64,000 bases of DNA. It comes from Salinibacter sp. 10B. Its GTDB lineage: Bacteria > Bacteroidota > Rhodothermia > Rhodothermales > Salinibacteraceae. Position 1 is the stretch's first letter. The number at the start of each line of letters is the position of its first letter. Of this stretch, positions 1-64,000 are shown in pieces. The notes under the pieces were generated by a model. It was not told the DNA's origin. It saw nothing but the letters and a program-made list of their open reading frames with translations, and did no database searches. The stretch lies in assembly GCF_002954405.1 (NCBI RefSeq), contig NZ_MQWC01000004.1, positions 3,598,668 to 3,662,667 on the forward strand, in the 5' to 3' direction. Made by a program: the position numbers and the translations under genes.

Positions 1-204
1 GACGTAATGTGGGACGAATACGGGACCTATCTCGAATCCCTCGACGGGCCCTCGTACCGAGAGGAAGTTTTTGGGTACATTGAGCAGGAAGACACGCCGC
101 GCCCGCTTCTGGAGCAGATCGACATTTTCCGAGAGGCCGGATTCCAAACCGCCGAGATTTTACACAAGAACACGACCTTCGCCGCGTTCGGTGTGATGAA
201 GTAG
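1..204 (+). CDS. C-terminal end of a class I SAM-dependent methyltransferase (partial)
   Basis: The frame is open from base 1, so this is the last 67 codons of a gene that begins outside the window. The fragment has a C-terminal pattern common in class I SAM-dependent methyltransferases of the tRNA/small-molecule type: a helical stretch (LLEQIDIFREAGF), a strand (AEILHKN) and a final FAAFGVMK. The SAM-binding Rossmann motifs would lie upstream and cannot be seen, so the substrate is unknown. It ends 35 bases before ilvD. The family call rests only on the tail and is moderate. Confidence 0.5.
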   Translation, partial: DVMWDEYGTYLESLDGPSYREEVFGYIEQEDTPRPLLEQIDIFREAGFQTAEILHKNTTFAAFGVMK

Positions 205-239
205 TCCGCGTGCGGCGGTCACCCTAGATTGACGACATT

Positions 240-1958
240 ATGGCTGACGCATCGACGAATGGGCATTCCAAAAAAATCCAGAGCCAGGAGGTCACCGACG
301 GCATGTGGTGTGCGCCCTCACGCGCCATGTTTCGGGCGATGGGCTACACCGACGAGGACCTCGACCAGCCGCTGATTGGCATTGCCAATCCGGCGGCCGA
401 CGTGACGCCCTGCAACGTGCACCTCGACGACGTGGCCGACGCCGCGCGCACCGGTCTCAAGAATGCCGGTGGCACTCCGATCGGCTTTGGGACCATCACG
501 GTGAGCGACGGCATCTCGATGGGGACGGAGGGCATGAAAGGGTCGCTCATTTCCCGCGAGGTGATTGCTGATTCGGTGGAGCTTGTCGCGTTTGCGGAGC
601 GGCTCGACGGCCTCGTGGTCCTCGGCGGCTGCGACAAAAACATGCCGGGTATGATGATGGCGGCCATTCGGGCCGACCTGCCGAGTGTCTTTCTCTATGG
701 CGGTTCGATCATGCCGGGCAAGCACCGGGGGCAGGACATCACGATCCAGAACGTTTTTGAGGCGCGGGGGGCGGTGGCCTCGGGGCAGATGACCGAAGAG
801 GAACTCGACGAAATGGAGCGTCACGCCTGTCCGGGGGCTGGCTCGTGCGGCGGCATGTTTACCGCCAACACGATGGCGTCGATCAGTGAGGCAATCGGCT
901 TTGCGCCGCTGGGGAGTGCGAGTCCGCCGGCGGAGGATGAATCGCGCTACGAGGTGGCGCGCGAATCTGGAGAACTGGTCGTAGAAGCCCTGGAAGAGCG
1001 TCGCCGACCGTCGGACTTCCTCAGCAAGAAGTCTTTCGAGAACGCGATTGCGTTGCAGGTGGCCGTGGGGGGATCCACGAACGGCGTGCTCCACCTTCTC
1101 GCGATGGCGGCGGAGGCGGGCGTCGATCTCTCCATCGAGGAGTTCGACGAGATCAGCCGTCGGACGCCCAAGATCGGCGATTTTCAGCCCGGGGGGCGGC
1201 GCGTAATGAACGATCTCCACGAGGTCGGCGGCGTGCCGGTCGTGCTGAAAGAACTGTTGGACGCCGACCTGCTGCACGGCGATGCCCTCACCGTGACGGG
1301 CGAAACGCTTGCGGAGGCGATCGAGCGGATCGATCCCCCGGCGATCGCAGACCTGGACGTTGACTACCTCTACACCGTCGATGAGCCGAAGAACGAGGAG
1401 GGGGCCATCCGCATCCTCACCGGCAACCTCGCGCCCGACGGGGCCGTGCTCAAGATTACCGGGGCCGATGACCTTCGGTTCGAAGGGACGGCCCGCGTCT
1501 TTGAAAACGAAGAAGAGGCGACGGCCCACGTGCAGAAGGGCAATATCGAGTCCGGCGACGCCATCTTTATCCGAAACGAAGGGCCGAAAGGGGGGCCGGG
1601 CATGCGCGAGATGCTGGGCGTGACGGCCGCGCGGGACGGGCAGGGACACGCCGAGGACGTGGCCCTCATCACCGACGGACGGTTCTCCGGGGCGACGCGG
1701 GGCCTTTCAATCGGACACGTGGCGCCGGAGGCGGCGGCCGGTGGGCCCATCGCTGCCGTGCAGGACGGAGACACGATCATCATCGACATTCCGGAGCGGC
1801 GACTGGAGATTGATCTCACGGACGAAGAAATAGAGGAGCGGCTGGACGACTGGTCGCCCCCTGCTCCGCAGTACAAGACCGGCGTGCTGGCAAAATACGC
1901 GACCCTCTTCGGCTCCGCCGCACAGGGCGCCATCAGCAACGTGACGCTCGACTCGTGA
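240..1958 (+). CDS. ilvD: Dihydroxy-acid dehydratase IlvD
   Basis: Catalyses dehydration of 2,3-dihydroxy-isovalerate and 2,3-dihydroxy-3-methylvalerate to the keto acids, the penultimate step of valine and isoleucine synthesis, in the cytosol. The protein is 572 residues, close to the usual bacterial length. The three cysteines expected to ligate the iron-sulfur cluster are present: Cys58 in PCNVHL, Cys131 in CDKNMPG and Cys203 in [12 protein letters not shown] (first Cys of that stretch at 197). The C-terminal swivelling domain with GRFSGATRG is intact. cimA follows on the same strand 96 bases on, suggesting joint expression of a branched-chain amino acid pair. The start is the first ATG of the conserved frame; no clear Shine-Dalgarno is seen. 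Confidence 0.97.
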
Positions 1959-1979
1959 GACGTGAATCGTGAGACGTGA
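1953..1979 (+). repeat. 13-bp tandem direct repeat across the ilvD stop codon
   Basis: TCGTGAGACGTGA occurs at 1953-1965 and again at 1967-1979, separated by one base. The first copy contains the ilvD stop codon. It resembles the short GTGA/GAATCG-type low-complexity strings found in other intergenic regions of this window. Confidence 0.8.
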
Positions 1980-2054
1980 TAGCGGTCGCGTTCATTAATC
2001 GACCCGTCCGCGTCGCGCACATACGCCCACACTCCCATACGCACACAGCAGACA

Positions 2055-3662
2055 ATGACGGACGCAGTCGAACTCTTCGACACCACCCTCCGCGACGGCA
2101 CCCAGGGCGAGCACGTCACCCTCTCGGCCCACGACAAGGTGCGCATTGCCCAGAAACTGGATGCCTTCGGGATTGACGTGATTGAGGGCGGCTGGCCAGG
2201 CTCCAATCCGAAGGATCAGGCGTTCTTTGAGGAGGCAAAGGGCATTGAGTGGGAGCACGCGGCCATCTGCGCGTTTGGCTCCACCCGCCACGCCTCCAAC
2301 GCGCCCGCCGACGATCCGAATCTGCAGGCTCTCATTGAGGCGCAGACCGATGTCGTATCGATCTTTGGCAAGTCGTGGACGCTGCACGTGGAGCAGGCCC
2401 TCGGCATTTCGCTGAAAGAAAATCTGGATCTCATCCGCTCGTCCGTCGCCTTTCTTCGTGAGCATGGCAAGCGCGTGATCTACGACGCCGAGCACTTCTT
2501 TGACGGCTACGCCGACCATCCGGAGTACGCCCTCAAAACGCTTCGGGCCGCGGCGGAGGCGGGGGCCGACACGCTCGTGCTCTGCGACACCAACGGCGGC
2601 TCGCTCCCGCACGACATCCACGAGGTGACGGCCACGGTGCACGGTGAGGTGGAGACGAGGCTCGGCATTCACGCCCACAACGACGGCGGGTGCGGGGTGG
2701 CCAATAGTCTGGCGGCCGTGCGAGGCGGGGCGCGGCACGTGCAGGGGACCATCAACGGCCTGGGCGAGCGGTGCGGCAACGCTGACCTGTGCTCCGTCAT
2801 TCCCGACCTGCAACTCAAGATGGGCTACGACTGCGTTGAGGAGGAGCAACTGACGACGCTGGCCGACCTGTCCGGCTTTACGAACGAAATCGCGAATCTC
2901 GACCCAAACGACGGCGCGCCGTACGTGGGGCGCAGTGCCTTCACGCACAAGGGCGGCATTCACGTCTCCGCCGTCATGAAGGAGCCGAGCACCTACGAGC
3001 ACGTAGAGCCCGAAGCGGTGGGCAACCGCCGCCGCGCACTGGTGTCCGACCTTTCGGGCAAGAGCAACATCCGCTACAAGGCCGACGAGATGGGGCTTGA
3101 TCTCGACTCGGACGATGCGGCGCAGGCCGTCGAGCGGATTAAAGAGCTAGAGCACCTCGGCTACGAGTTTCAGGGCGCCGAGGCCTCCTTTGAGCTGCTG
3201 TTGCGCACCATTCAAGGCGATGTCCCCGACTTCTTCGACCTGGAGCGCATGCGCGTGTGGAGCGGACAGGACGACGAGGGGGATCAGACGGTCGAAGCCT
3301 CGCTCGCCCTCACGGTGCAGGCGCAGCGCACGCTGGCGGTGGCGGAGGGGAATGGACCGGTGGACGCGCTTTCCAACGCGATGGGGGAGGGGCTGGAGTC
3401 CTTCTATCCGCACCTCGACGACGTACATCTTACCGACTACAAGGTGCGTGTCTTGACGCCGCAGGACGGAACGGGGGCCACGGTGCGTGTTCTCATTGAA
3501 CACAGTAACGGCGCGCAAACCTGGAATACCGTCGGCGTTTCGGCCAACATTCTCGATGCGAGCTGGCAGGCGCTGGCCGACGGCGTGCGCTACTTTCTCC
3601 TACACGCGGCCCCGGAAGGGGACGTGGAATCTTCTGCCGAAACGGACGTGGCCGCGGCCTGA
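2055..3662 (+). CDS. cimA: (R)-citramalate synthase CimA
   Basis: Condenses pyruvate with acetyl-CoA to give (R)-citramalate, the threonine-independent entry to 2-ketobutyrate and isoleucine. The N-terminal TIM barrel begins with [12 protein letters not shown], where Arg and Asp bind substrate and metal, and has the metal-binding H206-A-H208-ND motif followed by GGCG. Residues from about 390 form the LeuA-type allosteric dimer domain. At 535 residues with [12 protein letters not shown] near the N-terminus it fits the CimA/TIGR00977 type better than isopropylmalate or homocitrate synthase. It lies downstream of ilvD and ends 3 bases from the convergent next gene. Feedback by isoleucine is known in the family but not readable here. 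Confidence 0.93.
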
Positions 3663-3665
3663 ACG

Positions 3666-4148
3666 TTACGCGACCTTCTCTGGAGACGACGGGTTCACGT
3701 CGGCGGGCTCGGGGATGGAGTCGCCCGAGGCAGCAAGCCGATCCTTCCCATTGAGAGCAGCGTCGGCCTCCTGACGCGTCCGTACCGCTTTCGACCAGGC
3801 CGCGTTCAATAGCTCATAGTCGAGGGCCTGCCAGTCCTCCGGTACATTCTCCACGCATTTGAAGCCGTAGGCGACGGGGGAGAGGCTGGCACGCGGCGCA
3901 CTGGACATGGAGATGAGGTGAGAGCGACCCAGTCCGAGCCGAAACTCGCCGTGCAGCTGGCCCAGAATGCAGTGCTTTCCATCGTCGAGCTCCAACGTCT
4001 CGGAGTCTACACGTCGATGCCACCCCGGGTCGAAGTCGTCGAGGTACGTGGCTCCGCGCTGTACTCGCTTGCGGACAGCCTCAGGGGTGATCTGCTGTGT
4101 GCGGCGGGCCTGCCACCAATCGCGAACGCGCTCAAGGAGGGTCAGCAT
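3666..4148 (-). CDS. Conserved hypothetical protein with GW-ID-LD-C-LGQ-GEF signature
   Basis: A 160-residue protein with no signal peptide or membrane span. The middle part carries a recognisable pattern: RGATYLDDFDPGWHRRVD, then LELDDGKHCILGQLHGEF, then YGF and, 20 residues on, a LNAAWSKAVRTRQ helix. I know this arrangement from uncharacterised small proteins of Actinobacteria and their phages; no function has been assigned to my knowledge. The last 35 residues are low-complexity and acidic. The gene converges on cimA with only 3 bases between stops. The ATG at 4148 is the only reasonable start. A sporadic family distribution would suggest transfer, but codon use looks normal here. Confidence 0.6.
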   Translation of the reverse strand: MLTLLERVRDWWQARRTQQITPEAVRKRVQRGATYLDDFDPGWHRRVDSETLELDDGKHCILGQLHGEFRLGLGRSHLISMSSAPRASLSPVAYGFKCVENVPEDWQALDYELLNAAWSKAVRTRQEADAALNGKDRLAASGDSIPEPADVNPSSPEKVA

Positions 4149-4421
4149 AGAACGAGGTCGGATCGGACGAAAATCAGTGGATGTCTATGTACCATGAGGA
4201 GACTCCGGGGATCCATTTCGCCAGGGGCGAGGTATTGGATTCTTGTTTGGAGTGTTGTCGAGAGAGGGGGAGAAGGGCGTGTGGGAGCATGGGGGCGGCA
4301 CTACGAATTTTTGCTTCCTATCTGTGCTCCCTTTCGCCCACGCTCCCGTGCTCATCCTGGCACGAGAGGAAAAGAGCCTCAGAGCTACCGTGCATTGGTT
4401 TGTTGACCGACGCTTGGAGGC

Positions 4422-4706
4422 TTACCCCCGCGCATTCAGGGCCATATCGACGAGCGCCCGGTGGGCATCCTCGGGCGTGTGGAGCGACTCGTTGAAGTCA
4501 ATCCGGAGCTCCTTTTGCCCGTTGGCCATATCGACGTCAAGCGTGATGCCCTCTGCGTCGATGTCCGTCATGCGAGCCGCCGTTGCGCCCGCTTCTCCAG
4601 CGTAGACCTGGGCGAAGAGCAGCAGGTCGTCCGCGTGCTCTTCGTTCATGTGGTTGATGATGCGGGTGGCATCCTCTTCGGAAAGAACGTGATCGCGGTG
4701 TTCCAT
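4422..4706 (-). CDS. DUF2470 domain protein (HugZ C-terminal-like)
   Basis: A 94-residue protein that is essentially one DUF2470 domain, the region found at the C-terminus of pyridoxamine-phosphate-oxidase-fold haem-utilisation proteins (HugZ) and also alone. The signature is INHMNEEHADDLLLFAQ at about residues 17-33, followed by GATAARMTDIDAEGI. Freestanding copies have no established function; a haem or flavin-linked role is guessed only from the fused relatives. The 273 bases between this gene and the stop-convergent gene below it contain only GC-rich sequence without a clear gene. Start at 4706 gives a full-length domain. Confidence 0.75.
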   Translation of the reverse strand: MEHRDHVLSEEDATRIINHMNEEHADDLLLFAQVYAGEAGATAARMTDIDAEGITLDVDMANGQKELRIDFNESLHTPEDAHRALVDMALNARG

Positions 4707-4917
4707 TGAGAGACAGGAGGATATGGTGGAAGTTAGACAATGATCATACGTCGTCTAGACTGAACATGTTGGCGGAGATCGAAGGGGGAGGGCGGTCACT
4801 CTGAGAGAGGAGTATTCGGCGGGATTCAAAACTCCTCTTGAAGCGGGAAGCAATTTTCAGAGTGCTGCGTGAGATACACAAACATTCATCGTCCGACACC
4901 AATTCTCCGTTTCCGTT

Positions 4918-5730
4918 ATGGCCTACGAGGTAGACGACTTTCAGCAGGATGTCATTGAGACGAGTGAGGAGACCCCGGTACTCGTCGATTTTTGGGCGCC
5001 CTGGTGTGGGCCGTGCCGGCAGCTGAGCCCGGTACTGGAATCGCTGGCGGAAGAGGCGGACGACTGGATCCTTGTGAAGGTGAACGTGGACGACAATCAA
5101 GAGCCCGCGCAGGCGTACGGCGTCCGCGGCATTCCGGCCGTGAAGCTGTTTGTAGACGGTGAGGTGGCCGCCGAGTTTACCGGGGCCAAGCCCGAGCACG
5201 CCATTCGCACGTGGCTGGACGAGAACATGCCGAGCGAGGAGAAGGCGCGCATTGAGAAGGCCAAGGAGGCGCTCGACGACGGGGATCGGGAAGAAGCCGA
5301 GCAGCAGTTGTGGCCTGTTCTTGAGGAGAATCCCGATCATAACGAGGCACAGGTGCTCATGGCGCGGGCGCTGGCGTTCAAGGATCCCACTCGAGCACAG
5401 GCCCTCGCCGAGGCTTCAGATGTAGCCGATCCGACGCTCCGACAGGTGCGCGATGCTGTGCAGACGCTTGCGCGCCTTCTGGAACTCGCGGACGAATCCG
5501 ACGGGCTTCCGGACGGGGACGGACACGACGAGTACGCTGCCGCTATCGAGGCCCTGGCCGACCATGATTACGACGCAGCGCTCGATCACTTCATCGACGT
5601 TGTACGGGTCAATCGCGACTACGACGACGACGGTGCTCGGAAAGCCTGCATCGCGCTCTTTACGCTTCTCGGGGAGCAGCATCCGGTCACGCAAGAGCAT
5701 CGCCGCACGTTCGACATGGCGCTCTACTAA
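4918..5730 (+). CDS. cnoX: Thioredoxin-TPR protein (CnoX/YbbN-like co-chaperone)
   Basis: An N-terminal thioredoxin domain (about residues 1-108) with an intact active site W29-C30-G-P-C33 and the cis-Pro loop GIPAVKLF, followed by tandem helical TPR-like repeats to residue 270. This is the domain order of E. coli CnoX (YbbN), which holds oxidatively stressed proteins and passes them to GroEL. Unlike the E. coli protein, which has lost the first cysteine of the motif, this one keeps both, so disulfide reduction is possible. Cytosolic: no signal peptide. The 211-base upstream gap presumably holds its promoter since the preceding gene is divergent. Confidence 0.9.
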   Translation: MAYEVDDFQQDVIETSEETPVLVDFWAPWCGPCRQLSPVLESLAEEADDWILVKVNVDDNQEPAQAYGVRGIPAVKLFVDGEVAAEFTGAKPEHAIRTWLDENMPSEEKARIEKAKEALDDGDREEAEQQLWPVLEENPDHNEAQVLMARALAFKDPTRAQALAEASDVADPTLRQVRDAVQTLARLLELADESDGLPDGDGHDEYAAAIEALADHDYDAALDHFIDVVRVNRDYDDDGARKACIALFTLLGEQHPVTQEHRRTFDMALY

Positions 5731-5783
5731 CACGACGGTGCTATTGAAAATGTCTCTATGCGACGGAGAAAGACACGTTCGTC

Positions 5784-5804
5784 GCTCTGAGCTTGACTCA
5801 GAGC
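5784..5804. terminator. 8-bp perfect hairpin downstream of the thioredoxin gene
   Basis: GCTCTGAG (5784-5791) and CTCAGAGC (5797-5804) pair perfectly around a 5-base loop, 54 bases after the cnoX stop. There is no T-run after it, so intrinsic termination is uncertain; it could equally stabilise the 3' end. The rest of 5731-6037 has no gene; bases 5951-6000 are a GAAT/GCGGAAT-rich low-complexity string. Confidence 0.45.
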
Positions 5805-6037
5805 CCATCTATTGATTGTGGAGACCTCTACTTTTCGGCTGAATGGGCTCCAAATCAAGTTTGGACATCTAGATGTCCAGGAGCGACGATGGAGCTCACT
5901 TCTCACGTTTGGAGAATGGTTCCACGCCAATTCAATAGCACCACCCGTACGAACTGCGAAGTTCGGAGTGCGGAATTTGGAATGAGAAACGTGAAGAATT
6001 GACCCGCCCACCTCCCCACGCACTCACATCGGCACCC

Positions 6038-6454
6038 ATGTCAGCAAAACCGGATGACCTTCCCGACGCCGCCCAGCACGTTCACACTGCCACCGTCCCT
6101 GTGCGCTGGGGGGATCTCGACGCAGCGGGACACGTCAACAACAGTTGCTTCTTTACCTACTTCGAGGAGGCGCGGGTGAACTGGCTCGGGACGGTGCTCG
6201 ACGGGCCGCTCTTTACGGAGTCGGGGCCGGTGCTTGCCAATGCGACCTGCGATTTCAAGCAGCCCCTGACCCATCCGGCCACGCTCATCATTGAGGTGTA
6301 CGCGACTCCGCCGGGGCGTTCGAGCATGAAGACTGCCTACAAGGCAATGCTCGAGTCGTCCGGGACAGTGGTGGCGACGGGTACGGCTGTGCTCGTGTGG
6401 GTCAGCGTGGCGACGGGCGAACCGGTGCCGGTGCCCGATCTGGGACTGCGGTAG
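6038..6454 (+). CDS. Hotdog-fold acyl-CoA thioesterase (4HBT family)
   Basis: A 138-residue single-domain hotdog thioesterase. The family signature RWGDLDAAGHVNNSCFFTYFEEAR (first half at residues 22-31) has the catalytic Asp and the long central helix, and the rest alternates strands as expected. Members hydrolyse acyl-CoA thioesters in the cytosol; the exact substrate cannot be read. An upstream in-frame ATG at 5999 exists, but the 13 residues it adds are Pro-rich and precede the conserved domain, so the ATG at 6038 is preferred. A second, distinct thioesterase lies at 27728-28144. It converges on the dioxygenase gene with a strong hairpin between them. Confidence 0.88.
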   Translation: MSAKPDDLPDAAQHVHTATVPVRWGDLDAAGHVNNSCFFTYFEEARVNWLGTVLDGPLFTESGPVLANATCDFKQPLTHPATLIIEVYATPPGRSSMKTAYKAMLESSGTVVATGTAVLVWVSVATGEPVPVPDLGLR

Positions 6455-6547
6455 CACGGGCAGACGCCAGGTACTCCGACTGAATTCCAGGTTGCGTGGT
6501 CGGACTGTGGATCTGCGGGAGTGTCTGAGAGTCGAGAGGGATGTCCA

Positions 6548-6578
6548 CGTAGCGCCGTTGGAGTCCAACGGCACTACG
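6548..6578. terminator. Long hairpin between convergent genes (bidirectional terminator candidate)
   Basis: GCCGTTGGA (6554-6562) and TCCAACGGC (6564-6572) form a perfect 9-bp stem; after one C-A mismatch, CGTAG (6548-6552) and CTACG (6574-6578) add five more pairs. It sits between the stops of the thioesterase (plus) and the dioxygenase (minus). Flanking T/A-runs are weak (TTCATTTGATTTCATT follows on the plus strand). Confidence 0.55.
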
Positions 6579-6601
6579 CGAGCGACCCTGTTCATTTGAT
6601 T

Positions 6602-7576
6602 TCATTCATCCCAGGAGCGGCGGCCCAGCAAGCGCTCCCCCAGATCGGTCAGCTCCGCGCGATCATAATGTTTCTTTTCCCATTCGCGCGGGTCTCCGGG
6701 AAACGCGACGCCCTTCGGGTGCTCCTGGTTTTTCCACGAGTGAATCCGACGCTCACGGGCCTCTTCATTCCCTTCGGCCGCGGGGTACATCGATACGTAC
6801 TGCGCCATGCGGATCTTCTCGTCGGAGGTGTTGGGTCGGATGCCGTGGGGGAGGAGCGAGTTGAAGATCACGAGGTCGCCCGCTTCCATTGGCACATGCG
6901 TGGGCTCTAAGTCGCCCAGGTCCGGGTGGAACGGATCCCGGTTCTCCGGTTGTGAGTCGATCCAGTCGTCGAGGTTGTGGAAGATCTCCGGCACGCACTG
7001 AAAGCCGCCGACCTCGGGACCGGCGTCGGTGAGTGCAAGGACGCCCTGGACGTTGATGGGGAGCGGATCATCTGACGTGTCGACGTCCCAGTGGATAAAG
7101 CCGTCGGATGGGTCGGCTTCCGGGTCTGGCGTGTTGAGGTTGGCCCGGTCGATCGACACCCAGAGCTCTTCCCGGTCCCAGATGTCGACGAAGGCGTTGT
7201 AAATGCGGGGCGTCTGTCGGGTGTCCCAGAGATACTGGTGATTGTAGATCTCGACCATTCCGTTTCCGGAGAGCTCTTCCATCTCGTGCGCTCTGCGGTC
7301 CCCGATATTCCACGTCGAGGGATCGTCCGGGTCCATGTCCTGAAACTCCCAGAGAAGGGCCTTCAGCCGTTCGACGTGGGCGGCCGGAATGGCATTGGGG
7401 ATGACCACGTAGCCCCAGTTCGTCCACTGCTTCCAATCTTCCGCCGAGAGCACGCGGCGTGGAAGGGTTTTCTCGATGTCCCTCAGTTGCGTGTCGAGGA
7501 CCTCGGACTGATTGCCCTCGTGGTCGGGGGTTGCGTTATTCTCCTCTTGCTCAGCGGTTGCGGCGGTATTTTTCAT
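6602..7576 (-). CDS. Phytanoyl-CoA dioxygenase (PhyH) family Fe(II)/2-oxoglutarate oxygenase
   Basis: A 324-residue protein of the PhyH family, whose members hydroxylate a substrate using Fe(II), oxygen and 2-oxoglutarate. The metal motif is visible: His-x-Asp in FIHWDVDTSDD, the distal His in LLPHGIRPNTS, and an Arg ten residues on (EKIRMAQY) that would bind 2-oxoglutarate. The N-terminal 30 residues are polar and probably disordered. The longer reading from 7666 begins inside the divergent promoter region, so the ATG at 7576 (MKNTAATA) is chosen. It is divergent from an AraC regulator with a palindrome between them, so expression is probably controlled by that protein. The substrate is unknown; ectoine hydroxylase belongs to this superfamily but is shorter and different in sequence. 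Confidence 0.88.
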   Translation of the reverse strand: MKNTAATAEQEENNATPDHEGNQSEVLDTQLRDIEKTLPRRVLSAEDWKQWTNWGYVVIPNAIPAAHVERLKALLWEFQDMDPDDPSTWNIGDRRAHEMEELSGNGMVEIYNHQYLWDTRQTPRIYNAFVDIWDREELWVSIDRANLNTPDPEADPSDGFIHWDVDTSDDPLPINVQGVLALTDAGPEVGGFQCVPEIFHNLDDWIDSQPENRDPFHPDLGDLEPTHVPMEAGDLVIFNSLLPHGIRPNTSDEKIRMAQYVSMYPAAEGNEEARERRIHSWKNQEHPKGVAFPGDPREWEKKHYDRAELTDLGERLLGRRSWDE

Positions 7577-7653
7577 GGTCTCAGGCCTCTGTTGGTGATT
7601 CGAGGGGATCAACGTGCTCCCAACATAACATTCCGCCGACCGCCAGAATTTGC

Positions 7654-7675
7654 GTATTATGCTCATTGATAATAC
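7654..7675. promoter_or_regulatory. 22-bp palindrome between divergent dioxygenase and AraC genes (operator candidate)
   Basis: GTATTAT (7654-7660) and ATAATAC (7669-7675) are perfect inverted half-sites separated by 8 bases, in an AT-rich patch of an otherwise GC-rich genome. It lies 78 bases upstream of the dioxygenase start and 42 bases upstream of the regulator start, where a shared operator would be expected. That the AraC protein binds it is inference. Confidence 0.6.
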
Positions 7676-7716
7676 TATTCTGCTGTTTCAAAAGGTGAAA
7701 TGGCCACACTGGGACC

Positions 7717-8595
7717 ATGAAACCCCTTTTTGAGAATGTCACCGTTCCTCAGGAGTCGTCCTGGGCGCTGCTCAATCGGAAGCTTCCTGAGGGCATTCCC
7801 TTCGAGTGGCATTATCACCCGGAGTTTGAGCTGACGCTCACGATGAACAGTCGGGGGCAGCGGTTTATCGGGGATCACATTGGGGACTACAAGGATGGCG
7901 ATCTGGTGCTCGTCGGCCCCAACCTTCCGCACACGTGGGAGTCGCAGGAGCAGGACGATCCCACGGAGCCCCACGTGGCCATCGTGATGTGGTTTTCGCG
8001 CGAGTGGGTGTCCACGATGAGCCAGTCGTTTCCTGAACTCAGACCAGTGGCCCGCCTCCTTCGCTCGGCTGGGCGAGGGCTTTCCTTTGGAGAGGACACC
8101 GCAGCCGAGATCCGGCCGCGGGCGACGTCGCTTCCGGAGCTTGATCGGATGGAGCGCCTTCCGGTCTTCCTTTCCATTCTCGTACAGCTTACCCAGGCCG
8201 CGAACCCCGAGCCGCTGGCCTCGGTCGCGCCGACGGAGGAGATGCATCACCCCGATCAGGAGCGGGTGCGGCATGTGCTCGATCACATCCATGAGCACTA
8301 CACGGAGGAGATTCCAATCGCCCGGCTTGCGGAGATTGCCTGCCTCAGCCGGTCGGCGTTCTCGCGCATGTTCAAGCGGACCCTGGGCGTCACGGTCACC
8401 GAGTACATTAAGAAGCTCCGGATCGGCCGCGCCTGCGCCCTGCTCATCAAGGATCAGCGACTGATTTCGGAAATTGCGGGAGCGGTCGGGTACAACAACC
8501 TCTCGAACTTTAACCGGCAATTTCAGGACGTGAAGGACGAGACGCCGAGCAGTTTTCGAGAGACGTATCGGGAGCGATTCCAGCCGGATCAATGA
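7717..8595 (+). CDS. AraC-family transcriptional regulator (cupin plus two HTH motifs)
   Basis: A 292-residue regulator. Residues 1-130 form a cupin-like sensor domain with the pattern EWHYHPEFELTL and GDLVLVGPNLPHTW; the histidines resemble those of AraC-type sensors that bind small ligands. Residues 185-285 are the AraC DNA-binding domain: the first HTH in IPIARLAEIACLSRSAFSRMFK, the second in LISEIAGAVGYNNLSNFNRQF, ending with PSSFR. It is divergent from the PhyH dioxygenase and probably controls it, perhaps with autoregulation. Its stop overlaps the last seven bases of the convergent kinase gene. The ligand is unknown. Confidence 0.92.
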   Translation: MKPLFENVTVPQESSWALLNRKLPEGIPFEWHYHPEFELTLTMNSRGQRFIGDHIGDYKDGDLVLVGPNLPHTWESQEQDDPTEPHVAIVMWFSREWVSTMSQSFPELRPVARLLRSAGRGLSFGEDTAAEIRPRATSLPELDRMERLPVFLSILVQLTQAANPEPLASVAPTEEMHHPDQERVRHVLDHIHEHYTEEIPIARLAEIACLSRSAFSRMFKRTLGVTVTEYIKKLRIGRACALLIKDQRLISEIAGAVGYNNLSNFNRQFQDVKDETPSSFRETYRERFQPDQ

Positions 8596-9665
8596 TTCCC
8601 TGTCGGGAGAGAGTCTATGCGGAGTTCGAAAGCATTCGGTGAGCGAAGCGTGCGCGCCGCTTTGGAAAGGGCCTCCTGCACCGCTGGGTGGCCCGGGGGG
8701 AGACCAGCGTAAACGTAGCCGTCCTGAAACGGCCCTACGGCCCGCACCAGAATTTCGGCACCAAAGTGAACGGCGGCATCTCGCTTTTCCTGGTCCGTCC
8801 AAAGCGTCGAGTCCGCCTCCCCGAGTGCATCGCGGTACGCTGTGAGAAAAGCATCCCACAGGGACGCCATGGCGTCGGCGACGGCCGCGGAGGGGGCCTG
8901 ATGGGCCTGCATCCAGAGGTGCGCGCGCAAGTGCGCTACGTCCTGCAGGGGGCGGCCGTAGTGGGCCAGCTCCCAGTCAATCAGACGCAGTCCTTTTTCC
9001 TGTACGAGGACGGACGAGGGCCACAGGTCGCCCATCGTGAGGCACTCTCCGGTCTCCAGCAAGGCGTCGCCCAGGGCCTCTGCTCGTGCACCAAGAGCCT
9101 CCGCATCGTCCACGCCGCCCATTTTTAGCATTTCCGCAACGCCCCGGTACTGTACCGCGAGGCGTGTCTCTTGCATGGGGCGGTTATCGAAGGTCTCCGC
9201 ATATTCGGGGCAATTGTGCGTTGTGGCATGGAGGCGGCCAATGAAGGTGCCGAGGTGCTGTCCAAGAATCGGGGCCGTCGCTTCCACTGAACACGCGTCA
9301 CTGCCTCGAAGCCAGCGGTCCAGCGTGGGGAGGTCTCCGAGGTCCTCCATGAGGATCACGTGCGGGTCCTGCGTGGCGGCGAGGAGGCGGGGTGTACGCA
9401 CGTGGGCAGACGTGAGAGTGGCAAGTTGGCCGCTGTCCAACGCGTTCAAGCACCGGGCCTCGATGTCGAGCCGAGACGGATCGAGCGGAGTATCTGGATC
9501 TGCGGCGATGTAGGGGGGGGCGTATTTCACGATCACGGGCCGATCGGTTCCCGGCACGCGCCAGACGATGTTGAGGTTGCCGTCCGGCAGTTGCGCCGGA
9601 TCTCCTGTCGGCGTAAAGTCCGGCAGGTGCGCCTGAAGGTAGGGCAGTACGTCGTCGTCAGTCAC
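8589..9665 (-). CDS. APH/methylthioribose-kinase-fold phosphotransferase
   Basis: A 358-residue small-molecule kinase of the aminoglycoside phosphotransferase/choline kinase/MtnK fold. The N-lobe has LPDGNLNIVWRV and a VIVKYAPPY lysine; a LMEDLGDL hinge follows. The catalytic loop reads MGDLWPSSVLV, with Met where His and Ser where Asn are usual; Ser at the latter position also occurs in methylthioribose kinase. The metal-binding DWE follows in LRLIDWELAHYG. A longer frame to 9755 would read through an intergenic repeat, so the GTG at 9665 (VTDDDVLPYL) is chosen. The nucleoside phosphorylase upstream on the same strand suggests a methylthioribose or sugar-salvage role. It overlaps araC tail-to-tail. 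Confidence 0.7.
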   Translation of the reverse strand: MTDDDVLPYLQAHLPDFTPTGDPAQLPDGNLNIVWRVPGTDRPVIVKYAPPYIAADPDTPLDPSRLDIEARCLNALDSGQLATLTSAHVRTPRLLAATQDPHVILMEDLGDLPTLDRWLRGSDACSVEATAPILGQHLGTFIGRLHATTHNCPEYAETFDNRPMQETRLAVQYRGVAEMLKMGGVDDAEALGARAEALGDALLETGECLTMGDLWPSSVLVQEKGLRLIDWELAHYGRPLQDVAHLRAHLWMQAHQAPSAAVADAMASLWDAFLTAYRDALGEADSTLWTDQEKRDAAVHFGAEILVRAVGPFQDGYVYAGLPPGHPAVQEALSKAARTLRSPNAFELRIDSLPTGNH

Positions 9666-9710
9666 GGGCAGACAAGAAAAAGTGGATCTGGACGAAGAAA
9701 ACCACAACCG

Positions 9711-9765
9711 GCTCACGCACCACGAACTACGCAATACGGAATCCGCAACGCTCACGCATCACGAA
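9711..9765. repeat. Imperfect direct repeat in low-complexity intergenic string
   Basis: GCTCACGCACCACGAA (9711-9726) recurs as GCTCACGCATCACGAA (9750-9765), with TACGGAATCCGC between. This fills the gap between the kinase and the phosphorylase genes. It shares vocabulary (CACGAA, GGAAT, TCACG) with strings at 1953-1979, 5951-6000 and 48551-48624. Confidence 0.6.
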
Positions 9766-10563
9766 TCACTCATCATCCCCGAACCGGTAGATCGTGTTCG
9801 GAAACTCGACGGGCTCTCCCTCCTGCAGAAACGCCGTTACGATGCGCTCTTGCTCCTCGCGGGATCGGTCGAGGGTTGTTGACAAGGCGTCTTGCTCGGG
9901 CGGGGCCCGATCCGGAATCGAGTACTTGTGCCCCACCACGAGTCCCGCACAAGGAATCTCCAGTTCATTTGCCAGCACGACCTCTGGCCCTAGGGTCATG
10001 GAGTTGACCTGTGCGCCGAGCGGCGGCAACATGCGATTTTCGGCTGCCGTCTTGGAGCGCGGTCCCTGCACGTACGCGAACACGACGTCGTTGGCCACCG
10101 ACGCGCGCACCTGGGCAGCCCAATCGCGCACCTGTTCGGTGAGGTCGGTTGCGAATAGGCTGTCGTTGATGACGAGGTGGCCGTGGTCATCCGACGGTTC
10201 GGTGAACATGGTGCAGGCGCTGCCGTCCGGGAGGCGGTTCTCGGGCATGAGGAGATCCTCGACCAGCAGCGGGCGGTAGAGGGGGACGTCGGCATCCAGT
10301 ACGCCCACCGAGCTGGTGACGAGCAGCGCCTTGCAGTCTACGGCATGGAGGGCCGCCGCCTGTGCTCGGTAGTTGATCTGATTGGGAAGAAGGCGATGCG
10401 GCACCTCGTGGCGGAAGAGCACGTACGCAGGCCGCTCCGTATCTAGTACCCGGTACAGCGTCTGCGAGCCCCAGTCGGTCTCAATTTGTTCGGGCTTCAG
10501 GTCGAGCTCGTCTGGGAGTGAGTCGGAAAAGGCACTCCCCAGAATGGCGGCAACTGCACTCAT
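9766..10563 (-). CDS. Nucleoside phosphorylase, MTAP/PNP family
   Basis: A 265-residue trimeric-PNP-fold phosphorylase. The phosphate-binding glycine motif is ILGSAFSD at the N-terminus, then FRHEVPHRLLPNQINYRA, LLVTSSVGVL, QGPRSKTAAENRML and MTLGPEVVLANELEIP, the equivalents of the base- and ribose-binding segments of 5'-methylthioadenosine phosphorylase and purine nucleoside phosphorylase. The sequence is divergent (GPRSKTAAE in place of the usual GPRFST-AE), so MTA, purine nucleosides or another nucleoside may be the substrate. The adjacent kinase-fold gene makes an MTA salvage role attractive but does not prove it. Confidence 0.75.
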   Translation of the reverse strand: MSAVAAILGSAFSDSLPDELDLKPEQIETDWGSQTLYRVLDTERPAYVLFRHEVPHRLLPNQINYRAQAAALHAVDCKALLVTSSVGVLDADVPLYRPLLVEDLLMPENRLPDGSACTMFTEPSDDHGHLVINDSLFATDLTEQVRDWAAQVRASVANDVVFAYVQGPRSKTAAENRMLPPLGAQVNSMTLGPEVVLANELEIPCAGLVVGHKYSIPDRAPPEQDALSTTLDRSREEQERIVTAFLQEGEPVEFPNTIYRFGDDE

Positions 10564-10646
10564 GTCTTAGTATGTAAGTGGGAAAGGATCTAGGGATGAA
10601 GGTAGAGCAATCCCCCCCACACATGCACACGTCCATCCCTTCACAC

Positions 10647-13600
10647 TTAGAATTCGTACCGCAGCCCGAACTGAAATTGCCGCGGCGGTCCAGCGTTCTT
10701 TTCTCGAATGTTTGAGCCGGGCGGGCCCACCTGAATCTGGTTGCTCTGCGTGGCGTTATTGGCGTAGCCGCTCAGGTTTTTCGTGTTGAGCACGTTGAAC
10801 ACGTCGGCCCGAGCCACGACCCGACCGCCGCGCGTCGGCCACACGTATTGCAGGCTAAGATCGAACCGATACGACCACGGCAGGCGTCCACTGTTGCGCG
10901 AGGCCCCCGGCCAACGGTCGCTGTTGCCCACGTAGGCCGCGCCGTACTCGCGCCCGTCCCCGTTCAGGTCGCGCGTACCGAAGACGTCGGCGTCCGGCAC
11001 CCAGTTGATGGGCTGGCCGCTTTGGAGCAGGCTCGCAAGCGTGACCCGCAGCCGGTCGTATGGGTACACCGTCCCATTGGCGGTAATCACGTGTCGCCGG
11101 TCGTTTACGGAGGGGCCCCATTCGTCCTCGTACTGATTGGCGGTTTCGGCCTGAAAGTTAATGTCGTCGGTGTTGTTGCGGAGGCGGGAGAGTGTGTAGC
11201 TGAGACGGCCGGAGTACCAGTCGTCGCCTCGGTCCTTTACGAGGTTGAGATTGGCTGCCCAGTAGCGGGCTTCGCCTTTCGTTTCCGTCATGGTAATGCT
11301 TCGACCTCCCGGAATCGGGCGCGTCGCGTCGGCCTCCGCGGGCGTTCGCACGAGGTCCGCCGGATTGCGATCCGGATCCTGACGGGCCGCCGCCAGTTCC
11401 TCCGCAGAGATGTCATAGGGCGTCGGGGCATTGAGCTCTCGAATGCGGAAGAGATCGTAGGAGCGCGTGTGAATGAGGTCCACGTAGGCGAGCCATTCCC
11501 CGCCGAACTGTCGCTGCACGCCCACGGAGAACTGATGCGTCTGCGGGTTCTCGTAGCCGTTTGGGTTGAGAATTCGGCGACTCCCACTGGTTGGGCGTAC
11601 GTCGGAGGGCTGCCGCAGGTATTCCGTCGTATCGCGCTGGGCCGTCTGTGTGCCGTTGAAGGTGACCTCTCCCACGTCCGTATCGCCCGGCAGAACGCCG
11701 TCGTTCACGAGGGCCCGAACCTCTTGTCGAAAGGCGAGAGCGTCGGAATTGCGCTCCAGGGCATCGCTGACAACCGAGTACACAATCTTGTCGTAGAAGA
11801 TGCCGTAGCCGCCGCGCAGCGTCGTGCGCTCGTCAATCGCATAGTTGAGGCTCAGGCGCGGGGCGAGGTTGTTATAATCGGCTTCGTCGCTGCCTCCACC
11901 TCCCTTCGAGAGGCTGTCGTAATCGTAGCGGAGGCCCGCCGTCACCGTGAGGTCGGAAAGCGGCGAGAACTGGTCTTCCACATAGAGCCCGACCAAGTCC
12001 TGCCGCCGACCAAACGTCGAGGGTCGGAGCTCCACCGCGTAGTTTTCTACACTGAACTGGTCCTCAATGGGCCGGAGATCGGTCGGCATGAGGTTGGGCC
12101 CGAAGCCGTTGAGGCTCTGAAAGGCGCTGACGGCCGCATCGTTCGTAAGCCGCACGGTGTAATTTCCGTTCGGGTTTCCTCCCCCCGCAAGGGTGTGGTC
12201 GGACGAGAGAAGATCGAGCCCCGCCTTCAGGGTATGGCTGCCGAGCTGGTACGTAAGCTTCTGTTGGAACTGCAACGTGTTTTCGACACTGTCGAATTGA
12301 TAGCCCGGGTGGCCCAGAATGGCGATGCTCGTGCCCGACGGATCCTGCACAACTACTTGCGGCGTGTTCGGATTGGCTGGATTGGCGTAGTCCCAGTTGA
12401 ACCAGCTGTACTGCAGGTTGCTCTCGTAGACGAGGCCGTCGGCCGCGTAGGTCGTCTGCACCGCCGCATGGATGCCGTCCCGCCGCTGCGTATTGGCCGC
12501 ACTGGCAAACTGAATGCCGCCGGTGAGGCCACCGCCCTGCCGGTCGATGCGCACGCGGTTGGCGTTGAGGCGCACTGTCGATCGCCACTGGTCAGTCCAG
12601 CGGTGATCGAGCCGAGCGGACAGGTAGGTGAGCTGATTCTGGCCCTGGATCGTTTCGTCGACATTCAGGTCTCCAACGCGCAGGACGTTGTCTTTCCAGT
12701 CGGTCGTGTGCTCCAGGTTGACGAAGAAGAAGGTTTGGTCTTGCACGACCGGGCCGCCCAGAGCGAAGCCGGCCTGGTGGCGCTGGAAGCCGCTTTTCAC
12801 CGAATTGCCCGAGAGGTCGCGTTGCGTGGGCGTCTCCTCCCCGAATTTGCCGTCGATGGAGGGGCCGGGCCGTGTGAGGTAAAAGCCCTCGCCGGTCCAC
12901 TCGTTGCTTCCGGACTTCGTGGTGACGTTGAAAATCCCGTTCCCGGTGCGCCCGTACTCCGCAGAGTAGGTGCTGGTGAGGACCGTCACGTCCTTCACCA
13001 TGCCGGTGGGGACTTCAAACTGCGGCCCGCCCAGGAACTGCTCGTTATTGTCCATCCCGTCGATCAGGTAGTTCGTGTAGAGGCCGTTGGCGCCGTTGAT
13101 GCTCACGTTGGGGGCCTCGGCGAAGAAGCCGGTCGCGGGCGTCACGTTGGGCAGGCGGTAGAGCGACTGCGTGAAGTTGCGACCTTCAACGGGGAGGTCT
13201 TCGAGAGACTGGCCCGAGAGGCTCGACGACACCTCGGCATTCACACGGTTGACCTCGGCGATGCCCTGATTGCCCTCGACCACCACCTCCTGCATTCGAA
13301 CCTCGGCGATCGGGGTGAGCAGCAGGGTCACGCTTCGTGTAAAGTTGGAGCGGAGTTCCAGCCCGGAGACCCGAGCGGCATAGAAGCGGTCACTTTCCTC
13401 GACGAAGACGGCGTAGCTGCCGGACGTGGAGAGCCCTCGCCACTCGACGCGACCCCGCGCATCGGTTCGTTTTTGGGCCGTGAGGCCGATGCCCTCGTTC
13501 ACGAGGTGGACGGTGGCGTTGGGGACGGCCTGGTTGGCCTCGACGTTCACGACGTGGATGTCGAGAGCGGCTTGGCCGTAGGCGGTCGGGGAGAGGCCCC

Positions 13601-13676
13601 CGGTTGCGACGCTTAGAAAAAAGAACGCAAGAAGAGAGAAAACGCGAAAAGGGGGGGCGGGAAGTACATCCTTCAT
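10647..13676 (-). CDS. Oar-like TonB-dependent outer-membrane receptor
   Basis: A 1009-residue outer-membrane receptor. A signal peptide (residues 1-35, ending TAYGQA) is followed by a carboxypeptidase regulatory-like beta-sandwich (about 37-125), a plug domain with LEDLPVEGRNFTQSLYRLPN and NGLYTNYLIDGMDN, and a long beta-barrel ending in the aromatic QFGLRYEF expected for outer-membrane insertion. This order is that of Oar-type receptors, not SusC. Substrate unknown; no SusD-like partner is adjacent. The reading can be extended to a GTG at 13715, but the ATG at 13676 puts the basic n-region directly before the hydrophobic core. The DUF2064 and DUF3047 genes follow upstream on the same strand. 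Confidence 0.92.
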   Translation of the reverse strand: MKDVLPAPPFRVFSLLAFFFLSVATGGLSPTAYGQAALDIHVVNVEANQAVPNATVHLVNEGIGLTAQKRTDARGRVEWRGLSTSGSYAVFVEESDRFYAARVSGLELRSNFTRSVTLLLTPIAEVRMQEVVVEGNQGIAEVNRVNAEVSSSLSGQSLEDLPVEGRNFTQSLYRLPNVTPATGFFAEAPNVSINGANGLYTNYLIDGMDNNEQFLGGPQFEVPTGMVKDVTVLTSTYSAEYGRTGNGIFNVTTKSGSNEWTGEGFYLTRPGPSIDGKFGEETPTQRDLSGNSVKSGFQRHQAGFALGGPVVQDQTFFFVNLEHTTDWKDNVLRVGDLNVDETIQGQNQLTYLSARLDHRWTDQWRSTVRLNANRVRIDRQGGGLTGGIQFASAANTQRRDGIHAAVQTTYAADGLVYESNLQYSWFNWDYANPANPNTPQVVVQDPSGTSIAILGHPGYQFDSVENTLQFQQKLTYQLGSHTLKAGLDLLSSDHTLAGGGNPNGNYTVRLTNDAAVSAFQSLNGFGPNLMPTDLRPIEDQFSVENYAVELRPSTFGRRQDLVGLYVEDQFSPLSDLTVTAGLRYDYDSLSKGGGGSDEADYNNLAPRLSLNYAIDERTTLRGGYGIFYDKIVYSVVSDALERNSDALAFRQEVRALVNDGVLPGDTDVGEVTFNGTQTAQRDTTEYLRQPSDVRPTSGSRRILNPNGYENPQTHQFSVGVQRQFGGEWLAYVDLIHTRSYDLFRIRELNAPTPYDISAEELAAARQDPDRNPADLVRTPAEADATRPIPGGRSITMTETKGEARYWAANLNLVKDRGDDWYSGRLSYTLSRLRNNTDDINFQAETANQYEDEWGPSVNDRRHVITANGTVYPYDRLRVTLASLLQSGQPINWVPDADVFGTRDLNGDGREYGAAYVGNSDRWPGASRNSGRLPWSYRFDLSLQYVWPTRGGRVVARADVFNVLNTKNLSGYANNATQSNQIQVGPPGSNIREKNAGPPRQFQFGLRYEF

Positions 13677-13856
13677 AGTGGACGGGGGTTGGGCATCCCG
13701 GAGAACGGTACGCACGCACGGATCCCATATCGGTCGGGGATGAGGGCCTCAGACGGGGCCGTCATTGCGTGCGAGGACCCACGGGAGTGAGACAGAGGGA
13801 ACGTTCGGGGAACCGATTGTTCATGGAGCCGGACGGAGGGCAACACGGAGGAGGCC

Positions 13857-14648
13857 TCACGTCCGCGACAATCGCTCCACAGAAGCGACCAGGTCCCGTG
13901 GGGGAGCCCGAGAGCGACGGCACGATACCCGTCGTGCCGCCGTGGCTTCTTCGAGATGCCGTCCGCGCCCATTTCTGCCCAGTACGCGACGGAGTTGGGC
14001 GGCGAGAATGGGGGGCAGCGGTGTAGAGCCGCGCAGGAGGGAGAGAAGCTCCTGATGTCCGTTTACGTCGTTCCGGGCGGAGAGCCTGGCCGGCGGTGTG
14101 CCTGCACGTTCGGTCAAATGTTGGGTGAGGTCCGAAAGCAGGGTGGACGACTGCCACGGCAGCGTCTCGAAGGACTCCTGGTCGAAGTGCTCGCGCCGCA
14201 GTCCGATCAGATAGGTCCCTTCATCGTCGGCCGTCGGACCCAGAACGGGTGTCCCCGTGGCCAGTTGTTCGGCTACGGCTGTCCAGTGTACTTCGTGGAG
14301 GGTAGGGCAGTCGCTTCCCACCACAATGACCTGCTCGTATCCCTCTTCGAACGCGTCGGCGACAGCATTCGAGAGACGAGAACCGAAATCCTCTCCCCGC
14401 TGATGAGCGTCAGTGGCCTCCAAGACGGGGAGGTCGCTGCTCATCACGGCGCGCCGCGCGTGCTGGTAGAACGTCGTTGCCACTTCCCGGTGCTTCGCGA
14501 GGTCCTGCCGCACGAACCGTTTGTTCTGCCACTCGCGCTCGGGGCGGTGGCTGAAGAACAGGAGGGCGGTATGAGCGGGAGGAGATTCGATGGTGCGCGG
14601 TGGGGTAGGCAAAGAATACTGCGCAGGAACAACACGAGTTAGAGGCAT
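13857..14648 (-). CDS. DUF2064/TIGR04282-type glycosyltransferase-like protein
   Basis: A 263-residue protein of the DUF2064 family, which adopts a nucleotide-diphospho-sugar transferase fold related to CofC. Signatures: TALLFFSHRPEREW near the N-terminus, QRGEDFGSRLSNAVADAFEEGYEQVIVVGSDCPTL in the middle (the SDCPTL loop is diagnostic) and LGPTADDEGTYLIGL. The family has no settled substrate. The last 45 residues are basic and not family-like, perhaps an extension after the loss of an earlier stop. A TTG at 14672 is possible; the ATG at 14648 is preferred. A DUF3047 gene lies just upstream on the same strand. Confidence 0.75.
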   Translation of the reverse strand: MPLTRVVPAQYSLPTPPRTIESPPAHTALLFFSHRPEREWQNKRFVRQDLAKHREVATTFYQHARRAVMSSDLPVLEATDAHQRGEDFGSRLSNAVADAFEEGYEQVIVVGSDCPTLHEVHWTAVAEQLATGTPVLGPTADDEGTYLIGLRREHFDQESFETLPWQSSTLLSDLTQHLTERAGTPPARLSARNDVNGHQELLSLLRGSTPLPPILAAQLRRVLGRNGRGRHLEEATAARRVSCRRSRAPPRDLVASVERLSRT

Positions 14649-14710
14649 CACTGCCCGGAACGTTACGACCAAAGTTTGAGCATCGCGTTAACCCTGCATC
14701 CATGTAGGGC

Positions 14711-15469
14711 TCATGGGTCTGTTGGGAGGGGGTTCTCTGTCGATCGAAACACAATGTCGCCGTAATACGCCGTCGCTTTTCCGTTCGTGTTGTCGGTGTC
14801 CGTCATGATGGCGACGCCGTTGACCGGCGGTGGGTCGCCGCCGAACGCGGCTCGGTAGTCCTCCAGTACGTTGCGGCGCTCGGTTTGCCACTCTCCGGCG
14901 TGCTCGTTGCCGCTCTGTACGGGGACCATCATCACCCAGTCGGTGAACGCATTCGCAAGCATTGTGTCGCGGGGGATGCGATTGGCCCAGACGTAGTTGA
15001 GGGCGCGCGTTGGGAGCTGGTCGTACCCCAGCGCGCGAAGGGCCGTGAGCTTCACCCGGTCCGTAAAGCCGAGGTCCTTGTAATCGAACGTCACGTAGAG
15101 ACGGGCCGCATAGTCGTCGCCGTCTTTCGTACGGGCGTTGCCGTCCTTGACGATACTGTTTACCTTCCAGCGCCACTCCAGCACCGGATATTCAGTGAGG
15201 TCAACGTGCTGCTCTGTGGCAAGGCCTGCGGCCCCCCCGTTGCTTCGGGCGCGAACGACCGTCCCACGGTCGGTCTTCACGAGGTCGTACTGCGTCTTCG
15301 CGTCGATCTTTGCGAAGGAGATGGGCTGCCAATCGTCCGGTCGCGACTGCGATGGATCCTGCTCCGAAAAGGAGCCTACTTCCAGGATGTCGGGAGTCCC
15401 CGTTGCGGCAATTTCGAGGACGGCGAGGACGAGGAGACCGGACAGCCAGGCAGTGGGACACTGCGGCAT
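14711..15469 (-). CDS. DUF3047 periplasmic protein
   Basis: A 252-residue exported protein: a hydrophobic leader (AWLSGLLVLAVLEIAATGTP) precedes a DUF3047 domain. Family features are YDLVKTDRGTVVRARSNGGAAGLA, PVLEWRWKVNS, DDYAARLYVTFDY, ALNYVWANRIPRD and YYGDIVF near the end. The fold is likely a beta-sandwich and the function is unknown. Two ATGs compete; GGAGGTTGAC stands immediately before the ATG at 15469, one of the few convincing Shine-Dalgarno sequences in the window, so that start is chosen over 15481. It lies 62 bases upstream of the DUF2064 gene on the same strand. Confidence 0.82.
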   Translation of the reverse strand: MPQCPTAWLSGLLVLAVLEIAATGTPDILEVGSFSEQDPSQSRPDDWQPISFAKIDAKTQYDLVKTDRGTVVRARSNGGAAGLATEQHVDLTEYPVLEWRWKVNSIVKDGNARTKDGDDYAARLYVTFDYKDLGFTDRVKLTALRALGYDQLPTRALNYVWANRIPRDTMLANAFTDWVMMVPVQSGNEHAGEWQTERRNVLEDYRAAFGGDPPPVNGVAIMTDTDNTNGKATAYYGDIVFRSTENPLPTDP

Positions 15470-15734
15470 GTCAACCTCCATTCTTTTGAGAAGAGAGTGT
15501 GCAGGCCTCCTTACGAGATTTTCCCCGATTGGACTCCTTTGTTGGTAGGCCTCTCCAGATTGTTACACCAGGGGGCAATGCACGGCAATCGCCCCGTGCC
15601 TCAGGGACGAGCCTCTATCCTCGTTCTATGCACACTGCCGACTCGCAAACGCCCTCACATTCGAGATGGAAAGAAGAGACATGCGGCAGGCGGGCCGCCG
15701 TTATTCGAATCAAAAGGGGAGGGGCGATCGCTTG

Positions 15735-18700
15735 TCAGTGCACGATATTTCGGCTACGGAGAACCCGGGTCACAGGGTGAATGAGGAGAGGGCGGATGCG
15801 GTATCGGGTTTCGTACTCGATCGAGGCAAACTGAAAGACACCCGGGCCCTCCACCCGCTCGGCGGGAGCAATGACGAGTGCATTGCCCAACGTTTCAAGG
15901 AGGGAGCGTCCGGTGGCGGGCGAGACGCCGAGCACGCTGGACAATTCCTCGACTGTAAGCGTGCCGTGCTCCAGCAGGGCCTTGAGGGCGAAGGCGTGAG
16001 GAAGAGGAAGCGTGTCGAGCACATCGAACGATACAGGCTGCAGGGGGCGCACACGGAGAGTGGCGGCGTCCACGTCCAGCGTCACAGATCGAAACCAGTA
16101 GAAAAGGGCGAGCATGACGTTTTGCCCACAGACATCGTGCAGGCGGTCAAAGAACTCGGTTCGCAGGAGGGCTTGGCGGCGGTCCTGATCGTCGATGGCG
16201 CGCAGGCGACGGCTCAGAATGGGGGAGTTTGTCTCGTCCGGCATCTCGAAGGAGAGGCCGAGCCCGCTACGCTGGTGGCGCGTCATGATAAGTTCTTCCA
16301 GTTCCGTCCGGTCCAGCGGGTCGAGGCGGTGGCGAGCCACGAGGCGAGCCGCGGCCGGTTCACTTGCCTCGATGAATTGCCACGCTGCGTCCGTGGTGGT
16401 GGCAATCCAGAGCACTCGTGTGTCCGTCTGCGAGAGAAAATCGAGAATGCGGGTGCCAAGTGCCGTACCACCCACCTTGCGATGAAAGACGTGCTCGAAC
16501 TGCTCAATGAAGCACACGCGCAAACGGTCGGGGACGGGTTGGGACTGGAGGTGGTTGGCTACGGCCTCGAGGGTGAAGTCTGAATCGAAGGAGAGGCCCA
16601 GTGCCCGCACGACAGCCTCAGCAAAGTGGGCCTCACTCGTCACCCGTTCCGTGAGCTCGATCGTGTGGCGCTGTGCCGTGCGGAAGGTGGTCTTGCGCAG
16701 AACATTGAGAAGGCTGGTGCGGCCGCTGCCCGCCGGTCCCGTGAGGACGAGGGCATTCGTGAGGCCCCGTTTCCAATGCTCTACGTGTTGCTCCACGGCG
16801 GCACGGTCGGTCGCACGGGCGACGAGCAGGGTTGGGTCTTGGATGGGCCGGAAAGAGAAGAGGCGTCGGTACACGAGCGGAAGATCCGCTAGCACCGCGT
16901 CCACCGTCGAGAGAGCATCTACGGTTTGACGCAGGGCAGCCTCGTCCACCGGCTGCGTACCAACGGCCGCATGACCGAGACGGACGAGGCGCTGGGTCTG
17001 TCGCTGGGCGCGGTGAAGAACGCGTTGTAGCTGAGTGGTGGTCGCCCGAACGTGTCGTGTGGTTTCTGTTGCCAACCAGCGCGCGCCCCGTACCAACTGG
17101 CCTTGGAGGTGGAGCACGTGCGCCCGGGCCTGTCCGGCCGCACGCATCCGATCGTGTAGGTCTGTCCAGGTGTCTGTGGTGGCCCGCCACGTATCGTGTA
17201 CGACAGTTCCCGCAGCCGGCCCGGTGGTCGCGTCGTTGGTTTCAAGAAGCGAAATCGCCCGGTCGAGTCCATCGAGCGCAAGCTCCCGCGCATGCTCGAC
17301 GTACGCGTCGTCCGGCTGGTCGTGGCGGCGGGCCTCCCGGAGGTCCTGCAATTCCTGCAGGGCGGCTCCGAGGTGGAACTGCACGACAGCCTGCACCTCC
17401 GTGGCGCGCTCCGTAGTGGTCTCGACCGCGTCGAGTACGGGGACGAGGGCCGAACGCCACGCATCGAAGAGAACCTCGTCGAGGACTGCCCGGCACCCCT
17501 CCTGCCACGCCAGCGAGTAGGCCTCCGTTGGCTCGACGGTCGTCGTATCGGGAGGGGAAAGCGAATGGATGACGAAGCCTTCCGGTTGTTCGTCGAGCAG
17601 GGCGGCGATGGCCGACCGGTGCGACTCGACAACCGCCTGGGTGGTCCGGCGGGGTGTGCACTCGCGAAGGGGATGGAGAAGCTCCCGATCGAGAACGTCA
17701 AATCCGGTCTCGGCCTGATGGTCAAAGGCTTGCAAGAGATCCAACTCTTTGCCCGGATCTGGAGGGGAGAGCAGCGCATCGATGTCGTTGCGAAGGGTGC
17801 GAAGTTGCTCCACGGTGGTCTCTGCTGCGGAGCGAGCGGGGGTGAGGCCGGCTTCGAGGAGGTCTGCGACGAGGGTGTCGTGCTGATCGGTCAGGTCGTC
17901 GTGGAGCGTGGCGAGGGCATCGAGGAAGGTGAACCGATGGATGACCTCGTCGAACCAGTCGGGCCATTGGTTGAGACGATCTCGTCGTTCCGTATTTTTT
18001 CGCTTCAAAGCGCGAGGGGCACGCGACGACCGCCGGTCCGCCATGAACGAATCCGCCCGATTGGCAGCGTCCCGGAGGCGATCCAGGAAGAGCGTGACGC
18101 CCTCCGAGAGTTGTGTCTCTACGTCGTCGAGCTGAAGGGCTCGACCGTCTTGGAGGCACTGGTGGAGGGACTGAGCCCGATCGGTAATGTCGGCGTATAG
18201 GGCCGAACGGTCGGCATCCATGACCCCAGAGGTGGGATCGGGACTTGGAGGGGGCGTTGTGACCTCAGTGTCGGGGGCATGATGCTCGGGGCGGTCCAGG
18301 AGGCGCTCAATCTCCAGGAGTCGATGCGTCCAGGCGACGGCCTCGCGTTCGAGCCGGGCCGTCCACTGCACGATTCGTTGCTCGGCGGCGTCGAGGGCGT
18401 CAGCGTGCGTTTGGGAAAGCGTCCGGGCGGCATGGCGCGCCACCAGTGCCGACATTGGAACGGTCTGGGTTTGGGGAGACGTCTTTCCCCACAGAAGGCG
18501 GACACGACGCCATCCCCGCACGATCGCCTTGCGGGTTCGAGTCCATCCATCGTCCGACGGATCGTGGGTATAGAGAGAGTCCGGCTCTGGGCGGGAGATT
18601 TCCTCCGGCACGTCCGCGGCCAGTGAGGTACGTCCCTCCCGCACGGCCCGGCACTCGTCGCGGAGGAGAGTGCCGAGGTCCAGGTCGGCGAGGTGGGTAC

Positions 18701-18974
18701 GGAGCGGACGCCACACGGCCGTCATCGTCTCCCGTCGGTATTGGCGAACCGCCTGCCAAAGGGGGCGTCGCCGGGGCGTTTCCATGTGCAGTGGTGTTCG
18801 GGCGTCGTCGTGAGCCTCAAGGACACGGTCGAGCATGGCCTGCAGCGGGACGAGGCCGTCCGTCCGGAGCGAACTGAGGTAGGTGGCGTGATGCGTACGG
18901 AGCGTCGCGGCGACACCGTCGAGTACGGTTTCGACGGTGGGCGACGAGGCGGACGAGGAGGGAGGGCAAGACAT
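15735..18974 (-). CDS. Large coiled-coil P-loop ATPase with C-terminal winged-helix-like region
   Basis: A 1079-residue soluble protein of no family I can name. About residues 1-700 are Arg/Glu/Gln/Ala-rich helices, probably long coiled coil. An AAA/STAND-like NTPase follows: Walker A near 742-752 reads GPAGSGRTSLL, with Arg where Lys is usual; Walker B is VCFIEQFEHVF near 816; a sensor-1-like LWIATTT near 858; then a HRLDPLDRTELEELI helix like those of Orc/Cdc6-type ATPases. Residues about 985-1030 (LTVEELSSVLGVSPATGRSLLETLG) look like a winged helix. No membrane span or signal. It is 59 bases downstream of an MscS channel gene on the same strand, so the two are probably co-expressed. Confidence 0.7.
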   Translation of the reverse strand: MSCPPSSSASSPTVETVLDGVAATLRTHHATYLSSLRTDGLVPLQAMLDRVLEAHDDARTPLHMETPRRRPLWQAVRQYRRETMTAVWRPLRTHLADLDLGTLLRDECRAVREGRTSLAADVPEEISRPEPDSLYTHDPSDDGWTRTRKAIVRGWRRVRLLWGKTSPQTQTVPMSALVARHAARTLSQTHADALDAAEQRIVQWTARLEREAVAWTHRLLEIERLLDRPEHHAPDTEVTTPPPSPDPTSGVMDADRSALYADITDRAQSLHQCLQDGRALQLDDVETQLSEGVTLFLDRLRDAANRADSFMADRRSSRAPRALKRKNTERRDRLNQWPDWFDEVIHRFTFLDALATLHDDLTDQHDTLVADLLEAGLTPARSAAETTVEQLRTLRNDIDALLSPPDPGKELDLLQAFDHQAETGFDVLDRELLHPLRECTPRRTTQAVVESHRSAIAALLDEQPEGFVIHSLSPPDTTTVEPTEAYSLAWQEGCRAVLDEVLFDAWRSALVPVLDAVETTTERATEVQAVVQFHLGAALQELQDLREARRHDQPDDAYVEHARELALDGLDRAISLLETNDATTGPAAGTVVHDTWRATTDTWTDLHDRMRAAGQARAHVLHLQGQLVRGARWLATETTRHVRATTTQLQRVLHRAQRQTQRLVRLGHAAVGTQPVDEAALRQTVDALSTVDAVLADLPLVYRRLFSFRPIQDPTLLVARATDRAAVEQHVEHWKRGLTNALVLTGPAGSGRTSLLNVLRKTTFRTAQRHTIELTERVTSEAHFAEAVVRALGLSFDSDFTLEAVANHLQSQPVPDRLRVCFIEQFEHVFHRKVGGTALGTRILDFLSQTDTRVLWIATTTDAAWQFIEASEPAAARLVARHRLDPLDRTELEELIMTRHQRSGLGLSFEMPDETNSPILSRRLRAIDDQDRRQALLRTEFFDRLHDVCGQNVMLALFYWFRSVTLDVDAATLRVRPLQPVSFDVLDTLPLPHAFALKALLEHGTLTVEELSSVLGVSPATGRSLLETLGNALVIAPAERVEGPGVFQFASIEYETRYRIRPLLIHPVTRVLRSRNIVH

Positions 18975-19033
18975 GACGCAGGGACGAGAGGCCGGCAGGC
19001 AAGGACGAGACGCTCAGCAGAGGAGACGGCGTG

Positions 19034-20059
19034 CTACGACGCCGGAGGCGGTCCGGTAGGGGTAGGCGACGAGGGAGAAGAGCCGAAGTGTGAGTGCGAC
19101 ATAGGGGGAAGAAGATCTTCCGCCCGGTATGCGCGGCGTGCCCGCTCGGTAATGTCGCTTGCCAGCAGCGCCTCGTACCGCGTGTCGATGACGTATGCCT
19201 TTACCTTCAGGTGGACGAGGTGACCTTCGTCGTACTCATCCTTTACCAGCACGACCACCGGTTTTTCGAGGTAAACGTAGGGGGAACTCACTGCGGACTG
19301 GTAGGCGATGTCCTTGGCACGCCCCTCGTCCACCCATCCTGGTAGATAGAGGTCTGTGCCTACCTGGCAATTCAGCTCTCCCGCATTGGCGTTCGAGACC
19401 TGCCCGTCGGCCACCTGTGCGTTTGGAACCGTCACGAGGTTGTCGTCCGGGGTCACGATGCGAGTGGAGCGGAGGCCGATGGACGTGACTTCCCCGTAGG
19501 TTCCCCCTACCAGAATTTTGTCGCCTACCTGGAACGATTGATCGAAGAGGATGACGAGGCCGCCGAAGATATTTTTGAGGAGGTCCTGCGCCGCAAAGCC
19601 GATGGCGACACCAATGGCCGCGGCCGCCGCGAAGAGCCCCTGCGCGTCGACGTCGAAGATGCCGCGGAGCACGACGTAGAGGGCGATGCCCCACAGAAGG
19701 ACGCGGAAGATGGGGACGAGGCGTTTGTAGAGGAGGCGCCGCTCGGCGTTGCGCTCAGCCAGCGTCTCCAGGATGAACGCCACTCCGTTGATCACGAAGA
19801 ACGTGAGCACGAGCACGAGCACGGCGCCCAGGGCTCGGAGGCCGAAGCTTCGGGCCGTCTCGCCGACTTCGCGCAGGGTGGGATCCTGCGCACCGAGAGG
19901 AGCGGCGGTGGTGGTCGCCGTGTCTGAGGAGGCGGCGTCCAGGGTTGCGGCGTTCGGGGACGGCTGCTGGGGGCTTGGAGGCTGTTCCTGTGCAGAGGCG
20001 GGGCCAACAAGTAGAAGCCCGGCCAGGAGGCCCGAGTATAGAAGTCGTGCTAGAACCAT
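19034..20059 (-). CDS. MscS-family mechanosensitive ion channel
   Basis: A 341-residue channel. An N-terminal signal-like segment (to about residue 23, PASAQ) is followed by a Pro/Ala/Thr-rich 45-residue stretch, two membrane helices (about 73-95 and 112-135), and the pore helix and beta domain with the classic sequence IGVAIGFAAQDLLKNIFGG, LFDQSFQVGDKI and IVTPDDNLVTVPN. The C-terminus is a Ser/Pro-rich tail after MSHSHFGSS. MscS channels release solutes on hypo-osmotic shock, which fits a halophile. The gene sits directly upstream of the large ATPase (59-base gap), a pairing that suggests ATP- or partner-controlled gating; this is inference. Confidence 0.93.
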   Translation of the reverse strand: MVLARLLYSGLLAGLLLVGPASAQEQPPSPQQPSPNAATLDAASSDTATTTAAPLGAQDPTLREVGETARSFGLRALGAVLVLVLTFFVINGVAFILETLAERNAERRLLYKRLVPIFRVLLWGIALYVVLRGIFDVDAQGLFAAAAAIGVAIGFAAQDLLKNIFGGLVILFDQSFQVGDKILVGGTYGEVTSIGLRSTRIVTPDDNLVTVPNAQVADGQVSNANAGELNCQVGTDLYLPGWVDEGRAKDIAYQSAVSSPYVYLEKPVVVLVKDEYDEGHLVHLKVKAYVIDTRYEALLASDITERARRAYRAEDLLPPMSHSHFGSSPSSPTPTGPPPAS

Positions 20060-20165
20060 TCGTTGAGCTCGATCGCCGTGCGGTGCATGAGCGTTCTAGA
20101 AGGTAGGGAAGCGAGACGGGGCCTGCAATACGAGTCGGGTTCGCAGGGAGGGACTGCGGATCGGA

Positions 20166-20179
20166 GGGCCTTGAGGCCC
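20166..20179. terminator. Short GC-rich hairpin between MFS and MscS genes
   Basis: GGGCCT (20166-20171) and AGGCCC (20174-20179) form a 6-bp stem around TG in the gap between the MFS gene's stop and the MscS gene's start. No T-run follows on either strand; a weak terminator candidate. Confidence 0.3.
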
Positions 20180-20226
20180 CTGATTCGGAGTTGGGGAGCG
20201 CCCCGAGTGCCTGTCTGGACGGAGCG

Positions 20227-21453
20227 TCACGACGCCCGGGGGGCGTGCAGCACCAGCACGGCGCCGATCGCCACGAGCAGAGCGATCCCTGCGGCAGCAT
20301 AGAAGAGCGCACTGAGGCCGCCAAGGGCCAGCATGCTTCCGAGCAGCAGCGGGCCCACCGCCTGGCCGAGTCGCAAGACCATGCCGTTCAGCGACAGGAT
20401 GATGCCGCGGGACGCATCGGAGGCCAGTTCGGTAAGGCGCGTCTGGAGGGCCGGTTGGTTGAGGCCCTGGGCCACGCCCGAGAGGAGGGACGCTGCCCCC
20501 ACGCCCCATGGGGCTGGGGCCCACGGCATGAGGACGAGGGCCACCGCATTGATGAGGAGCGATCCTTGGATCAGGCGTTCTTTCGGAATGGTCATGCTGA
20601 GGCGGCCGAGCTGGGTGGCCACAAGGCCACTGGACACCGAGGCGAGGGCCAGGATGAGGCCGGCCACGATGGGCGGAGAGCCAAACCGTGCGTCCAGGAA
20701 CTCCGGCACGTACGTGAGGAAGGCGCCGAAGAGAAGCACGTACACCCCAAAGTTGATCGCGAGGACGCCCAGAATCTGTGGGTCGGTGAGCCGGGCGCGA
20801 GCCACCGAAACGTATTTCGACAAGGACTGTGCGCGATCGACAGGTGGGGGCTCTAACTTCCACGCCACGGCCGCCCCCACGGGCAGGGCCAGCAGGGGCA
20901 GTGCAAACGGCCAAAACCACGCTATTGCCGCGAGGGTGCCGCCAAGCGCCGGGTAAATGGCCGTGCCCACGTTCAGGGCCGAGGCGTTGTACCCGATGGC
21001 TGCAGTGCGGGCCGTGCCCTGGTAGCGGTCGCCGATGAGTGTGACGGCGAGGCCCACAAGGGGAGCAGCGGCCATGCCCTGCAGGGCGCGCAGTGTGAGA
21101 AGCACTGGAAACGAGCGGGCCAAGGCACAGGCCCCGCCTGCAAGGCCGAATACGAAGAGCGTCGGGACGAGCACCCGCTTGCGCCCCAGCCGGTCGGCCA
21201 TTGCGCCGGCGAGCGGCGCGCTTACAATGCCCGGCAGCGAGTAGGCCGTCACGATCCATCCCACCTGCACCCGTGAGATGTCGAATACGTCGACGACCGT
21301 TGGGAAGGCAGGGGCGACACTCGACACATTGCCCACGGCCACCAGCGTTACACAAAAGAGCAGCCACAGCTCCGAGTCGCGGTACGGGGGGCTCGATACG
21401 GAGGAGGGATCGGCCGGAGCGGCGGCGTCAGCGGGCGAACCGTCGGGAGGCAT
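20227..21453 (-). CDS. MFS transporter (DHA-type exporter)
   Basis: A 408-residue major facilitator with about 12 membrane helices. After a 25-residue polar N-terminus comes the first helix LWLLFCVTLVAVGNVSSVAPAFPTV; the loop 2-3 signature is AGAMADRLGRKRVLV, and LTLRALQGMAAAPLVGLAVTLI is the helix-4 region with the drug:H+ antiporter pattern. The second half begins near SLSKYVSVARARL. It probably exports drugs or metabolites from the cytosol using the proton or sodium gradient; the substrate is not readable. The MscS-ATPase pair lies downstream on the same strand, separated by 167 bases with a hairpin, so it may or may not be in the same transcript. Confidence 0.88.
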   Translation of the reverse strand: MPPDGSPADAAAPADPSSVSSPPYRDSELWLLFCVTLVAVGNVSSVAPAFPTVVDVFDISRVQVGWIVTAYSLPGIVSAPLAGAMADRLGRKRVLVPTLFVFGLAGGACALARSFPVLLTLRALQGMAAAPLVGLAVTLIGDRYQGTARTAAIGYNASALNVGTAIYPALGGTLAAIAWFWPFALPLLALPVGAAVAWKLEPPPVDRAQSLSKYVSVARARLTDPQILGVLAINFGVYVLLFGAFLTYVPEFLDARFGSPPIVAGLILALASVSSGLVATQLGRLSMTIPKERLIQGSLLINAVALVLMPWAPAPWGVGAASLLSGVAQGLNQPALQTRLTELASDASRGIILSLNGMVLRLGQAVGPLLLGSMLALGGLSALFYAAAGIALLVAIGAVLVLHAPRAS

Positions 21454-21790
21454 GAGAGCCGAGAGTTCAGGGAAGAAGCGGAGGGGCGAAGCGACACCGG
21501 CCCGGGTTGAGTAGACTGGACTGGAGGGTCAAGGGATACTCATTTTTATGATGAGTGGACCCGCTAAATAAAGTGGAGAGGAAAAATCCAATGATCATGT
21601 CTCGACGTATCCGTTCGTTCAACTATTCGCCGCGTCGAATCAGTCGCTCCTCAGTCAACACGAGACGCCGTACAGAACGATATTCGAGAGTTTTCGAGTC
21701 CCGCGTCCGATCGGGGACTGCAATTGGATCGTGGGCCAGAATCGTTCACGCCGGTTGATATGCCGAGGCTTCACGACACGATCTCTTTTG
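21454..21790. promoter_or_regulatory. Non-coding region upstream of the MFS gene, with a 6-bp inverted repeat
   Basis: No convincing gene. It is more AT-rich than its surroundings and should contain the promoter of the MFS gene. ACTCAT (21538-21543) and ATGAGT (21551-21556) form an inverted repeat about 85 bases upstream of the MFS start, which could be an operator. The rest shows no pattern I can name. A 67-codon open frame at 21555-21758 is strongly basic and looks accidental. Confidence 0.4.
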
Positions 21791-24298
21791 CTACCGCCGA
21801 AACCGAATGTCCTGCACGCGCCGTCCGATCGCGACCACGAAGCCGACAGTCATCACGATAATCCCGATCCAGAGCAGGCTGATGAGCGGTTTGGTGTAGG
21901 CCTGTACCACCACCCAGTTTTCCGGCATCACGTCCACGCCTTCCACGGCGAACGTTGCCTTGCCGTTATTTGCGTTCATCTCCGTAAATGCCATCCGCAG
22001 ATCCCAGTCCCCAACGCGATTTTCGATGTACTGCTGACTGTTGTCGTTCATCACCAGGTAGATTGGCATCAGCGACCGGGTCTCCTGCGTTTCGAAATTC
22101 GTTACCCGGAGGTTTGCTCCCACGGCCATTTGGGCATCGTCCGGCACCCGTTCCGGAATGGACACGTCTGATTCCGCCATGCCCTGCGGGCCCTTCAGCA
22201 CCGTGAACCCGTCGAATGCTACGGCAAACTGCCGGTCGCCCAGCGTCGTCGAGTCACCACGGGACAGCTGGAACTCCCCGCCCGGCTTGCCCTCCTTCGA
22301 CCCCATGCCGGTCGCCTCCTTCGGGGTCACGGACAGGAAAATGTCCTTTTCGAGGAAGGCCTTTACGTCCGGGTGCATGAACCACTGGTCGCCGCTTCCC
22401 TGATAGGCGACCGGTTTCATGGTATAGGAGCGGCCCTTCGGGTCCGTTACGTCAATGATGTACTGCCCGCGCCCCCGCTCCGTGGTGGACTTACCGGTGT
22501 AGGTAACCCGGTATCCGTTGACGAGGCGCGTTTGTCCCTTGGCCACCACGAAGTTTTCGCGCGGCATCTGGTCTTCATTGGCCGAGGGCGTCGTGCCGAG
22601 ACGCGGCAGGGCACGATCAAAGCCACTCGACGCGATAATGCCGAGAATCGTAATTGCCAATCCGACGTGGGCAATTGCGCCACCCGCCATGCGCGGGTTG
22701 CCGCGCAGCACGCGCCAGAGCACCATGCCGTTGCCGAAGAGAGCGAAGAAGCCCACAAACAAGAGCATCAGCATCTGAAGCGCCTGGCCGTACATCGCCC
22801 AGAACTGGGAGAGGCCGCTAAAGAGCCCGGCGGATGCCGTTTGAGACGGTCCCACGGAGCCAGCGGGGAGGAGAACCGTCTGTTCGGCAAACGGGGTGAA
22901 GATGAGAATCGCGATTGTGCAGGTCGTTGCGAATGCCACCGGCTTCAAGAGCACGCGGTTCAGGCTTTCCACGTCCATCTTGTTCCACCAGAAGAGCTGT
23001 CCCAGTCCCGCAAGAAAGACAAAGCCCAGCGCCAGCGGGAGCGTCCATTCGTTGTAGAACTCGGTGGGCACGGCCGAGGGATTGTCGCGGAAGATGCGAC
23101 CGAAGATGGGGGCGCTGGTGCCGAGGATAATCACGGCCGCGGTGGTGCAAAGGAGCACAGCGCCAGAGAGGATCATGAACTCGCGCGAGAGAATGCGCGG
23201 CTCCTTATCGGGCGTCGGCAGTTCGCGGTAGCGGTACACGAAGAGCCCGATGCCGACCGTGCCGATCATGGCGATCCAAATCAAGAGCTGGTTGTAGAGG
23301 CCGAGGTCGACGAACGAGTGTACGGAGACGTCTCCCAGGATGCCGCTACGGGTGAGAAACGTGGAGTAGATGACCAGCACGTAGGCCGCGATCGAAAGGA
23401 GAAGGGAGGCCTTCTGCCCTGTCCCGCTCTTCTTCTGCACGAGCATAGTGTGGAAGGCCGCCACCCCTACAATCCAGGGCACGAGCGATGAGTTTTCGAC
23501 GGGATCCCATGCCCAGTAGCCGCCGAAGGAAAGCGTCACGTACGCCCAGTATCCGCCCATCGTGATGGCCACGCCCAGGATGGCGACGGCGAAGAGTGTC
23601 CACGGCAGGGCCGGGCGCACCCACTGCGTGTACTTCTTGCGCCAGAGCGCCGCAATCGCAAACGCGAAGGGTACCACCATCGACGAGAAGCCGATGAAGA
23701 GGAACGGCGGGTGAATCGTCATCCACGGGTTCTGGAGAAGGTCATTCAATCCCTGCCCGTCCGCCGGGACGAAGTTCGGGTTCTGTTGGAAGATGGGGGC
23801 GTCAGTGAACTTCTCCGCGAGTGTCATGAACGGAGACGCCCCGATTTCGAGCGGGCCGAATTGCAGGCCCACGACCATCGACAGCAGGAAGAACTGGCAG
23901 AAAGCCACCACCGCCATTACGTGCCGCTCGTAGTCGCGCTGCACGTAGGCGATGAGGGCTGCACCCACTCCACACATCATGAGAATCCAGAACAGGAATG
24001 ATCCTTCCTGCCCCGCCCAGAAGGTGGAAAACAGGTAGTGTCCGGGGAGGTCGTTCGAGGAATTCTGGTAGACGTAGGCGTACTGGTACTGGTGGTTGAG
24101 GATCAGATACCAGAGCACGACGGAGGTCGAAACGACGGCCGCACTCATTACGCCCCAGGCCCAGCGCCCGGCCCGTTTCCAGGAGCGGGCCTGTGCGGAG
24201 GCATCGTCCGATTGGGCGGACCAGAAGAACGCTATGGCCGATCCGCCGCACGCGATAAACGCGACGAGCAGAAGGACTTCGCCGATGGTGCCGAGCAT
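21791..24298 (-). CDS. ccmF: CcmF-type cytochrome c haem lyase
   Basis: An 835-residue membrane protein of the haem-handling HHP family, involved in attaching haem to apocytochromes c on the outer face of the inner membrane. The WWD-type motif GGYWAWDPVENSSLVPW lies at about residues 252-268, with conserved histidines in flanking helices (MTIHPPFLFIGFS and VAAFHTMLVQKK). The long C-terminal part after about residue 600 is a soluble periplasmic domain ending in a last membrane helix (PLISLLWIGIIVMTVGFVVAIG). It is longer than E. coli CcmF (about 650). No other ccm genes are in the window. Its clients would include the cytochromes of the ACIII-caa3 operon here. Confidence 0.9.
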   Translation of the reverse strand: MLGTIGEVLLLVAFIACGGSAIAFFWSAQSDDASAQARSWKRAGRWAWGVMSAAVVSTSVVLWYLILNHQYQYAYVYQNSSNDLPGHYLFSTFWAGQEGSFLFWILMMCGVGAALIAYVQRDYERHVMAVVAFCQFFLLSMVVGLQFGPLEIGASPFMTLAEKFTDAPIFQQNPNFVPADGQGLNDLLQNPWMTIHPPFLFIGFSSMVVPFAFAIAALWRKKYTQWVRPALPWTLFAVAILGVAITMGGYWAYVTLSFGGYWAWDPVENSSLVPWIVGVAAFHTMLVQKKSGTGQKASLLLSIAAYVLVIYSTFLTRSGILGDVSVHSFVDLGLYNQLLIWIAMIGTVGIGLFVYRYRELPTPDKEPRILSREFMILSGAVLLCTTAAVIILGTSAPIFGRIFRDNPSAVPTEFYNEWTLPLALGFVFLAGLGQLFWWNKMDVESLNRVLLKPVAFATTCTIAILIFTPFAEQTVLLPAGSVGPSQTASAGLFSGLSQFWAMYGQALQMLMLLFVGFFALFGNGMVLWRVLRGNPRMAGGAIAHVGLAITILGIIASSGFDRALPRLGTTPSANEDQMPRENFVVAKGQTRLVNGYRVTYTGKSTTERGRGQYIIDVTDPKGRSYTMKPVAYQGSGDQWFMHPDVKAFLEKDIFLSVTPKEATGMGSKEGKPGGEFQLSRGDSTTLGDRQFAVAFDGFTVLKGPQGMAESDVSIPERVPDDAQMAVGANLRVTNFETQETRSLMPIYLVMNDNSQQYIENRVGDWDLRMAFTEMNANNGKATFAVEGVDVMPENWVVVQAYTKPLISLLWIGIIVMTVGFVVAIGRRVQDIRFRR

Positions 24299-24439
24299 GA
24301 AGCAGCAGGGAGGCAGTCTGGAAGATGGTGGGAGTGGATGGTAATCGAAGCCCGTTTCCCAGTTCCGGGTCCCGATTCGAAGGGGCGCCTGGATTCACGG
24401 GGAATTGGGGGCGTTCGTACCGAGCAGGGGCCCGCCGAG

Positions 24440-25024
24440 TCAGGAGTTCGGGGCTTGCCGCTCCAGTAGGTCGCGCTGCAGCCGCACGGCGGTGGCCAGC
24501 AGATAGGCGGAGTACACGCCCAGTGCCACCCAGCCGTAGCGGGCCAGCCAGATCGGCTCAATGCTCGGGTGCAGCCACGCTGCGTATTGTTGGGGCGGCA
24601 GGTACCAGGCCTGACACACCGGGGTCACATCCGACCACACGCAAGGCAGGAGAGGGAGCATGTAGGCCAGGCCGACGAGGTTGTAGGGGATGGCCGCCGC
24701 GCGCCAGTACCGGAAGACTGTGGCCCGCCAGTCGGGCGATGTGGGGATCGGCTGGTCCCGGAGCACCGTTAGGGCATCCCCGCGCCACAGCGCCAGGGGA
24801 ATGAGGGCCCGTGCGGCAAAGCCCGTCGCAAAGCCCATGGGCGTTTCCCCAATCCACAGATACACCGTGATGCCGAGCAACGCCGACGTGCGCCAGTAGA
24901 CCAGCAGCCGCTTGCGTACGGACGGCAGCGTGACCGACACCCCCAGCAAGCACAGGGGCACCACTACCAACAGCACCACGGCGAGGATAAAGTCGACGTA
25001 GACGAGCGTATCGTATAGATTCAT
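24440..25024 (-). CDS. DUF3177-family integral membrane protein
   Basis: A 194-residue protein with about five membrane helices. The pattern YVDFILAVVLLVVVPLCLLG, VYWRTSALLGITVYLWIG, GFAARALIPLALW and the later LPLLPCV, CQAWYLPP matches DUF3177, a family I know chiefly from cyanobacteria. Function unknown. It precedes ccmF by 141 bases on the same strand; since ccmF works in the same membrane, a shared role in cytochrome maturation is possible but unsupported by any motif. The ATG at 25024 opens directly on the first helix. Confidence 0.72.
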   Translation of the reverse strand: MNLYDTLVYVDFILAVVLLVVVPLCLLGVSVTLPSVRKRLLVYWRTSALLGITVYLWIGETPMGFATGFAARALIPLALWRGDALTVLRDQPIPTSPDWRATVFRYWRAAAIPYNLVGLAYMLPLLPCVWSDVTPVCQAWYLPPQQYAAWLHPSIEPIWLARYGWVALGVYSAYLLATAVRLQRDLLERQAPNS

Positions 25025-25156
25025 GGACGAGAGGAACTAAGGGGAGAGCCGTCGACGGAGAAAATGCACTTTTTAGGCATCTTTTAGGACGAACGGGCGT
25101 TCACATACCGTTGTACAATTGTTGTCATCGTTCCGGTTCTTCACTTCCACTCTCGT

Positions 25157-25639
25157 ATGTCTCGTTCCCGTTCCCCAAAGAAGGTTCGCCTTTTCCGCCA
25201 CCGTCCACTGTGCTTTGCGCTCGTAGGCCTCGGCTTTTTCGCCATGATCACGGCCTGTATGGCCAGTGGGCAGTCGCACAGTCATCTTCTTGACGATCCG
25301 CGGGGAGAGGCCAGCTATTACGGACACCGATTTGCCGGGGAGACCACGGCCAATGGAGAAACCTTCGACCCCGATGACATGACGGCCGCCCATCCGAGCC
25401 TGCCATTCAACACCGTCGTGCGCGTTACCCGGGTTGGGGGGGAGCAGCGGCGAGCGGTCACCGTCCGCGTCAACGATCGGGGACCGTATGCCGGCGATCG
25501 TATTATCGATCTTTCGAGAGCCGCGGCTGAAGAGATCGGTATGATCGAGGAGGGGGTCGTTGACGTGCGCATTGAGGTCTTGGAATTGCCGGGAGACACG
25601 CAGACGGCATCGAGCCGATCCAGCACAGGGGGGTGGTGA
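25157..25639 (+). CDS. rlpA: RlpA-like lipoprotein (septal-ring/peptidoglycan-binding double-psi barrel)
   Basis: A 160-residue exported protein. A basic N-terminus and hydrophobic core lead to the lipobox-like ITAC, suggesting a lipoprotein anchored at about Cys34. The double-psi beta-barrel has GEASYYGHRFAGETTANGETFD, MTAAHPSLPFNTVVRVTR, VRVNDRGPYAGDRIIDLS and AAAEEIGM, the conserved set of RlpA proteins including the catalytic Asp region known in Pseudomonas RlpA lytic transglycosylase. It lacks the C-terminal SPOR domain that many RlpA proteins have. It converges on the deacetylase gene with 3 bases between stops. Confidence 0.92.
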   Translation: MSRSRSPKKVRLFRHRPLCFALVGLGFFAMITACMASGQSHSHLLDDPRGEASYYGHRFAGETTANGETFDPDDMTAAHPSLPFNTVVRVTRVGGEQRRAVTVRVNDRGPYAGDRIIDLSRAAAEEIGMIEEGVVDVRIEVLELPGDTQTASSRSSTGGW

Positions 25640-25642
25640 CGG

Positions 25643-26824
25643 TTAATACCAGTGGGGGGCCAGGATCTCCAAAACCTGCGTGCTGGTTTGTTGATTTTTT
25701 TCCCGGACATCGGGGCGGCGCGAAAGGTTGAAGGACGGTTCCGGGTCGTGAAGGGTGGAGGTGAGGGACGCGTCCAGTTGATCCTGCCATTGCGTGCGCC
25801 AGTCGGCGGGAATCGTGTCGGGCAGGTCGAGGTCCTGCATAAGAAGAGCAAGCAGCGTCCACACGCGCACCACGGCATCGAGGTGGTAGCCCCCACCGAA
25901 TGTGCAGAGTATTCGTCCGTTCGTGTGTTCGTCGGCGAGGGAAAGGAGGTCTCGGAACAGATCCTCGTACGTTTGAGAAGTCAGGAGGAGGTCGGCCAGC
26001 GGGTCTTGGAAGTGAGCATCGGCCCCACACTGCGCGACGATTACGTCCGGGGCGAACTTGTCGAGAGCGTACGGCACCACTCGTTCAAACGCGTCGCGAT
26101 AGCTCTCAGGCTCGGTGTGTGGCATCAGGGGAACGTTGACCGCGGAGCCCTCGCCGGCCTCTTCGCCAATTTCGTCCACGCCTCCACTACCGGGAAAAAG
26201 ATACTGTCCCGACTCGTGTAGGCTAATTGTGAGCACACCGGGGTCGTCGTAGTGCAGAAACTGGACACCATCGCCATGGTGCACGTCAATGTCGACGTAC
26301 GCGACGCGCAGGTTCTGCTCGCGTAGCGTGTTGATGGCAACCGAAAGATCGTTGTAGACGCAGAAGCCGGAGGCCCGGTCGCGATGGGCATGGTGCAACC
26401 CGCCGCCCATCTGCAGGACGCGGGACGCTTTCTCCTCCGCAATTAGACGGGCTCCGTGTAGGGTCCCGCCGACGAGGCCACGGGTGGCTGCGTCCATATT
26501 TTCGAAGACCGGTACGTCGCCAGTGTTAATGCCGTAGTCCCACGCTTCGGGGGGCGGACGCCCGTCGGAGGCCGCCTCCACCTTTTTCACAAGCGACTCG
26601 CTGTGGACCCGACGCACTTCCGCGCGGGAAGCCACCGGGGGAGATATCGGGTCGATTGGTTGCCCGAGCGCGTCGAGCAGGCTCACCACCATCTCCTGCC
26701 GAATGGGGCTGAACGGGTGGTCGGGGCCAAAGTCGTAGTCGAGGTAGCGGTCGTCGAAAAGGAGGGTAGCCACGGATCGGAGACCGGTCCTGCGAGGGGG
26801 GCGAGGGACAAAAGGAGTCTTCAT
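25643..26824 (-). CDS. HDAC-fold deacetylase (AcuC/class I HDAC-like)
   Basis: A 393-residue arginase/deacetylase-fold enzyme. The zinc and catalytic residues are visible: QMGGGLHHAHRDRASGFCVYND (tandem His), VAYVDIDVHHGDGVQ (zinc Asp and His), and later CGADAHFQDPLADLLL (Asp) and FGGGYH. Bacterial relatives include AcuC, which removes acetyl groups from acetyl-CoA synthetase, and acetylpolyamine hydrolases; the PDHPFSPIR opening favours the AcuC/HDAC group. No acu or acs gene is adjacent. The frame is open to 26923, but the ATG at 26824 (MKTPFVPRPP) gives the usual family N-terminus. Confidence 0.9.
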   Translation of the reverse strand: MKTPFVPRPPRRTGLRSVATLLFDDRYLDYDFGPDHPFSPIRQEMVVSLLDALGQPIDPISPPVASRAEVRRVHSESLVKKVEAASDGRPPPEAWDYGINTGDVPVFENMDAATRGLVGGTLHGARLIAEEKASRVLQMGGGLHHAHRDRASGFCVYNDLSVAINTLREQNLRVAYVDIDVHHGDGVQFLHYDDPGVLTISLHESGQYLFPGSGGVDEIGEEAGEGSAVNVPLMPHTEPESYRDAFERVVPYALDKFAPDVIVAQCGADAHFQDPLADLLLTSQTYEDLFRDLLSLADEHTNGRILCTFGGGYHLDAVVRVWTLLALLMQDLDLPDTIPADWRTQWQDQLDASLTSTLHDPEPSFNLSRRPDVREKNQQTSTQVLEILAPHWY

Positions 26825-27267
26825 AAAAGGTAAGCGTCCACGCACCGATCCGCCAACGGAAATTTGGGAAAAGAACAGAGAGGGAGGACGGGGGAGAGGG
26901 GATTGGTCGGATACAATTCCCAAAATCTGCTAAACCAAACCAACTCGTTCCACTCAAGACGCCGTCACACTCGCTCGTTTCCTCTCTCTTTAGCCAAAAT
27001 CATCGTGCCATTGTAGACGTAGACGTTCGTGGCCACGACGGATTCGAAGAGCTTTCCTCTTGTTGACAATCAATTCGAAATCCAGCGCCCGTTTGTTGAT
27101 CTGAACGACACGCAAGAGCAGAACCTCGGTGGGGACGCCGGTTACACCGAGGGCGACGATGTCTTTGGGTATACGGCCTGCGTCTCGCACCGCACGATTG
27201 ACGGAGGTCAGGCCCCGATCGTGAGCAACAATGTTGTGCGGGCCGACGGCGCCGACGATCAGGACAG
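26825..27267. other. Non-coding stretch upstream of the deacetylase, perhaps partly relic
   Basis: Bases 26825-27000 should contain the deacetylase promoter; they are purine-rich with runs such as GAGAGGGAGGACGGGGGAGAGGGG. From 27029 a plus-strand frame (reading DNQFEIQRPFVDLNDTQEQ and onward) is open to 27337 but matches nothing I know. Because a clear pseudogene follows immediately, it may be a decayed upstream part of the same gene. Confidence 0.35.
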
Positions 27268-27710
27268 CACCGCGTTTCGGACGCACGGGCTTTTGGGGAG
27301 CACAACGGCTCAGGTGCCTCCACGGTCCAGTGGGTAGGATACGTCGAGGGACACGCCCCCCCACCGCTACTGCTTCGAAGTTGAGGAGATGCCCGTGCGC
27401 GAGCGACCGTCTCCGAGACGACGATTCGCAAGGTCGGACTACAGACCCCCCCCCTCGTGAAGTCCGTGATTCCCAATCCCGTCTGGCACCGGGGCACGCT
27501 GGAATTCGCCGTAACGGAGGCGACGTCCGTGACGGTTCCGCTGTACAATACGCTCGGGCGGCGAGGGCAAATGCTGTATCAGGGAACGCCCGCCCCGAAT
27601 ACGTTCACCGCGGTGCCGATGTGGACGGTGGACTTGGCGAATGGGGGGACTTTGTTCGGGGGCGGGGAGACGACTTCGTCGAAACGAGGCGCCAGTCGGT
27701 CGTAGAGTGA
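27268..27710 (+). pseudogene. Frameshifted remnant of a secreted protein's C-terminal sorting module
   Basis: The reading moves through three frames, yet each piece continues the same known pattern. Frame 1 gives FGEHNGSGASTVQWVGYVEG (about 27290-27350); frame 2 gives RYCFEVEEMPV (27365 on); frame 1 again gives IPNPVWHRGTLEFAVTEA, VTVPLYNTLGRRGQMLYQGTP (27466 on); frame 3 gives DFVRGRGDDFVETRR (about 27655 to 27710). Together these are the NPxx...LYNTLGR...FVETRR end module of type-IX-like sorted surface proteins in this group, comparable to residues 3011-3098 of the giant protein at 36895-46194. At least three frameshifts make it non-functional. It may begin further upstream. Confidence 0.75.
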
Positions 27711-27727
27711 AGAGTCGACAGAGGCCG

Positions 27728-28144
27728 TCAGTCTGCAAAGGCCAGTTCGAAGGCGTCGGTTACGGCGTCAGGGGCGGGGATGGGCCGCCGCCGCTCTGCG
27801 TTCATGAAGCAGAGTGTGGTGTGTCCAGTGGCCAATACATCGTCCTCGTCTTCTGGGTGTACCGAGTAGTCAATCGGCACGCGCACCGAGGGCGGCTCTG
27901 CAAAGGTCACGTTCACCACAATCACGTCGTCGTAGTGGGCAGGACGCTTATACTGGACGTCGGCTTCGACAACCGGCATGATAATGCCATCGGCTTCGAG
28001 GTCCCGGTAGCGGACCCCAAGGTCACGCAGGGCCTCCGTGCGGGCAGCCTCGAAGTAGTCGAGGTAGTGGGTATGATAGACCACGCCCATCGGGTCGCAC
28101 TCGCGGTAGCGGACACGGTGGCGGTGAGAGTATACGTACGACAC
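27728..28144 (-). CDS. YbgC-type acyl-CoA thioesterase
   Basis: A 138-residue hotdog thioesterase. The active-site region is RVRYRECDPMGVVYHTHYLDYFEAAR, with the Asp-x-x-Gly-x-Val-Tyr-His pattern of YbgC-like 4-hydroxybenzoyl-CoA/acyl-CoA thioesterases, followed by VEADVQYKRPAHYDDVIVV. It is cytosolic. The gene starts 24 bases after the accA stop on the same strand, so the two are probably co-transcribed, which would link it to fatty-acid or malonyl-CoA metabolism. It is not closely similar to the thioesterase at 6038-6454. Confidence 0.9.
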   Translation of the reverse strand: MSYVYSHRHRVRYRECDPMGVVYHTHYLDYFEAARTEALRDLGVRYRDLEADGIIMPVVEADVQYKRPAHYDDVIVVNVTFAEPPSVRVPIDYSVHPEDEDDVLATGHTTLCFMNAERRRPIPAPDAVTDAFELAFAD

Positions 28145-28168
28145 GAATCGGAGGGAAGAGGGGAGAGA

Positions 28169-29188
28169 CTATCGATGGGCAGCGGGGGCCATCGGTTCGC
28201 CCGTTTCGTAGGCCCCGAGGGCGTCGAACTTCTCCAGCCGTCGGTCGAGAAGCGTAGACGTGTCGATGTCCTCTAGGGACTGAAGGGCATTTCCAATGGC
28301 TTGTCCAACTGTAGCATACGTCGTGTCGGGATCGCGGTGTGCACCTCCCACCGGCTCAGACACAATCTCATCGATGACGTCGACCTCCACCAGATCCGGT
28401 GCTGTAAGCTTCAGGGCACGGGCAGCGTCCTCTTTGTGGTCCCAGGAGCGCCATAGGATTTGCGAACAACTCTCAGGCGCAATGACAGAGTACCACGAAT
28501 TTTCGAGCATGAGAATGCGGTCGCCGAGGCCGATGCCGATGGCGCCGCCGGAGGCCCCTTCTCCGATCACAACCACCACAATGGGGACCGGCAGGCGTGC
28601 CATCTCGAACAGGTTGCGCGCAATGGCTTCTGCTTGGCCCCGCTCCTCGGCCCCCATTCCTGGATAGGCTCCGGGGGTGTCAAGCAGTGTAACGATCGGT
28701 TTATTGAACTTCGCCGCCATCTTCATGAGGCGCTCAGCTTTGCGATAGCCTTCCGGATTGGGCATCCCGAAGCGACGGTACTTGCGCTCCTTCGTATCGC
28801 GGCCTTTCTGGTGGCCGAGCACCATAACGGTACGGTCGCGGTAGCCATAGCGCTCCCCGTTAAATTCAGCGAGCCCTCCCACGATCGACCGGTCGTCACT
28901 AAAGCGACGGTCGCCGTGCAGCTCCACAAAATCGTCGGTTAGGGCCTCGATGTAGTCGAGCGTGTAGGGCCGCTGTGGGTGGCGCGCAATCTGGACCCGT
29001 TGCCAGCGCGTAAGGTTGCGGTAGATCGAGGTCCGCAGCTTCTCGACCCGCTCTTCCAACGCATTAATTTCGTTGGAGAGGTCATCCTGCGTTTCTTCGT
29101 TGAGTTCCCGCATTTCCGCAAGCTTTTCCTCCAGCTCCACGAGCGGTTTTTCGAAGTCCAGCAAATGCTGATTGCTGTCGTCGGCCAT
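28169..29188 (-). CDS. accA: Acetyl-CoA carboxylase carboxyltransferase subunit alpha
   Basis: A 339-residue AccA. With AccD (not in the window) it moves the carboxyl group from carboxybiotin to acetyl-CoA, making malonyl-CoA for fatty-acid synthesis. The N-terminal helical part ([18 protein letters not shown]) and the crotonase-fold core with [60 protein letters not shown] (start of that stretch) and [20 protein letters not shown] are conserved. A frame reading from 29380 adds 64 residues without family resemblance, so the ATG at 29188 is used. A YbgC-type thioesterase follows 24 bases on. Confidence 0.95.
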
Positions 29189-29718
29189 GGCCAAAAGACA
29201 AGTGAGGCAGTACGCGATACGAACGCAAAACTCGGACCGGTAGGGGTACACACCGGCTGGCCGGGCGTCCACTGTGCCGCTGAGGCGCGCGGACGCACGG
29301 CAAGAGAGTAACGGTTCCACCCGTACAGTATGTGTCCTAACGAGGGCAATGGCAATTCTGTGGGCACCAGCGCTCAGCATTCATTTTGCCTGGACACGCG
29401 AGAAGGGGCGACTGGCGGATGGCCCGTGTCTTGACGAAGGCCTAAGATAACCCTTATCCTAAGGGCATCCGTCGTGGAACGAGCGGAGAACACCACTCGA
29501 CTTGGGGATGTCCGGAGGCGGGAGGGGCGTCTCGGTTCGATGAGAGAAGCCGATTGTTCAGTCGGCGGAGCCACGTGATCGTCTCGTGCCATTGGGGGAA
29601 GAAGGGAGCACGGCGGGGCCGCGCTTTCTTTCGAGACCTGCTATGCGACATGTCACAGGCGCAGCGCGGCTTTCACCATTCGGGTCCATCGTATTCACAC
29701 CGCAGTCCCTCACGTTTT
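29189..29718. promoter_or_regulatory. 530-base divergent intergenic region between accA and the FHA gene
   Basis: It must carry promoters for accA (minus) and the FHA-kinase genes (plus). A small inverted repeat GATAA-CCC-TTATC lies at 29446-29458, flanked by direct CCTAAG words at 29441 and 29458. Open frames that extend accA and the FHA gene into this region lack conserved residues. I see no RNA gene. Confidence 0.4.
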
Positions 29719-30867
29719 ATGCCGATAAAGCTGCAAGTTGTTAAGGAGGACGCCGCCGGGGAGCCGGCCGACTATCTGTTCGAGCAAGACCGGATTACGA
29801 TTGGACGCGGAAGCGGCAATGATCTCACTCTGCCGGATCAGAAGGTAAGTACCGAGCATGCCGAGATTCGGAGCAAGGATGGGGATTATCTTCTCATTGA
29901 TCGGGATAGCAAGAACAAGACGTATGTGGATGGGCAACGCGTGGGGGAGACGCAGCCCTACCGGCTCAACAGTGGGGATGTCTTTCGAGTGGGCGACTTC
30001 AACATCGAGTTTGCGCCCCTCTTCATGCCATCGTCCGAGCAGACTGCTTTCGCGGAGGAGGATGAGGCGGCCAATCCATTCGAGAAGCACGCGAAGCAGC
30101 TGGCATCTGCCCTTGAGGGACTAGCCGAGACCTACAAGTTTGCCCCGGCCGAGGACCGAGAGGAAAATTTTGCGGCCGCCGTGCAGGACCACCTCGACGC
30201 GGAGATCGCCGACGACGAGGCGGTGCAACGCGTCCTGTCGCAACTGGGAGCAGACGCATCGTCCACCGAAGCAGCGGAGAACGATACGTTTTCTCAACAA
30301 CCAACGGCGGACGACGAGGCGGTCGATGAGGTGCTTGGCACATTGCTGGAAGGGGTGGCCCGAATGATTAGTATTCCGAACCACTTCTGGCGGGAGTTTA
30401 CCGGCGAAACGCTCGAGCACCCGGAGGAAAAAGACTTTCTGTACGGAGCGGACCTTGACGACCTTCGGGCCCGCCTTCTTGACGACTCGTTGTCCGAAGA
30501 GCAACGAGAGGAACGCCTTCAGCACTTGAGTGATGCCGTCGACAGTCTCGTGGCGCATAACATGGCCATGCTCGCTGGCTACAAGAAGTCGGTGATGGCG
30601 GGAAGTAAAGAACTATTGCAACGGGTGAACCCGGTCGATGCAATCGAGGAGGCGGAGGAGGGCGGCATGATGGACAGCTTCTTTGGGGGCGGGAGCCAAT
30701 CGGAGCTCGAGCGGCTTCACGAAGAGTGGCGGGACCTCTTCCACGGCGAGTGGGGGGCACTGGAAAGCGAACTCTTCCGGCCCACCTACGTGGATGCGTA
30801 CGTGGACCGAATGGCCCAGACCTGGGACATGGACCGGGCCGAGATTATGACGAAGGAGGACGCGTAA
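29719..30867 (+). CDS. FHA-domain protein with type VI-like FHA C-terminal region
   Basis: A 382-residue cytosolic protein. Residues about 5-100 are a forkhead-associated domain, which binds phosphothreonine: ITIGRGSGNDLTLPD, VSTEHAEI, NKTYVDGQRVG and NSGDVFRVGDFNIEF. An acidic linker (about 105-215) follows. From about 215 to the end, VLGTLLEGVARMIS, AHNMAMLAGYKKSVMAGSKELLQRVNP and WRDLFHGEWGALESELFRPTYVDAY resemble the C-terminal region of TagH/ImpI-type type VI secretion FHA proteins. No other type VI genes are nearby. A Ser/Thr kinase follows 87 bases on; the FHA domain probably reads its phosphorylation. The ATG at 29719 starts the conserved domain; the longer frame to 29554 is not supported. 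Confidence 0.85.
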   Translation: MPIKLQVVKEDAAGEPADYLFEQDRITIGRGSGNDLTLPDQKVSTEHAEIRSKDGDYLLIDRDSKNKTYVDGQRVGETQPYRLNSGDVFRVGDFNIEFAPLFMPSSEQTAFAEEDEAANPFEKHAKQLASALEGLAETYKFAPAEDREENFAAAVQDHLDAEIADDEAVQRVLSQLGADASSTEAAENDTFSQQPTADDEAVDEVLGTLLEGVARMISIPNHFWREFTGETLEHPEEKDFLYGADLDDLRARLLDDSLSEEQREERLQHLSDAVDSLVAHNMAMLAGYKKSVMAGSKELLQRVNPVDAIEEAEEGGMMDSFFGGGSQSELERLHEEWRDLFHGEWGALESELFRPTYVDAYVDRMAQTWDMDRAEIMTKEDA

Positions 30868-30954
30868 GATAGGCGTCGAAGAAACAGCCTGACAGGAGCA
30901 GCGATACGCGTGATTCGTTCCCGTACTGACGATTGACCCCGAGGGACCAACTCC

Positions 30955-33102
30955 ATGAACGACGCCGTCATCGGAAAGGAAGTGGATGGATACCGCATCC
31001 AGGCCGTACTCGGGCGCGGCGGCATGGGGACGGTGTACAAGGCGGAAGACGTGAACCTGTCGCGGACGGTGGCGATCAAGCGCATCAATCCGGGACAACA
31101 GGAGCGGGAGTCTTTTATTCACCGATTCCGCTCCGAGGCGCAGGCCCTGGCTCGCATCGACAGCCCGAATATCGTCGGGGTCTATGCGCTTCGCGAGACC
31201 GACATCGGTCTCCTGATCGTCATGGAGTATGTGGAAGGGGGAACGCTAAAGGATCCAATCGAGCGTCAGGGAGCAATGGTGCCAGCGCAGGCCCTCCCCA
31301 TTCTCGAGCAAACCATGCAGGCGTTTCACGATGCCCACAGCGCCGGGGTCATCCACCGCGATATCAAGCCGGAAAACGTCATGCTGACGACGGATGGCAT
31401 GGTGAAGGTGACCGACTTTGGCATTGCGAAGCTCCGACAACCGGACTCTGGAGAGACCGTCACGCAGGGGGGGCAGGGCGGCACACTGAAGTACATGTCG
31501 CCCGAGCAGATCTCAAACATCAGTGAGGTCGATGCGCGAAGTGATCTCTATTCCCTGGGCATGACCGCCTACGAAATCCTTGCGGGGGACCTGCCGTTCG
31601 AGGATACTGATACCGACTTTGATATTATGCGGAAGGTGGTGGAGGGACAGATTCCTCCGCCTGACGAGCTCAACTCCGAGATCCCTTCGGGGCTTGCTCA
31701 GTGGATCATGGGGGCCATTGAGAAACGGCAGGACGATCGATATCAGAGTGCCGAGGAGATGCTAGAGGCCCTTCGGAAGGCCGATCGGCAGAGTACGGGC
31801 AAGACGATCACACAGCCCGACTGGGAGGTTGACGACGGCAGTGCGGACGTTGACGAGACACGGACGATTGTGCCGGAGGAGACGGATCCGGGGCAGACGG
31901 CGGGGCCGGACGAGGGGTACGCCGATCAGACGGAAACCGTCGTGCCGGAAGAGGGCGATGGCTCTGAAAAAACAGGGGGAGAGACCGTGATGGCCCCCGA
32001 GGGGACGACTCAACCGTCCGTGCCGGAAGCCGAGACGGACCCTGCTTCTGCTACAGAGTCCGGAGCTGACGACGACGATGCGGAGGACGAGATGAGTTGG
32101 GCCGTTGTGGGGGGCGGGATTGTTGCCGCACTGATCCTCATTGCTGGAGGGGCTTTGGCATACACCCAACTGGGTGGGGGCGGCGGGGCCGCGACGGCGA
32201 CCCTGGCGCTCGATACGGCCCCGGCTGGCGCTACCGTTCTCGTGAATGGGGACACTGCCGGAACGACCCCCATCAAGGGCCACGCCGTTGAGGCGGGAAC
32301 CGTTCAGTTGCTGGTTCGAAAGGAGGGCTATTCCAGATGGGACACGACCCTAACGGAAGTGAAGGGCGGAAGACGGGTTGCTCTCCAAGATGTGACGTTG
32401 GTTGAGCTAAGAACGGACGAGTCGGCTGCGATGAGTGCCGACAACGCCGGGGGAGCGTCGTCGGATGGAGGGGGAGAGTCGGAACAAGTAGCGAACACGA
32501 CTGAGCAAGCGTCCGCTGACGCTTCCGGCGCGACGTCCACGACAGAAAATCAGGATACACCCCCCGATCCCTCTGCGAGCGGCGCAGCCGACGTTGAGAC
32601 GGGCGGGGCCGAGACGACCACCGGCACCGTTGAGGTTACGCCCGAGCCATCTGGAACCGTTTGGGTGGATGGGCAGCAGCAACGCGGAGGGGCGATTCCC
32701 CTTGAAGTAGGACAACACACCATTACGTGCCGCCATCAGGACTACGGCAGTGTTGATACGACCCTCACCGTCTCCGAGGGACAAACCCAGACGCTGTCCT
32801 GTCATTTTCAGCAACAGGTAACTGTGAATACGGCAGGGGGCACCTACGGTCAGATCTGGCTGAATGGAGAAGTGACAAATGAAAGTACGCCCAGTACGCT
32901 CACCCTCTCGCCGGGGACATACCGGATTGAGGTACGGCGAAAGACGTTGGAAGGCTTTCAAGTAGAGGGAGGCATCACCAAGACGGAGCGGGGAGGATCC
33001 TCTACGACCGAACGATTTTCGGGGGCGGGCTACCGGATACGAGTCGAGCCCACCTTTACGAGGGTGGAGCACGCCGTCGTCTTCAATGTGAGTCGAGAGT
33101 AA
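30955..33102 (+). CDS. Transmembrane Ser/Thr protein kinase with extracytoplasmic PEGA domains
   Basis: A 715-residue Hanks-type kinase. The kinase domain (about 10-275) is complete: glycine loop [14 protein letters not shown], Lys42 in VAIK, H134-R135-D136 in [11 protein letters not shown] and D154-F-G. A Thr/Glu/Asp-rich linker with several TETVVPEE-like repeats (about 290-375) precedes one membrane helix (about 382-405). Outside lie a PEGA domain (about 414-482: [20 protein letters not shown]), a Ser/Glu/Asp-rich linker, and two more PEGA-like units (about 556-700). PEGA domains are surface or cell-wall associated. The kinase follows the FHA gene and precedes CsgG and surface-protein genes, suggesting it senses the envelope. 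Confidence 0.92.
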
Positions 33103-33263
33103 GAACCTGTTCTCATGTACGCCCGTCTCCACATCCGATGCCGATGGGGGCGTAGACCGAACGCACATCGGAGCGGATGTGCCTGCATCCCCGGCGGGGA
33201 GGAACGGGGTCCGCAGTCGGTGCGTCCTGCCGAACGCACAGCGTATGAAAGGAAAACAGCTTC

Positions 33264-33428
33264 TTAGAGACTGTTTTGATTTCCCACGATGACAGTTCAG
33301 GCAGGGCGCGACGACTGCAGATCGTCGGGATCCAACAGGGGCTCCTTCTGAGCAACGGACGGCCCTCCAATTCCTGCGAAATACCTCGTCGATTCTCAAA
33401 CCCGATCAAAAATCAAAACAGTCTCTAA
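33264..33428. mobile_element. 165-bp MITE-like element with perfect 19-bp inverted ends
   Basis: TTAGAGACTGTTTTGATTT at 33264-33282 is matched exactly by its reverse complement at 33410-33428. If the terminal repeats start at GAGACTG, both sides are flanked by TA, as expected for a 2-bp target duplication. The 127-base interior does not encode a transposase. Internal open frames are short, though one on the minus strand runs out through the left end. This is the structure of a non-autonomous element or an internally deleted insertion sequence; the parent family cannot be named here. Confidence 0.78.
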
Positions 33429-33955
33429 GGGCCGAGAACGGCGCTGCTGTACGGAGCAGGAAGGGCAGAAGCACCTGACAGGTGCTGGTCAGGGCCGTGC
33501 TAGGAGACCCTGAGCCCCGTGCTGAATGTGGGCGCGTTGGTTGAAATCCTCCGTCGGGCGGAGCAGTCAGCCGCTGTGGCACCTCAAACGCTCAAGTCAA
33601 GCGTAGCGCCACGAATCGAATCCACTTCTGCGGCTGCCGACGATTGCTCGTGCCGCTCACGCGTGTTGGGACGCTCACCCCTTTTTCTGTAACGAAGAGG
33701 GAAGCCGACACGGAGTGGGCATTTCTACTGCTTCGTCTGTTTCTTATTGTACAGAACTGCCACACAAGAATTGATTACAGGGTTCATGGAAATTGCATTT
33801 CCGGTTTTTACATGCCCTCTCGTTATAGAAGGGCGGATAGGTGTCGCACGAATGCTCCCGTCGGGGAGGAAAATTTGTCTTTGGTAAAGTCCTTGCACGC
33901 CGAAGGCATAGCAGCGCACGAGCCACATTCTTTTAAGACCGAGAGGTGACTCAGC
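33429..33955. other. Non-coding region before the first csgG-like gene
   Basis: No supported gene. A palindrome AGCACCTG-A-CAGGTGCT lies at 33470-33486, within a GC-rich stretch with other short self-complementary words. From about 33640 the sequence becomes AT-richer, consistent with a promoter for the csgG-like gene at 33956. A 101-codon open frame (33644-33949) has no conserved features. The 160 bases from 33103 to 33263 before the MITE also lack a gene but contain CACATC-N6-GATGTG-type inverted words. Confidence 0.4.
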
Positions 33956-35053
33956 ATGCTTACGTCACGAACGTTTACCGGCCCATCTTTTTTCTTCCTC
34001 TCCGTTCGGTGGGGAAGCGCTCTTCTGCTCGGAGCCGTTCTTGTTAGCAGCCTTGGAGGGGTGCAGCGCGCCGCGGCGCAGCAGTCTGCTTTTGAGCAAG
34101 CAAAGCAGAAGTACCAGTTTGCCGAGTATGAGACGGCGACCTCGCTTTTTCAGAAGGTTGCCGATAACCAGCAGGCCGATATGGCGTTGCGCCGGGATGC
34201 GCTACGATACTTGGCGCGCACGTACATCGCTCGGGGACAGAAGGGGAATGCCCGGTCGGCCATTCAGGAACTCGTGGGCACGAACCCGCCAACCGATTAC
34301 CTGAACCCGGACGTAGAGCCGCCAGCCGTGATGGACATTTACTATCGGGTCCGGAAGGAGCAACGCGGGGACTACAGCGTGCAGGAACAGCAGGGACTGC
34401 AAACCCTCGCCGTTATGGACTTTTCGAACAACTCAATTACCCGCCGGGAAGACTATCAGGGATTGAGCAAGGGGCTTCCGTCCATCATGATCAATCATTT
34501 GACAGGGGGGACGGATCTGCAGGTGATTGAGCGAGAGCGGATTGAATGGCTTCTGAACGAACTCAAGCTGCAGAAGCAGGGAGACAAGGTTGATCAATCG
34601 ACCGCGGTGCGTACCGGGAAGCTTCTCGGAGCGAATGCGGTTGTGTTTGGGAGTTTCATCGCGACGGAGAACCAAATGAATGTTTCGGCGCGCGTTGTGA
34701 AGGTAGAAACGGGCGAGGTGTTGTTCGGGGACCAGGTGCGCGGAAAGCCGGATGAGTTCTTCAGTCTCATCAAGGAACTCAGCCAGAAGGTGACGAAGAG
34801 CATTAACGTCGAGATGGAGGAAACGAAACTTGGCTCCGAACAGACAAAATCGCTGGATGCAATGATGGCATATTCCGACGGACTGAGTCTGCTTGAGGCG
34901 GGGAAGTACCGAGAGGCACAGGGCAAATTCAAGCAGGCCCTGGAATACGACGATAGTTTTGCGAAGGCTCGAAAGAAGATGAAGAGCTTGAAGCCAATGG
35001 TCGCCAGTCTGGGTGCCGAAAACGAAAATGCTTCATCGTCAAGCATGGAATGA
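33956..35053 (+). CDS. CsgG-domain protein with flanking TPR-like repeats
   Basis: A 365-residue exported protein. A signal sequence (to about residue 41, RAAAQQ) is followed by a TPR-like region (FEQAKQKYQFAEYETATSLF, about 45-110), then a CsgG-type domain (about 145-290) with LQTLAVMDFSNNSI, DLQVIERERIEWLLNELKLQ and TGKLLGANAVVFGSFI, and a final TPR-like hairpin (YSDGLSLLEAGKYREAQGKFKQAL). CsgG of curli systems forms an outer-membrane export pore as a lipoprotein; this protein lacks a lipobox and is closer to CsgG/FlgO-like periplasmic forms. A paralogue follows 151 bases on. Confidence 0.87.
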   Translation: MLTSRTFTGPSFFFLSVRWGSALLLGAVLVSSLGGVQRAAAQQSAFEQAKQKYQFAEYETATSLFQKVADNQQADMALRRDALRYLARTYIARGQKGNARSAIQELVGTNPPTDYLNPDVEPPAVMDIYYRVRKEQRGDYSVQEQQGLQTLAVMDFSNNSITRREDYQGLSKGLPSIMINHLTGGTDLQVIERERIEWLLNELKLQKQGDKVDQSTAVRTGKLLGANAVVFGSFIATENQMNVSARVVKVETGEVLFGDQVRGKPDEFFSLIKELSQKVTKSINVEMEETKLGSEQTKSLDAMMAYSDGLSLLEAGKYREAQGKFKQALEYDDSFAKARKKMKSLKPMVASLGAENENASSSSME

Positions 35054-35204
35054 CAGGAGCGATCGGCTGCCCGGAATTTCGGAGAAGGACCGTTGAGAGA
35101 AGAGATTTGTGTGCTGAGGGAGCCAGTGCAGAGTGAAGAGTTCCACAGGACACGCTCATTGGAAGAGGCATCCTCGTGTACCTAGTCAGATCTCGCTTGA
35201 GCTC

Positions 35205-36605
35205 ATGATCGACGACGAACGCGGCCCGGGCGCATTGGTCCGATGGGGGCGCGCAGTTGGGATCGTATATTTCCCCGACTCGCTTGGCCGTTTCCTGGTG
35301 CTGCTCTGCCTTGTCGTAGGAGTGGGCGGGTGTGGCGGACCTTCGGTCACGATGGATCAGGATCCGGACGCGTTCGAAGAGCAGGAGGATCAGCTTCAGG
35401 AGCGGCTCTCGGACCATCCGGACGACGGGGAGGCGCTTCGGGACCTTGGCTCCATCTATCTTCGGACGGATCGGCCGTCCCAGGCGTACGATGCGCTCAA
35501 GAAGGCCTTTTCGCAGCGCCCGAATGACCCGAAGGTCCTTTTCTATTTAGGGTTGGCCAGTGAGCAGGTGGGGCGCCGGGAAGGGGCCCTCAAGCTCTTT
35601 GGGCGCTTCGACGAGGTGCCGAAGGAATCGAAGTATCACTCCCTGATGGAGGGACGCTACGAATGGCTTGCCCGGAAGCAAGCCCAGCGACAGGCCCGCG
35701 AGATGATCGCGCAGGAGCAGGCTCAGCCGGCGGATGTGCGCACTGACGTCTCGTCGGAGGTGGTGGCGGTCGTGCCGATGCAGTACCAGGGGAGTGAGGA
35801 GCAGTATGCGCCGTTGGGGCGCGGATTGGCGGAGATGTTTACGACCGACCTTGCGAATGTAGGACGTCTTCAGGTCGTGGAGCGGGTACGGCTCCAGGCC
35901 ATTTTGGACGAGCTAAAACTCGGGCAGAGTGAGTACGTTGACCAGTCCACAGCGCCGCGTGTGGGGCGTCTCGTGGGGGCGGGGCGTCTCGTTGGGGGAT
36001 CCTACCTGGTCACCGACGACGAAGAGGTGCGTCTGCAGGTGACCCTCGCCAATGTCGGGACGGGAGAACGCATTCCACAGCTCGACAATCAGCGTGCTCG
36101 TCTCTCCAACCTCTTCGACCTTCAAACCAAGGTTACCTTCTCGATTGTGGACCATCTCGGGGTGGAGTTGACGCCGCAAGAGCGGGCGGCCATCCAGGAA
36201 GTGCCGACCCAAAGCATTCAGGCGTTCCTGGCGTATAGTCGGGGGTTGATGGAAGAGGATCGGGGCAATTACGGCACGGCAGCCCAATACTACCAACAGG
36301 CCCAGCAGATTGACCCGAACTTCGAAGCCGCGGCTCAGCGAAGGGAGAGAGCGCGTAGCGTCGAGGCTGGGGGCGGAAGCCAACAGGATGCTCTCGCTAA
36401 CGCTGAAAAGGGCAACTCGGGAGAGAATACGGCTCCGAGTGAATCGATCAATCTTGTAAACCAGCGCCTTCAGAACATGGGGGTTATTCCTGCGGGAGGC
36501 CCCGGCGATGACGAACGTGACGTTGCCCAGGAAGCGGAAACGGCTGAGGAGAGTCGCGAGCTGGACGATCCGCCGGATCCGCCGTCCGGAAGTGGAGGGC
36601 AGTAA
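35205..36605 (+). CDS. CsgG-domain lipoprotein with N-terminal TPR repeats
   Basis: About 466 residues. A hydrophobic core LGRFLVLLCLVVGVGG leads to a lipobox Cys (VGGCGG), so it is a probable lipoprotein. TPR repeats follow (HPDDGEALRDLGSIYLRTDRPSQAYDAL; PNDPKVLFYLGLASEQVG), then a CsgG-type domain (VVAVVPMQYQGSE, LGRGLAEMFTTDLANVGRLQ, LDELKLGQSEYVDQST, VGRLVGAGRLVGGSYL) and a last TPR (YYQQAQQIDPNFEAA). The shared VDQST and LNEL/LDELKL words show it is a paralogue of the preceding gene. The start is uncertain: ATG 35205 gives a long n-region, and a later alternative start nearer the hydrophobic core is possible. Confidence 0.85.
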   Translation: MIDDERGPGALVRWGRAVGIVYFPDSLGRFLVLLCLVVGVGGCGGPSVTMDQDPDAFEEQEDQLQERLSDHPDDGEALRDLGSIYLRTDRPSQAYDALKKAFSQRPNDPKVLFYLGLASEQVGRREGALKLFGRFDEVPKESKYHSLMEGRYEWLARKQAQRQAREMIAQEQAQPADVRTDVSSEVVAVVPMQYQGSEEQYAPLGRGLAEMFTTDLANVGRLQVVERVRLQAILDELKLGQSEYVDQSTAPRVGRLVGAGRLVGGSYLVTDDEEVRLQVTLANVGTGERIPQLDNQRARLSNLFDLQTKVTFSIVDHLGVELTPQERAAIQEVPTQSIQAFLAYSRGLMEEDRGNYGTAAQYYQQAQQIDPNFEAAAQRRERARSVEAGGGSQQDALANAEKGNSGENTAPSESINLVNQRLQNMGVIPAGGPGDDERDVAQEAETAEESRELDDPPDPPSGSGGQ

Positions 36606-36894
36606 GGGCCTGTTCCGGGGGCGTGGTCGACTGCGCGGGCTGTTCAGCGCAGACCTCCCGAACTGGCACGGCTAAATGCTTCCGGAGGCGGGTTTCAGGG
36701 GCGTCTCGGCAAAGGGAGGTGGGAAGAAAGACGTACGGGAGATGGGCGAAGAGATCAAGCCTCGGATGCGGAGGACAGATCAGACGACGAGTTCGGGGTC
36801 CGGAGAGACGACGCCAGCCTGAGCGGCATGTGTTTTGTCCCAGGAAATCTCAGTCGGAGGGGACGGAATCTGAAGAAATATATTACGTTGCTGC

Positions 36895-39800
36895 ATGACC
36901 CATTTCTACTGCTCGTATCGCCGCCATTTTTGGATGGGCGAAACCCCATTGGAGGAGCGCTCTCAGCCTGAGAAGCCATGGGGGCTCTATGCCTTCGTTT
37001 TGGTCGCGGTGCTTCTCTTTAATCCGGCCTCGCTGGTGCAGGCCCAGACCGTGACCGACGTGCGTCCGGAGAGTGGCATTCCGGGCCAGACGGTGCAAAT
37101 ACACGGCAAGCAGCTGGGGGGAATCTCGACCGTTACCATTGGAGGGACCACGGCTCTTATCTTGAGTCAGTCCAGCACGAGGCTTGAAGTGGAGGTTCCA
37201 AGTGGAGTGCAGGGACCGACGGCCATCCAGGTGGGCACCACAACGGCGGCCGAGCGGTTTACCGTTCTCACGGGCGGATCCACGACCTTTGCATCCGCCA
37301 GTACGCTTGCTCCTACTCGCAACGGAGAAGTCACCCGCGGCGACTTCGATGGGGACAATGATCTTGATCTCCTTGTAACTGGAACCAACGAGAGTGGAAG
37401 TGTCACCACAACCCTCTACTACAATGACGGCACGGGACAATTTTCGGAGGCTAGTGACGTGAGTTCGTCCCTCGCGAATGTACGCAACGGAACGGCGGAC
37501 TTTGCGGATGTGAACGGGGATGGTCGGCTCGACATTCTTCTGACAGGGACGAATGGCAGCGGAACCCCAATTACTCGGTTATACACCAATGATGGAGGGT
37601 CACTCGATGATGGAAGCCTTACGATTACAGAACAGGTGGAGGCCGCACCGGCAAGCGGGTTCGAGAATAGTGCGGTGGCGCTAGGGGATCTTGATGCAGA
37701 CGGCGATCTCGATCTCATTGCGGCGGGAGACACCACCGGGAGTAATGATCGGGCCACCGTACTTTACGAAAACGACGGAAGCGGAAACTTTACGGCGGCG
37801 CCAACACCGAGCAGTGCTTTCGTCGACGTTGAGAATGGGACCGTCGATTTTGGAGACGTAAATGGGGATGACACCCTCGATGTGGTGGTAACGGGCGTCG
37901 ATGGAGGCGGAAGCCCCACCACCACTGTGTACGAATACGATAACGGGACGTATGTGTCCACCAGCTTGTCGCCCGGCGTTACGAACAGCGCGGTGGATTT
38001 GGGCGATGCGACGGGCAATGGCGTGCCCGATCTCGTGGTGACTGGAAGCGACGGCAGCTTCGGACAGGTGGCTGAGTTCTTCACGAATGGGGGGGAGGGA
38101 AGCTTCACCAGTGAGCAGGTGTTGTCTCCGGCGGTGGAGAACGGAACGGCGGACTTCGTCGACGTCGACGGGGACGGAGATCTCGATCTGGTGACGACGG
38201 GGAATGACGGGGACATGATTCCATATGCGACAGTGTACGAGTATGATGCGACCGACTCTCCGCCCTACTCGATAGTGGGGACGAGGCAGGTCACCCCCAC
38301 CACGAGCAGTGCCTCCGCCGTCGGCGACTATGACGGCGACGGGCGGGTCAACTTGTTCTTTACGGGAGAGACCAGTTCTTCTGCACGCTCGGCGATTCTC
38401 TACCGTCCGGCTCTTCGAATTACAAACACATATCCCTCTCCGTACGCGCCGAGTTTCTCAACCAGCAGCGACATGGAGTTTACCTTCAGTGCGCCGGTGG
38501 CCGAGAGCTCCGGGTTGGCTGATAGTATTGTCGTTCGGGGAAGTCAGCATGGGGGGATTGGCGATGACGGCTCCCTGACCGGGGGGACTGAGACACTTCA
38601 GTATGGACCGACGCCTTCTTTTGCCCCTGGGGAACGGGTGCAGGTGCTTTTTCGGAACGGGCTGGAGAGCACAGGCGGCCTGTTTTTGCCGCGTCCGTTG
38701 AATTTTGGCTTTCGGGCAGCTGCATCGAAGGGACCAGCAGACTTTCCCGTCAGCCGTCCTGTCTCGACCAGTGAGACGGGAGCCCGGTCCGTCGCGTCGG
38801 GATACCTGACTGGAAATGGGAATCTTGATCTCGTTGTGGCGGCTGCTGGAGACGATGAGGTAACGCTCTACGAAGGAAACGGCGACGGAACCTTCAGTTC
38901 TGGGTCGGTGCTCGGGTCGGGGATCACCTATGCTCGGGCCCTCACGCTCGCCGACCTGAACGGCGATGGGCGTCTGGACGTAGTGGTGGGATCCGGCGAA
39001 AACGAGTCCAGCGATCCGAATGACATCATTCGGTACTACCTCAACGAAGGGGCAGGGTCTTTTGGAGAAGGACAGGACATTACCAATGGAGGGAATGCCG
39101 ACGATGTGCGAGATCTAGAGGCCGAGGATTTCGACGGCGATGGCAGCGTGGATCTCGTGGCGGTCACGTCGGACAACAGTTCGATCTACGTCTATCAAAA
39201 TAATAGTGGCAGCGAGGAGGACGGGGCTCCGACGTTCACCGAGGTTGCAGTGAATGGCGGAAATGCAGACGATCCACGAGCCGTTCACGTGGCGGATGTG
39301 GATGGAAATGGCACTCCCGACCTCGTCGTTGGGAGTGTGTCGGACGATAATATCTCGTGGTACCCCAACAACGGAGGGAGTTTTGGAAGTGAGAAGGACG
39401 CCGGGTTCCTTTCGAATACGGTAAACCCCCGCGATCTGGATGCCGCTAATCTGGACGAAGATCAGAGGGTCGAGATTGTCGGAGTCGAGCGGGGGAACGA
39501 TTCAAATGCGGGGGATGGGGCGATAGCCGTCTATGCTCCCACCACCAGCATTGAGGGATCCATTCAGTGGAGTCGGACCGAGGTGGCCCGTACCGACAGC
39601 GCGCTAACGGCCACGACCGCAGATGTCAATGCCGATGGGCATATCGACATCGTGGCGGGCTCTGTTGGAGGCGACTCGCTGGTGTGGTACGAAAACATCA
39701 GTGGGGGCGGCTTCGGACCCGGAAAGACAATGGACGTAGGGATCCATAACGTGCAGGATGTTATTGCCGTCGACGTAGATGGAGACGGAAGCCTCGACCC

Positions 39801-42800
39801 GGTGATTGCCGCTCCTACGGAAGATCTCGTGTCCCTTTATCCGAACATCCCCGCGCCACGTGTTTCGAGTACGACACCTGCGCAGAATACGGTGGGAGTG
39901 GATACCTCCCTCTCGCGGATTTCGTTCAGCTTCACTAAGGAGCTCGACCCGAACAGCATAGGATTGAATAGTGTCACGCTTGCTGGGTCTCAGTCCGGAC
40001 AAATTTCGCCAAGCGGTGTGGACCTCTCCAGCTCGAGTGAAGAACTTGAAGTGGAGCTAGGGAGCGAGGTGACCTTCCACCCCGGAGAGAAAATCACAGC
40101 ATCTGTGTTGGCGGACAGCGTGCTTGCCTCTGATGGATCGGCCCTCGATACGACGTACACCCTGTCCTTTAGAGCGGCGACGGCGTCCGGATCGGGAAAC
40201 TTCGTGGATGCAGGCATTCCGCTTACGGGAGTGAGGGGAGGAGATGCGGATTGGGGAGATTATGATGATGACGGAGATCTTGATCTCATCCTTGCGGGAG
40301 ACTCAAATGGCAAAAATACGACGGGCGGAGAGGTCCTTCGCCTCTACGAGAACAATGGGGATGGGACGTTTACAGAGTATGATGTGCCGTCGGATCTTGC
40401 GGCCGATGCTGGAGTGATCGGGGTGCAGGATGGGGCTTCGGTTGAGTGGGGGGACTACGACCATGACGGGAATTTGGATCTGGCTGTATCCGGATACAAC
40501 GGAAGTAGCAGTCCATACGACAAGACGAGAGTCTACCGGCAACGGGACGATGGGCAGTTTGAAACGGTGGCAACGGAGACGGGGGTGTTTGCGGGGGCGA
40601 AGGGGAGCTCGCTTTCCTGGGCTGACTACGACGGCGACGGCGATTTGGACTTGGTCGTGACCGGGCCAAGCAGTGATGAGGGGGGGACGGCCTACCTTTA
40701 CCGATACGACGAAAGCACGAACAGCTTTGTGGAAGCCAACGTGCTTACTCCGGTCAATACGATCAGTGGGTCCGACTGGGGGGACGTGGATAATGATGGA
40801 GACCTGGACCTGGTCGTTACGGGGGCCACCAGTAGTGGGAGCAACACCAACATCTACCGAAATGATGGCGACCCCGATGCGGATGGGGCCGTCGAGTTTG
40901 GGCGCTTGGGGATGTCCAACATCGTCTCTGGTAGCGATGTCGACATTGTTGGGGCCTCCGCCGAGTTTGGAGACGTAAATGGCGATGGGGCCCTTGATCT
41001 CCTCGTGACGGGAGAGGACGAGAGCACGGGCGATCCGAAAACGCGGATGTACGTGAACGAGAATGCTGGGACGATCGCGTTTAGCACTCTTACCACGCCG
41101 GTTCGCCAGGACAGCACAAAGGACGGAGAAGCGGCGTTCGGCGATTTTTCCGGCGATGGGCGTTTAGATGTTGCGTCCGTTGGCGACAGCACTACATTTG
41201 ACGATCCCAACGAGAGTCAGTCAGCCATTTTTCGCAACGAGGGAGGGAGTCCGCCTTCATTCACGAAGAGCAATGTCGCCATCACGCCCGTTGATTCGGC
41301 CTCGGTGGCGTGGGGGGACTACAATGGGGATGGCACCCTCGACCTAATCGTAACCGGGGACGACGAGACAGATACCCCAACGGCCACGCTGTACAAGCAA
41401 TCCCCAGCCTTACAGGTCACCAGCACTGCCCCGGCCCGACACACGGTGGGGGTTGACACTGCGCGGGGAAGCATCTCGGCTACCTTCAACAAGGAGATTG
41501 ACTTCACAACGTCGAGCGATCGCGTAGCGGTATTTGGGGACCAGTCGGGGCGCGTTCCGCTGAGTGGGGTACAGCAGGGAGCGACGTCTCGTGAGCTCGA
41601 AATTGTAGTAAGCTCCACGTTCGACTTTCAGCCCGGGGAGCGAGTACGCGTATCGGTGTTTGCTGACAGTACTGTTGCTACGGACGGAACCACCCTCGCG
41701 TCGACCTTCACGTTCCAGTTTACTGCCGCTGCCCAATCCGTGACGCCGTCGTTTCCGGTCGATCGTGTGCTCTCGGACACCGTGGACGTCGTCACGAGCG
41801 TAGAAGCCGCGACGGTGAATAATTCGTACGACACCCCGGACGCGCTGGTCGCGATTGATGGAGGCGACGACAAAGTTGGATGGTTCCGCAACACGGACGG
41901 GCAGGGGGGCTTTTCCGGATTGCGGGACATCGAAACTGGGTTTTTCTCCCCCTACGATGTCGTTCCGGGCGACCTTGACGGAGACGGAACGGTGGGGGTG
42001 ATTGGGGTTTGGGCCAGCTCGAATGTAATACAGTGGTACCCGAACGATGGAGCAGCTCCCCCTTCCTTTTCGACTTCACAAGAGGTGACACTCAATGGAG
42101 GGGCGCCCCAGGATGCGACCGCTGCGGATCTTGATGGGGATGGAGACCTGGATCCCGTCGCGGCTCTCGCGGCCGACGATGCCGTGGTCTGGTACGAAAA
42201 TCGCGTCGATCAGGGAAACGGGTTCGCGGCTGCGGATACGATTGCGCGCGTTCCCCACCCCGACAAGGTTGCGATTGCCGACGTGGACGGGAACGGCACA
42301 CTGGATGTGATCTCCGCGTCGGGGGGCACCAGCGGAGATACAGACAATCGTCTTGCGTGGCACGCCAATGAGGATGGAGATGGCAGCCGATGGACGACGC
42401 TGAATATCAGTACGGCGGTGAGCGGGAATAACAGCGGGCAAAACATCGGCCTTGGGGTGGGCGATGTCGATGGAGACGGGGCCGTGGATGTGATCACGAG
42501 TTCGTACCTTGACGGCACCGTGTCGTGGTTCGACAACACGACGGGAGACGGGAGCGATTGGACGAGATCCTTCATTACGCAAGACGCGTCCGGGCCCACA
42601 GACGTAGCCCCATTCGATCTCGATGGGGACGGCGACCTGGACGTCCTCTATTCGGACTATCTGGAGTCCCGCGTTGCGTGGGTTGAGAATACGGACGGAA
42701 ATGGAAGCTTCTCTAGCCAGCACCGGCTCGTGACCGACGATACCCCGCAACCGTTGAGCGTCACGGTGGCGGACCTGAATGGCGATGGACAACTGGACGT

Positions 42801-45800
42801 GTTGGCGTCGGGGAGTTCAACAGTGGCCTGGCATCCGAACACAACGATCGCGCCGCAGGTCGTAACGAGGCCGCCGAGTGATTCGTCTTCGAACGGGTTT
42901 ACTGCTGAGGCACTGGTGAACCCGGGAGGGGCGTCTACGGATGTTGTCTTCGAGTACGGAAAGGATCTCTCGTTCGGGGCCGACTCCACGTTTGCAGCCT
43001 CGTCCAGTCCCATTGCTGGAGACGACACGGTGAATGTGGGGGCGACAGTCGACACGCTGAAGGCGGCGACCAAATACTATTATCGGGTGGTGGCAACGAA
43101 CAGCGTTGGGACCAACACTGGAGAAATCGATTCGGTAACGACCAAGGTGGCCGATCCCCCAACCGTCACGGCCGACTCTGTAAGGAGCGTGACGGATACG
43201 AGTGCCGTTCTGTACGGGACCGTCAATCCTGGAGGAGACACGTCTCGGGTGTATCTCGCGTTTGGGTTAGCGACGGCAGATGCGCCGACGGTACATCCGA
43301 TTGACACGCTTCGGACCGCCCTTTCGAGCGATCAAGTCGTGAGTCAGGTGGTGGATACCCTCCAGCCGAGCACCGAATATCGGTATGGGTTCAGGGCTGT
43401 CAATATAGCAGATTCAACGAGCGGCGGTCCTCAGACCTTCACCACCTCTAACGTTCCCCCCTCCGCGGTGAACGACACGACGACAATCGATGAGGATCAA
43501 GCGGTGACAATCCCCGTCCTGGCGAACGACACCGATCGAGGAGGACGGCTCGATACCTCCACCGTTGCGGTTGTGGACTCCCCGTCTGTTGGGACTGCGG
43601 AGGTAGAAGGGGAAACGGGCAAGATTACCTACACGCCGACACCGGACTCCAATGGGACAGATCGCTTTGCCTACGCAGTATCCGATGACTCCAGCGCCGT
43701 GGACACGGCGGAGGTGATTATCACAATCGAAGCGATCAACGACCTCCCGCTCACCCGTGCCGACACTGTTTCGGTACAAGAGGGCAGTGCCGCGGTCGTG
43801 CCGGTTCTTGAGAATGACACTGATGTTGAGGGACCGTTAGACACGACCTCGGTGGCCATCGAACGCGGTCCGTCGAAGGGGGCCGCGTCCGTCACGACGG
43901 AGGGACAAATTCGGTACGAGCCGGACCCGAATTACAGCGGGCCGGACAGCCTGCGGTACACGGTGGCAGATACATCGGGAGCCCGGTCCCAGCCGACGCC
44001 GGTCCGGTTTGATGTCGGGGCACTTACACTGGCTTTGCCGGACACAGTAGAGGCGGGGATTGCTTCCGTGGGACACCCGCGCTCTTTGGCTGTCACAGTG
44101 AAAAATGAAGGGGAGATCCTACTCACTGGCCTGTCGGCGTCCGTTGAGGCAGGGGACAGTTCTGATTATGCATTGCGGGAGAGCAGTCTTGAGGACACTC
44201 TTGCCGTGGGGGAGAGCGGGATGGTGCCACTCCGGTTTGAACCGTCAACGCCAGGAGGACGAGAGGCTCGTCTGATAGTGACGGCAGCGGAAGGGACGGC
44301 CGACACTGCCACGGTGCGGGGGCGGGGCGTGGGCGTGACGGTCGATGCTCCACCGCCGTCGCGCGGGACATCCGCCAATATTGGGTTCACCTTGGAGGGG
44401 GGGATCGACGCAATCACTGACGCGGATGCGGGGAATGGCTCAACCTTGTATGTCCGCAAGGGAGGAGCGAGAACCTACCGCGCTCGTTCCCTCTCAAAAG
44501 CGGGACAGGATCCCCTTCAATTGCAGGCACAGGTCCCCGATACCCTTGTCTCCGCGCGCGGAATCGACTACTTCGCCGTCGTTGTGGGGAAAGACCCGGT
44601 CGGAAAGCAAGATACGCTGACGATTCCGGCAGGCGGCTCCCGTCGCGCCCGGCGTACGCCGCGTCACCTGCCGGTGCAGTTCGACTTACTCCGCCCACCG
44701 TCGCAAGCAGAGTTTCCGGCGGAGAGTTATCGAATGGTGTCGGTGCCGGCAGTGCCGGAGCAGGGGGTGAAGGAGGCCCTCAAGAACCACTACGGTTCGT
44801 ACGACCGAGGGAAGTGGCGAGTGCTCCGATGGGCCGCTGAGGCAGAGGAGTATCAAGAGTTCCCCTCCATCGATTCTCTGGAGGTCGGAGAGGGATTCTG
44901 GCTGGTTACGTCAGAGGGAACGCCGCCCCGGATTGAGAGCGGGCAGACGCCGGACGCTGATCAGGCACGAATGCTGACGCTGGAGCCGGGTTGGAACCAG
45001 GTGGGGAGTCCATTCGGATACTCTGTCCCGTGGGATACGGTGCAGGCAGCCTCGGGCCTGAGCGGGAAAGAAATCGACGGGCCAATCGCCTATCGGGACA
45101 GTGCTTATTGGTCAGGACAGTCTCGGTTGATGCCGTGGGAGGCGTACTTTGTGTTCAATGCGCAATCAGAACCGGATACGTTGGTGGTACCGCCGGTCGG
45201 GAGTGAAGGCGCTGCGGGGAATGGCGGAAAGAATAGTCTCCTTGCGAGTGGACAGCAGGGAACCGATCCCACCACTCGACGGTCGGCGACTCCACAGGAG
45301 GGGGCGAAGACAAGCAATCCCCCGGTTAACAAAAGGTCTCCCCGAAAGGCCGCCCCCGGACAGGCGTCTGCGTCGAAGGCCCCGTCCAGCCCAACGTCCC
45401 CCGATAAGTCCGCCTTAGAATCTGCCTCGTCGAAGGAAGGGTCCTATACGCTTCATTTAAGAGCTCGACCGGACGGAAAGGTGCAGGGCGGACGTCCCGC
45501 GACGGTCACGCTTGGCCTGCGCACGGCAGCCAAGACGGGACGAGACCGATTTGATCAGGCACAAGCACCGCCGATTGGGCAGAATGTGCGACTTGGGGTG
45601 CTCCAGAAAACCGGGGGACGGTCGGTCCCACATGCTGAAAGCTTTAAGCCTTCTGAGGGGGGCGGACAGGCCTGGCGGGTCCGGCTCACCAACCGACTGG
45701 ATGAGACGATTCCGGTTCGGCTTGGGCTGACAGAGGCCGGCCCGTTGCCTTCAGACTATCAGCGGTACATATTGGACCTGAAGTCTGGACGACGGCGAGC

Positions 45801-46194
45801 TCCGGGAGCCCGCCTTGAGCTAGATGCAGGCGCAGTGCGAGTGCTGAAAGTCATTGTTGGAACTGAAGCCTACGCCGAAGCGGAAAGTGAAGGGGTGGAT
45901 CTCGATACCTTCACGGACGCCCTTCGGGGAAATTACCCGAATCCATTTGAGGACGAGACGACGATCGCGTACACGCTGAAAACTAGGCGAGAGGCGGTCA
46001 CTGTCGCCATCTACGACGTGCTGGGGCGACGTATCAACACCTTGACGGAGGGAGCGAAACGATCTGCTGGTCTTCACCGGGTGCAGTGGGACGGGACGAA
46101 CCAGCAGGGACGACCGGTTGGGAGCGGCGTCTACTTTTACCGGGTTAAGGCAGAAGGCTTTCAGAAGACCCGGAAGATGGTGCTAGTTCGATAA
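36895..46194 (+). CDS. Giant VCBS/FG-GAP, Ig-like and cadherin-like surface protein with C-terminal sorting module
   Basis: A 3099-residue exported protein. A signal core (LYAFVLVAVLLFNPASLVQAQ) precedes an IPT/TIG domain (about 51-125). Then come four blocks of calcium-binding-type FG-GAP/VCBS repeats (D-x-D-G-D-x-D-L-D; about 142-502, 632-985, 1112-1502, 1619-1985), separated by three SbsA-type Ig-like domains (about 506, 986 and 1504 on; the last two with AxNTVGVDT/ARHTVGVDT). Fn3-like units (1986-2182), two cadherin-like NDT-DEDQAVTIPVLANDTD units (2187-2372) and a HYDIN/ASPM-like domain (2376-2478) follow, then a poorly defined region and a C-terminal NYPNPFEDET...IYDVLGRR...GVYFYRVKA...KMVLVR module (3011-3098). 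Likely a secreted adhesin or surface-layer-like protein. ATG 36934 is an alternative start. Confidence 0.88.
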   Translation: MTHFYCSYRRHFWMGETPLEERSQPEKPWGLYAFVLVAVLLFNPASLVQAQTVTDVRPESGIPGQTVQIHGKQLGGISTVTIGGTTALILSQSSTRLEVEVPSGVQGPTAIQVGTTTAAERFTVLTGGSTTFASASTLAPTRNGEVTRGDFDGDNDLDLLVTGTNESGSVTTTLYYNDGTGQFSEASDVSSSLANVRNGTADFADVNGDGRLDILLTGTNGSGTPITRLYTNDGGSLDDGSLTITEQVEAAPASGFENSAVALGDLDADGDLDLIAAGDTTGSNDRATVLYENDGSGNFTAAPTPSSAFVDVENGTVDFGDVNGDDTLDVVVTGVDGGGSPTTTVYEYDNGTYVSTSLSPGVTNSAVDLGDATGNGVPDLVVTGSDGSFGQVAEFFTNGGEGSFTSEQVLSPAVENGTADFVDVDGDGDLDLVTTGNDGDMIPYATVYEYDATDSPPYSIVGTRQVTPTTSSASAVGDYDGDGRVNLFFTGETSSSARSAILYRPALRITNTYPSPYAPSFSTSSDMEFTFSAPVAESSGLADSIVVRGSQHGGIGDDGSLTGGTETLQYGPTPSFAPGERVQVLFRNGLESTGGLFLPRPLNFGFRAAASKGPADFPVSRPVSTSETGARSVASGYLTGNGNLDLVVAAAGDDEVTLYEGNGDGTFSSGSVLGSGITYARALTLADLNGDGRLDVVVGSGENESSDPNDIIRYYLNEGAGSFGEGQDITNGGNADDVRDLEAEDFDGDGSVDLVAVTSDNSSIYVYQNNSGSEEDGAPTFTEVAVNGGNADDPRAVHVADVDGNGTPDLVVGSVSDDNISWYPNNGGSFGSEKDAGFLSNTVNPRDLDAANLDEDQRVEIVGVERGNDSNAGDGAIAVYAPTTSIEGSIQWSRTEVARTDSALTATTADVNADGHIDIVAGSVGGDSLVWYENISGGGFGPGKTMDVGIHNVQDVIAVDVDGDGSLDPVIAAPTEDLVSLYPNIPAPRVSSTTPAQNTVGVDTSLSRISFSFTKELDPNSIGLNSVTLAGSQSGQISPSGVDLSSSSEELEVELGSEVTFHPGEKITASVLADSVLASDGSALDTTYTLSFRAATASGSGNFVDAGIPLTGVRGGDADWGDYDDDGDLDLILAGDSNGKNTTGGEVLRLYENNGDGTFTEYDVPSDLAADAGVIGVQDGASVEWGDYDHDGNLDLAVSGYNGSSSPYDKTRVYRQRDDGQFETVATETGVFAGAKGSSLSWADYDGDGDLDLVVTGPSSDEGGTAYLYRYDESTNSFVEANVLTPVNTISGSDWGDVDNDGDLDLVVTGATSSGSNTNIYRNDGDPDADGAVEFGRLGMSNIVSGSDVDIVGASAEFGDVNGDGALDLLVTGEDESTGDPKTRMYVNENAGTIAFSTLTTPVRQDSTKDGEAAFGDFSGDGRLDVASVGDSTTFDDPNESQSAIFRNEGGSPPSFTKSNVAITPVDSASVAWGDYNGDGTLDLIVTGDDETDTPTATLYKQSPALQVTSTAPARHTVGVDTARGSISATFNKEIDFTTSSDRVAVFGDQSGRVPLSGVQQGATSRELEIVVSSTFDFQPGERVRVSVFADSTVATDGTTLASTFTFQFTAAAQSVTPSFPVDRVLSDTVDVVTSVEAATVNNSYDTPDALVAIDGGDDKVGWFRNTDGQGGFSGLRDIETGFFSPYDVVPGDLDGDGTVGVIGVWASSNVIQWYPNDGAAPPSFSTSQEVTLNGGAPQDATAADLDGDGDLDPVAALAADDAVVWYENRVDQGNGFAAADTIARVPHPDKVAIADVDGNGTLDVISASGGTSGDTDNRLAWHANEDGDGSRWTTLNISTAVSGNNSGQNIGLGVGDVDGDGAVDVITSSYLDGTVSWFDNTTGDGSDWTRSFITQDASGPTDVAPFDLDGDGDLDVLYSDYLESRVAWVENTDGNGSFSSQHRLVTDDTPQPLSVTVADLNGDGQLDVLASGSSTVAWHPNTTIAPQVVTRPPSDSSSNGFTAEALVNPGGASTDVVFEYGKDLSFGADSTFAASSSPIAGDDTVNVGATVDTLKAATKYYYRVVATNSVGTNTGEIDSVTTKVADPPTVTADSVRSVTDTSAVLYGTVNPGGDTSRVYLAFGLATADAPTVHPIDTLRTALSSDQVVSQVVDTLQPSTEYRYGFRAVNIADSTSGGPQTFTTSNVPPSAVNDTTTIDEDQAVTIPVLANDTDRGGRLDTSTVAVVDSPSVGTAEVEGETGKITYTPTPDSNGTDRFAYAVSDDSSAVDTAEVIITIEAINDLPLTRADTVSVQEGSAAVVPVLENDTDVEGPLDTTSVAIERGPSKGAASVTTEGQIRYEPDPNYSGPDSLRYTVADTSGARSQPTPVRFDVGALTLALPDTVEAGIASVGHPRSLAVTVKNEGEILLTGLSASVEAGDSSDYALRESSLEDTLAVGESGMVPLRFEPSTPGGREARLIVTAAEGTADTATVRGRGVGVTVDAPPPSRGTSANIGFTLEGGIDAITDADAGNGSTLYVRKGGARTYRARSLSKAGQDPLQLQAQVPDTLVSARGIDYFAVVVGKDPVGKQDTLTIPAGGSRRARRTPRHLPVQFDLLRPPSQAEFPAESYRMVSVPAVPEQGVKEALKNHYGSYDRGKWRVLRWAAEAEEYQEFPSIDSLEVGEGFWLVTSEGTPPRIESGQTPDADQARMLTLEPGWNQVGSPFGYSVPWDTVQAASGLSGKEIDGPIAYRDSAYWSGQSRLMPWEAYFVFNAQSEPDTLVVPPVGSEGAAGNGGKNSLLASGQQGTDPTTRRSATPQEGAKTSNPPVNKRSPRKAAPGQASASKAPSSPTSPDKSALESASSKEGSYTLHLRARPDGKVQGGRPATVTLGLRTAAKTGRDRFDQAQAPPIGQNVRLGVLQKTGGRSVPHAESFKPSEGGGQAWRVRLTNRLDETIPVRLGLTEAGPLPSDYQRYILDLKSGRRRAPGARLELDAGAVRVLKVIVGTEAYAEAESEGVDLDTFTDALRGNYPNPFEDETTIAYTLKTRREAVTVAIYDVLGRRINTLTEGAKRSAGLHRVQWDGTNQQGRPVGSGVYFYRVKAEGFQKTRKMVLVR

Positions 46195-46327
46195 GAGAAC
46201 TGGGGGGCTACCGTGGGGGCGTTAGCATCTGCATTCCTTTTTTGTTCAGAACGAGAGCCCAAAGGGCATCCCCGAGAAAGAAGTTCTTATATACGTCACT
46301 TCCTCCAAATTGACAGATGGGCCCGTG

Positions 46328-47497
46328 ATGAAAGACTCGCCATTTTCCACACCGTCTGATGCTCGGTGGCTTCGTGCTCTTCTTCGTTCAAGTGTTTTCG
46401 TCGTTGCCGTTGGACTGTTGGTGACGTTCACCGGTCCCAAGGCTGCTTGGGCGCAGTTGGAGGGCCCGTCTCTTCGAAGTGTCCAGCGGCCAGTGTCTGT
46501 TTCTGTCGACCCGACGTATCAAGTCTACGAGACTGAAGGAGGGCGACAGTTGACTGAATTCAGCACGCGCCTGTCCATGTTCGTACCGGTGACCACGCGC
46601 CTTACAGTTCGGGCACGGGGAGAATATGCCCGAATGGACGGGACCCGCCTCACGTCCGTAGGAGGGGGGACCGACCTTTCGGGGCAGGTATCCTACGCCC
46701 AACCAGTGGCCGACGGAAGTGTGGTGTTTTCTCTTCAGGCCAATGCGCCGACTGGCAAGCAAAAGCTCTCAGACGCGGAATTGGAGACGACCCGATTCAT
46801 CAGCCAGAATGTCTATGACTTCCGGGTGTCGAGCTTCAGCCGAGGATTTTCCCTGGCCCCACGAGTGACGTGGGCGGTTCCCCTTTCCGACCGGTTTGCG
46901 GTGGGCCTTGGAGCAGGGTACCAGTACCAGCGAGGATTCCGGCCGCAGGCGTCGCTGGAAGAAGATTATGTGCCGGGGGACGGCGTTGGAGCCAACGGGG
47001 GATTCGACTACAAGCTCACGGAGGCCTCGGCGTTGGGACTGGATGTGGCGTATCGGTGGTACCAGACCGATCGGGTGGGAGGCGTACCCCGGTTCGATTC
47101 CGGTAGTCGCCTGACGGGAACGGTTCGATACCTGCGGCGCTCGGGATTTACAACGATCCGGGCCGTGGTTCGATACGCAAATTGGGAAGAGAGCGAATTT
47201 GGCTTTCGACGGCAGAGCCCGAATCGCGGACAGGTGCTTCCTCCACACGGAATGGTTCTCACGTCCTATGAAACTCGGCTCGCCGAAGGAATGCGTCTTC
47301 ACCTTCGAGCATCAGGGCACTGGTATGGAGAAACCATTCAGGACAGTCCAATGGGAAACCGGAAGCTCCTCGGTCGTGCGTACGTATCGCCCTCATTTGA
47401 GATTGGGGAGGTTCTGACTCTGGAGCCTCATGGAACGGCATCATTCGGAAGCTACCGCGGATATGGAGGCGGGCTGCGCATGATAGGAACCTTTTAG
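46328..47497 (+). CDS. Predicted outer-membrane beta-barrel protein
   Basis: A 389-residue exported protein. A signal peptide (SSVFVVAVGLLVTFTGPKAAWAQ) precedes a chain of amphipathic strands alternating with polar turns and ending in GYGGGLRMIGTF, a terminal Phe typical of barrel insertion. Examples are LTVRARGEYARMDG, VVFSLQANAPTG, FAVGLGAGYQYQRGF and LGLDVAYRWYQTD. It resembles transporter-like outer-membrane proteins that other organisms place beside surface-protein genes, but I cannot name a family. It is the last gene before the respiratory operon, 133 bases after the giant protein, and could be its outer-membrane partner. The ATG at 46328 (MKDSPFSTP) is preferred over the upstream start at 46310. 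Confidence 0.72.
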   Translation: MKDSPFSTPSDARWLRALLRSSVFVVAVGLLVTFTGPKAAWAQLEGPSLRSVQRPVSVSVDPTYQVYETEGGRQLTEFSTRLSMFVPVTTRLTVRARGEYARMDGTRLTSVGGGTDLSGQVSYAQPVADGSVVFSLQANAPTGKQKLSDAELETTRFISQNVYDFRVSSFSRGFSLAPRVTWAVPLSDRFAVGLGAGYQYQRGFRPQASLEEDYVPGDGVGANGGFDYKLTEASALGLDVAYRWYQTDRVGGVPRFDSGSRLTGTVRYLRRSGFTTIRAVVRYANWEESEFGFRRQSPNRGQVLPPHGMVLTSYETRLAEGMRLHLRASGHWYGETIQDSPMGNRKLLGRAYVSPSFEIGEVLTLEPHGTASFGSYRGYGGGLRMIGTF

Positions 47498-47896
47498 CAT
47501 TATGCCTTCAACGCATGGGCCGTCGGCGTAGGGATCGCCAGGCGGCAGCGACGCACGATGCATTTACCGCATGAGGGAAGGAAATTCGCGCGTGACATAT
47601 AAGAGAGGCCCGACCAGAATGCACCGCATCGTCGGTCGAGAGCCGCCGATGGGGTTGAGGCCCATGTTTTTATCAGTTGTTCGACGCGTACGGTTAAGGT
47701 TTGGCGGAAATCATGAGGGATTAGACGTAAAGATCTTGAAGATCTTGGGTTGCCGGTGGCTCTGTCGTATGTTCTATCTGTGGCGAGATCAAACCGGCCC
47801 TTGTTGTTCGAGGCGTCGGGGAGTTTCACCTCGTCCATGCATCGTTGGGGCCGACAGCCGTCGGCCTGGTCACTCACTGCTGACCGCTGCATCCGT
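47498..47896. promoter_or_regulatory. Leader region of the ACIII-caa3 operon with a 7-bp hairpin
   Basis: No gene is supported; the open frame extending actA to 47750 lacks conservation. The region should contain the operon promoter. GGCCGAC (47849-47855) and GTCGGCC (47860-47866) form a perfect 7-bp hairpin 31 bases before the actA ATG, where it could affect translation. AAGATCTTGAAGATCTT (47731-47747) is a tandem palindrome further up. Confidence 0.45.
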
Positions 47897-48544
47897 ATGC
47901 CGCAAATATTTCCCAAGAAGGCAAACGTCCTTCCACTGCTGTCACTCGTGGGGTCACTCATCGGGGGCGTAGCACTGATCGGACTGGTCTGGTATTATTT
48001 CTCTCCGGAGTTTACGACCGTTGGGTATAAGCCGGACCAGCCCGTTCCGTACAGTCACGAGCTTCACGCCGGCCAACTTGGCATCGACTGCCAGTACTGC
48101 CACACCAACGTCGAGAACTCGAAGCACGCGAACGTGCCCCCGACGCAGACCTGCATGAACTGCCACAATCAGATTCGGACCAACTCGCCGAATCTGTTGC
48201 GAGTGCGGCAGAGCTGGGCCAACGACGAGCCGATCCAGTGGACGAAAGTGCACCACCTGCCCGATTACGCCCACTTCAGTCACGCGTCCCACGTGAATAA
48301 GGGCGTAGGGTGTGAGACCTGTCACGGGCGCATCGACAAGATGGAGGTTGTGTACCAAGCGGAGCCCCTCTCAATGGGCTGGTGTTTGGAATGTCACCGT
48401 CAGCCGGAGCTTTACCTGCGCCCCAATGATAAGATTACGGCGATGGGGTATACGCAACCCGCGAATTTCGTGGAGCGCAACCTGGAGCGGATTCGAGACG
48501 AGGGAATTCAACCGCCCACCAACTGCTCCGCCTGCCACTACTAA
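47897..48544 (+). CDS. actA: Alternative complex III subunit A, pentahaem cytochrome c
   Basis: A 215-residue membrane-anchored cytochrome. A helix at about residues 12-36 (LLSLVGSLIGGVALIGLVWYY) anchors it, and five CxxCH haem motifs face the periplasm: CQYCH (65), CMNCH (86), CETCH (139), CLECH (163) and CSACH (210). In alternative complex III, ActA with ActE takes electrons to the periplasmic acceptor. It is the first gene of an actABCDEF set immediately followed by the caa3 oxidase, the order known in Rhodothermus marinus. The ATG at 47897 (MPQIFPKKANV) places the helix near the N-terminus; the longer frame adds an unrelated sequence. Length and motif number are typical. Confidence 0.94.
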   Translation: MPQIFPKKANVLPLLSLVGSLIGGVALIGLVWYYFSPEFTTVGYKPDQPVPYSHELHAGQLGIDCQYCHTNVENSKHANVPPTQTCMNCHNQIRTNSPNLLRVRQSWANDEPIQWTKVHHLPDYAHFSHASHVNKGVGCETCHGRIDKMEVVYQAEPLSMGWCLECHRQPELYLRPNDKITAMGYTQPANFVERNLERIRDEGIQPPTNCSACHY

Positions 48545-48550
48545 TTCATT

Positions 48551-48624
48551 TTCGAATGACGAATGGCGGGGGATGGGTGTGCGCTACACCATTCGCTGTT
48601 CGAGATTCGCAAGTCGAGACTGTA
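48551..48624. repeat. GAATG/ATTCG-type intergenic string with nested inverted repeat
   Basis: Between actA and the chosen actB start. CGAATGG (48560-48566) pairs with CCATTCG (48589-48595), with GGTGT/ACACC nested inside. An open frame through it (MTNGGGW and on) precedes actB but is not conserved. The wording is shared with other intergenic strings here. Confidence 0.6.
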
Positions 48625-51600
48625 ATGATAGAACTTGACGTACTCGATCCCGACGACGCCCAGGACCACGGGGACACCGACTCGGGAGGTCCCACGTTTT
48701 GGCGGCATCCGGCTGATCTCGACGACGATGCGTCGTCGGATGAGGATGACCTCATGGAATTCAGCCCGGGGGACAGTGAGCCGCCAAGCGGGGCGTCCCG
48801 CCGCCAGTTCCTTCAACTCATGGGGGCAGCCATGGCCATGGCGGGCCTCAGTGGTTGTCGTCGTCCCGAGCAAAAAATACTTCCTTATTCCCGGAAGCCC
48901 GAGGAGGTCATTCCTGGGATTCCCCAGCACTACGCGACGGGGATGCCCTTTCGGGACGTGCTGCGGCCCGTGCTGGTCGAGAGCCACGAGGGACGCCCGA
49001 CGAAGATTGAGGGCAATGGGGAGCACCCAGTGGGGCAGACGGGCACGAGTGGGTTTGAGCAGGCCTCTGTGCTGAACCTCTATGACCCGGACCGGTCGCG
49101 GTCGGTGCGACGGGAGGGGAGCGAGGTGGCCTGGAAGGAGTTTGTCAGCTTTTGTCGGCAGCTCGGGGAGCAGGCCGCGCAGCAGAACGTGGCGGTCCTG
49201 ATGGAGGAGAATCCATCTCCGACCGTACAGGCGATGCGCCAGCGCATGTCCGACCGGTTTCCGAATCTACAGTGGGTCACGTACTCGTCCACCGGTGATA
49301 ATCCGGTGCGCCTCGGCATGCAGCAGGCGTTTGGGCGCCCGCTCCGGCCCCGGTACAACCTGGGCGAGGCGGAAGTCATCCTGAGCCTCGACTCTGACTT
49401 TTTGGACGGTCGTCACCGCGACTATCTCCACAACACTCAGTCTTTTGCCGAGGGGCGTCGGTTGGAAGAGGCGGACGATGACATGAGTCGCCTCTACGCG
49501 GTCGAGAGCCAGTTCTCCACGACGGGCGGCTCGGCGGACCATCGGCTCCGGATGCAGGCTCGACGCATTAAGGCCTTCGCGGCGACTATCGCGGCGGAGT
49601 TTGGCGTAGGCACGGCCCCGGACGTAAGCTGGGGGCAGAAGGAGCAGGTACACGCCCGAGAGATTGCACGGGATCTGCGAGAAGCCGGAGCGCAGGGGGT
49701 TGTGTTGGCGGGCGAGTCGCAGCCAGCTGAAGTGCATGCTCTGGCGATGGCGATCAACCAGCAACTGGGCAGTATTGGGTCCACCGTTACGCTATTCGAC
49801 ACGGGCAGCAGTCAGGCGGCCTCTCAAGACGAGGCCCTCGCTGATCTCGTGGACGCAATGAAGGGCGATCAAATCGACTCGCTCTTCATGGTGGGGGTGA
49901 ATCCGGTTTATGATGCCCCGGCGGAGCTTGGCTTCGAAGAGGCGCTGTCGAACGTACAGAATACGGTACATTGTGGGCTCCTCCGAAACGAGACGGCCCG
50001 AGCCAGCCGCTGGCACGTGCCCCGCACCCATTACCTGGAGCGCTGGGGCGACGGGCGGGCCTACGACGGCACCCTTTCGCTCATCCAGCCCCTGATTCGG
50101 CCCCTCTACGACGACGCCCACTCTGACATTGAGGTGCTCAACCTCCTCGCGACAGGGGTCGATGCCGCCGGATACGATCTGGTGCGCGAGCAGTGGCGGG
50201 AGCGTCTGTCCGGCAATTTTGAGGAGCAGTGGCGACAGGTGCTCCATGATGGCTATCTCGAAGACACGCAGTTCAGTACGGCATCGGTGGGGCAGGCGAA
50301 TGTCCCCAGTATTTCGACACCGGCGGAGGAGGGACTGGAGGTGGTCTTCCGGCGCGATCCGAAGCTGTTGGATGGACGTTTCTCTAACAATGCCTGGATG
50401 CAAGAGCTCCCGGATCCCATAACGAAGATTGTCTGGGACAACGTGGCGACCATGAGTCCCGCCACCGCAGAGGAACTGGGGCTCCAGGTCAATTATAGCG
50501 AGGATAACTTTTACGTTGACCGGGTAGAGCTTTCGGTAAACGGGGCGACCGTGGAGCTGCCAGTCTGGATTCAGCCGGGACACCCGGACGGGTCGATTGG
50601 AGTCAATCTGGGCTATGGACGGCAGATTTCCACGACGCGTGAAGGGTACGACACGCCCTTCTGGGACGTTACCGACGACCAGGATGTGTACAATGATGCT
50701 CCCATTGCCGGTGGGCTCGATTCGGACGGAAATCCGGTGGACGTAGTGGGGAGCAACGTCGCTCCGCTTCGGCCCTCCGGAGATCGGGTGGCCGAGGGAG
50801 CAGAGGTGACGAAGGTGGGGAGCGGGTATTTGATCGCAACCACGCAGGAGGCGGGGTCGATGCACGGTCGTCCGATTGTTCGCTGGGCGACGCTTGACGA
50901 GTTTCGAGAGGATCCCTACTTCGTGGATGACAATCAGCCGCCGGTGCCGGAGTTCGGGCACGGAGGGGATGGGCACGCCGGAGGAGAGGCCGTCCACAGT
51001 GAGGACGGCTACGGCCTTGCGGCGGGCACGGGCACCGATGCGCATACGCTTGAAGACGTGCCGGACAATCCGCAGACCGGTTCTCACGCCGATACAACAA
51101 GTCATGGGGACGGGGCCCCGACGGATACGTCTGGGCATGGGCAGTCCTCCGGGCATGGCGATGGGCACGCGGAGCAAGGGGCGGAGAATGTAGAAGGGTA
51201 CCAGGAGTACCCCATGATCTGGCAGGAGGACCATCCGAAGGACCAGCCAGCCTCGAAAGACAATCCCTACTATCAGAATCAGTGGGGGATGTCCATTGAC
51301 CTCAACACCTGCACTGGATGCAATGCTTGCGTCGTGGCGTGCACGAGCGAGAACAACGTGCAGGTGGTGGGGAAAGAAGAGGTCAGCAATGGTCGGCACA
51401 TGTACTGGATTCGGAATGACCGGTACTATGTTACCGAGGAGGATGGAGACCCAGAGGATCCGGAGATGCTGATGCAGCCGGTCATGTGCCAGCACTGCGA
51501 AAACGCGCCGTGCGAGTCGGTCTGTCCGGTGGCGGCGACGGTCCACTCGCCCGATGGCACCAACCAGATGATTTATAATCGCTGCATCGGGACGCGGTAC

Positions 51601-52056
51601 TGCGCCAACAACTGCCCCTACAAGGTGCGTCGGTTCAACTTCTTCAATTGGACGAAGACATTGCCGACCGAGGTGCAGATGGCCCAGAATCCGGACGTGA
51701 GCGTCCGGTCGCGCGGAGTGATGGAGAAGTGCTCCTGGTGCGTTCAGCGCATCCGGCAGAGCCAGCAGCAGGCGGACAACGAGGACCGGGACCTGCGTCC
51801 AAACGAGGTGGAAACCGCCTGCCAGCAGGCCTGTCCGACCGATGCCATCACCTTCGGGGACCTCAACAATCCGGAGAGCGACGTGGTGAAGGAGAAGCAG
51901 AATCCGCGCCGGTACGAGCTGTTGTCGTACCTCAACACGAAGCCGCGCCTCTCCTACCTGGGCCGCGTGCGAAACACCAATCCGCGGATCGAAGAGGCCC
52001 TGTCCTCGGACGAGGAGGCGTCGGACGAAGCAGAAGCCGCGCCAGCGGAGGCATAG
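48625..52056 (+). CDS. actB: Alternative complex III subunit B, molybdopterin-like/iron-sulfur fusion
   Basis: A 1143-residue fusion. After an acidic N-terminus comes a Tat-type leader SRRQFLQLMGAAMAMAGLSG (about 59-77) ending in a lipobox Cys78. Domain B1 (about 85-770) resembles molybdopterin oxidoreductases but in ACIII carries no cofactor; domain B2 (about 885-1090) is a ferredoxin-like subunit with CTGCNACVVAC (from 896), CQHCENAPCESVCP, CIGTRYCANNCP and CSWCVQRI, arranged for three 4Fe-4S and one 3Fe-4S cluster. Between them (about 777-850) is a His/Gly/Asp-rich stretch with nine histidines. The ATG at 48625 is chosen because the preceding frame runs through an intergenic repeat. Electron transfer from quinol to the c haems. 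Confidence 0.94.
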   Translation: MIELDVLDPDDAQDHGDTDSGGPTFWRHPADLDDDASSDEDDLMEFSPGDSEPPSGASRRQFLQLMGAAMAMAGLSGCRRPEQKILPYSRKPEEVIPGIPQHYATGMPFRDVLRPVLVESHEGRPTKIEGNGEHPVGQTGTSGFEQASVLNLYDPDRSRSVRREGSEVAWKEFVSFCRQLGEQAAQQNVAVLMEENPSPTVQAMRQRMSDRFPNLQWVTYSSTGDNPVRLGMQQAFGRPLRPRYNLGEAEVILSLDSDFLDGRHRDYLHNTQSFAEGRRLEEADDDMSRLYAVESQFSTTGGSADHRLRMQARRIKAFAATIAAEFGVGTAPDVSWGQKEQVHAREIARDLREAGAQGVVLAGESQPAEVHALAMAINQQLGSIGSTVTLFDTGSSQAASQDEALADLVDAMKGDQIDSLFMVGVNPVYDAPAELGFEEALSNVQNTVHCGLLRNETARASRWHVPRTHYLERWGDGRAYDGTLSLIQPLIRPLYDDAHSDIEVLNLLATGVDAAGYDLVREQWRERLSGNFEEQWRQVLHDGYLEDTQFSTASVGQANVPSISTPAEEGLEVVFRRDPKLLDGRFSNNAWMQELPDPITKIVWDNVATMSPATAEELGLQVNYSEDNFYVDRVELSVNGATVELPVWIQPGHPDGSIGVNLGYGRQISTTREGYDTPFWDVTDDQDVYNDAPIAGGLDSDGNPVDVVGSNVAPLRPSGDRVAEGAEVTKVGSGYLIATTQEAGSMHGRPIVRWATLDEFREDPYFVDDNQPPVPEFGHGGDGHAGGEAVHSEDGYGLAAGTGTDAHTLEDVPDNPQTGSHADTTSHGDGAPTDTSGHGQSSGHGDGHAEQGAENVEGYQEYPMIWQEDHPKDQPASKDNPYYQNQWGMSIDLNTCTGCNACVVACTSENNVQVVGKEEVSNGRHMYWIRNDRYYVTEEDGDPEDPEMLMQPVMCQHCENAPCESVCPVAATVHSPDGTNQMIYNRCIGTRYCANNCPYKVRRFNFFNWTKTLPTEVQMAQNPDVSVRSRGVMEKCSWCVQRIRQSQQQADNEDRDLRPNEVETACQQACPTDAITFGDLNNPESDVVKEKQNPRRYELLSYLNTKPRLSYLGRVRNTNPRIEEALSSDEEASDEAEAAPAEA

Positions 52057-52105
52057 CCCGCCTTTCGTTCCTACCGCAACATCGTAGAACCGAACGTAGA
52101 ACGTC

Positions 52106-53596
52106 GTGGCGAATACTGAGGAAACCAAATCGATTCCGGCCGATCCGTCGACGGACGGGCATACGGGCGAGGAACGCGACCCGCTCGTACGCGGAGATCT
52201 GTCGTTCCACGACATCACCGAGTTGGTGTCGCGGCATACCGAAAAGAAGGCGCCGCCCGCGTGGTATGCCGCCTTTGCGGTGGCCCTCTCCGGGACCGTA
52301 CTGCTTCTGGCCCTCTTTGCGTACGTGTCGTGGAATGGCATCGGCACGTGGGGCAACAATCAGCCGGTCGGATGGGGATGGCCCATCGTCAACTTCGTGT
52401 TCTGGGTTGGGATCGGGCACGCCGGAACGCTGATCTCGGCGATTCTCTTCCTGTTCCGCCAGCAATGGCGAACGGCGATTAACCGATCGGCGGAGGCGAT
52501 GACGCTCTTCGCGGTGATGTGTGCTCTGATCTGGCCCACCTTCCACGTGGGGCGCGTCTGGGTCATTTACTGGACGCTTCCCATCCCGAACCAGATGGAG
52601 ATGTGGCCCCAGTTCAAGAGTCCACTTCTGTGGGACGTCTTCGCGGTCTCAAGCTATTTCCTCGTATCGCTGGTCTTCTGGTACGTGGGGCTTGTGCCGG
52701 ACCTGGCGACGCTCCGCGACCGAGCCAAAAATTTCTGGCGCAAGCAGATTCTCGGGTTCTTTTCGCTGGGCTGGACGGGGTCCAATCGGCACTGGCGGAA
52801 TTACGAAAAGGCGTACCTACTGCTCGCCGGGCTCGCCACGCCGCTCGTGCTCTCGGTCCACTCGGTGGTGTCGTTTGACTTCGCCGTGTCGGTCCTGCCG
52901 GGATGGCACACCACAATCTTTCCCCCTTACTTTGTGGCCGGGGCCATCTTTTCCGGGTTTGCCATGGTGGTGACCCTCATGGTGATTACGCGAGAGATCT
53001 ACGGCTTGAAGAACCTGATTACGATTGATCACCTGGAGAAGATGAACATCATCATTCTGGTGACGGGCACGATCGTAGGGTTTGCCTACATCACAGAGTT
53101 CTTCATGGCGTGGTACTCCGGGGTGCAGTATGAGCAGTACGCCTTCCTGAACCGGGCATTTGGGCCATATGCGTGGGCGTACTGGATTATGATGACCTGT
53201 AACCTCATCACCCCACAGCTCTTCTGGTCGAAGAAGCTACGCCGATCCATCCCGGTGATGTTCGTTCTGTCGATCTTCGTAAATATCGGGATGTGGTTTG
53301 AGCGCTTCGTGATTACGATTACGTCCCTCCACCGAGACTTCCTGCCGAGTTCGTGGGGCTATTTCGAGCCGACCTGGGTGGACATTGGCACGCTCGTCGG
53401 ATCGTTCGGGCTCTTCTTTACGCTCTTCCTGCTGTTCCTTCGCTTTGTCCCGATGGTGGCGATGGCGGAGGTGAAAGGCGTGATGCCCGAGGCCGATCCG
53501 CACCACTACGACATCGGCAACGGCCATGCGGGTGACGGGGAGCCCTACATTGAGCCGGCAACCATTACCGCCGTGGAGCGGCCGGACCGCTCGTAA
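52106..53596 (+). CDS. actC: Alternative complex III subunit C, NrfD/PsrC-like quinol-binding membrane subunit
   Basis: A 496-residue integral membrane protein of the NrfD/PsrC family with about ten membrane helices. ActC and ActF together form the membrane core of ACIII; ActC is thought to contain the quinol site. Visible are [43 protein letters not shown] and [29 protein letters not shown] (start of that stretch), typical of this family. The polar N-terminus of 50 residues lies outside the first helix. The start is GTG at 52106. It follows actB by 49 bases and precedes actD by 44, all in one operon. Confidence 0.95.
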
Positions 53597-53640
53597 CCAC
53601 CCTGCTGACTGCATTCCTTTTGCGCACCGACTGACGTGTC

Positions 53641-54246
53641 ATGCTGAACAATCTGATTCGTGAGGCCAAGGCGACGATGGGGATATACGAGAGCGACGCC
53701 GACCAGGTCTACGGCCTGCTGGCGGAGTTCCCGAATCCCGGAGCCCTGCTCCATGCCGCTGAGGCGGTACGAGAGGAGGGCTATCGTCACTTCGATACGC
53801 ACAGCCCCTTTCCCATCCACGGGATGGACGACGCGATGGGGTTGGGCAACTCAAAGGTTGGGTACTTCTCGTTCCTTGGGGGCGTCACGGGCTTCGTGGG
53901 GGCATATCTCCTGCAGTGGTGGACCGCCGCGGTGGACTACCCGATCAACATCAGCGGGAAGCCCTTCTTCGCTGTGGAGCCGTCGGTGCCCATCATGTTT
54001 GAGCTCACGGTGCTGTTCGCGGCGTTCGGGGCCGTGGCGGGCATGTTGGCCCTCAACGGACTGCCGCGCCCGTACAACCCGTTGTTCTACTCCGACCGGT
54101 TCGAGGGGGCGTCCGACGACCGGTTCTTCCTCCACATTGCCGCGAGCGACGAGCAATTCGATTCGGAGGAGACCGCAGCGATGCTGCGCCGGATTGGGGC
54201 TCGTCACATTGAGCTCGTGCAAGACGACGGTGTGTCCGATCCGTAA
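53641..54246 (+). CDS. actD: Alternative complex III subunit D (DUF3341)
   Basis: A 201-residue DUF3341 protein with two membrane helices (about 75-98, YFSFLGGVTGFVGAYLLQW; and 120-145, FELTVLFAAFGAVAGMLAL), preceded by a soluble segment with GIYESDADQVYGLLAEF and THSPFPIHGMDDAMGLGNS, the PFPIHGMD word being characteristic. It ends with ASDEQFDSEETAAMLRRIGARHIELV. In ACIII structures it is a peripheral membrane subunit in contact with ActC and ActF. Positioned between actC and actE, as in other ACIII operons. Confidence 0.95.
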   Translation: MLNNLIREAKATMGIYESDADQVYGLLAEFPNPGALLHAAEAVREEGYRHFDTHSPFPIHGMDDAMGLGNSKVGYFSFLGGVTGFVGAYLLQWWTAAVDYPINISGKPFFAVEPSVPIMFELTVLFAAFGAVAGMLALNGLPRPYNPLFYSDRFEGASDDRFFLHIAASDEQFDSEETAAMLRRIGARHIELVQDDGVSDP

Positions 54247-54295
54247 CCTGTGCCTATGCTGCCGACGACGTTTTTCTCTGAGACCCTGTACTTCA

Positions 54296-54970
54296 ATGCG
54301 ACGCCTCCTCGTTCTTGGACTTTTCGCGACGATTCTTCTGGTCGGATGTCGGGGGCGCCAATCTGAGGCGCCGCCCATCCATCCGCACCTGTCGATGGAC
54401 TTTCAGGAGAAGTTTGGCCCGCAGGAGTACAACCCGTTCTTCGAGGACGGGGCGGCCATGCGGAAGCCGCCCAGCGGCACTGTGCCGCGGGGCTACCTTC
54501 GGGCAAACAGTGAGCTGCACGAAGGTCGGCTCTCCAATGGGGAATACGTAGAGCAGATTCCGGTTGCGGTGAACCGGGAGGTGCTGGAGCGGGGGCAGAG
54601 CCAGTACAACGTGTACTGCGCACCGTGCCACGGAAAGTCGGGCGACGGAAACGGAATTATCATGCGTGGCGACTACGGATACACCCCGGCGACCAGCTAT
54701 CACGTGGATCGGCTTCGGCAGGTGACGGACGGATACCTGTACGACGTGATTACGAACGGCGTGCGCAATATGCCGCCCTACGCCCAGCAGATCCCCGTCC
54801 GTGATCGCTGGGCCATTGTCGCGTACATCCGTGCTCTGCAGCGAAGCCAATACGCACGTCCCGACAATCTGCCGGAGAGCGTCGTGACGCGCTTGGAGGA
54901 AGAAACCGGCGTGACGGTTCGAAGCGTCGGCGACACGACGGCAACGGCGCCTGTCACTGGGGCCGACTAG
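54296..54970 (+). CDS. actE: Alternative complex III subunit E, monohaem cytochrome c lipoprotein
   Basis: A 224-residue lipoprotein cytochrome. The leader LLVLGLFATILLVGC ends in a lipobox Cys. The single haem motif is C108-A-P-C-H in YNVYCAPCHGKSGDGNG, with a likely Met ligand in VRNMPPYAQQIPV. It is the presumed exit point from ACIII to cytochrome c or to the c-domain fused to CoxB. A much longer frame extends upstream to 53660 across actD, but it is an alternative-frame reading of actD; the ATG at 54296, opening on a basic MRR and the leader, is the start. actF follows 78 bases on. Confidence 0.95.
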   Translation: MRRLLVLGLFATILLVGCRGRQSEAPPIHPHLSMDFQEKFGPQEYNPFFEDGAAMRKPPSGTVPRGYLRANSELHEGRLSNGEYVEQIPVAVNREVLERGQSQYNVYCAPCHGKSGDGNGIIMRGDYGYTPATSYHVDRLRQVTDGYLYDVITNGVRNMPPYAQQIPVRDRWAIVAYIRALQRSQYARPDNLPESVVTRLEEETGVTVRSVGDTTATAPVTGAD

Positions 54971-55048
54971 AGTTCTTTCCACACCCTCGCACAATCTCCA
55001 TGGTCCGAGGGCCCAGCGCATTGTGGGTCCCGAAGAGCATTCCACGTC

Positions 55049-56311
55049 ATGGCCGACTCTGTATCCTCAAACACGTCCTTGTCCTGGCTGATCGATCCGC
55101 TTGAGTCGACGCGCGACGCGGCGGAGGGCGCCTATCAGTTTGCCGGGGACCGGCGGGCCTGGCTCGTGCCCCTCATTCTGGGCTTTGCGCTCATTACGAT
55201 TAGTGCGATGGGCGGATGGCAAAACCCGGACGACTTCTTCTTTGCGTACCTGGCGGGCTGGTCCTTCCTGCTGACAACGGCACTTGGGGGGCTGCTCTTT
55301 TTGATCTTTCATCACCTCACGAGGGCCTCTTGGAGCGTGGTGGTGAATCGGATCAACGAAACGCTGGTCTGGGCCTTTCCGCTATTGTTCGTGCTGGGAC
55401 TGCCGTTACTGTTTGGCATGCACGACCTATATCACTGGACGCATCCGGAGCTTTATGATCCCAGCAGTTCCCACTACGACGAAATTCTGGCGGGCAAACG
55501 CGCATACCTAAACTTCCCGTTCTGGTGTGCACGGATGGTGGTGTACTTCCTGGCCTGGACGATTGTCTCTTATCGCCTCTATACCTTTTCCGTGCGCCAG
55601 GACGTGGATCCCGATCCCTCCATTCCGGCCAAGCTGCGGAGCACCAGTGCATGGGGGCTGCCCCTGACGGCAGTCACTCTCGCTTTTGCGAGCTACGACA
55701 TCCTGATGTCGCTTGACCCGCACTGGTTTTCCACAATCTTTGGGGTATACTTCTTCTCGGGAGGAATTTTGAGCGCTGTCGCCGTGATTACCCTGGTGGC
55801 GCTGCTGCTGCAAAATTTGGGTGGGCAGCTGCAAAATACCATCACCCGCGAGCATTACCAGGACCTCGGCAAGTACATGTTTGGGTTCGTGGTCTTCTGG
55901 GCGTACATCGCCTTCAGCCAGTATATGCTCTACTGGTACGGCGGCATTCCGGAAGAGACCGTGTGGTTCCAGCATCGTTTGCAGAATGGATGGGGATGGC
56001 ATAGCGCCTTCCTGCTTGGCTTCCACTTTGTGGTGCCGTTCCTGGTTCTGCTTCCCCGCGCCCCGAAGCGGAGCCACATGATCCTGTCGTTCATGTCCGT
56101 GTGGGTGCTCGTCATGCACTGGTTCGACATGCATTGGGTTGTGCTTCCGGTGCTCCGAGAGAGCGGCGGCTTTCACTGGCTCGACATTACCTGCTGGTTA
56201 GGACTGGCTGGGATCTTCGGGGGCATTCTCATGTATCGATTAAGTCGCCATCCACTAGTGCCGCAGAACCATCCGTTCCTTTCCGAGTCGCTCCATTTTG
56301 AGAATGCGTAG
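55049..56311 (+). CDS. actF: Alternative complex III subunit F, NrfD/PsrC-like membrane subunit
   Basis: A 420-residue integral membrane protein with about ten helices, related to ActC and paired with it in the ACIII membrane core; it may take part in energy conservation. Typical parts: WLVPLILGFALITISAMGGW, FSYDILMSLDPHWFSTIFG-like ASYDILMSLDPHWFSTIFGV, and VFWAYIAFSQYMLYWYGGIPEE. The HWFDMHWVVLP motif near the end is family-typical. It is the last canonical act gene; an Fn3-like membrane protein and the SCO gene follow on the same strand. Confidence 0.94.
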   Translation: MADSVSSNTSLSWLIDPLESTRDAAEGAYQFAGDRRAWLVPLILGFALITISAMGGWQNPDDFFFAYLAGWSFLLTTALGGLLFLIFHHLTRASWSVVVNRINETLVWAFPLLFVLGLPLLFGMHDLYHWTHPELYDPSSSHYDEILAGKRAYLNFPFWCARMVVYFLAWTIVSYRLYTFSVRQDVDPDPSIPAKLRSTSAWGLPLTAVTLAFASYDILMSLDPHWFSTIFGVYFFSGGILSAVAVITLVALLLQNLGGQLQNTITREHYQDLGKYMFGFVVFWAYIAFSQYMLYWYGGIPEETVWFQHRLQNGWGWHSAFLLGFHFVVPFLVLLPRAPKRSHMILSFMSVWVLVMHWFDMHWVVLPVLRESGGFHWLDITCWLGLAGIFGGILMYRLSRHPLVPQNHPFLSESLHFENA

Positions 56312-56461
56312 TTGGGGACTCTCCCGCAAGGATCTTTTTGCGCGAGGTTCGAGGCACAGGACTCAAAAATGGAACGATTCCGGTGATTTTCACCGCGTTT
56401 GACAACTCCCGTTGCCGTCTGCGCGTACGTTCTAACTGAATTTGACACAACGCGACTTTCC

Positions 56462-57253
56462 ATGGCTGATGCAACTGCCCATAGCGATCCTCCGGCTCCG
56501 CCCGAGATCGTTGCGCCAACGGACGCAATAGCCGTAAACGGCCAAAAGGTGACGTTTGCCTGGGAGTCGTCCCGGGAGGCGGATCGGTATCGTCTTCAGA
56601 TTGCCGAGACGGCCACGTTCGAGGAGTTGGTGCTTGACGAAGAAGTAGGGAACGAAACGGCCGTGACGGTGGGAAACCAGTTGCCGACGGACGGACAAAC
56701 GTTCTTCTGGCGGGTCGTTGCCGGGTCCTATGCGGGATGGGGAGAGCCCTCGTCTATTGAAAGCTTTACTGCCTCGACCGAGGAAGAGGCCGAGCAGGAT
56801 TTGTTGGCATCGTCGGACGCGGGTCCGGTAACGAAGCTCGCCCGGGCGGCCAAGCGGGAAGTGACACGACGGGTCTTTGAGTTTGAGGACCGCTTCGAGG
56901 AAGAAAAGGAGCGAGGGGTGGCGTACGAGGGAATTGCGGCGAGCCAGATTATGGCTATTGCACTGTCGATTCTCGTCGTCATCCTCGTCGCCGTCGTGGT
57001 GATCTTTGGCTGGTACGGACAAGTAGCACAGGAGACGAGGGCCGACGCGACCAGCACAGAGAACTACGAATTGCTTCAAGAGACCCGAACACAGCAGGAG
57101 GAGGTGCTCACGCAGTACGGCGTCGTGGACGAGGAGGAAGGAGTGTACCGCATTCCGATCGACCGGGCAATGGATGTCGTGGCAACAGAGGAGTACCAGC
57201 GATCGCAGGCTGAGAGCGGCGAGGTGGAGCCGATCTCCGAGGGCAGTGAGTAG
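56462..57253 (+). CDS. Fn3-like single-span membrane protein between actF and SCO
   Basis: A 263-residue protein. Residues about 10-105 look like a fibronectin-III-like beta-sandwich (PPEIVAPTDAIAVNGQKVTFAW, RYRLQIAETATF, TFFWRVVAG). A charged helical stretch follows, then one membrane helix (about 160-185, IMAIALSILVVILVAVVVIFGW) and a periplasmic tail with VDEEEGVYRIPIDRAMDVVA. Small membrane proteins with a GVxRIPIDRAM-type ending often precede SCO genes in ACIII/oxidase operons, where they are unassigned or called ActG. The Fn3-like part seems to be an addition. It ends 32 bases before the SCO start. ATG 56462 is used; the frame upstream to 56399 is not conserved. Confidence 0.65.
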   Translation: MADATAHSDPPAPPEIVAPTDAIAVNGQKVTFAWESSREADRYRLQIAETATFEELVLDEEVGNETAVTVGNQLPTDGQTFFWRVVAGSYAGWGEPSSIESFTASTEEEAEQDLLASSDAGPVTKLARAAKREVTRRVFEFEDRFEEEKERGVAYEGIAASQIMAIALSILVVILVAVVVIFGWYGQVAQETRADATSTENYELLQETRTQQEEVLTQYGVVDEEEGVYRIPIDRAMDVVATEEYQRSQAESGEVEPISEGSE

Positions 57254-57285
57254 CGGTGGGAGCTCCCATTCCATCCACCCGTAGT

Positions 57286-58137
57286 ATGATGCATTCGACA
57301 CGACATTGGAGCTGGGCCGCCCTACTCCTCGGCGTTGTTTTGGCGCTGGGGAGCATGGAGGTCCAGGCACAGCGCAGCAATCAGGAGCGTGACCAACTGA
57401 AGGGCGTGGGCATTGAGCGCCAGTTGGGCGACTCTGTGCCGACGGATCTCACGTTCCGCAATGAGTCAGGAGAGACGGTGACGCTGGGCCAGTACCTGGA
57501 TGGCAAAACGCCGGTGATTCTCAATCTGGTCTACCATGATTGCCCGATGCTGTGTGGGCTCATGCTCGATGGCTTTACAAGCTCGTTGAAGTCGCTAGAG
57601 TGGACCCCGGGCGAAGAGTTTCGGGTGCTCACGGTGAGCTTCAATCATCGAGAGGGATCCGAGATGGCTCGCCAGAAGAAGGAAACGTACGTTGAGCGAC
57701 TCGGTCGTCCCGACGCTGCCGAGGGATGGCATTTTCTTACGGGTGACAAGCAGACCATTCAGAAGCTCACGGACGCCGTTGGGTTCAACTTCCGATGGGT
57801 TGAGAAGAAGCAGGAGTACGCGCACCCGACCACTCAGATCTTTCTGAGCGGACGCGGCGTAGTGACGCGGTATATCTATGGAATTGAGGTTCCCGGAGGC
57901 GACGTGCGAAAGGCGCTCGTCGAAGCGTCGAACGGGGAGGTGGGGAATGCGATCGATCAGGCAGCAATGTACTGCTTCCAGTTCGATCCTGAGAAAAACA
58001 CCTACACTGCCGACGCCTTCAATCTTATGAAGATCGGCAGTGTGTTTACGGTCCTCCTACTCGGTGGGCTTCTCTTTGTCTTTTGGCGTCGAGAGCATGA
58101 GGAGCTCGAACAGTGGGAAGAACCGACAGCGGCGTGA
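57286..58137 (+). CDS. SCO1/SenC/PrrC-type copper chaperone for CuA
   Basis: A 283-residue membrane-associated protein. A signal peptide (ALLLGVVLALGSMEVQAQ) is followed by a thioredoxin-fold SCO domain with C86-P-M-L-C90 and His180 (HPTTQIF), the three copper ligands, and a C-terminal membrane helix (VFTVLLLGGLLFVFW) after the domain. SCO proteins deliver copper to the CuA site of oxidase subunit II. The gene lies directly upstream of coxB, consistent with that. Two adjacent ATGs (57286, 57289) are possible; a GTG at 57256 adds residues before the leader. A terminator-like hairpin follows at once. Confidence 0.93.
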   Translation: MMHSTRHWSWAALLLGVVLALGSMEVQAQRSNQERDQLKGVGIERQLGDSVPTDLTFRNESGETVTLGQYLDGKTPVILNLVYHDCPMLCGLMLDGFTSSLKSLEWTPGEEFRVLTVSFNHREGSEMARQKKETYVERLGRPDAAEGWHFLTGDKQTIQKLTDAVGFNFRWVEKKQEYAHPTTQIFLSGRGVVTRYIYGIEVPGGDVRKALVEASNGEVGNAIDQAAMYCFQFDPEKNTYTADAFNLMKIGSVFTVLLLGGLLFVFWRREHEELEQWEEPTAA

Positions 58138-58140
58138 TCT

Positions 58141-58174
58141 GAACCCCCGTTGGGGTTCTAACCGCTTCTTTTTT
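58141..58174 (+). terminator. Hairpin plus T-run between SCO and coxB
   Basis: GAACCCC (58141-58147) and GGGGTTC (58152-58158) pair around CGTT, then ten bases later a run of six T (58169-58174). It begins 3 bases after the SCO stop and 29 before coxB. The spacer before the T-run is longer than in ideal intrinsic terminators, so partial termination or attenuation is more likely than a full stop. Confidence 0.55.
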
Positions 58175-58202
58175 GCGCACTTTGAGACCACATTGATCCG
58201 AC

Positions 58203-59186
58203 ATGGGTGACTTTTGGCTACCAGAAGCCGCATCGTCTATCGCCCCGGAGGTGGATAGTCTATTCATCTTCGTGACGGTGGTAAGCCTGATCTTCCTGGT
58301 GGGAGTGACCGGGGCGATGCTGTATTTTGTGTACCGCTACCGTCGACAGCATCCGGGGGAGCGCCCCGCACCGGTTGAGGAAAGCCGGGCGCTGGAGATT
58401 TCCTGGATCGTCATCCCGACGATTCTAGTGCTTCTCGTCTTTAATTGGGGGTTTAAGAGCTACGTGAAGATGAACGTGACGCCCTCCGGCGCCTACGAAA
58501 TTCAAGCGCGGGCCCAGCAGTGGAATTTCCTGTTTGAGTACCCGAATGGCGTGACCACCGACACGCTGGTAATCCCACGGGGGAAGGAGGTGAAAATGAA
58601 AATGAGTAGCACCGACGTCCTCCACGGGTTTTACATCCCTGCTTTTCGGGTGAAGTATGACATCCTGCCAAATCGGTACACGTCCGTCTGGTTTAAGGCA
58701 ACGGAGCGGGGAGAGTATGACCTCTTCTGTACCGAATATTGTGGGCGGGACCACTCCGAGATGAACAAGGTCGTCCGGGTGGTGTCGCAGAAGGACTTTC
58801 AGGAGTGGCTGAAGAAGGCCGGGACGCCGAAAGACATCCCGCTGCCCAAACTGGGAGAACAGCTATATACCCAACGAGGATGTCAGTCCTGCCATAGCCT
58901 GGACGGCTCGCAGAAAGTGGGTCCCTCTTTCCAAGGACTCTACGGAACGGAGAACCATCAAATGACTGATGGATCAACGGTTACTGTTGATGAGAATTAT
59001 CTCCGGGAGTCGATTCTGAAACCGGAGGCAAAAGTCGTGCAGGGATATAACAATCTGATGCCGGGGTCCTACTCCGGTCTTTCCGAGCGGCAGCTGTCGG
59101 GTCTGATCGAGTTTATCAAGGAGCAGAGTGATAAGGATCCCCCGTCGAGTGATGCCCAGCAAAGTGCGTCCGCCGCTGCGGACTGA
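58203..59186 (+). CDS. coxB: caa3-type cytochrome c oxidase subunit II with fused cytochrome c
   Basis: A 327-residue subunit II. Two membrane helices (about 18-45 and 62-82) form the hairpin; the CuA domain has C176-T-E-Y-C180 and the following GRDHSEM with His and Met ligands, plus an upstream His in DVLHGFYIPAF. A cytochrome c domain is fused at the C-terminus: C227-Q-S-C-H231 and a later Met in GYNNLMPG. This fusion defines caa3 oxidases and lets the oxidase receive electrons directly from ACIII or cytochrome c. Length is normal. It precedes coxA by 76 bases. Confidence 0.96.
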   Translation: MGDFWLPEAASSIAPEVDSLFIFVTVVSLIFLVGVTGAMLYFVYRYRRQHPGERPAPVEESRALEISWIVIPTILVLLVFNWGFKSYVKMNVTPSGAYEIQARAQQWNFLFEYPNGVTTDTLVIPRGKEVKMKMSSTDVLHGFYIPAFRVKYDILPNRYTSVWFKATERGEYDLFCTEYCGRDHSEMNKVVRVVSQKDFQEWLKKAGTPKDIPLPKLGEQLYTQRGCQSCHSLDGSQKVGPSFQGLYGTENHQMTDGSTVTVDENYLRESILKPEAKVVQGYNNLMPGSYSGLSERQLSGLIEFIKEQSDKDPPSSDAQQSASAAAD

Positions 59187-59262
59187 CGACGGGAAGGGCG
59201 CCTCCCCGTAAGGATTGCAGAGCATTAAACACCACTTTCCTCACATACGACACTGAGGAGCT

Positions 59263-60990
59263 ATGAGCACAGACACCCACACCGCTACAGCGACCGAGGA
59301 GCATTCGGATGAGGACGTCAACTACCTGAATCATGAAACCGGTCTGTGGTCGTGGCTCTCGACGAAGGACCACAAGCGGATCGGTATTCTGTACTGCATC
59401 TCGCTTGCGGCCGTGTTTCTCGTCGCGGGAGTCCTTGCGATTCTCATGCGACTGGAACTCAGCGGGCCCGACGCCACCATCATGGAGAATGACACCTATA
59501 ACCAGGTGTTTACGATGCACGGCATTATGATGGTGTTCTTGTTCCTAGTGCCATCGATTCCGGCCATTCTGGGCAACTTCGTCTTACCGATGCAGATCGG
59601 GGCGAAAGATGTGGCCTTCCCGAAACTGAACCTTGCCTCGTGGTACGTTTACATGGCGGGGGCCATCCTGACCGTAGCGGCAGTGTACTTTGGTGGGGTG
59701 GATACCGGATGGACGTTCTACACACCGTACTCGAAGGCCACGGGCGGGGGCGTCATGTGGATGACGTCGGCCATATTTGTGGCGGGCTTTGCGTCGATCT
59801 TTACGGGCATTAACTTCATCGTCACGATCCATAAGATGCGGGCACCGGGCATGACGTGGAATCGTCTGCCGCTCTTCGTGTGGGGGCTCTACGCCACCAG
59901 TATCGTACAGGTGCTCGCCACGCCGGTGATCGGCATCACGATGTTGCTGCTCATTCTGGAGCAGACGCTGCAGATCGGCATCTTTGATCCGGCCCTCGGG
60001 GGCGATCCGGTGCTCTTCCAGCACTTCTTCTGGTTCTACAGCCACCCGGCAGTGTACATCATGATTCTTCCGGCGTTTGGAATCATGTCCGAGCTCATTA
60101 CGACGTTCTCGCGCTCACGGATCTTTGGCTACCGGGCCATTGCGCTTTCGTCGGTTGCGATCGCGATGCTCGGCTTCCTGGTGTGGGGCCACCACATGTT
60201 CGTGAGCGGTCAGTCGGTCGTGTCCTCGATTGTTTTCTCGCTCATCACGTACTTGATCGGTATCCCCTCGGGCATTAAGGTCTTCAACTGGGTCGCGACC
60301 CTGTACAAGGGATCGATCTGGCTACAGACGCCGATGCTCTACGCCCTGAGCTTCCTCTTCTTGTTCTCGATTGGTGGCTTTACGGGCATCATGGTCGGCG
60401 TGCTGGCCGTGGACGTGCACCTGCACGATACCTACTACATCGTGTCGCACTTCCACTACGTCATGATGGGGGGGTCGGTTGTGGCGCTCCTGGGCGGCAT
60501 GCACTACTGGTGGCCGAAGATTACGGGGCGGCTCTACAACGAGACGCTCGGAAAGATCGCCGCTGGTCTCGTGTTTGTGGGCTTCAATCTCACGTTCTTT
60601 CCGCAGCTTGTGCTCGGGTCGCGGGGCATGCCTCGCCGCTACGCTACGTATCTGGAGCGGTTTACCGACCTGCATCAACTGTCCACCGTGGGATCCTGGG
60701 TGCTGGGCGCGGGGCTCTTCCTCGTTCTCGGGTACGCGCTCTGGTCCCTGGCCTACGGGGAGAAGGCTCCACAGAACCCCTGGGGTGCCGCAACGCTAGA
60801 ATGGACCAACGTGGCGGCCATTCCTGATCCACACAACTTTAAGCGCACGCCGCTTATTACCCGCGGGCCGTACGACTTTCATCTGGCCGACGAGGTGTTC
60901 GGGGGCGGCGACGGTGAAGTGGACGGGCATGACATCCGGGTTCCCGAAGCGGTGCCGTCGGCCCCAGCCTCTGAAGAGCCGACTGCGTAA
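59263..60990 (+). CDS. coxA: Cytochrome c oxidase subunit I, A2-type (YSHP)
   Basis: A 575-residue haem-copper oxidase catalytic subunit with 12 helices. Ligands are visible: HGIMMVF with the low-spin haem His, Y259-S260-H261-P262 in [14 protein letters not shown] with CuB His261 and cross-linked Tyr265, HH in [10 protein letters not shown], and the [14 protein letters not shown] motif with haem a3 and a histidines. Subfamily A1 has Glu in the position two after His-Pro (GHPEV); here it is YSHPAV, the A2-type alternative proton path known from R. marinus caa3. It pumps protons while reducing oxygen to water. Extra acidic C-terminal tail of about 50 residues. Confidence 0.97.
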
Positions 60991-61091
60991 TTTCCTGTTC
61001 TCGTGTCCTTTGAATTTCCTCTGCCGCTTGGGCCCGACGCACGAGCACGCGCGCTGGGCCTCCGGTAGACTCACGCGAGCCCTATTTGCTC

Positions 61092-61799
61092 ATGGCTACT
61101 GAAACTGAGACGGCGCCGGCGCCTGCCACGACAGACGTCGACCACGATCACGACCATCCCGATCATTTGGAGCACCACTTCGTCTCGTCGGAGCAACAGT
61201 TCGACTCGGCGAAGTTGGGCATGTGGCTCTTTCTGATCACGGAGGTGCTGCTGTTTAGCGGCATGTTTGTGGCCTATGCCGTGTACCGGCAGTGGCACCC
61301 CGAGGCATTCGTGGAGGCCAGTTCCACGCTCAATGTCACCCTTGGAACCATCAACACGGTGGTTCTGCTCACCTCCTCCTTGACAGTTGCTCTGTCAATC
61401 CACTACATCCAGCTGGACAAGGTTAAAAAGTCCATTTACAGTCTCGTGGCGACCATTGGGCTGGCTGGGGGATTCATGGTGATCAAGTACTTCGAGTACA
61501 TGTCCAAGTTTGAGCACGGGGCGTTTCCCGGGGGGCTCTTCGACCCGCACGGCGGTCACTACGAACATCTTGCCCAGGTGCCTTACGCACCTCAGTTCTT
61601 CAGCATCTACTTCGTGATGACAGGGATTCACGGCCTCCACGTTGTGATTGGGATGGCCGTGATCGGCTGGGTAGCGTTCCGGGCATGGCAGGGAGCGTTC
61701 AGCAGTGAGTACTACACGCCCATTGAGCTTACGGGGCTGTACTGGCACCTGGTAGATATCGTCTGGATTTTCCTCTTCCCGATGCTGTACCTCATCTAG
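61092..61799 (+). CDS. coxC: Cytochrome c oxidase subunit III
   Basis: A 235-residue membrane subunit with about five helices (FDSAKLGMWLFLITEVLLFSGM, NVTLGTINTVVLLTSSLTVALS, GLAGGFMVIKYFEYMSKFEHG in part, HGLHVVIGMAVIGWVAF, and GLYWHLVDIVWIFLFPMLYLI). The family ending YWHLVDIVWIFLFPMLYL is exact. A His/Asp-rich N-terminus (DVDHDHDHPDHLEHH) precedes the first helix. A TTG at 61086 would add two residues; the ATG at 61092 is preferred. It follows coxA by 101 bases and precedes the subunit IV gene by 89. Confidence 0.95.
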   Translation: MATETETAPAPATTDVDHDHDHPDHLEHHFVSSEQQFDSAKLGMWLFLITEVLLFSGMFVAYAVYRQWHPEAFVEASSTLNVTLGTINTVVLLTSSLTVALSIHYIQLDKVKKSIYSLVATIGLAGGFMVIKYFEYMSKFEHGAFPGGLFDPHGGHYEHLAQVPYAPQFFSIYFVMTGIHGLHVVIGMAVIGWVAFRAWQGAFSSEYYTPIELTGLYWHLVDIVWIFLFPMLYLI

Positions 61800-61888
61800 T
61801 CGTAGGGCACTCAACCGCAGCAGTCGTCGTTGGGGATTTCCCAGGCCGGCATCACTCCGTTTTCCGAATTTCGACTTTCCGACGCTCC

Positions 61889-62347
61889 ATGTCCGACGAT
61901 CACCACGTACTTCCGAAAGACACGCTGTTCAAGGTCTTTGGCGGATTGATCGTCCTGACCGCCCTCACCGTTGGGGTTGCCTACGTGCCCCTCGGGCCGC
62001 TTGGCGTACCAGTTGCGATTGGCATTGCAGCGGCGAAGGCGACCCTGGTGGTGCTCTTCTTCATGGCTTTGAAGTACGATAATCCGGTCAATGCCCTAAC
62101 ATTCACCATCGGCATCATCATGGTGGTGGTCTTTATTACGTTCACGATGTTTGATACGGCCTTTCGGGGCGACTTGGGCAACGTGACGCCACAGACGGTA
62201 CAAGAAATCGAGCGCGAGCAGGAAGCGGCCCAGCAGGAAATGGACCAGATAAATCCGGAGAATCTGCGCGTGGCACCGGCCGACTATCCCGACCAGCAGG
62301 GCGCAGGGGGCAATTCCGCCGAAGGTGGAGGGGACGAGAGCCAGTAG
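61889..62347 (+). CDS. coxD: Cytochrome c oxidase subunit IV-like protein
   Basis: A 152-residue small membrane subunit of the bacterial COX4 type: three short membrane helices (FGGLIVLTALTVGVAYVPLG, PVAIGIAAAKATLVVLFFMAL, FTIGIIMVVVFITFTMFD), the middle one with the KATLVVLFFMALKYDNP word typical of the family. After residue 95 a soluble Gln/Glu-rich tail of about 55 residues is unusual and may be a lineage-specific extension. It stabilises the oxidase complex and has no catalytic role. Confidence 0.88.
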   Translation: MSDDHHVLPKDTLFKVFGGLIVLTALTVGVAYVPLGPLGVPVAIGIAAAKATLVVLFFMALKYDNPVNALTFTIGIIMVVVFITFTMFDTAFRGDLGNVTPQTVQEIEREQEAAQQEMDQINPENLRVAPADYPDQQGAGGNSAEGGGDESQ

Positions 62348-62476
62348 GCGCACCTATGAGAAGAGAGTCGTCCCTATTCTTTCACAGTCTTCCGGGTACG
62401 GTCCGAACAATGAAGGTTTTGTGTGGTTGATACACAAAACCGCTTCCACTTATCACAACAGTAACGAGCAGGGTCC

Positions 62477-62779
62477 ATGTCTCCTCTCTTCTTCGTCATC
62501 ATCGGGCCGGTGCTGGTGTTTCTGCTCGTCTGGGCCGCCGCGACCGCGTACCGCCTCTATTTTCCGGAACACCCCCTTCCCTTTGAGTTCGATCCCGTTG
62601 TGAAGCGGGAAGAAGCAACCTCGAACGGGAGGAGTGTCCCTGTAGGCGTCCGTGAAATTCGAGCCGACCAGCGTCGAGAACGACGGCAGGAAGACGTGAC
62701 CATCTACAATTACGCATGGGGCGCCTCGGGGGGAGTGCCAGACTCCTGGCGGGAAGATCTTTGGAAACGGCGGAATTAG
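62477..62779 (+). CDS. Small single-span membrane protein at the end of the oxidase operon
   Basis: A 100-residue protein with one N-terminal membrane helix (LFFVIIGPVLVFLLVWAAATAYRLYF) and a charged soluble part rich in Arg/Glu. I do not recognise a family. Its position, 129 bases after subunit IV and before a convergent gene, suggests an oxidase accessory or an unassigned caa3 subunit. The ATG opens directly on the helix, which supports the start and the reality of the gene. Confidence 0.6.
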   Translation: MSPLFFVIIGPVLVFLLVWAAATAYRLYFPEHPLPFEFDPVVKREEATSNGRSVPVGVREIRADQRRERRQEDVTIYNYAWGASGGVPDSWREDLWKRRN

Positions 62780-62812
62780 GTTCCAGTCTTCCGCTACGTT
62801 GTACCACCGGCG

Positions 62813-63421
62813 TCATTCTGTTGGGAGGTCTGCGGTGTCAATGGCTCCGCTCAGAAACGACGCAATGGTTTCGGAAGGGGCAGACGCGGGGCTTGTTTCT
62901 GCGTTGAGGGAGGAGTACACCACCTTGGCAACGTGGCAGGGGGTGCCGTGTTGGGCCGCTACGTAGGCGACAGCATAACTCGTGCTGTCACGCACATCAG
63001 CCAGGCGCGCCCAGTAGTTTAGAGAGTCGTCTTCCCCGTTCGGCGTGTGATCTTGACTCACCAGCGTGCCCTCTCTTTCTACATCGTAGGGACAGCTGAG
63101 AGGCATGCGGGGGTACGTGGGGGCGTCCAGTTCAACGCGATCTCCTTCAAGAACGAAGGAGGCCCCAACGACGGTGTCCACCGAAACGTCGGCACTGAGA
63201 GCCGTACATCGCCCTGTGTGAATCAGTGTATCGGGGTCATGTGATTGGAGGAGGCGCTCCGTGGCGAGCGTGGCTTTGATTTTTCCCGGCCCAGTGACGA
63301 CAACCAGTAGATTGCCAAGTGGGAGGGGCGTGTCCTCTTCCAGCCGATCGGTGCGGCCGGCCGTGTGCTGCTGGAGGAAGGTCGTGGCGTCATCGGGGGT
63401 CGTGAAGACAATTCCAAGCAT
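62813..63421 (-). CDS. Nucleoside-phosphorylase-fold protein, short form
   Basis: A 202-residue protein with features of the PNP/MTA-SAH nucleosidase superfamily: LLVVVTGPGKIKATLATERLL (first half is a PGKxxA substrate loop), LIHTGRCTALSADVSVDTVVG as the equivalent of the TGxAGGL region, and DVRDSTSYAVAYVA near the catalytic Glu position. It is shorter than usual, and the usual M-E acid pair is not obvious (DSTSYA where family members have DMEGxA), so activity is doubtful. It converges on the respiratory operon and is divergent from metF. Confidence 0.6.
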   Translation of the reverse strand: MLGIVFTTPDDATTFLQQHTAGRTDRLEEDTPLPLGNLLVVVTGPGKIKATLATERLLQSHDPDTLIHTGRCTALSADVSVDTVVGASFVLEGDRVELDAPTYPRMPLSCPYDVEREGTLVSQDHTPNGEDDSLNYWARLADVRDSTSYAVAYVAAQHGTPCHVAKVVYSSLNAETSPASAPSETIASFLSGAIDTADLPTE

Positions 63422-63512
63422 TGAACACCCGTGGTTGTGGAAGGTATGATAGGCGGTTATAGAAGACCGTCTCCGTAATCAAGCCAACGGCTCATTGAAA
63501 ATCACGCATCGC

Positions 63513-64000
63513 ATGAAGGTTACTGAGCACCTGGAGCGAGCGTCGGATACACTGATCTCCTACGAAATTATTCCGCCGAAGCGTGGAGGATCAGCAGAGC
63601 AAATGCTTGATGTGGTGGAGGAGTTAATGCCGTTTGATCCACCATTCATTGACGTGACGAGCCACTCGGCAGAGGTGTCGTACGAGCAAACCGATGACGG
63701 CACCTGGGAGCGTTGCATCGAGCGGAAACGGCCCGGGACTCTTGGGCTCTGCGCGGCCATTGAAGCGCGGTTCGACATCGACACGGTGCCGCACCTGTTG
63801 TGCCGAGGGTTTACCCGAGAAGAAACAGAGGATGCTCTCATTGAACTCAACTACCTGGGGATCGACAATGTCCTGGGCATTCGAGGGGACGAGACCGGGT
63901 TTAAGAAGCCGATTGACGGCGGTCGGTCGCGCAACGAGTATGCCGTGGATCTCGTCCGACAAATCGAAGATATGAATAACGGGCGGTATCTTGAAGACCT
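63513..64000 (+). CDS. metF: Methylenetetrahydrofolate reductase, N-terminal part
   Basis: The first 162 codons of a gene that runs past the window. The protein reduces 5,10-methylene-THF to 5-methyl-THF for methionine synthesis, using FAD. The opening TLISYEIIPPKRGGSAEQ carries the catalytic Glu region (EIIPPK) and is followed by DPPFIDVTSHSAEVSYE, the first His/Tyr strand, HLLCRGFTREETEDALIEL and GIDNVLGIRGDE, all MetF signatures. The start ATG at 63513 is 91 bases from the divergent nucleoside-phosphorylase-like gene. The end of the gene is not seen. Confidence 0.93.
   Translation, partial: MKVTEHLERASDTLISYEIIPPKRGGSAEQMLDVVEELMPFDPPFIDVTSHSAEVSYEQTDDGTWERCIERKRPGTLGLCAAIEARFDIDTVPHLLCRGFTREETEDALIELNYLGIDNVLGIRGDETGFKKPIDGGRSRNEYAVDLVRQIEDMNNGRYLED

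Follow-up and report, generated by a model that had tools for sequence, protein, structure and literature searches.

We analyzed a 64-kb stretch of the genome of the salt-loving bacterium Salinibacter sp. 10B (the window) and found that six adjacent genes at positions 29719 to 47497 form one conserved unit, the arrangement of which is not due to chance. The architecture and ancestry of this module are well supported; its envelope block as a whole descends from an ancestor linked to T6SS, and the window copy is a standalone duplicate. The fuller reading, which we regard as evenly balanced between right and wrong, is that the locus is a standalone, duplicated, trans-envelope Ser/Thr-kinase signaling module that would act inward in the manner of PpkA-Fha and its envelope sensors but is made of different envelope components, and that is here uncoupled from the T6SS cluster. 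The six plus-strand genes described in an earlier note were all confirmed as ORFs at the positions given there, and the features of the locus are as follows.

29719 to 30867, plus strand: FHA protein, 382 aa (PF00498, 74.8 bits)
30955 to 33102, plus strand: transmembrane Ser/Thr kinase with a PEGA ectodomain, 715 aa (Pkinase, E 5e-51; PEGA, E 3.5e-16)
33103 to 33955, no strand: kinase-CsgG1 intergenic gap carrying dispersed repeats; stops break the frame, and repeat copies occur elsewhere in the genome
33263 to 33429, no strand: MITE-like repeat with perfect 20-bp terminal inverted repeats and other genomic copies
33956 to 35053, plus strand: CsgG1, exported; a TolB-N/LpoB/CsgG-like core with TPRs on either side (PF03783, 51.8 bits)
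35133 to 36605, plus strand: CsgG2, second TPR/CsgG-like protein, probable lipoprotein (PF03783, 39 bits, plus TPR families)
36895 to 46194, plus strand: giant T9SS-signal protein, 3099 aa, with FG-GAP/VCBS repeats, Ig-like domains, and a T9SS type A sorting domain
44332 to 46191, plus strand: conserved C-terminus of the giant, residues 2480 to 3099, also present in T9SS-signal proteins from most of the module operons examined
46310 to 47497, plus strand: outer-membrane beta-barrel, about 16 strands predicted (AF2 model, fold matches)

The kinase gene lies immediately 5' of CsgG1 in 22/22 loci with >1 kb of upstream sequence (25 orthologous loci in total), and a second CsgG gene stands beside CsgG1 in 24 of the 25. 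Individual loci vary: L098 has a tandem CsgG1 pair after the kinase, the T9SS protein of L095 sits between the two CsgG genes, and L105 carries CsgG1 without any other module gene in the 10 kb downstream. The kinase, the two CsgG/TPR genes, the T9SS-signal protein, and the barrel adjoin in Rhodothermota and Ignavibacteria, and some of them also do so in Zixibacteria, so that the proposal of one combined system in the earlier note is supported by conserved adjacency across genera and phyla. Domain fusions were also found, joining kinase and CsgG in two Planctomycetota loci and CsgG and PEGA in Latescibacterota, the latter two genes away from a T9SS-signal protein with the conserved domain of the giant. 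The distribution is patchy: among 296 genomes of the phylum, 14 gave a match at E 1e-40, four of these being partial. Within the genus, 10 of the 12 genomes searched yielded no copy of the FHA protein. A clean empty site was not found in Salinibacter genomes lacking the module; in the four such genomes examined, the genes that follow the block are conserved, and accA is absent from the 10 to 13 kb examined on the other side. Among the papers listed by searches of the open-licence literature, none described the module.

T6SS clusters of several Rhodothermota, Roseithermus sacchariphilus among them, contain this kinase together with the CsgG/TPR pair, the T9SS-signal protein, and the barrel. The clearest layout is on contig C149 of G018, where FHA2, kinase, CsgG1, CsgG2, T9SS protein, barrel, TagH, TssJ, TssK, TssL, and TssM follow one another on one strand (TssJ, TssK, and TssL confirmed with Pfam). 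G018 and G022 each hold a standalone copy besides the T6SS-embedded one. Phylogenetic trees placed the standalone clade as sister to these embedded copies for CsgG1 (97/92 and 96/89), the kinase (SH-aLRT 99 and 96), and the barrel (SH-aLRT 97 and 97); in the CsgG2 tree, the standalone clade groups with the embedded copies (98), and the clade alone receives 68. Salinibacter sp. 10B has a T6SS cluster of its own (contig C4, about 935 to 957 kb) with TagH, TssA, TssC, TssE, TssF, TssG, TssJ, TssK, TssL, TssM, ClpV, Hcp, VgrG, and TagF. The window block lies outside this cluster, at about 3.63 Mb of that contig and some 2.7 Mb away; in relatives, the block is part of the T6SS cluster.

The FHA ORF opens at 29554, and its homologs start at MPIKLQV, corresponding to the ATG at 29719, which agrees with the start chosen in the earlier note. 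The protein shares 32% identity with the FHA protein encoded in the genome's own T6SS cluster (residues 51 to 421 of the 437-aa ORF), and at the sequence level it is a full-length homolog (i.e., a paralog) of TagH/Fha, the T6SS phospho-regulator. The T6SS_FHA_C family (PF20232) scored 19.5 bits in the window protein, below the cutoff of 23.7, gave nothing up to E 0.01 in the FHA proteins of three clade mates, and reached 31 to 41 bits in three T6SS-linked TagHs. A reading of this faded domain as a changed output was dropped: the FHA protein encoded in the genome's T6SS cluster likewise gave no PF20232 match up to E 0.001, so the domain cannot separate the window protein from a T6SS FHA. In a tree with two long Longimonas-type rows, the standalone FHAs were apart from every T6SS-linked FHA; without these rows, they were weakly united with the family's own TagHs (62/23), and a union with G018b/G022b alone was not rejected (p-AU 0.296). 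For a second TagH-like FHA in Longimonas/G021 (L156 and L157), no neighboring module or T6SS gene was matched except a weak T9SS tail.

One alternative is that the module regulates, in trans, this distant T6SS cluster (about 2.7 Mb apart), the operon of which would have lost its kinase block. No kinase, CsgG, or barrel gene is among the genes called in that cluster, and among the 18 of 38 candidates in the genome that were scored, the window kinase alone matched at E 1e-60 or below, both of which favor this view; the loss of PF20232 is not counted against it, since the FHA of the T6SS cluster also has no match. However, TssK was not found in five of the nine standalone-clade genomes (G002, G014, G015, G016, and G021), nor was TssC in the three TssK-less standalone genomes searched for it (L089, L092, and L093), and we consider regulation in trans rather unlikely. 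Longimonas halophila KCTC 42399 carries the standalone module, and neither TssK nor TssC was found in it. The module also occurs, together with other FHA proteins, in Ignavibacteria that yielded no TssC; the envelope block thus reaches beyond T6SS.

The catalytic motifs of the kinase, DFG among them, are intact by eye, and one hydrophobic segment is visible near residues 383 to 403. The PASTA kinase (PknB/Stk1) model NF033483 gave 315 bits and did not reach its cutoff of 450, and the ectodomain match is PEGA. A PP2C phosphatase is found in relatives' operons, but none is present in the window block; the best PP2C match in the genome scored 44.8 bits versus 210 to 342 bits in six other genomes with a module PP2C, and matches in nine standalone-clade genomes were 55 bits or less. 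The 853-bp gap between the kinase and CsgG1 has no long plus-strand ORF, and its MITE-like repeat has at least 13 other genomic copies (88 to 98% identical; 16 of 84 candidates scored). This repeat-bearing gap could divide the locus into two transcripts. A scan for promoter-like sites (8 versus 5.1 expected) and terminator-like sites (7 versus 13.9 expected) was uninformative, and Rfam gave nothing in the window at the gathering score.

Both CsgG1 and CsgG2 exceed the PF03783 cutoff of 20.8, and CsgG2 carries a lipobox (VGGC, by eye) and is probably a lipoprotein. The AF2 model of CsgG1 (pLDDT 82.8) has a core that aligns with TolB (Z 13.2, rmsd 2.3, 128 aligned) and PelC (Z 11.4); Foldseek returned LpoB first (E 6e-5) and CadC at E 2e-4, the latter not being among the 50 matches listed in the other fold comparison. 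Residues 147 to 286 of the model align to CsgG 47 to 252 (120 residues aligned), and at what we take to be the site of the CsgG membrane hairpins, the hairpin at 228 to 249 has a turn of only 4 residues. As modeled (CsgG1 alone), the core is nearest to TolB-N and the membrane hairpins of CsgG are absent. When the solved structures were searched with the CsgG1 alignment, CsgG and LpoB appeared only at E of about 0.2 and TPR proteins scored better. CsgG1 thus shares its alpha/beta core with the TolB N-terminal domain, LpoB, PelC, and the CadC periplasmic domain but differs from them in its TPR flanks and operon context and has no TolB beta-propeller. This core fold, together with the FHA-SLT transglycosylase in T6SS-linked clusters, would suit a housekeeping role like that of LpoB or TolB, with the CsgG/TPR pair in control of peptidoglycan or outer-membrane upkeep and the kinase as a stress regulator; the patchy distribution described above is unlike that of a housekeeping system, and we consider this role very improbable.

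The giant protein contains 23 FG-GAP_3 stretches and ends in a T9SS type A sorting domain (TIGR04183, 38.8 bits versus a cutoff of 23), and the same genome encodes the T9SS translocon protein SprA (TIGR04189, 1673 bits; G000:C4:2270733-2278091), on which grounds its export is assigned to T9SS. Similarity to curli CsgG is limited to the PF03783 domain above cutoff; the CsgG1 model differs in its missing membrane hairpins and TPR-flanked core, the giant has a T9SS signal, and no curli partners were found among the scanned neighbors of the locus. The earlier note's idea that CsgG-type pores export the giant is not supported; we rejected it on the basis of the hairpin-less, TolB-N-like model of CsgG1 and the giant's T9SS signal. 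In its sorting domain and FG-GAP repeats, and with SprA in the genome, the giant resembles T9SS type A cargo adhesins, from which it is set apart by a conserved region of ~500 aa before the sorting signal that tracks the kinase operon. The conserved part as a whole comprises the last ~600 residues. No Pfam or NCBIfam family was found from residue 2480 to about 3000, and searches of this part against solved structures and NCBIfam returned only the sorting/FlgD-like tail (best structure, E 0.008). The barrel matches PF13505 weakly (19.3 bits, under the cutoff of 28.7); its AF2 model (pLDDT 81.8) has about 16 strands, and a fold search gave generic BamA, CdiB, and porin matches with no single family distinguished.

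The earlier note had the kinase controlling display of the giant. In a reading close to this, the kinase/FHA pair would signal the state of the cell to the outside, and the barrel and the CsgG/TPR proteins would be dedicated to assembling or anchoring the T9SS-exported giant. In its favor, the giant and barrel genes adjoin (4 to 5 bp apart in G016 and G015, with longest-ORF starts), and the conserved C-terminal domain of the giant tracks the module. Against it, the kinase, CsgG pair, and barrel are kept in operons where the T9SS protein is missing between CsgG2 and the barrel (G002, G029, G033, G045, G046, and G055), export is assigned to T9SS, and the CsgG1 model has no pore hairpins. Moreover, this block is found joined both to T6SS and to FHA proteins of a redox type, its FHA partners including TagH, an FHA-SLT transglycosylase, and an FHA-oxidoreductase-ferredoxin. 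Constant envelope parts with a varying FHA partner are better explained by a receptor whose outputs can be exchanged; the outward direction is doubtful and display control unlikely.

The closest known system is the PpkA/PppA/Fha(TagH)/TagQRST T6SS pathway of Pseudomonas and Agrobacterium. Shared features are (i) a membrane Ser/Thr kinase with an extracytoplasmic part and a TagH-homologous FHA protein, (ii) PP2C and a T6SS cluster location, both seen in the module's relatives, and (iii) a probable outer-membrane lipoprotein and a periplasmic protein. The module differs in its envelope half (i.e., PEGA, two CsgG/TPR proteins, a T9SS-signal protein, and a 16-strand barrel) and in that it also turns up in genomes that yielded no T6SS and alongside FHA partners of other kinds. 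In the known pathway, TagQRST-PpkA senses damage to the outer membrane and Fha becomes phosphorylated as a result (PMC11881912), and PpkA and Fha work via phospho-TssL (PMC3953482). The T6SS-embedded form of the module most likely takes the place of both the PpkA-Fha threonine-phosphorylation pathway and the envelope sensors of that pathway.

For the inward-signaling module, we infer the contacts, direction, phosphorylation, partners, and output as follows. The T9SS-exported protein, with its conserved C-terminal domain and variable repeat arm, would be held at the surface with the 16-strand barrel, and the two CsgG-like TPR proteins, of which CsgG2 is probably a lipoprotein, would bridge the periplasm and contact the PEGA ectodomain. 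A surface or outer-membrane change would activate the kinase, which would phosphorylate threonine, and the FHA protein would read or carry the mark and switch the output. In T6SS clusters, this output would be apparatus assembly via TagH; here, it would be some other process, which in genomes with a T6SS may be that system, controlled in trans. In favor of this reading are the conserved gene order, the trees, the domain fusions, the fold of the CsgG1 core, the changing FHA partners, and the known PpkA-Fha analog. Against it count the missing PP2C, the FHA tree in which the standalone FHAs stand apart, PF20232 as an uninformative marker, the repeat-bearing gap, the lack of the FHA protein in most same-genus genomes, the operons with no T9SS protein between CsgG2 and the barrel, and the isolated CsgG1 of L105.

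The module is a compact, conserved candidate for a complete path from surface protein through barrel, periplasm, and kinase to FHA protein. In the Pseudomonas model of T6SS retaliation, an unknown signaling molecule is invoked to link the outer-membrane event to the inner-membrane kinase (PMC11881912). The module ties T9SS cargo to T6SS clusters, the Salinibacter locus shows the envelope block duplicated away from T6SS, and its presence in genomes with and without T6SS makes receptor and output testable separately. Tentatively, and with less than even confidence, we propose that the module represents an undescribed class of trans-envelope Ser/Thr-kinase receptors in Rhodothermota, Ignavibacteriota, and some relatives, in which a surface sensor delivered by T9SS, an outer-membrane barrel, and a periplasmic TolB/LpoB-like TPR pair would drive a PEGA kinase with exchangeable FHA outputs. 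If so, one receptor could be coupled to T6SS firing, to a peptidoglycan transglycosylase, to a redox flavoprotein, or, in Salinibacteraceae, to another output.

The six-gene set that the earlier note had placed at 29719-47497 on the plus strand was borne out by open reading frames (ORFs) and domain matches. The genes encode, in order, an FHA protein, a PEGA kinase, two CsgG/TPR proteins (CsgG1 and CsgG2), a giant protein with a T9SS signal, and a barrel. The start codon of the FHA gene is ATG 29719, which coincides with the start of its homologs. From FHA to barrel, the intergenic spacings are 87, 853, 79, 289, and 115 bp in the window; 68, 174, 300, 105, and 4 bp in genome G016; and 43, 114, 0, 26, and 5 bp in G015. 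For G014 and G002, the distance between kinase and CsgG1 is 250 and 358 bp, respectively (all four genomes measured from longest-ORF starts), so the 853-bp gap of the window is the longest among the five genomes compared. It contains the following two repeats:

Within 33103-33955 (kinase-CsgG1 gap): MITE-like element of 167 bp with 20-bp perfect terminal inverted repeats
Within 33103-33955: second dispersed repeat, adjoining the 167-bp element

With 16 of 84 candidates scored, the gap repeats had at least 15 further matches elsewhere in the window genome, including at least 13 further copies of the 167-bp element (88-98% identical) and at least 2 of the second repeat (87% identical). Upstream of the block lies accA, in the opposite orientation; downstream are a multihaem cytochrome gene and, from a by-eye reading, a putative molybdopterin/iron-sulfur respiratory subunit.

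The FHA protein was matched in 30 of 60 genomes (own genome counted), with no match in 10 of the 12 other same-genus genomes. Searches for CsgG1 and the barrel covered 34 selected genomes, drawn from both the FHA-positive set (22 of 30) and the FHA-negative set (12 of 30), and placed the matches of the two proteins side by side. A CsgG1 alignment run against genomes of bacteria and archaea yielded 67 loci, of which the 25 matching over most of its length were used (the other 42 were examined for fusions only); these derive from Rhodothermota, other Bacteroidota-labelled genomes, Ignavibacteria, and Zixibacteria. The kinase gene lies immediately 5' of CsgG1 in all 22 loci with >1 kb upstream (at locus L098, 5' of a tandem CsgG1 pair), and a second CsgG gene stands beside CsgG1 in 24 of the 25. 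Where the downstream sequence extends for at least 5 kb (20 loci), 15 loci have a barrel, which is absent from L090, L091, L096, L101, and L105 (the last with CsgG1 and no other module gene), and 14 have a same-strand T9SS-signal protein, a count excluding the inverted one of L109. This protein is exceptionally placed after the barrel (L089 and L112) or between the CsgG genes (L095). Where the upstream sequence spans at least 2.8 kb (17 loci), 12 loci have a PP2C gene in it (confirmed by Pfam for L097). At L104, an adenylate/guanylate cyclase gene (48-806; PF00211, 96 bits) occupies the slot where other loci have PP2C before the kinase.

The T9SS type A sorting domain of the giant scores above cut-off, and SprA was detected in 59 of 60 genomes, own genome included. 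The giant's residues from about 2500 to 3099 are shared with T9SS-signal proteins encoded in module operons, as distant as those of Ignavibacteria. These proteins range from 552 to 3099 aa, and the shortest (552-562 aa) are matched whole by the giant's C-terminal part; the L112 protein has the tail alone in common with the giant. The N-terminal arm is variable, consisting of FG-GAP repeats in the window giant and an IgGFc-binding-type domain in the T6SS-embedded copy of G018, and is missing from the 552-562-aa forms. Without the sorting tail, the conserved part occurs in 43 of 195 loci examined, many of them overlapping; outside modules, where recognized, it lies in a Salinibacter PEGA/TPR cluster (L053, L056, L057, and L171) and in L129. 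The window genome's copy of this cluster (L171; contig C4, about 833-843 kb) comprises genes for a three-PEGA-domain protein, a TPR protein, and two proteins of the S74-chaperone type, together with one for a T9SS-signal protein of 634 aa that bears the conserved domain. The counterpart of this TPR gene has a kinase nearby in other Salinibacter.

The predicted structure of CsgG1 comprises TPR helices, an alpha/beta core, and further TPR helices, with a 4-residue turn in the hairpin at 228-249. The structure nearest to the core is TolB-N (Z 13.2, rmsd 2.3, 128 aligned), followed by FlgT (Z 12.2) and PelC (Z 11.4); CsgG gave Z 11.3 (rmsd 3.8, 120 aligned over CsgG 47-252). In this comparison, TPR chains reach Z values just as high, and a Z below 13 can reflect a common arrangement. 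In the alignment with the model, 86 residues of CsgG 47-252 are unpaired, as would be expected if CsgG1 were without membrane hairpins. About 16 strands make up the modelled barrel, whose fold matches are generic only. Kinase and CsgG domains are joined in two Planctomycetota proteins (L114 and L117), and CsgG and PEGA in one Latescibacterota protein (L129). These fusions argue that the kinase, CsgG, and PEGA domains work together.

The block lies within clusters of many T6SS genes in G047, G037, and G035 and adjoins TagH-TssJ-K-L-M in G033, G029, and L107. On G018 contig C149, FHA2-kinase-CsgG1-CsgG2-T9SS protein-barrel-TagH-TssJ-TssK-TssL-TssM occupy a single strand. T6SS names were initially assigned by eye and then transferred with home-made profiles; Pfam confirmed TssJ, K, and L in G018 and TssA, C, E, F, G, J, K, L, M, TagF, Hcp, a VgrG-type protein, and a Clp ATPase in the window genome's own cluster (C4, about 935-957 kb), in which gene calling placed neither a kinase nor a CsgG or barrel gene. 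Searches recovered TssK from 21 of 60 genomes, including four (G000 [own genome], G008, G018, and G022) of the nine with module copies apart from a T6SS cluster (the standalone clade); it was not found in G002, G014, G015, G016, and G021, which are 62%, 92%, 98%, 99%, and 86% complete, respectively. TssC was detected in 10 of 25 named genomes (a sample without G015 and G016) and in 0 of 5 Ignavibacteria. In a phylum sample of 296 genomes, the CsgG1 model matched 14 (four partially) and TssC 13, with seven in common. A TssB-TssC fusion-type paralogue (VipA and VipB in one protein; L097:3358-5190) lies next to the kinase block in relatives. The window genome encodes a homologue (L176:8705-10570; C4, about 4.12 Mb), and nothing else in the 20 kb examined around it matched T6SS or module genes. 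The same-genus genome G012 carries a divergent T6SS (L169; contig C51) and had no FHA, CsgG1, or barrel protein match.

In the CsgG1 tree (34 rows), the standalone clade (97/92) is united with the T6SS-embedded G018/G022 copies (96/89), and the likewise T6SS-linked G032/G045 join next (87/83). Quick trees (SH-aLRT only) gave 99 for the clade and 96 for this union with the kinase, 97 and 97 with the barrel, and 98 for the union with T6SS-embedded copies with CsgG2, where the clade alone received only 68. Because these four trees agree, the envelope block most likely descended as a unit, by duplication, from a T6SS-linked form. A less clear picture comes from the FHA tree: standalone FHAs fall apart from all T6SS-linked ones when two long rows are included; without them, the best tree unites standalone FHAs with the family's TagHs (62/23), and a smaller union with G018b/G022b was not rejected (p-AU 0.296). 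T6SS_FHA_C reaches 31-41 bits in three TagHs linked with T6SS and 19.5 bits in the window FHA, with no match up to E 0.01 in the G016, G014, and G015 FHAs. Because the FHA encoded in the window genome's T6SS cluster likewise has no match (up to E 0.001), the domain does not divide standalone from T6SS-linked FHAs.

The cytoplasmic partners vary. T6SS clusters with the block encode TagH and a protein joining FHA to a lytic transglycosylase (SLT) domain (L097:5283-7016, by Pfam; G047 gene 032), perhaps a phospho-controlled peptidoglycan cutter. Elsewhere, a double-FHA protein and an FHA-oxidoreductase-ferredoxin protein lie immediately upstream on the same strand (L100 and L178) or downstream on the opposite strand (L099); L103 has a double-FHA protein upstream. 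The fusion proteins near the kinase block are as follows:

L099:8920-11355: pyridine-nucleotide oxidoreductase, FHA, and 2Fe-2S ferredoxin in one protein
L100:1987-4326: same architecture
L178:12013-14304: same architecture

From this changing cytoplasmic side and the constant envelope side, we infer that information flows inward. Literature searches confined to open-license papers brought up no description of the module. Its functional analogue is the PpkA-Fha pathway of the T6SS, as outlined in PMC11881912 and PMC3953482, from which the window block differs in phosphatase and location and thus falls outside strict membership. The proposal that the six genes form one system is supported, and the module is best regarded as a variant of the envelope signaling through kinase and FHA protein that is known from the T6SS, here uncoupled from the T6SS cluster.
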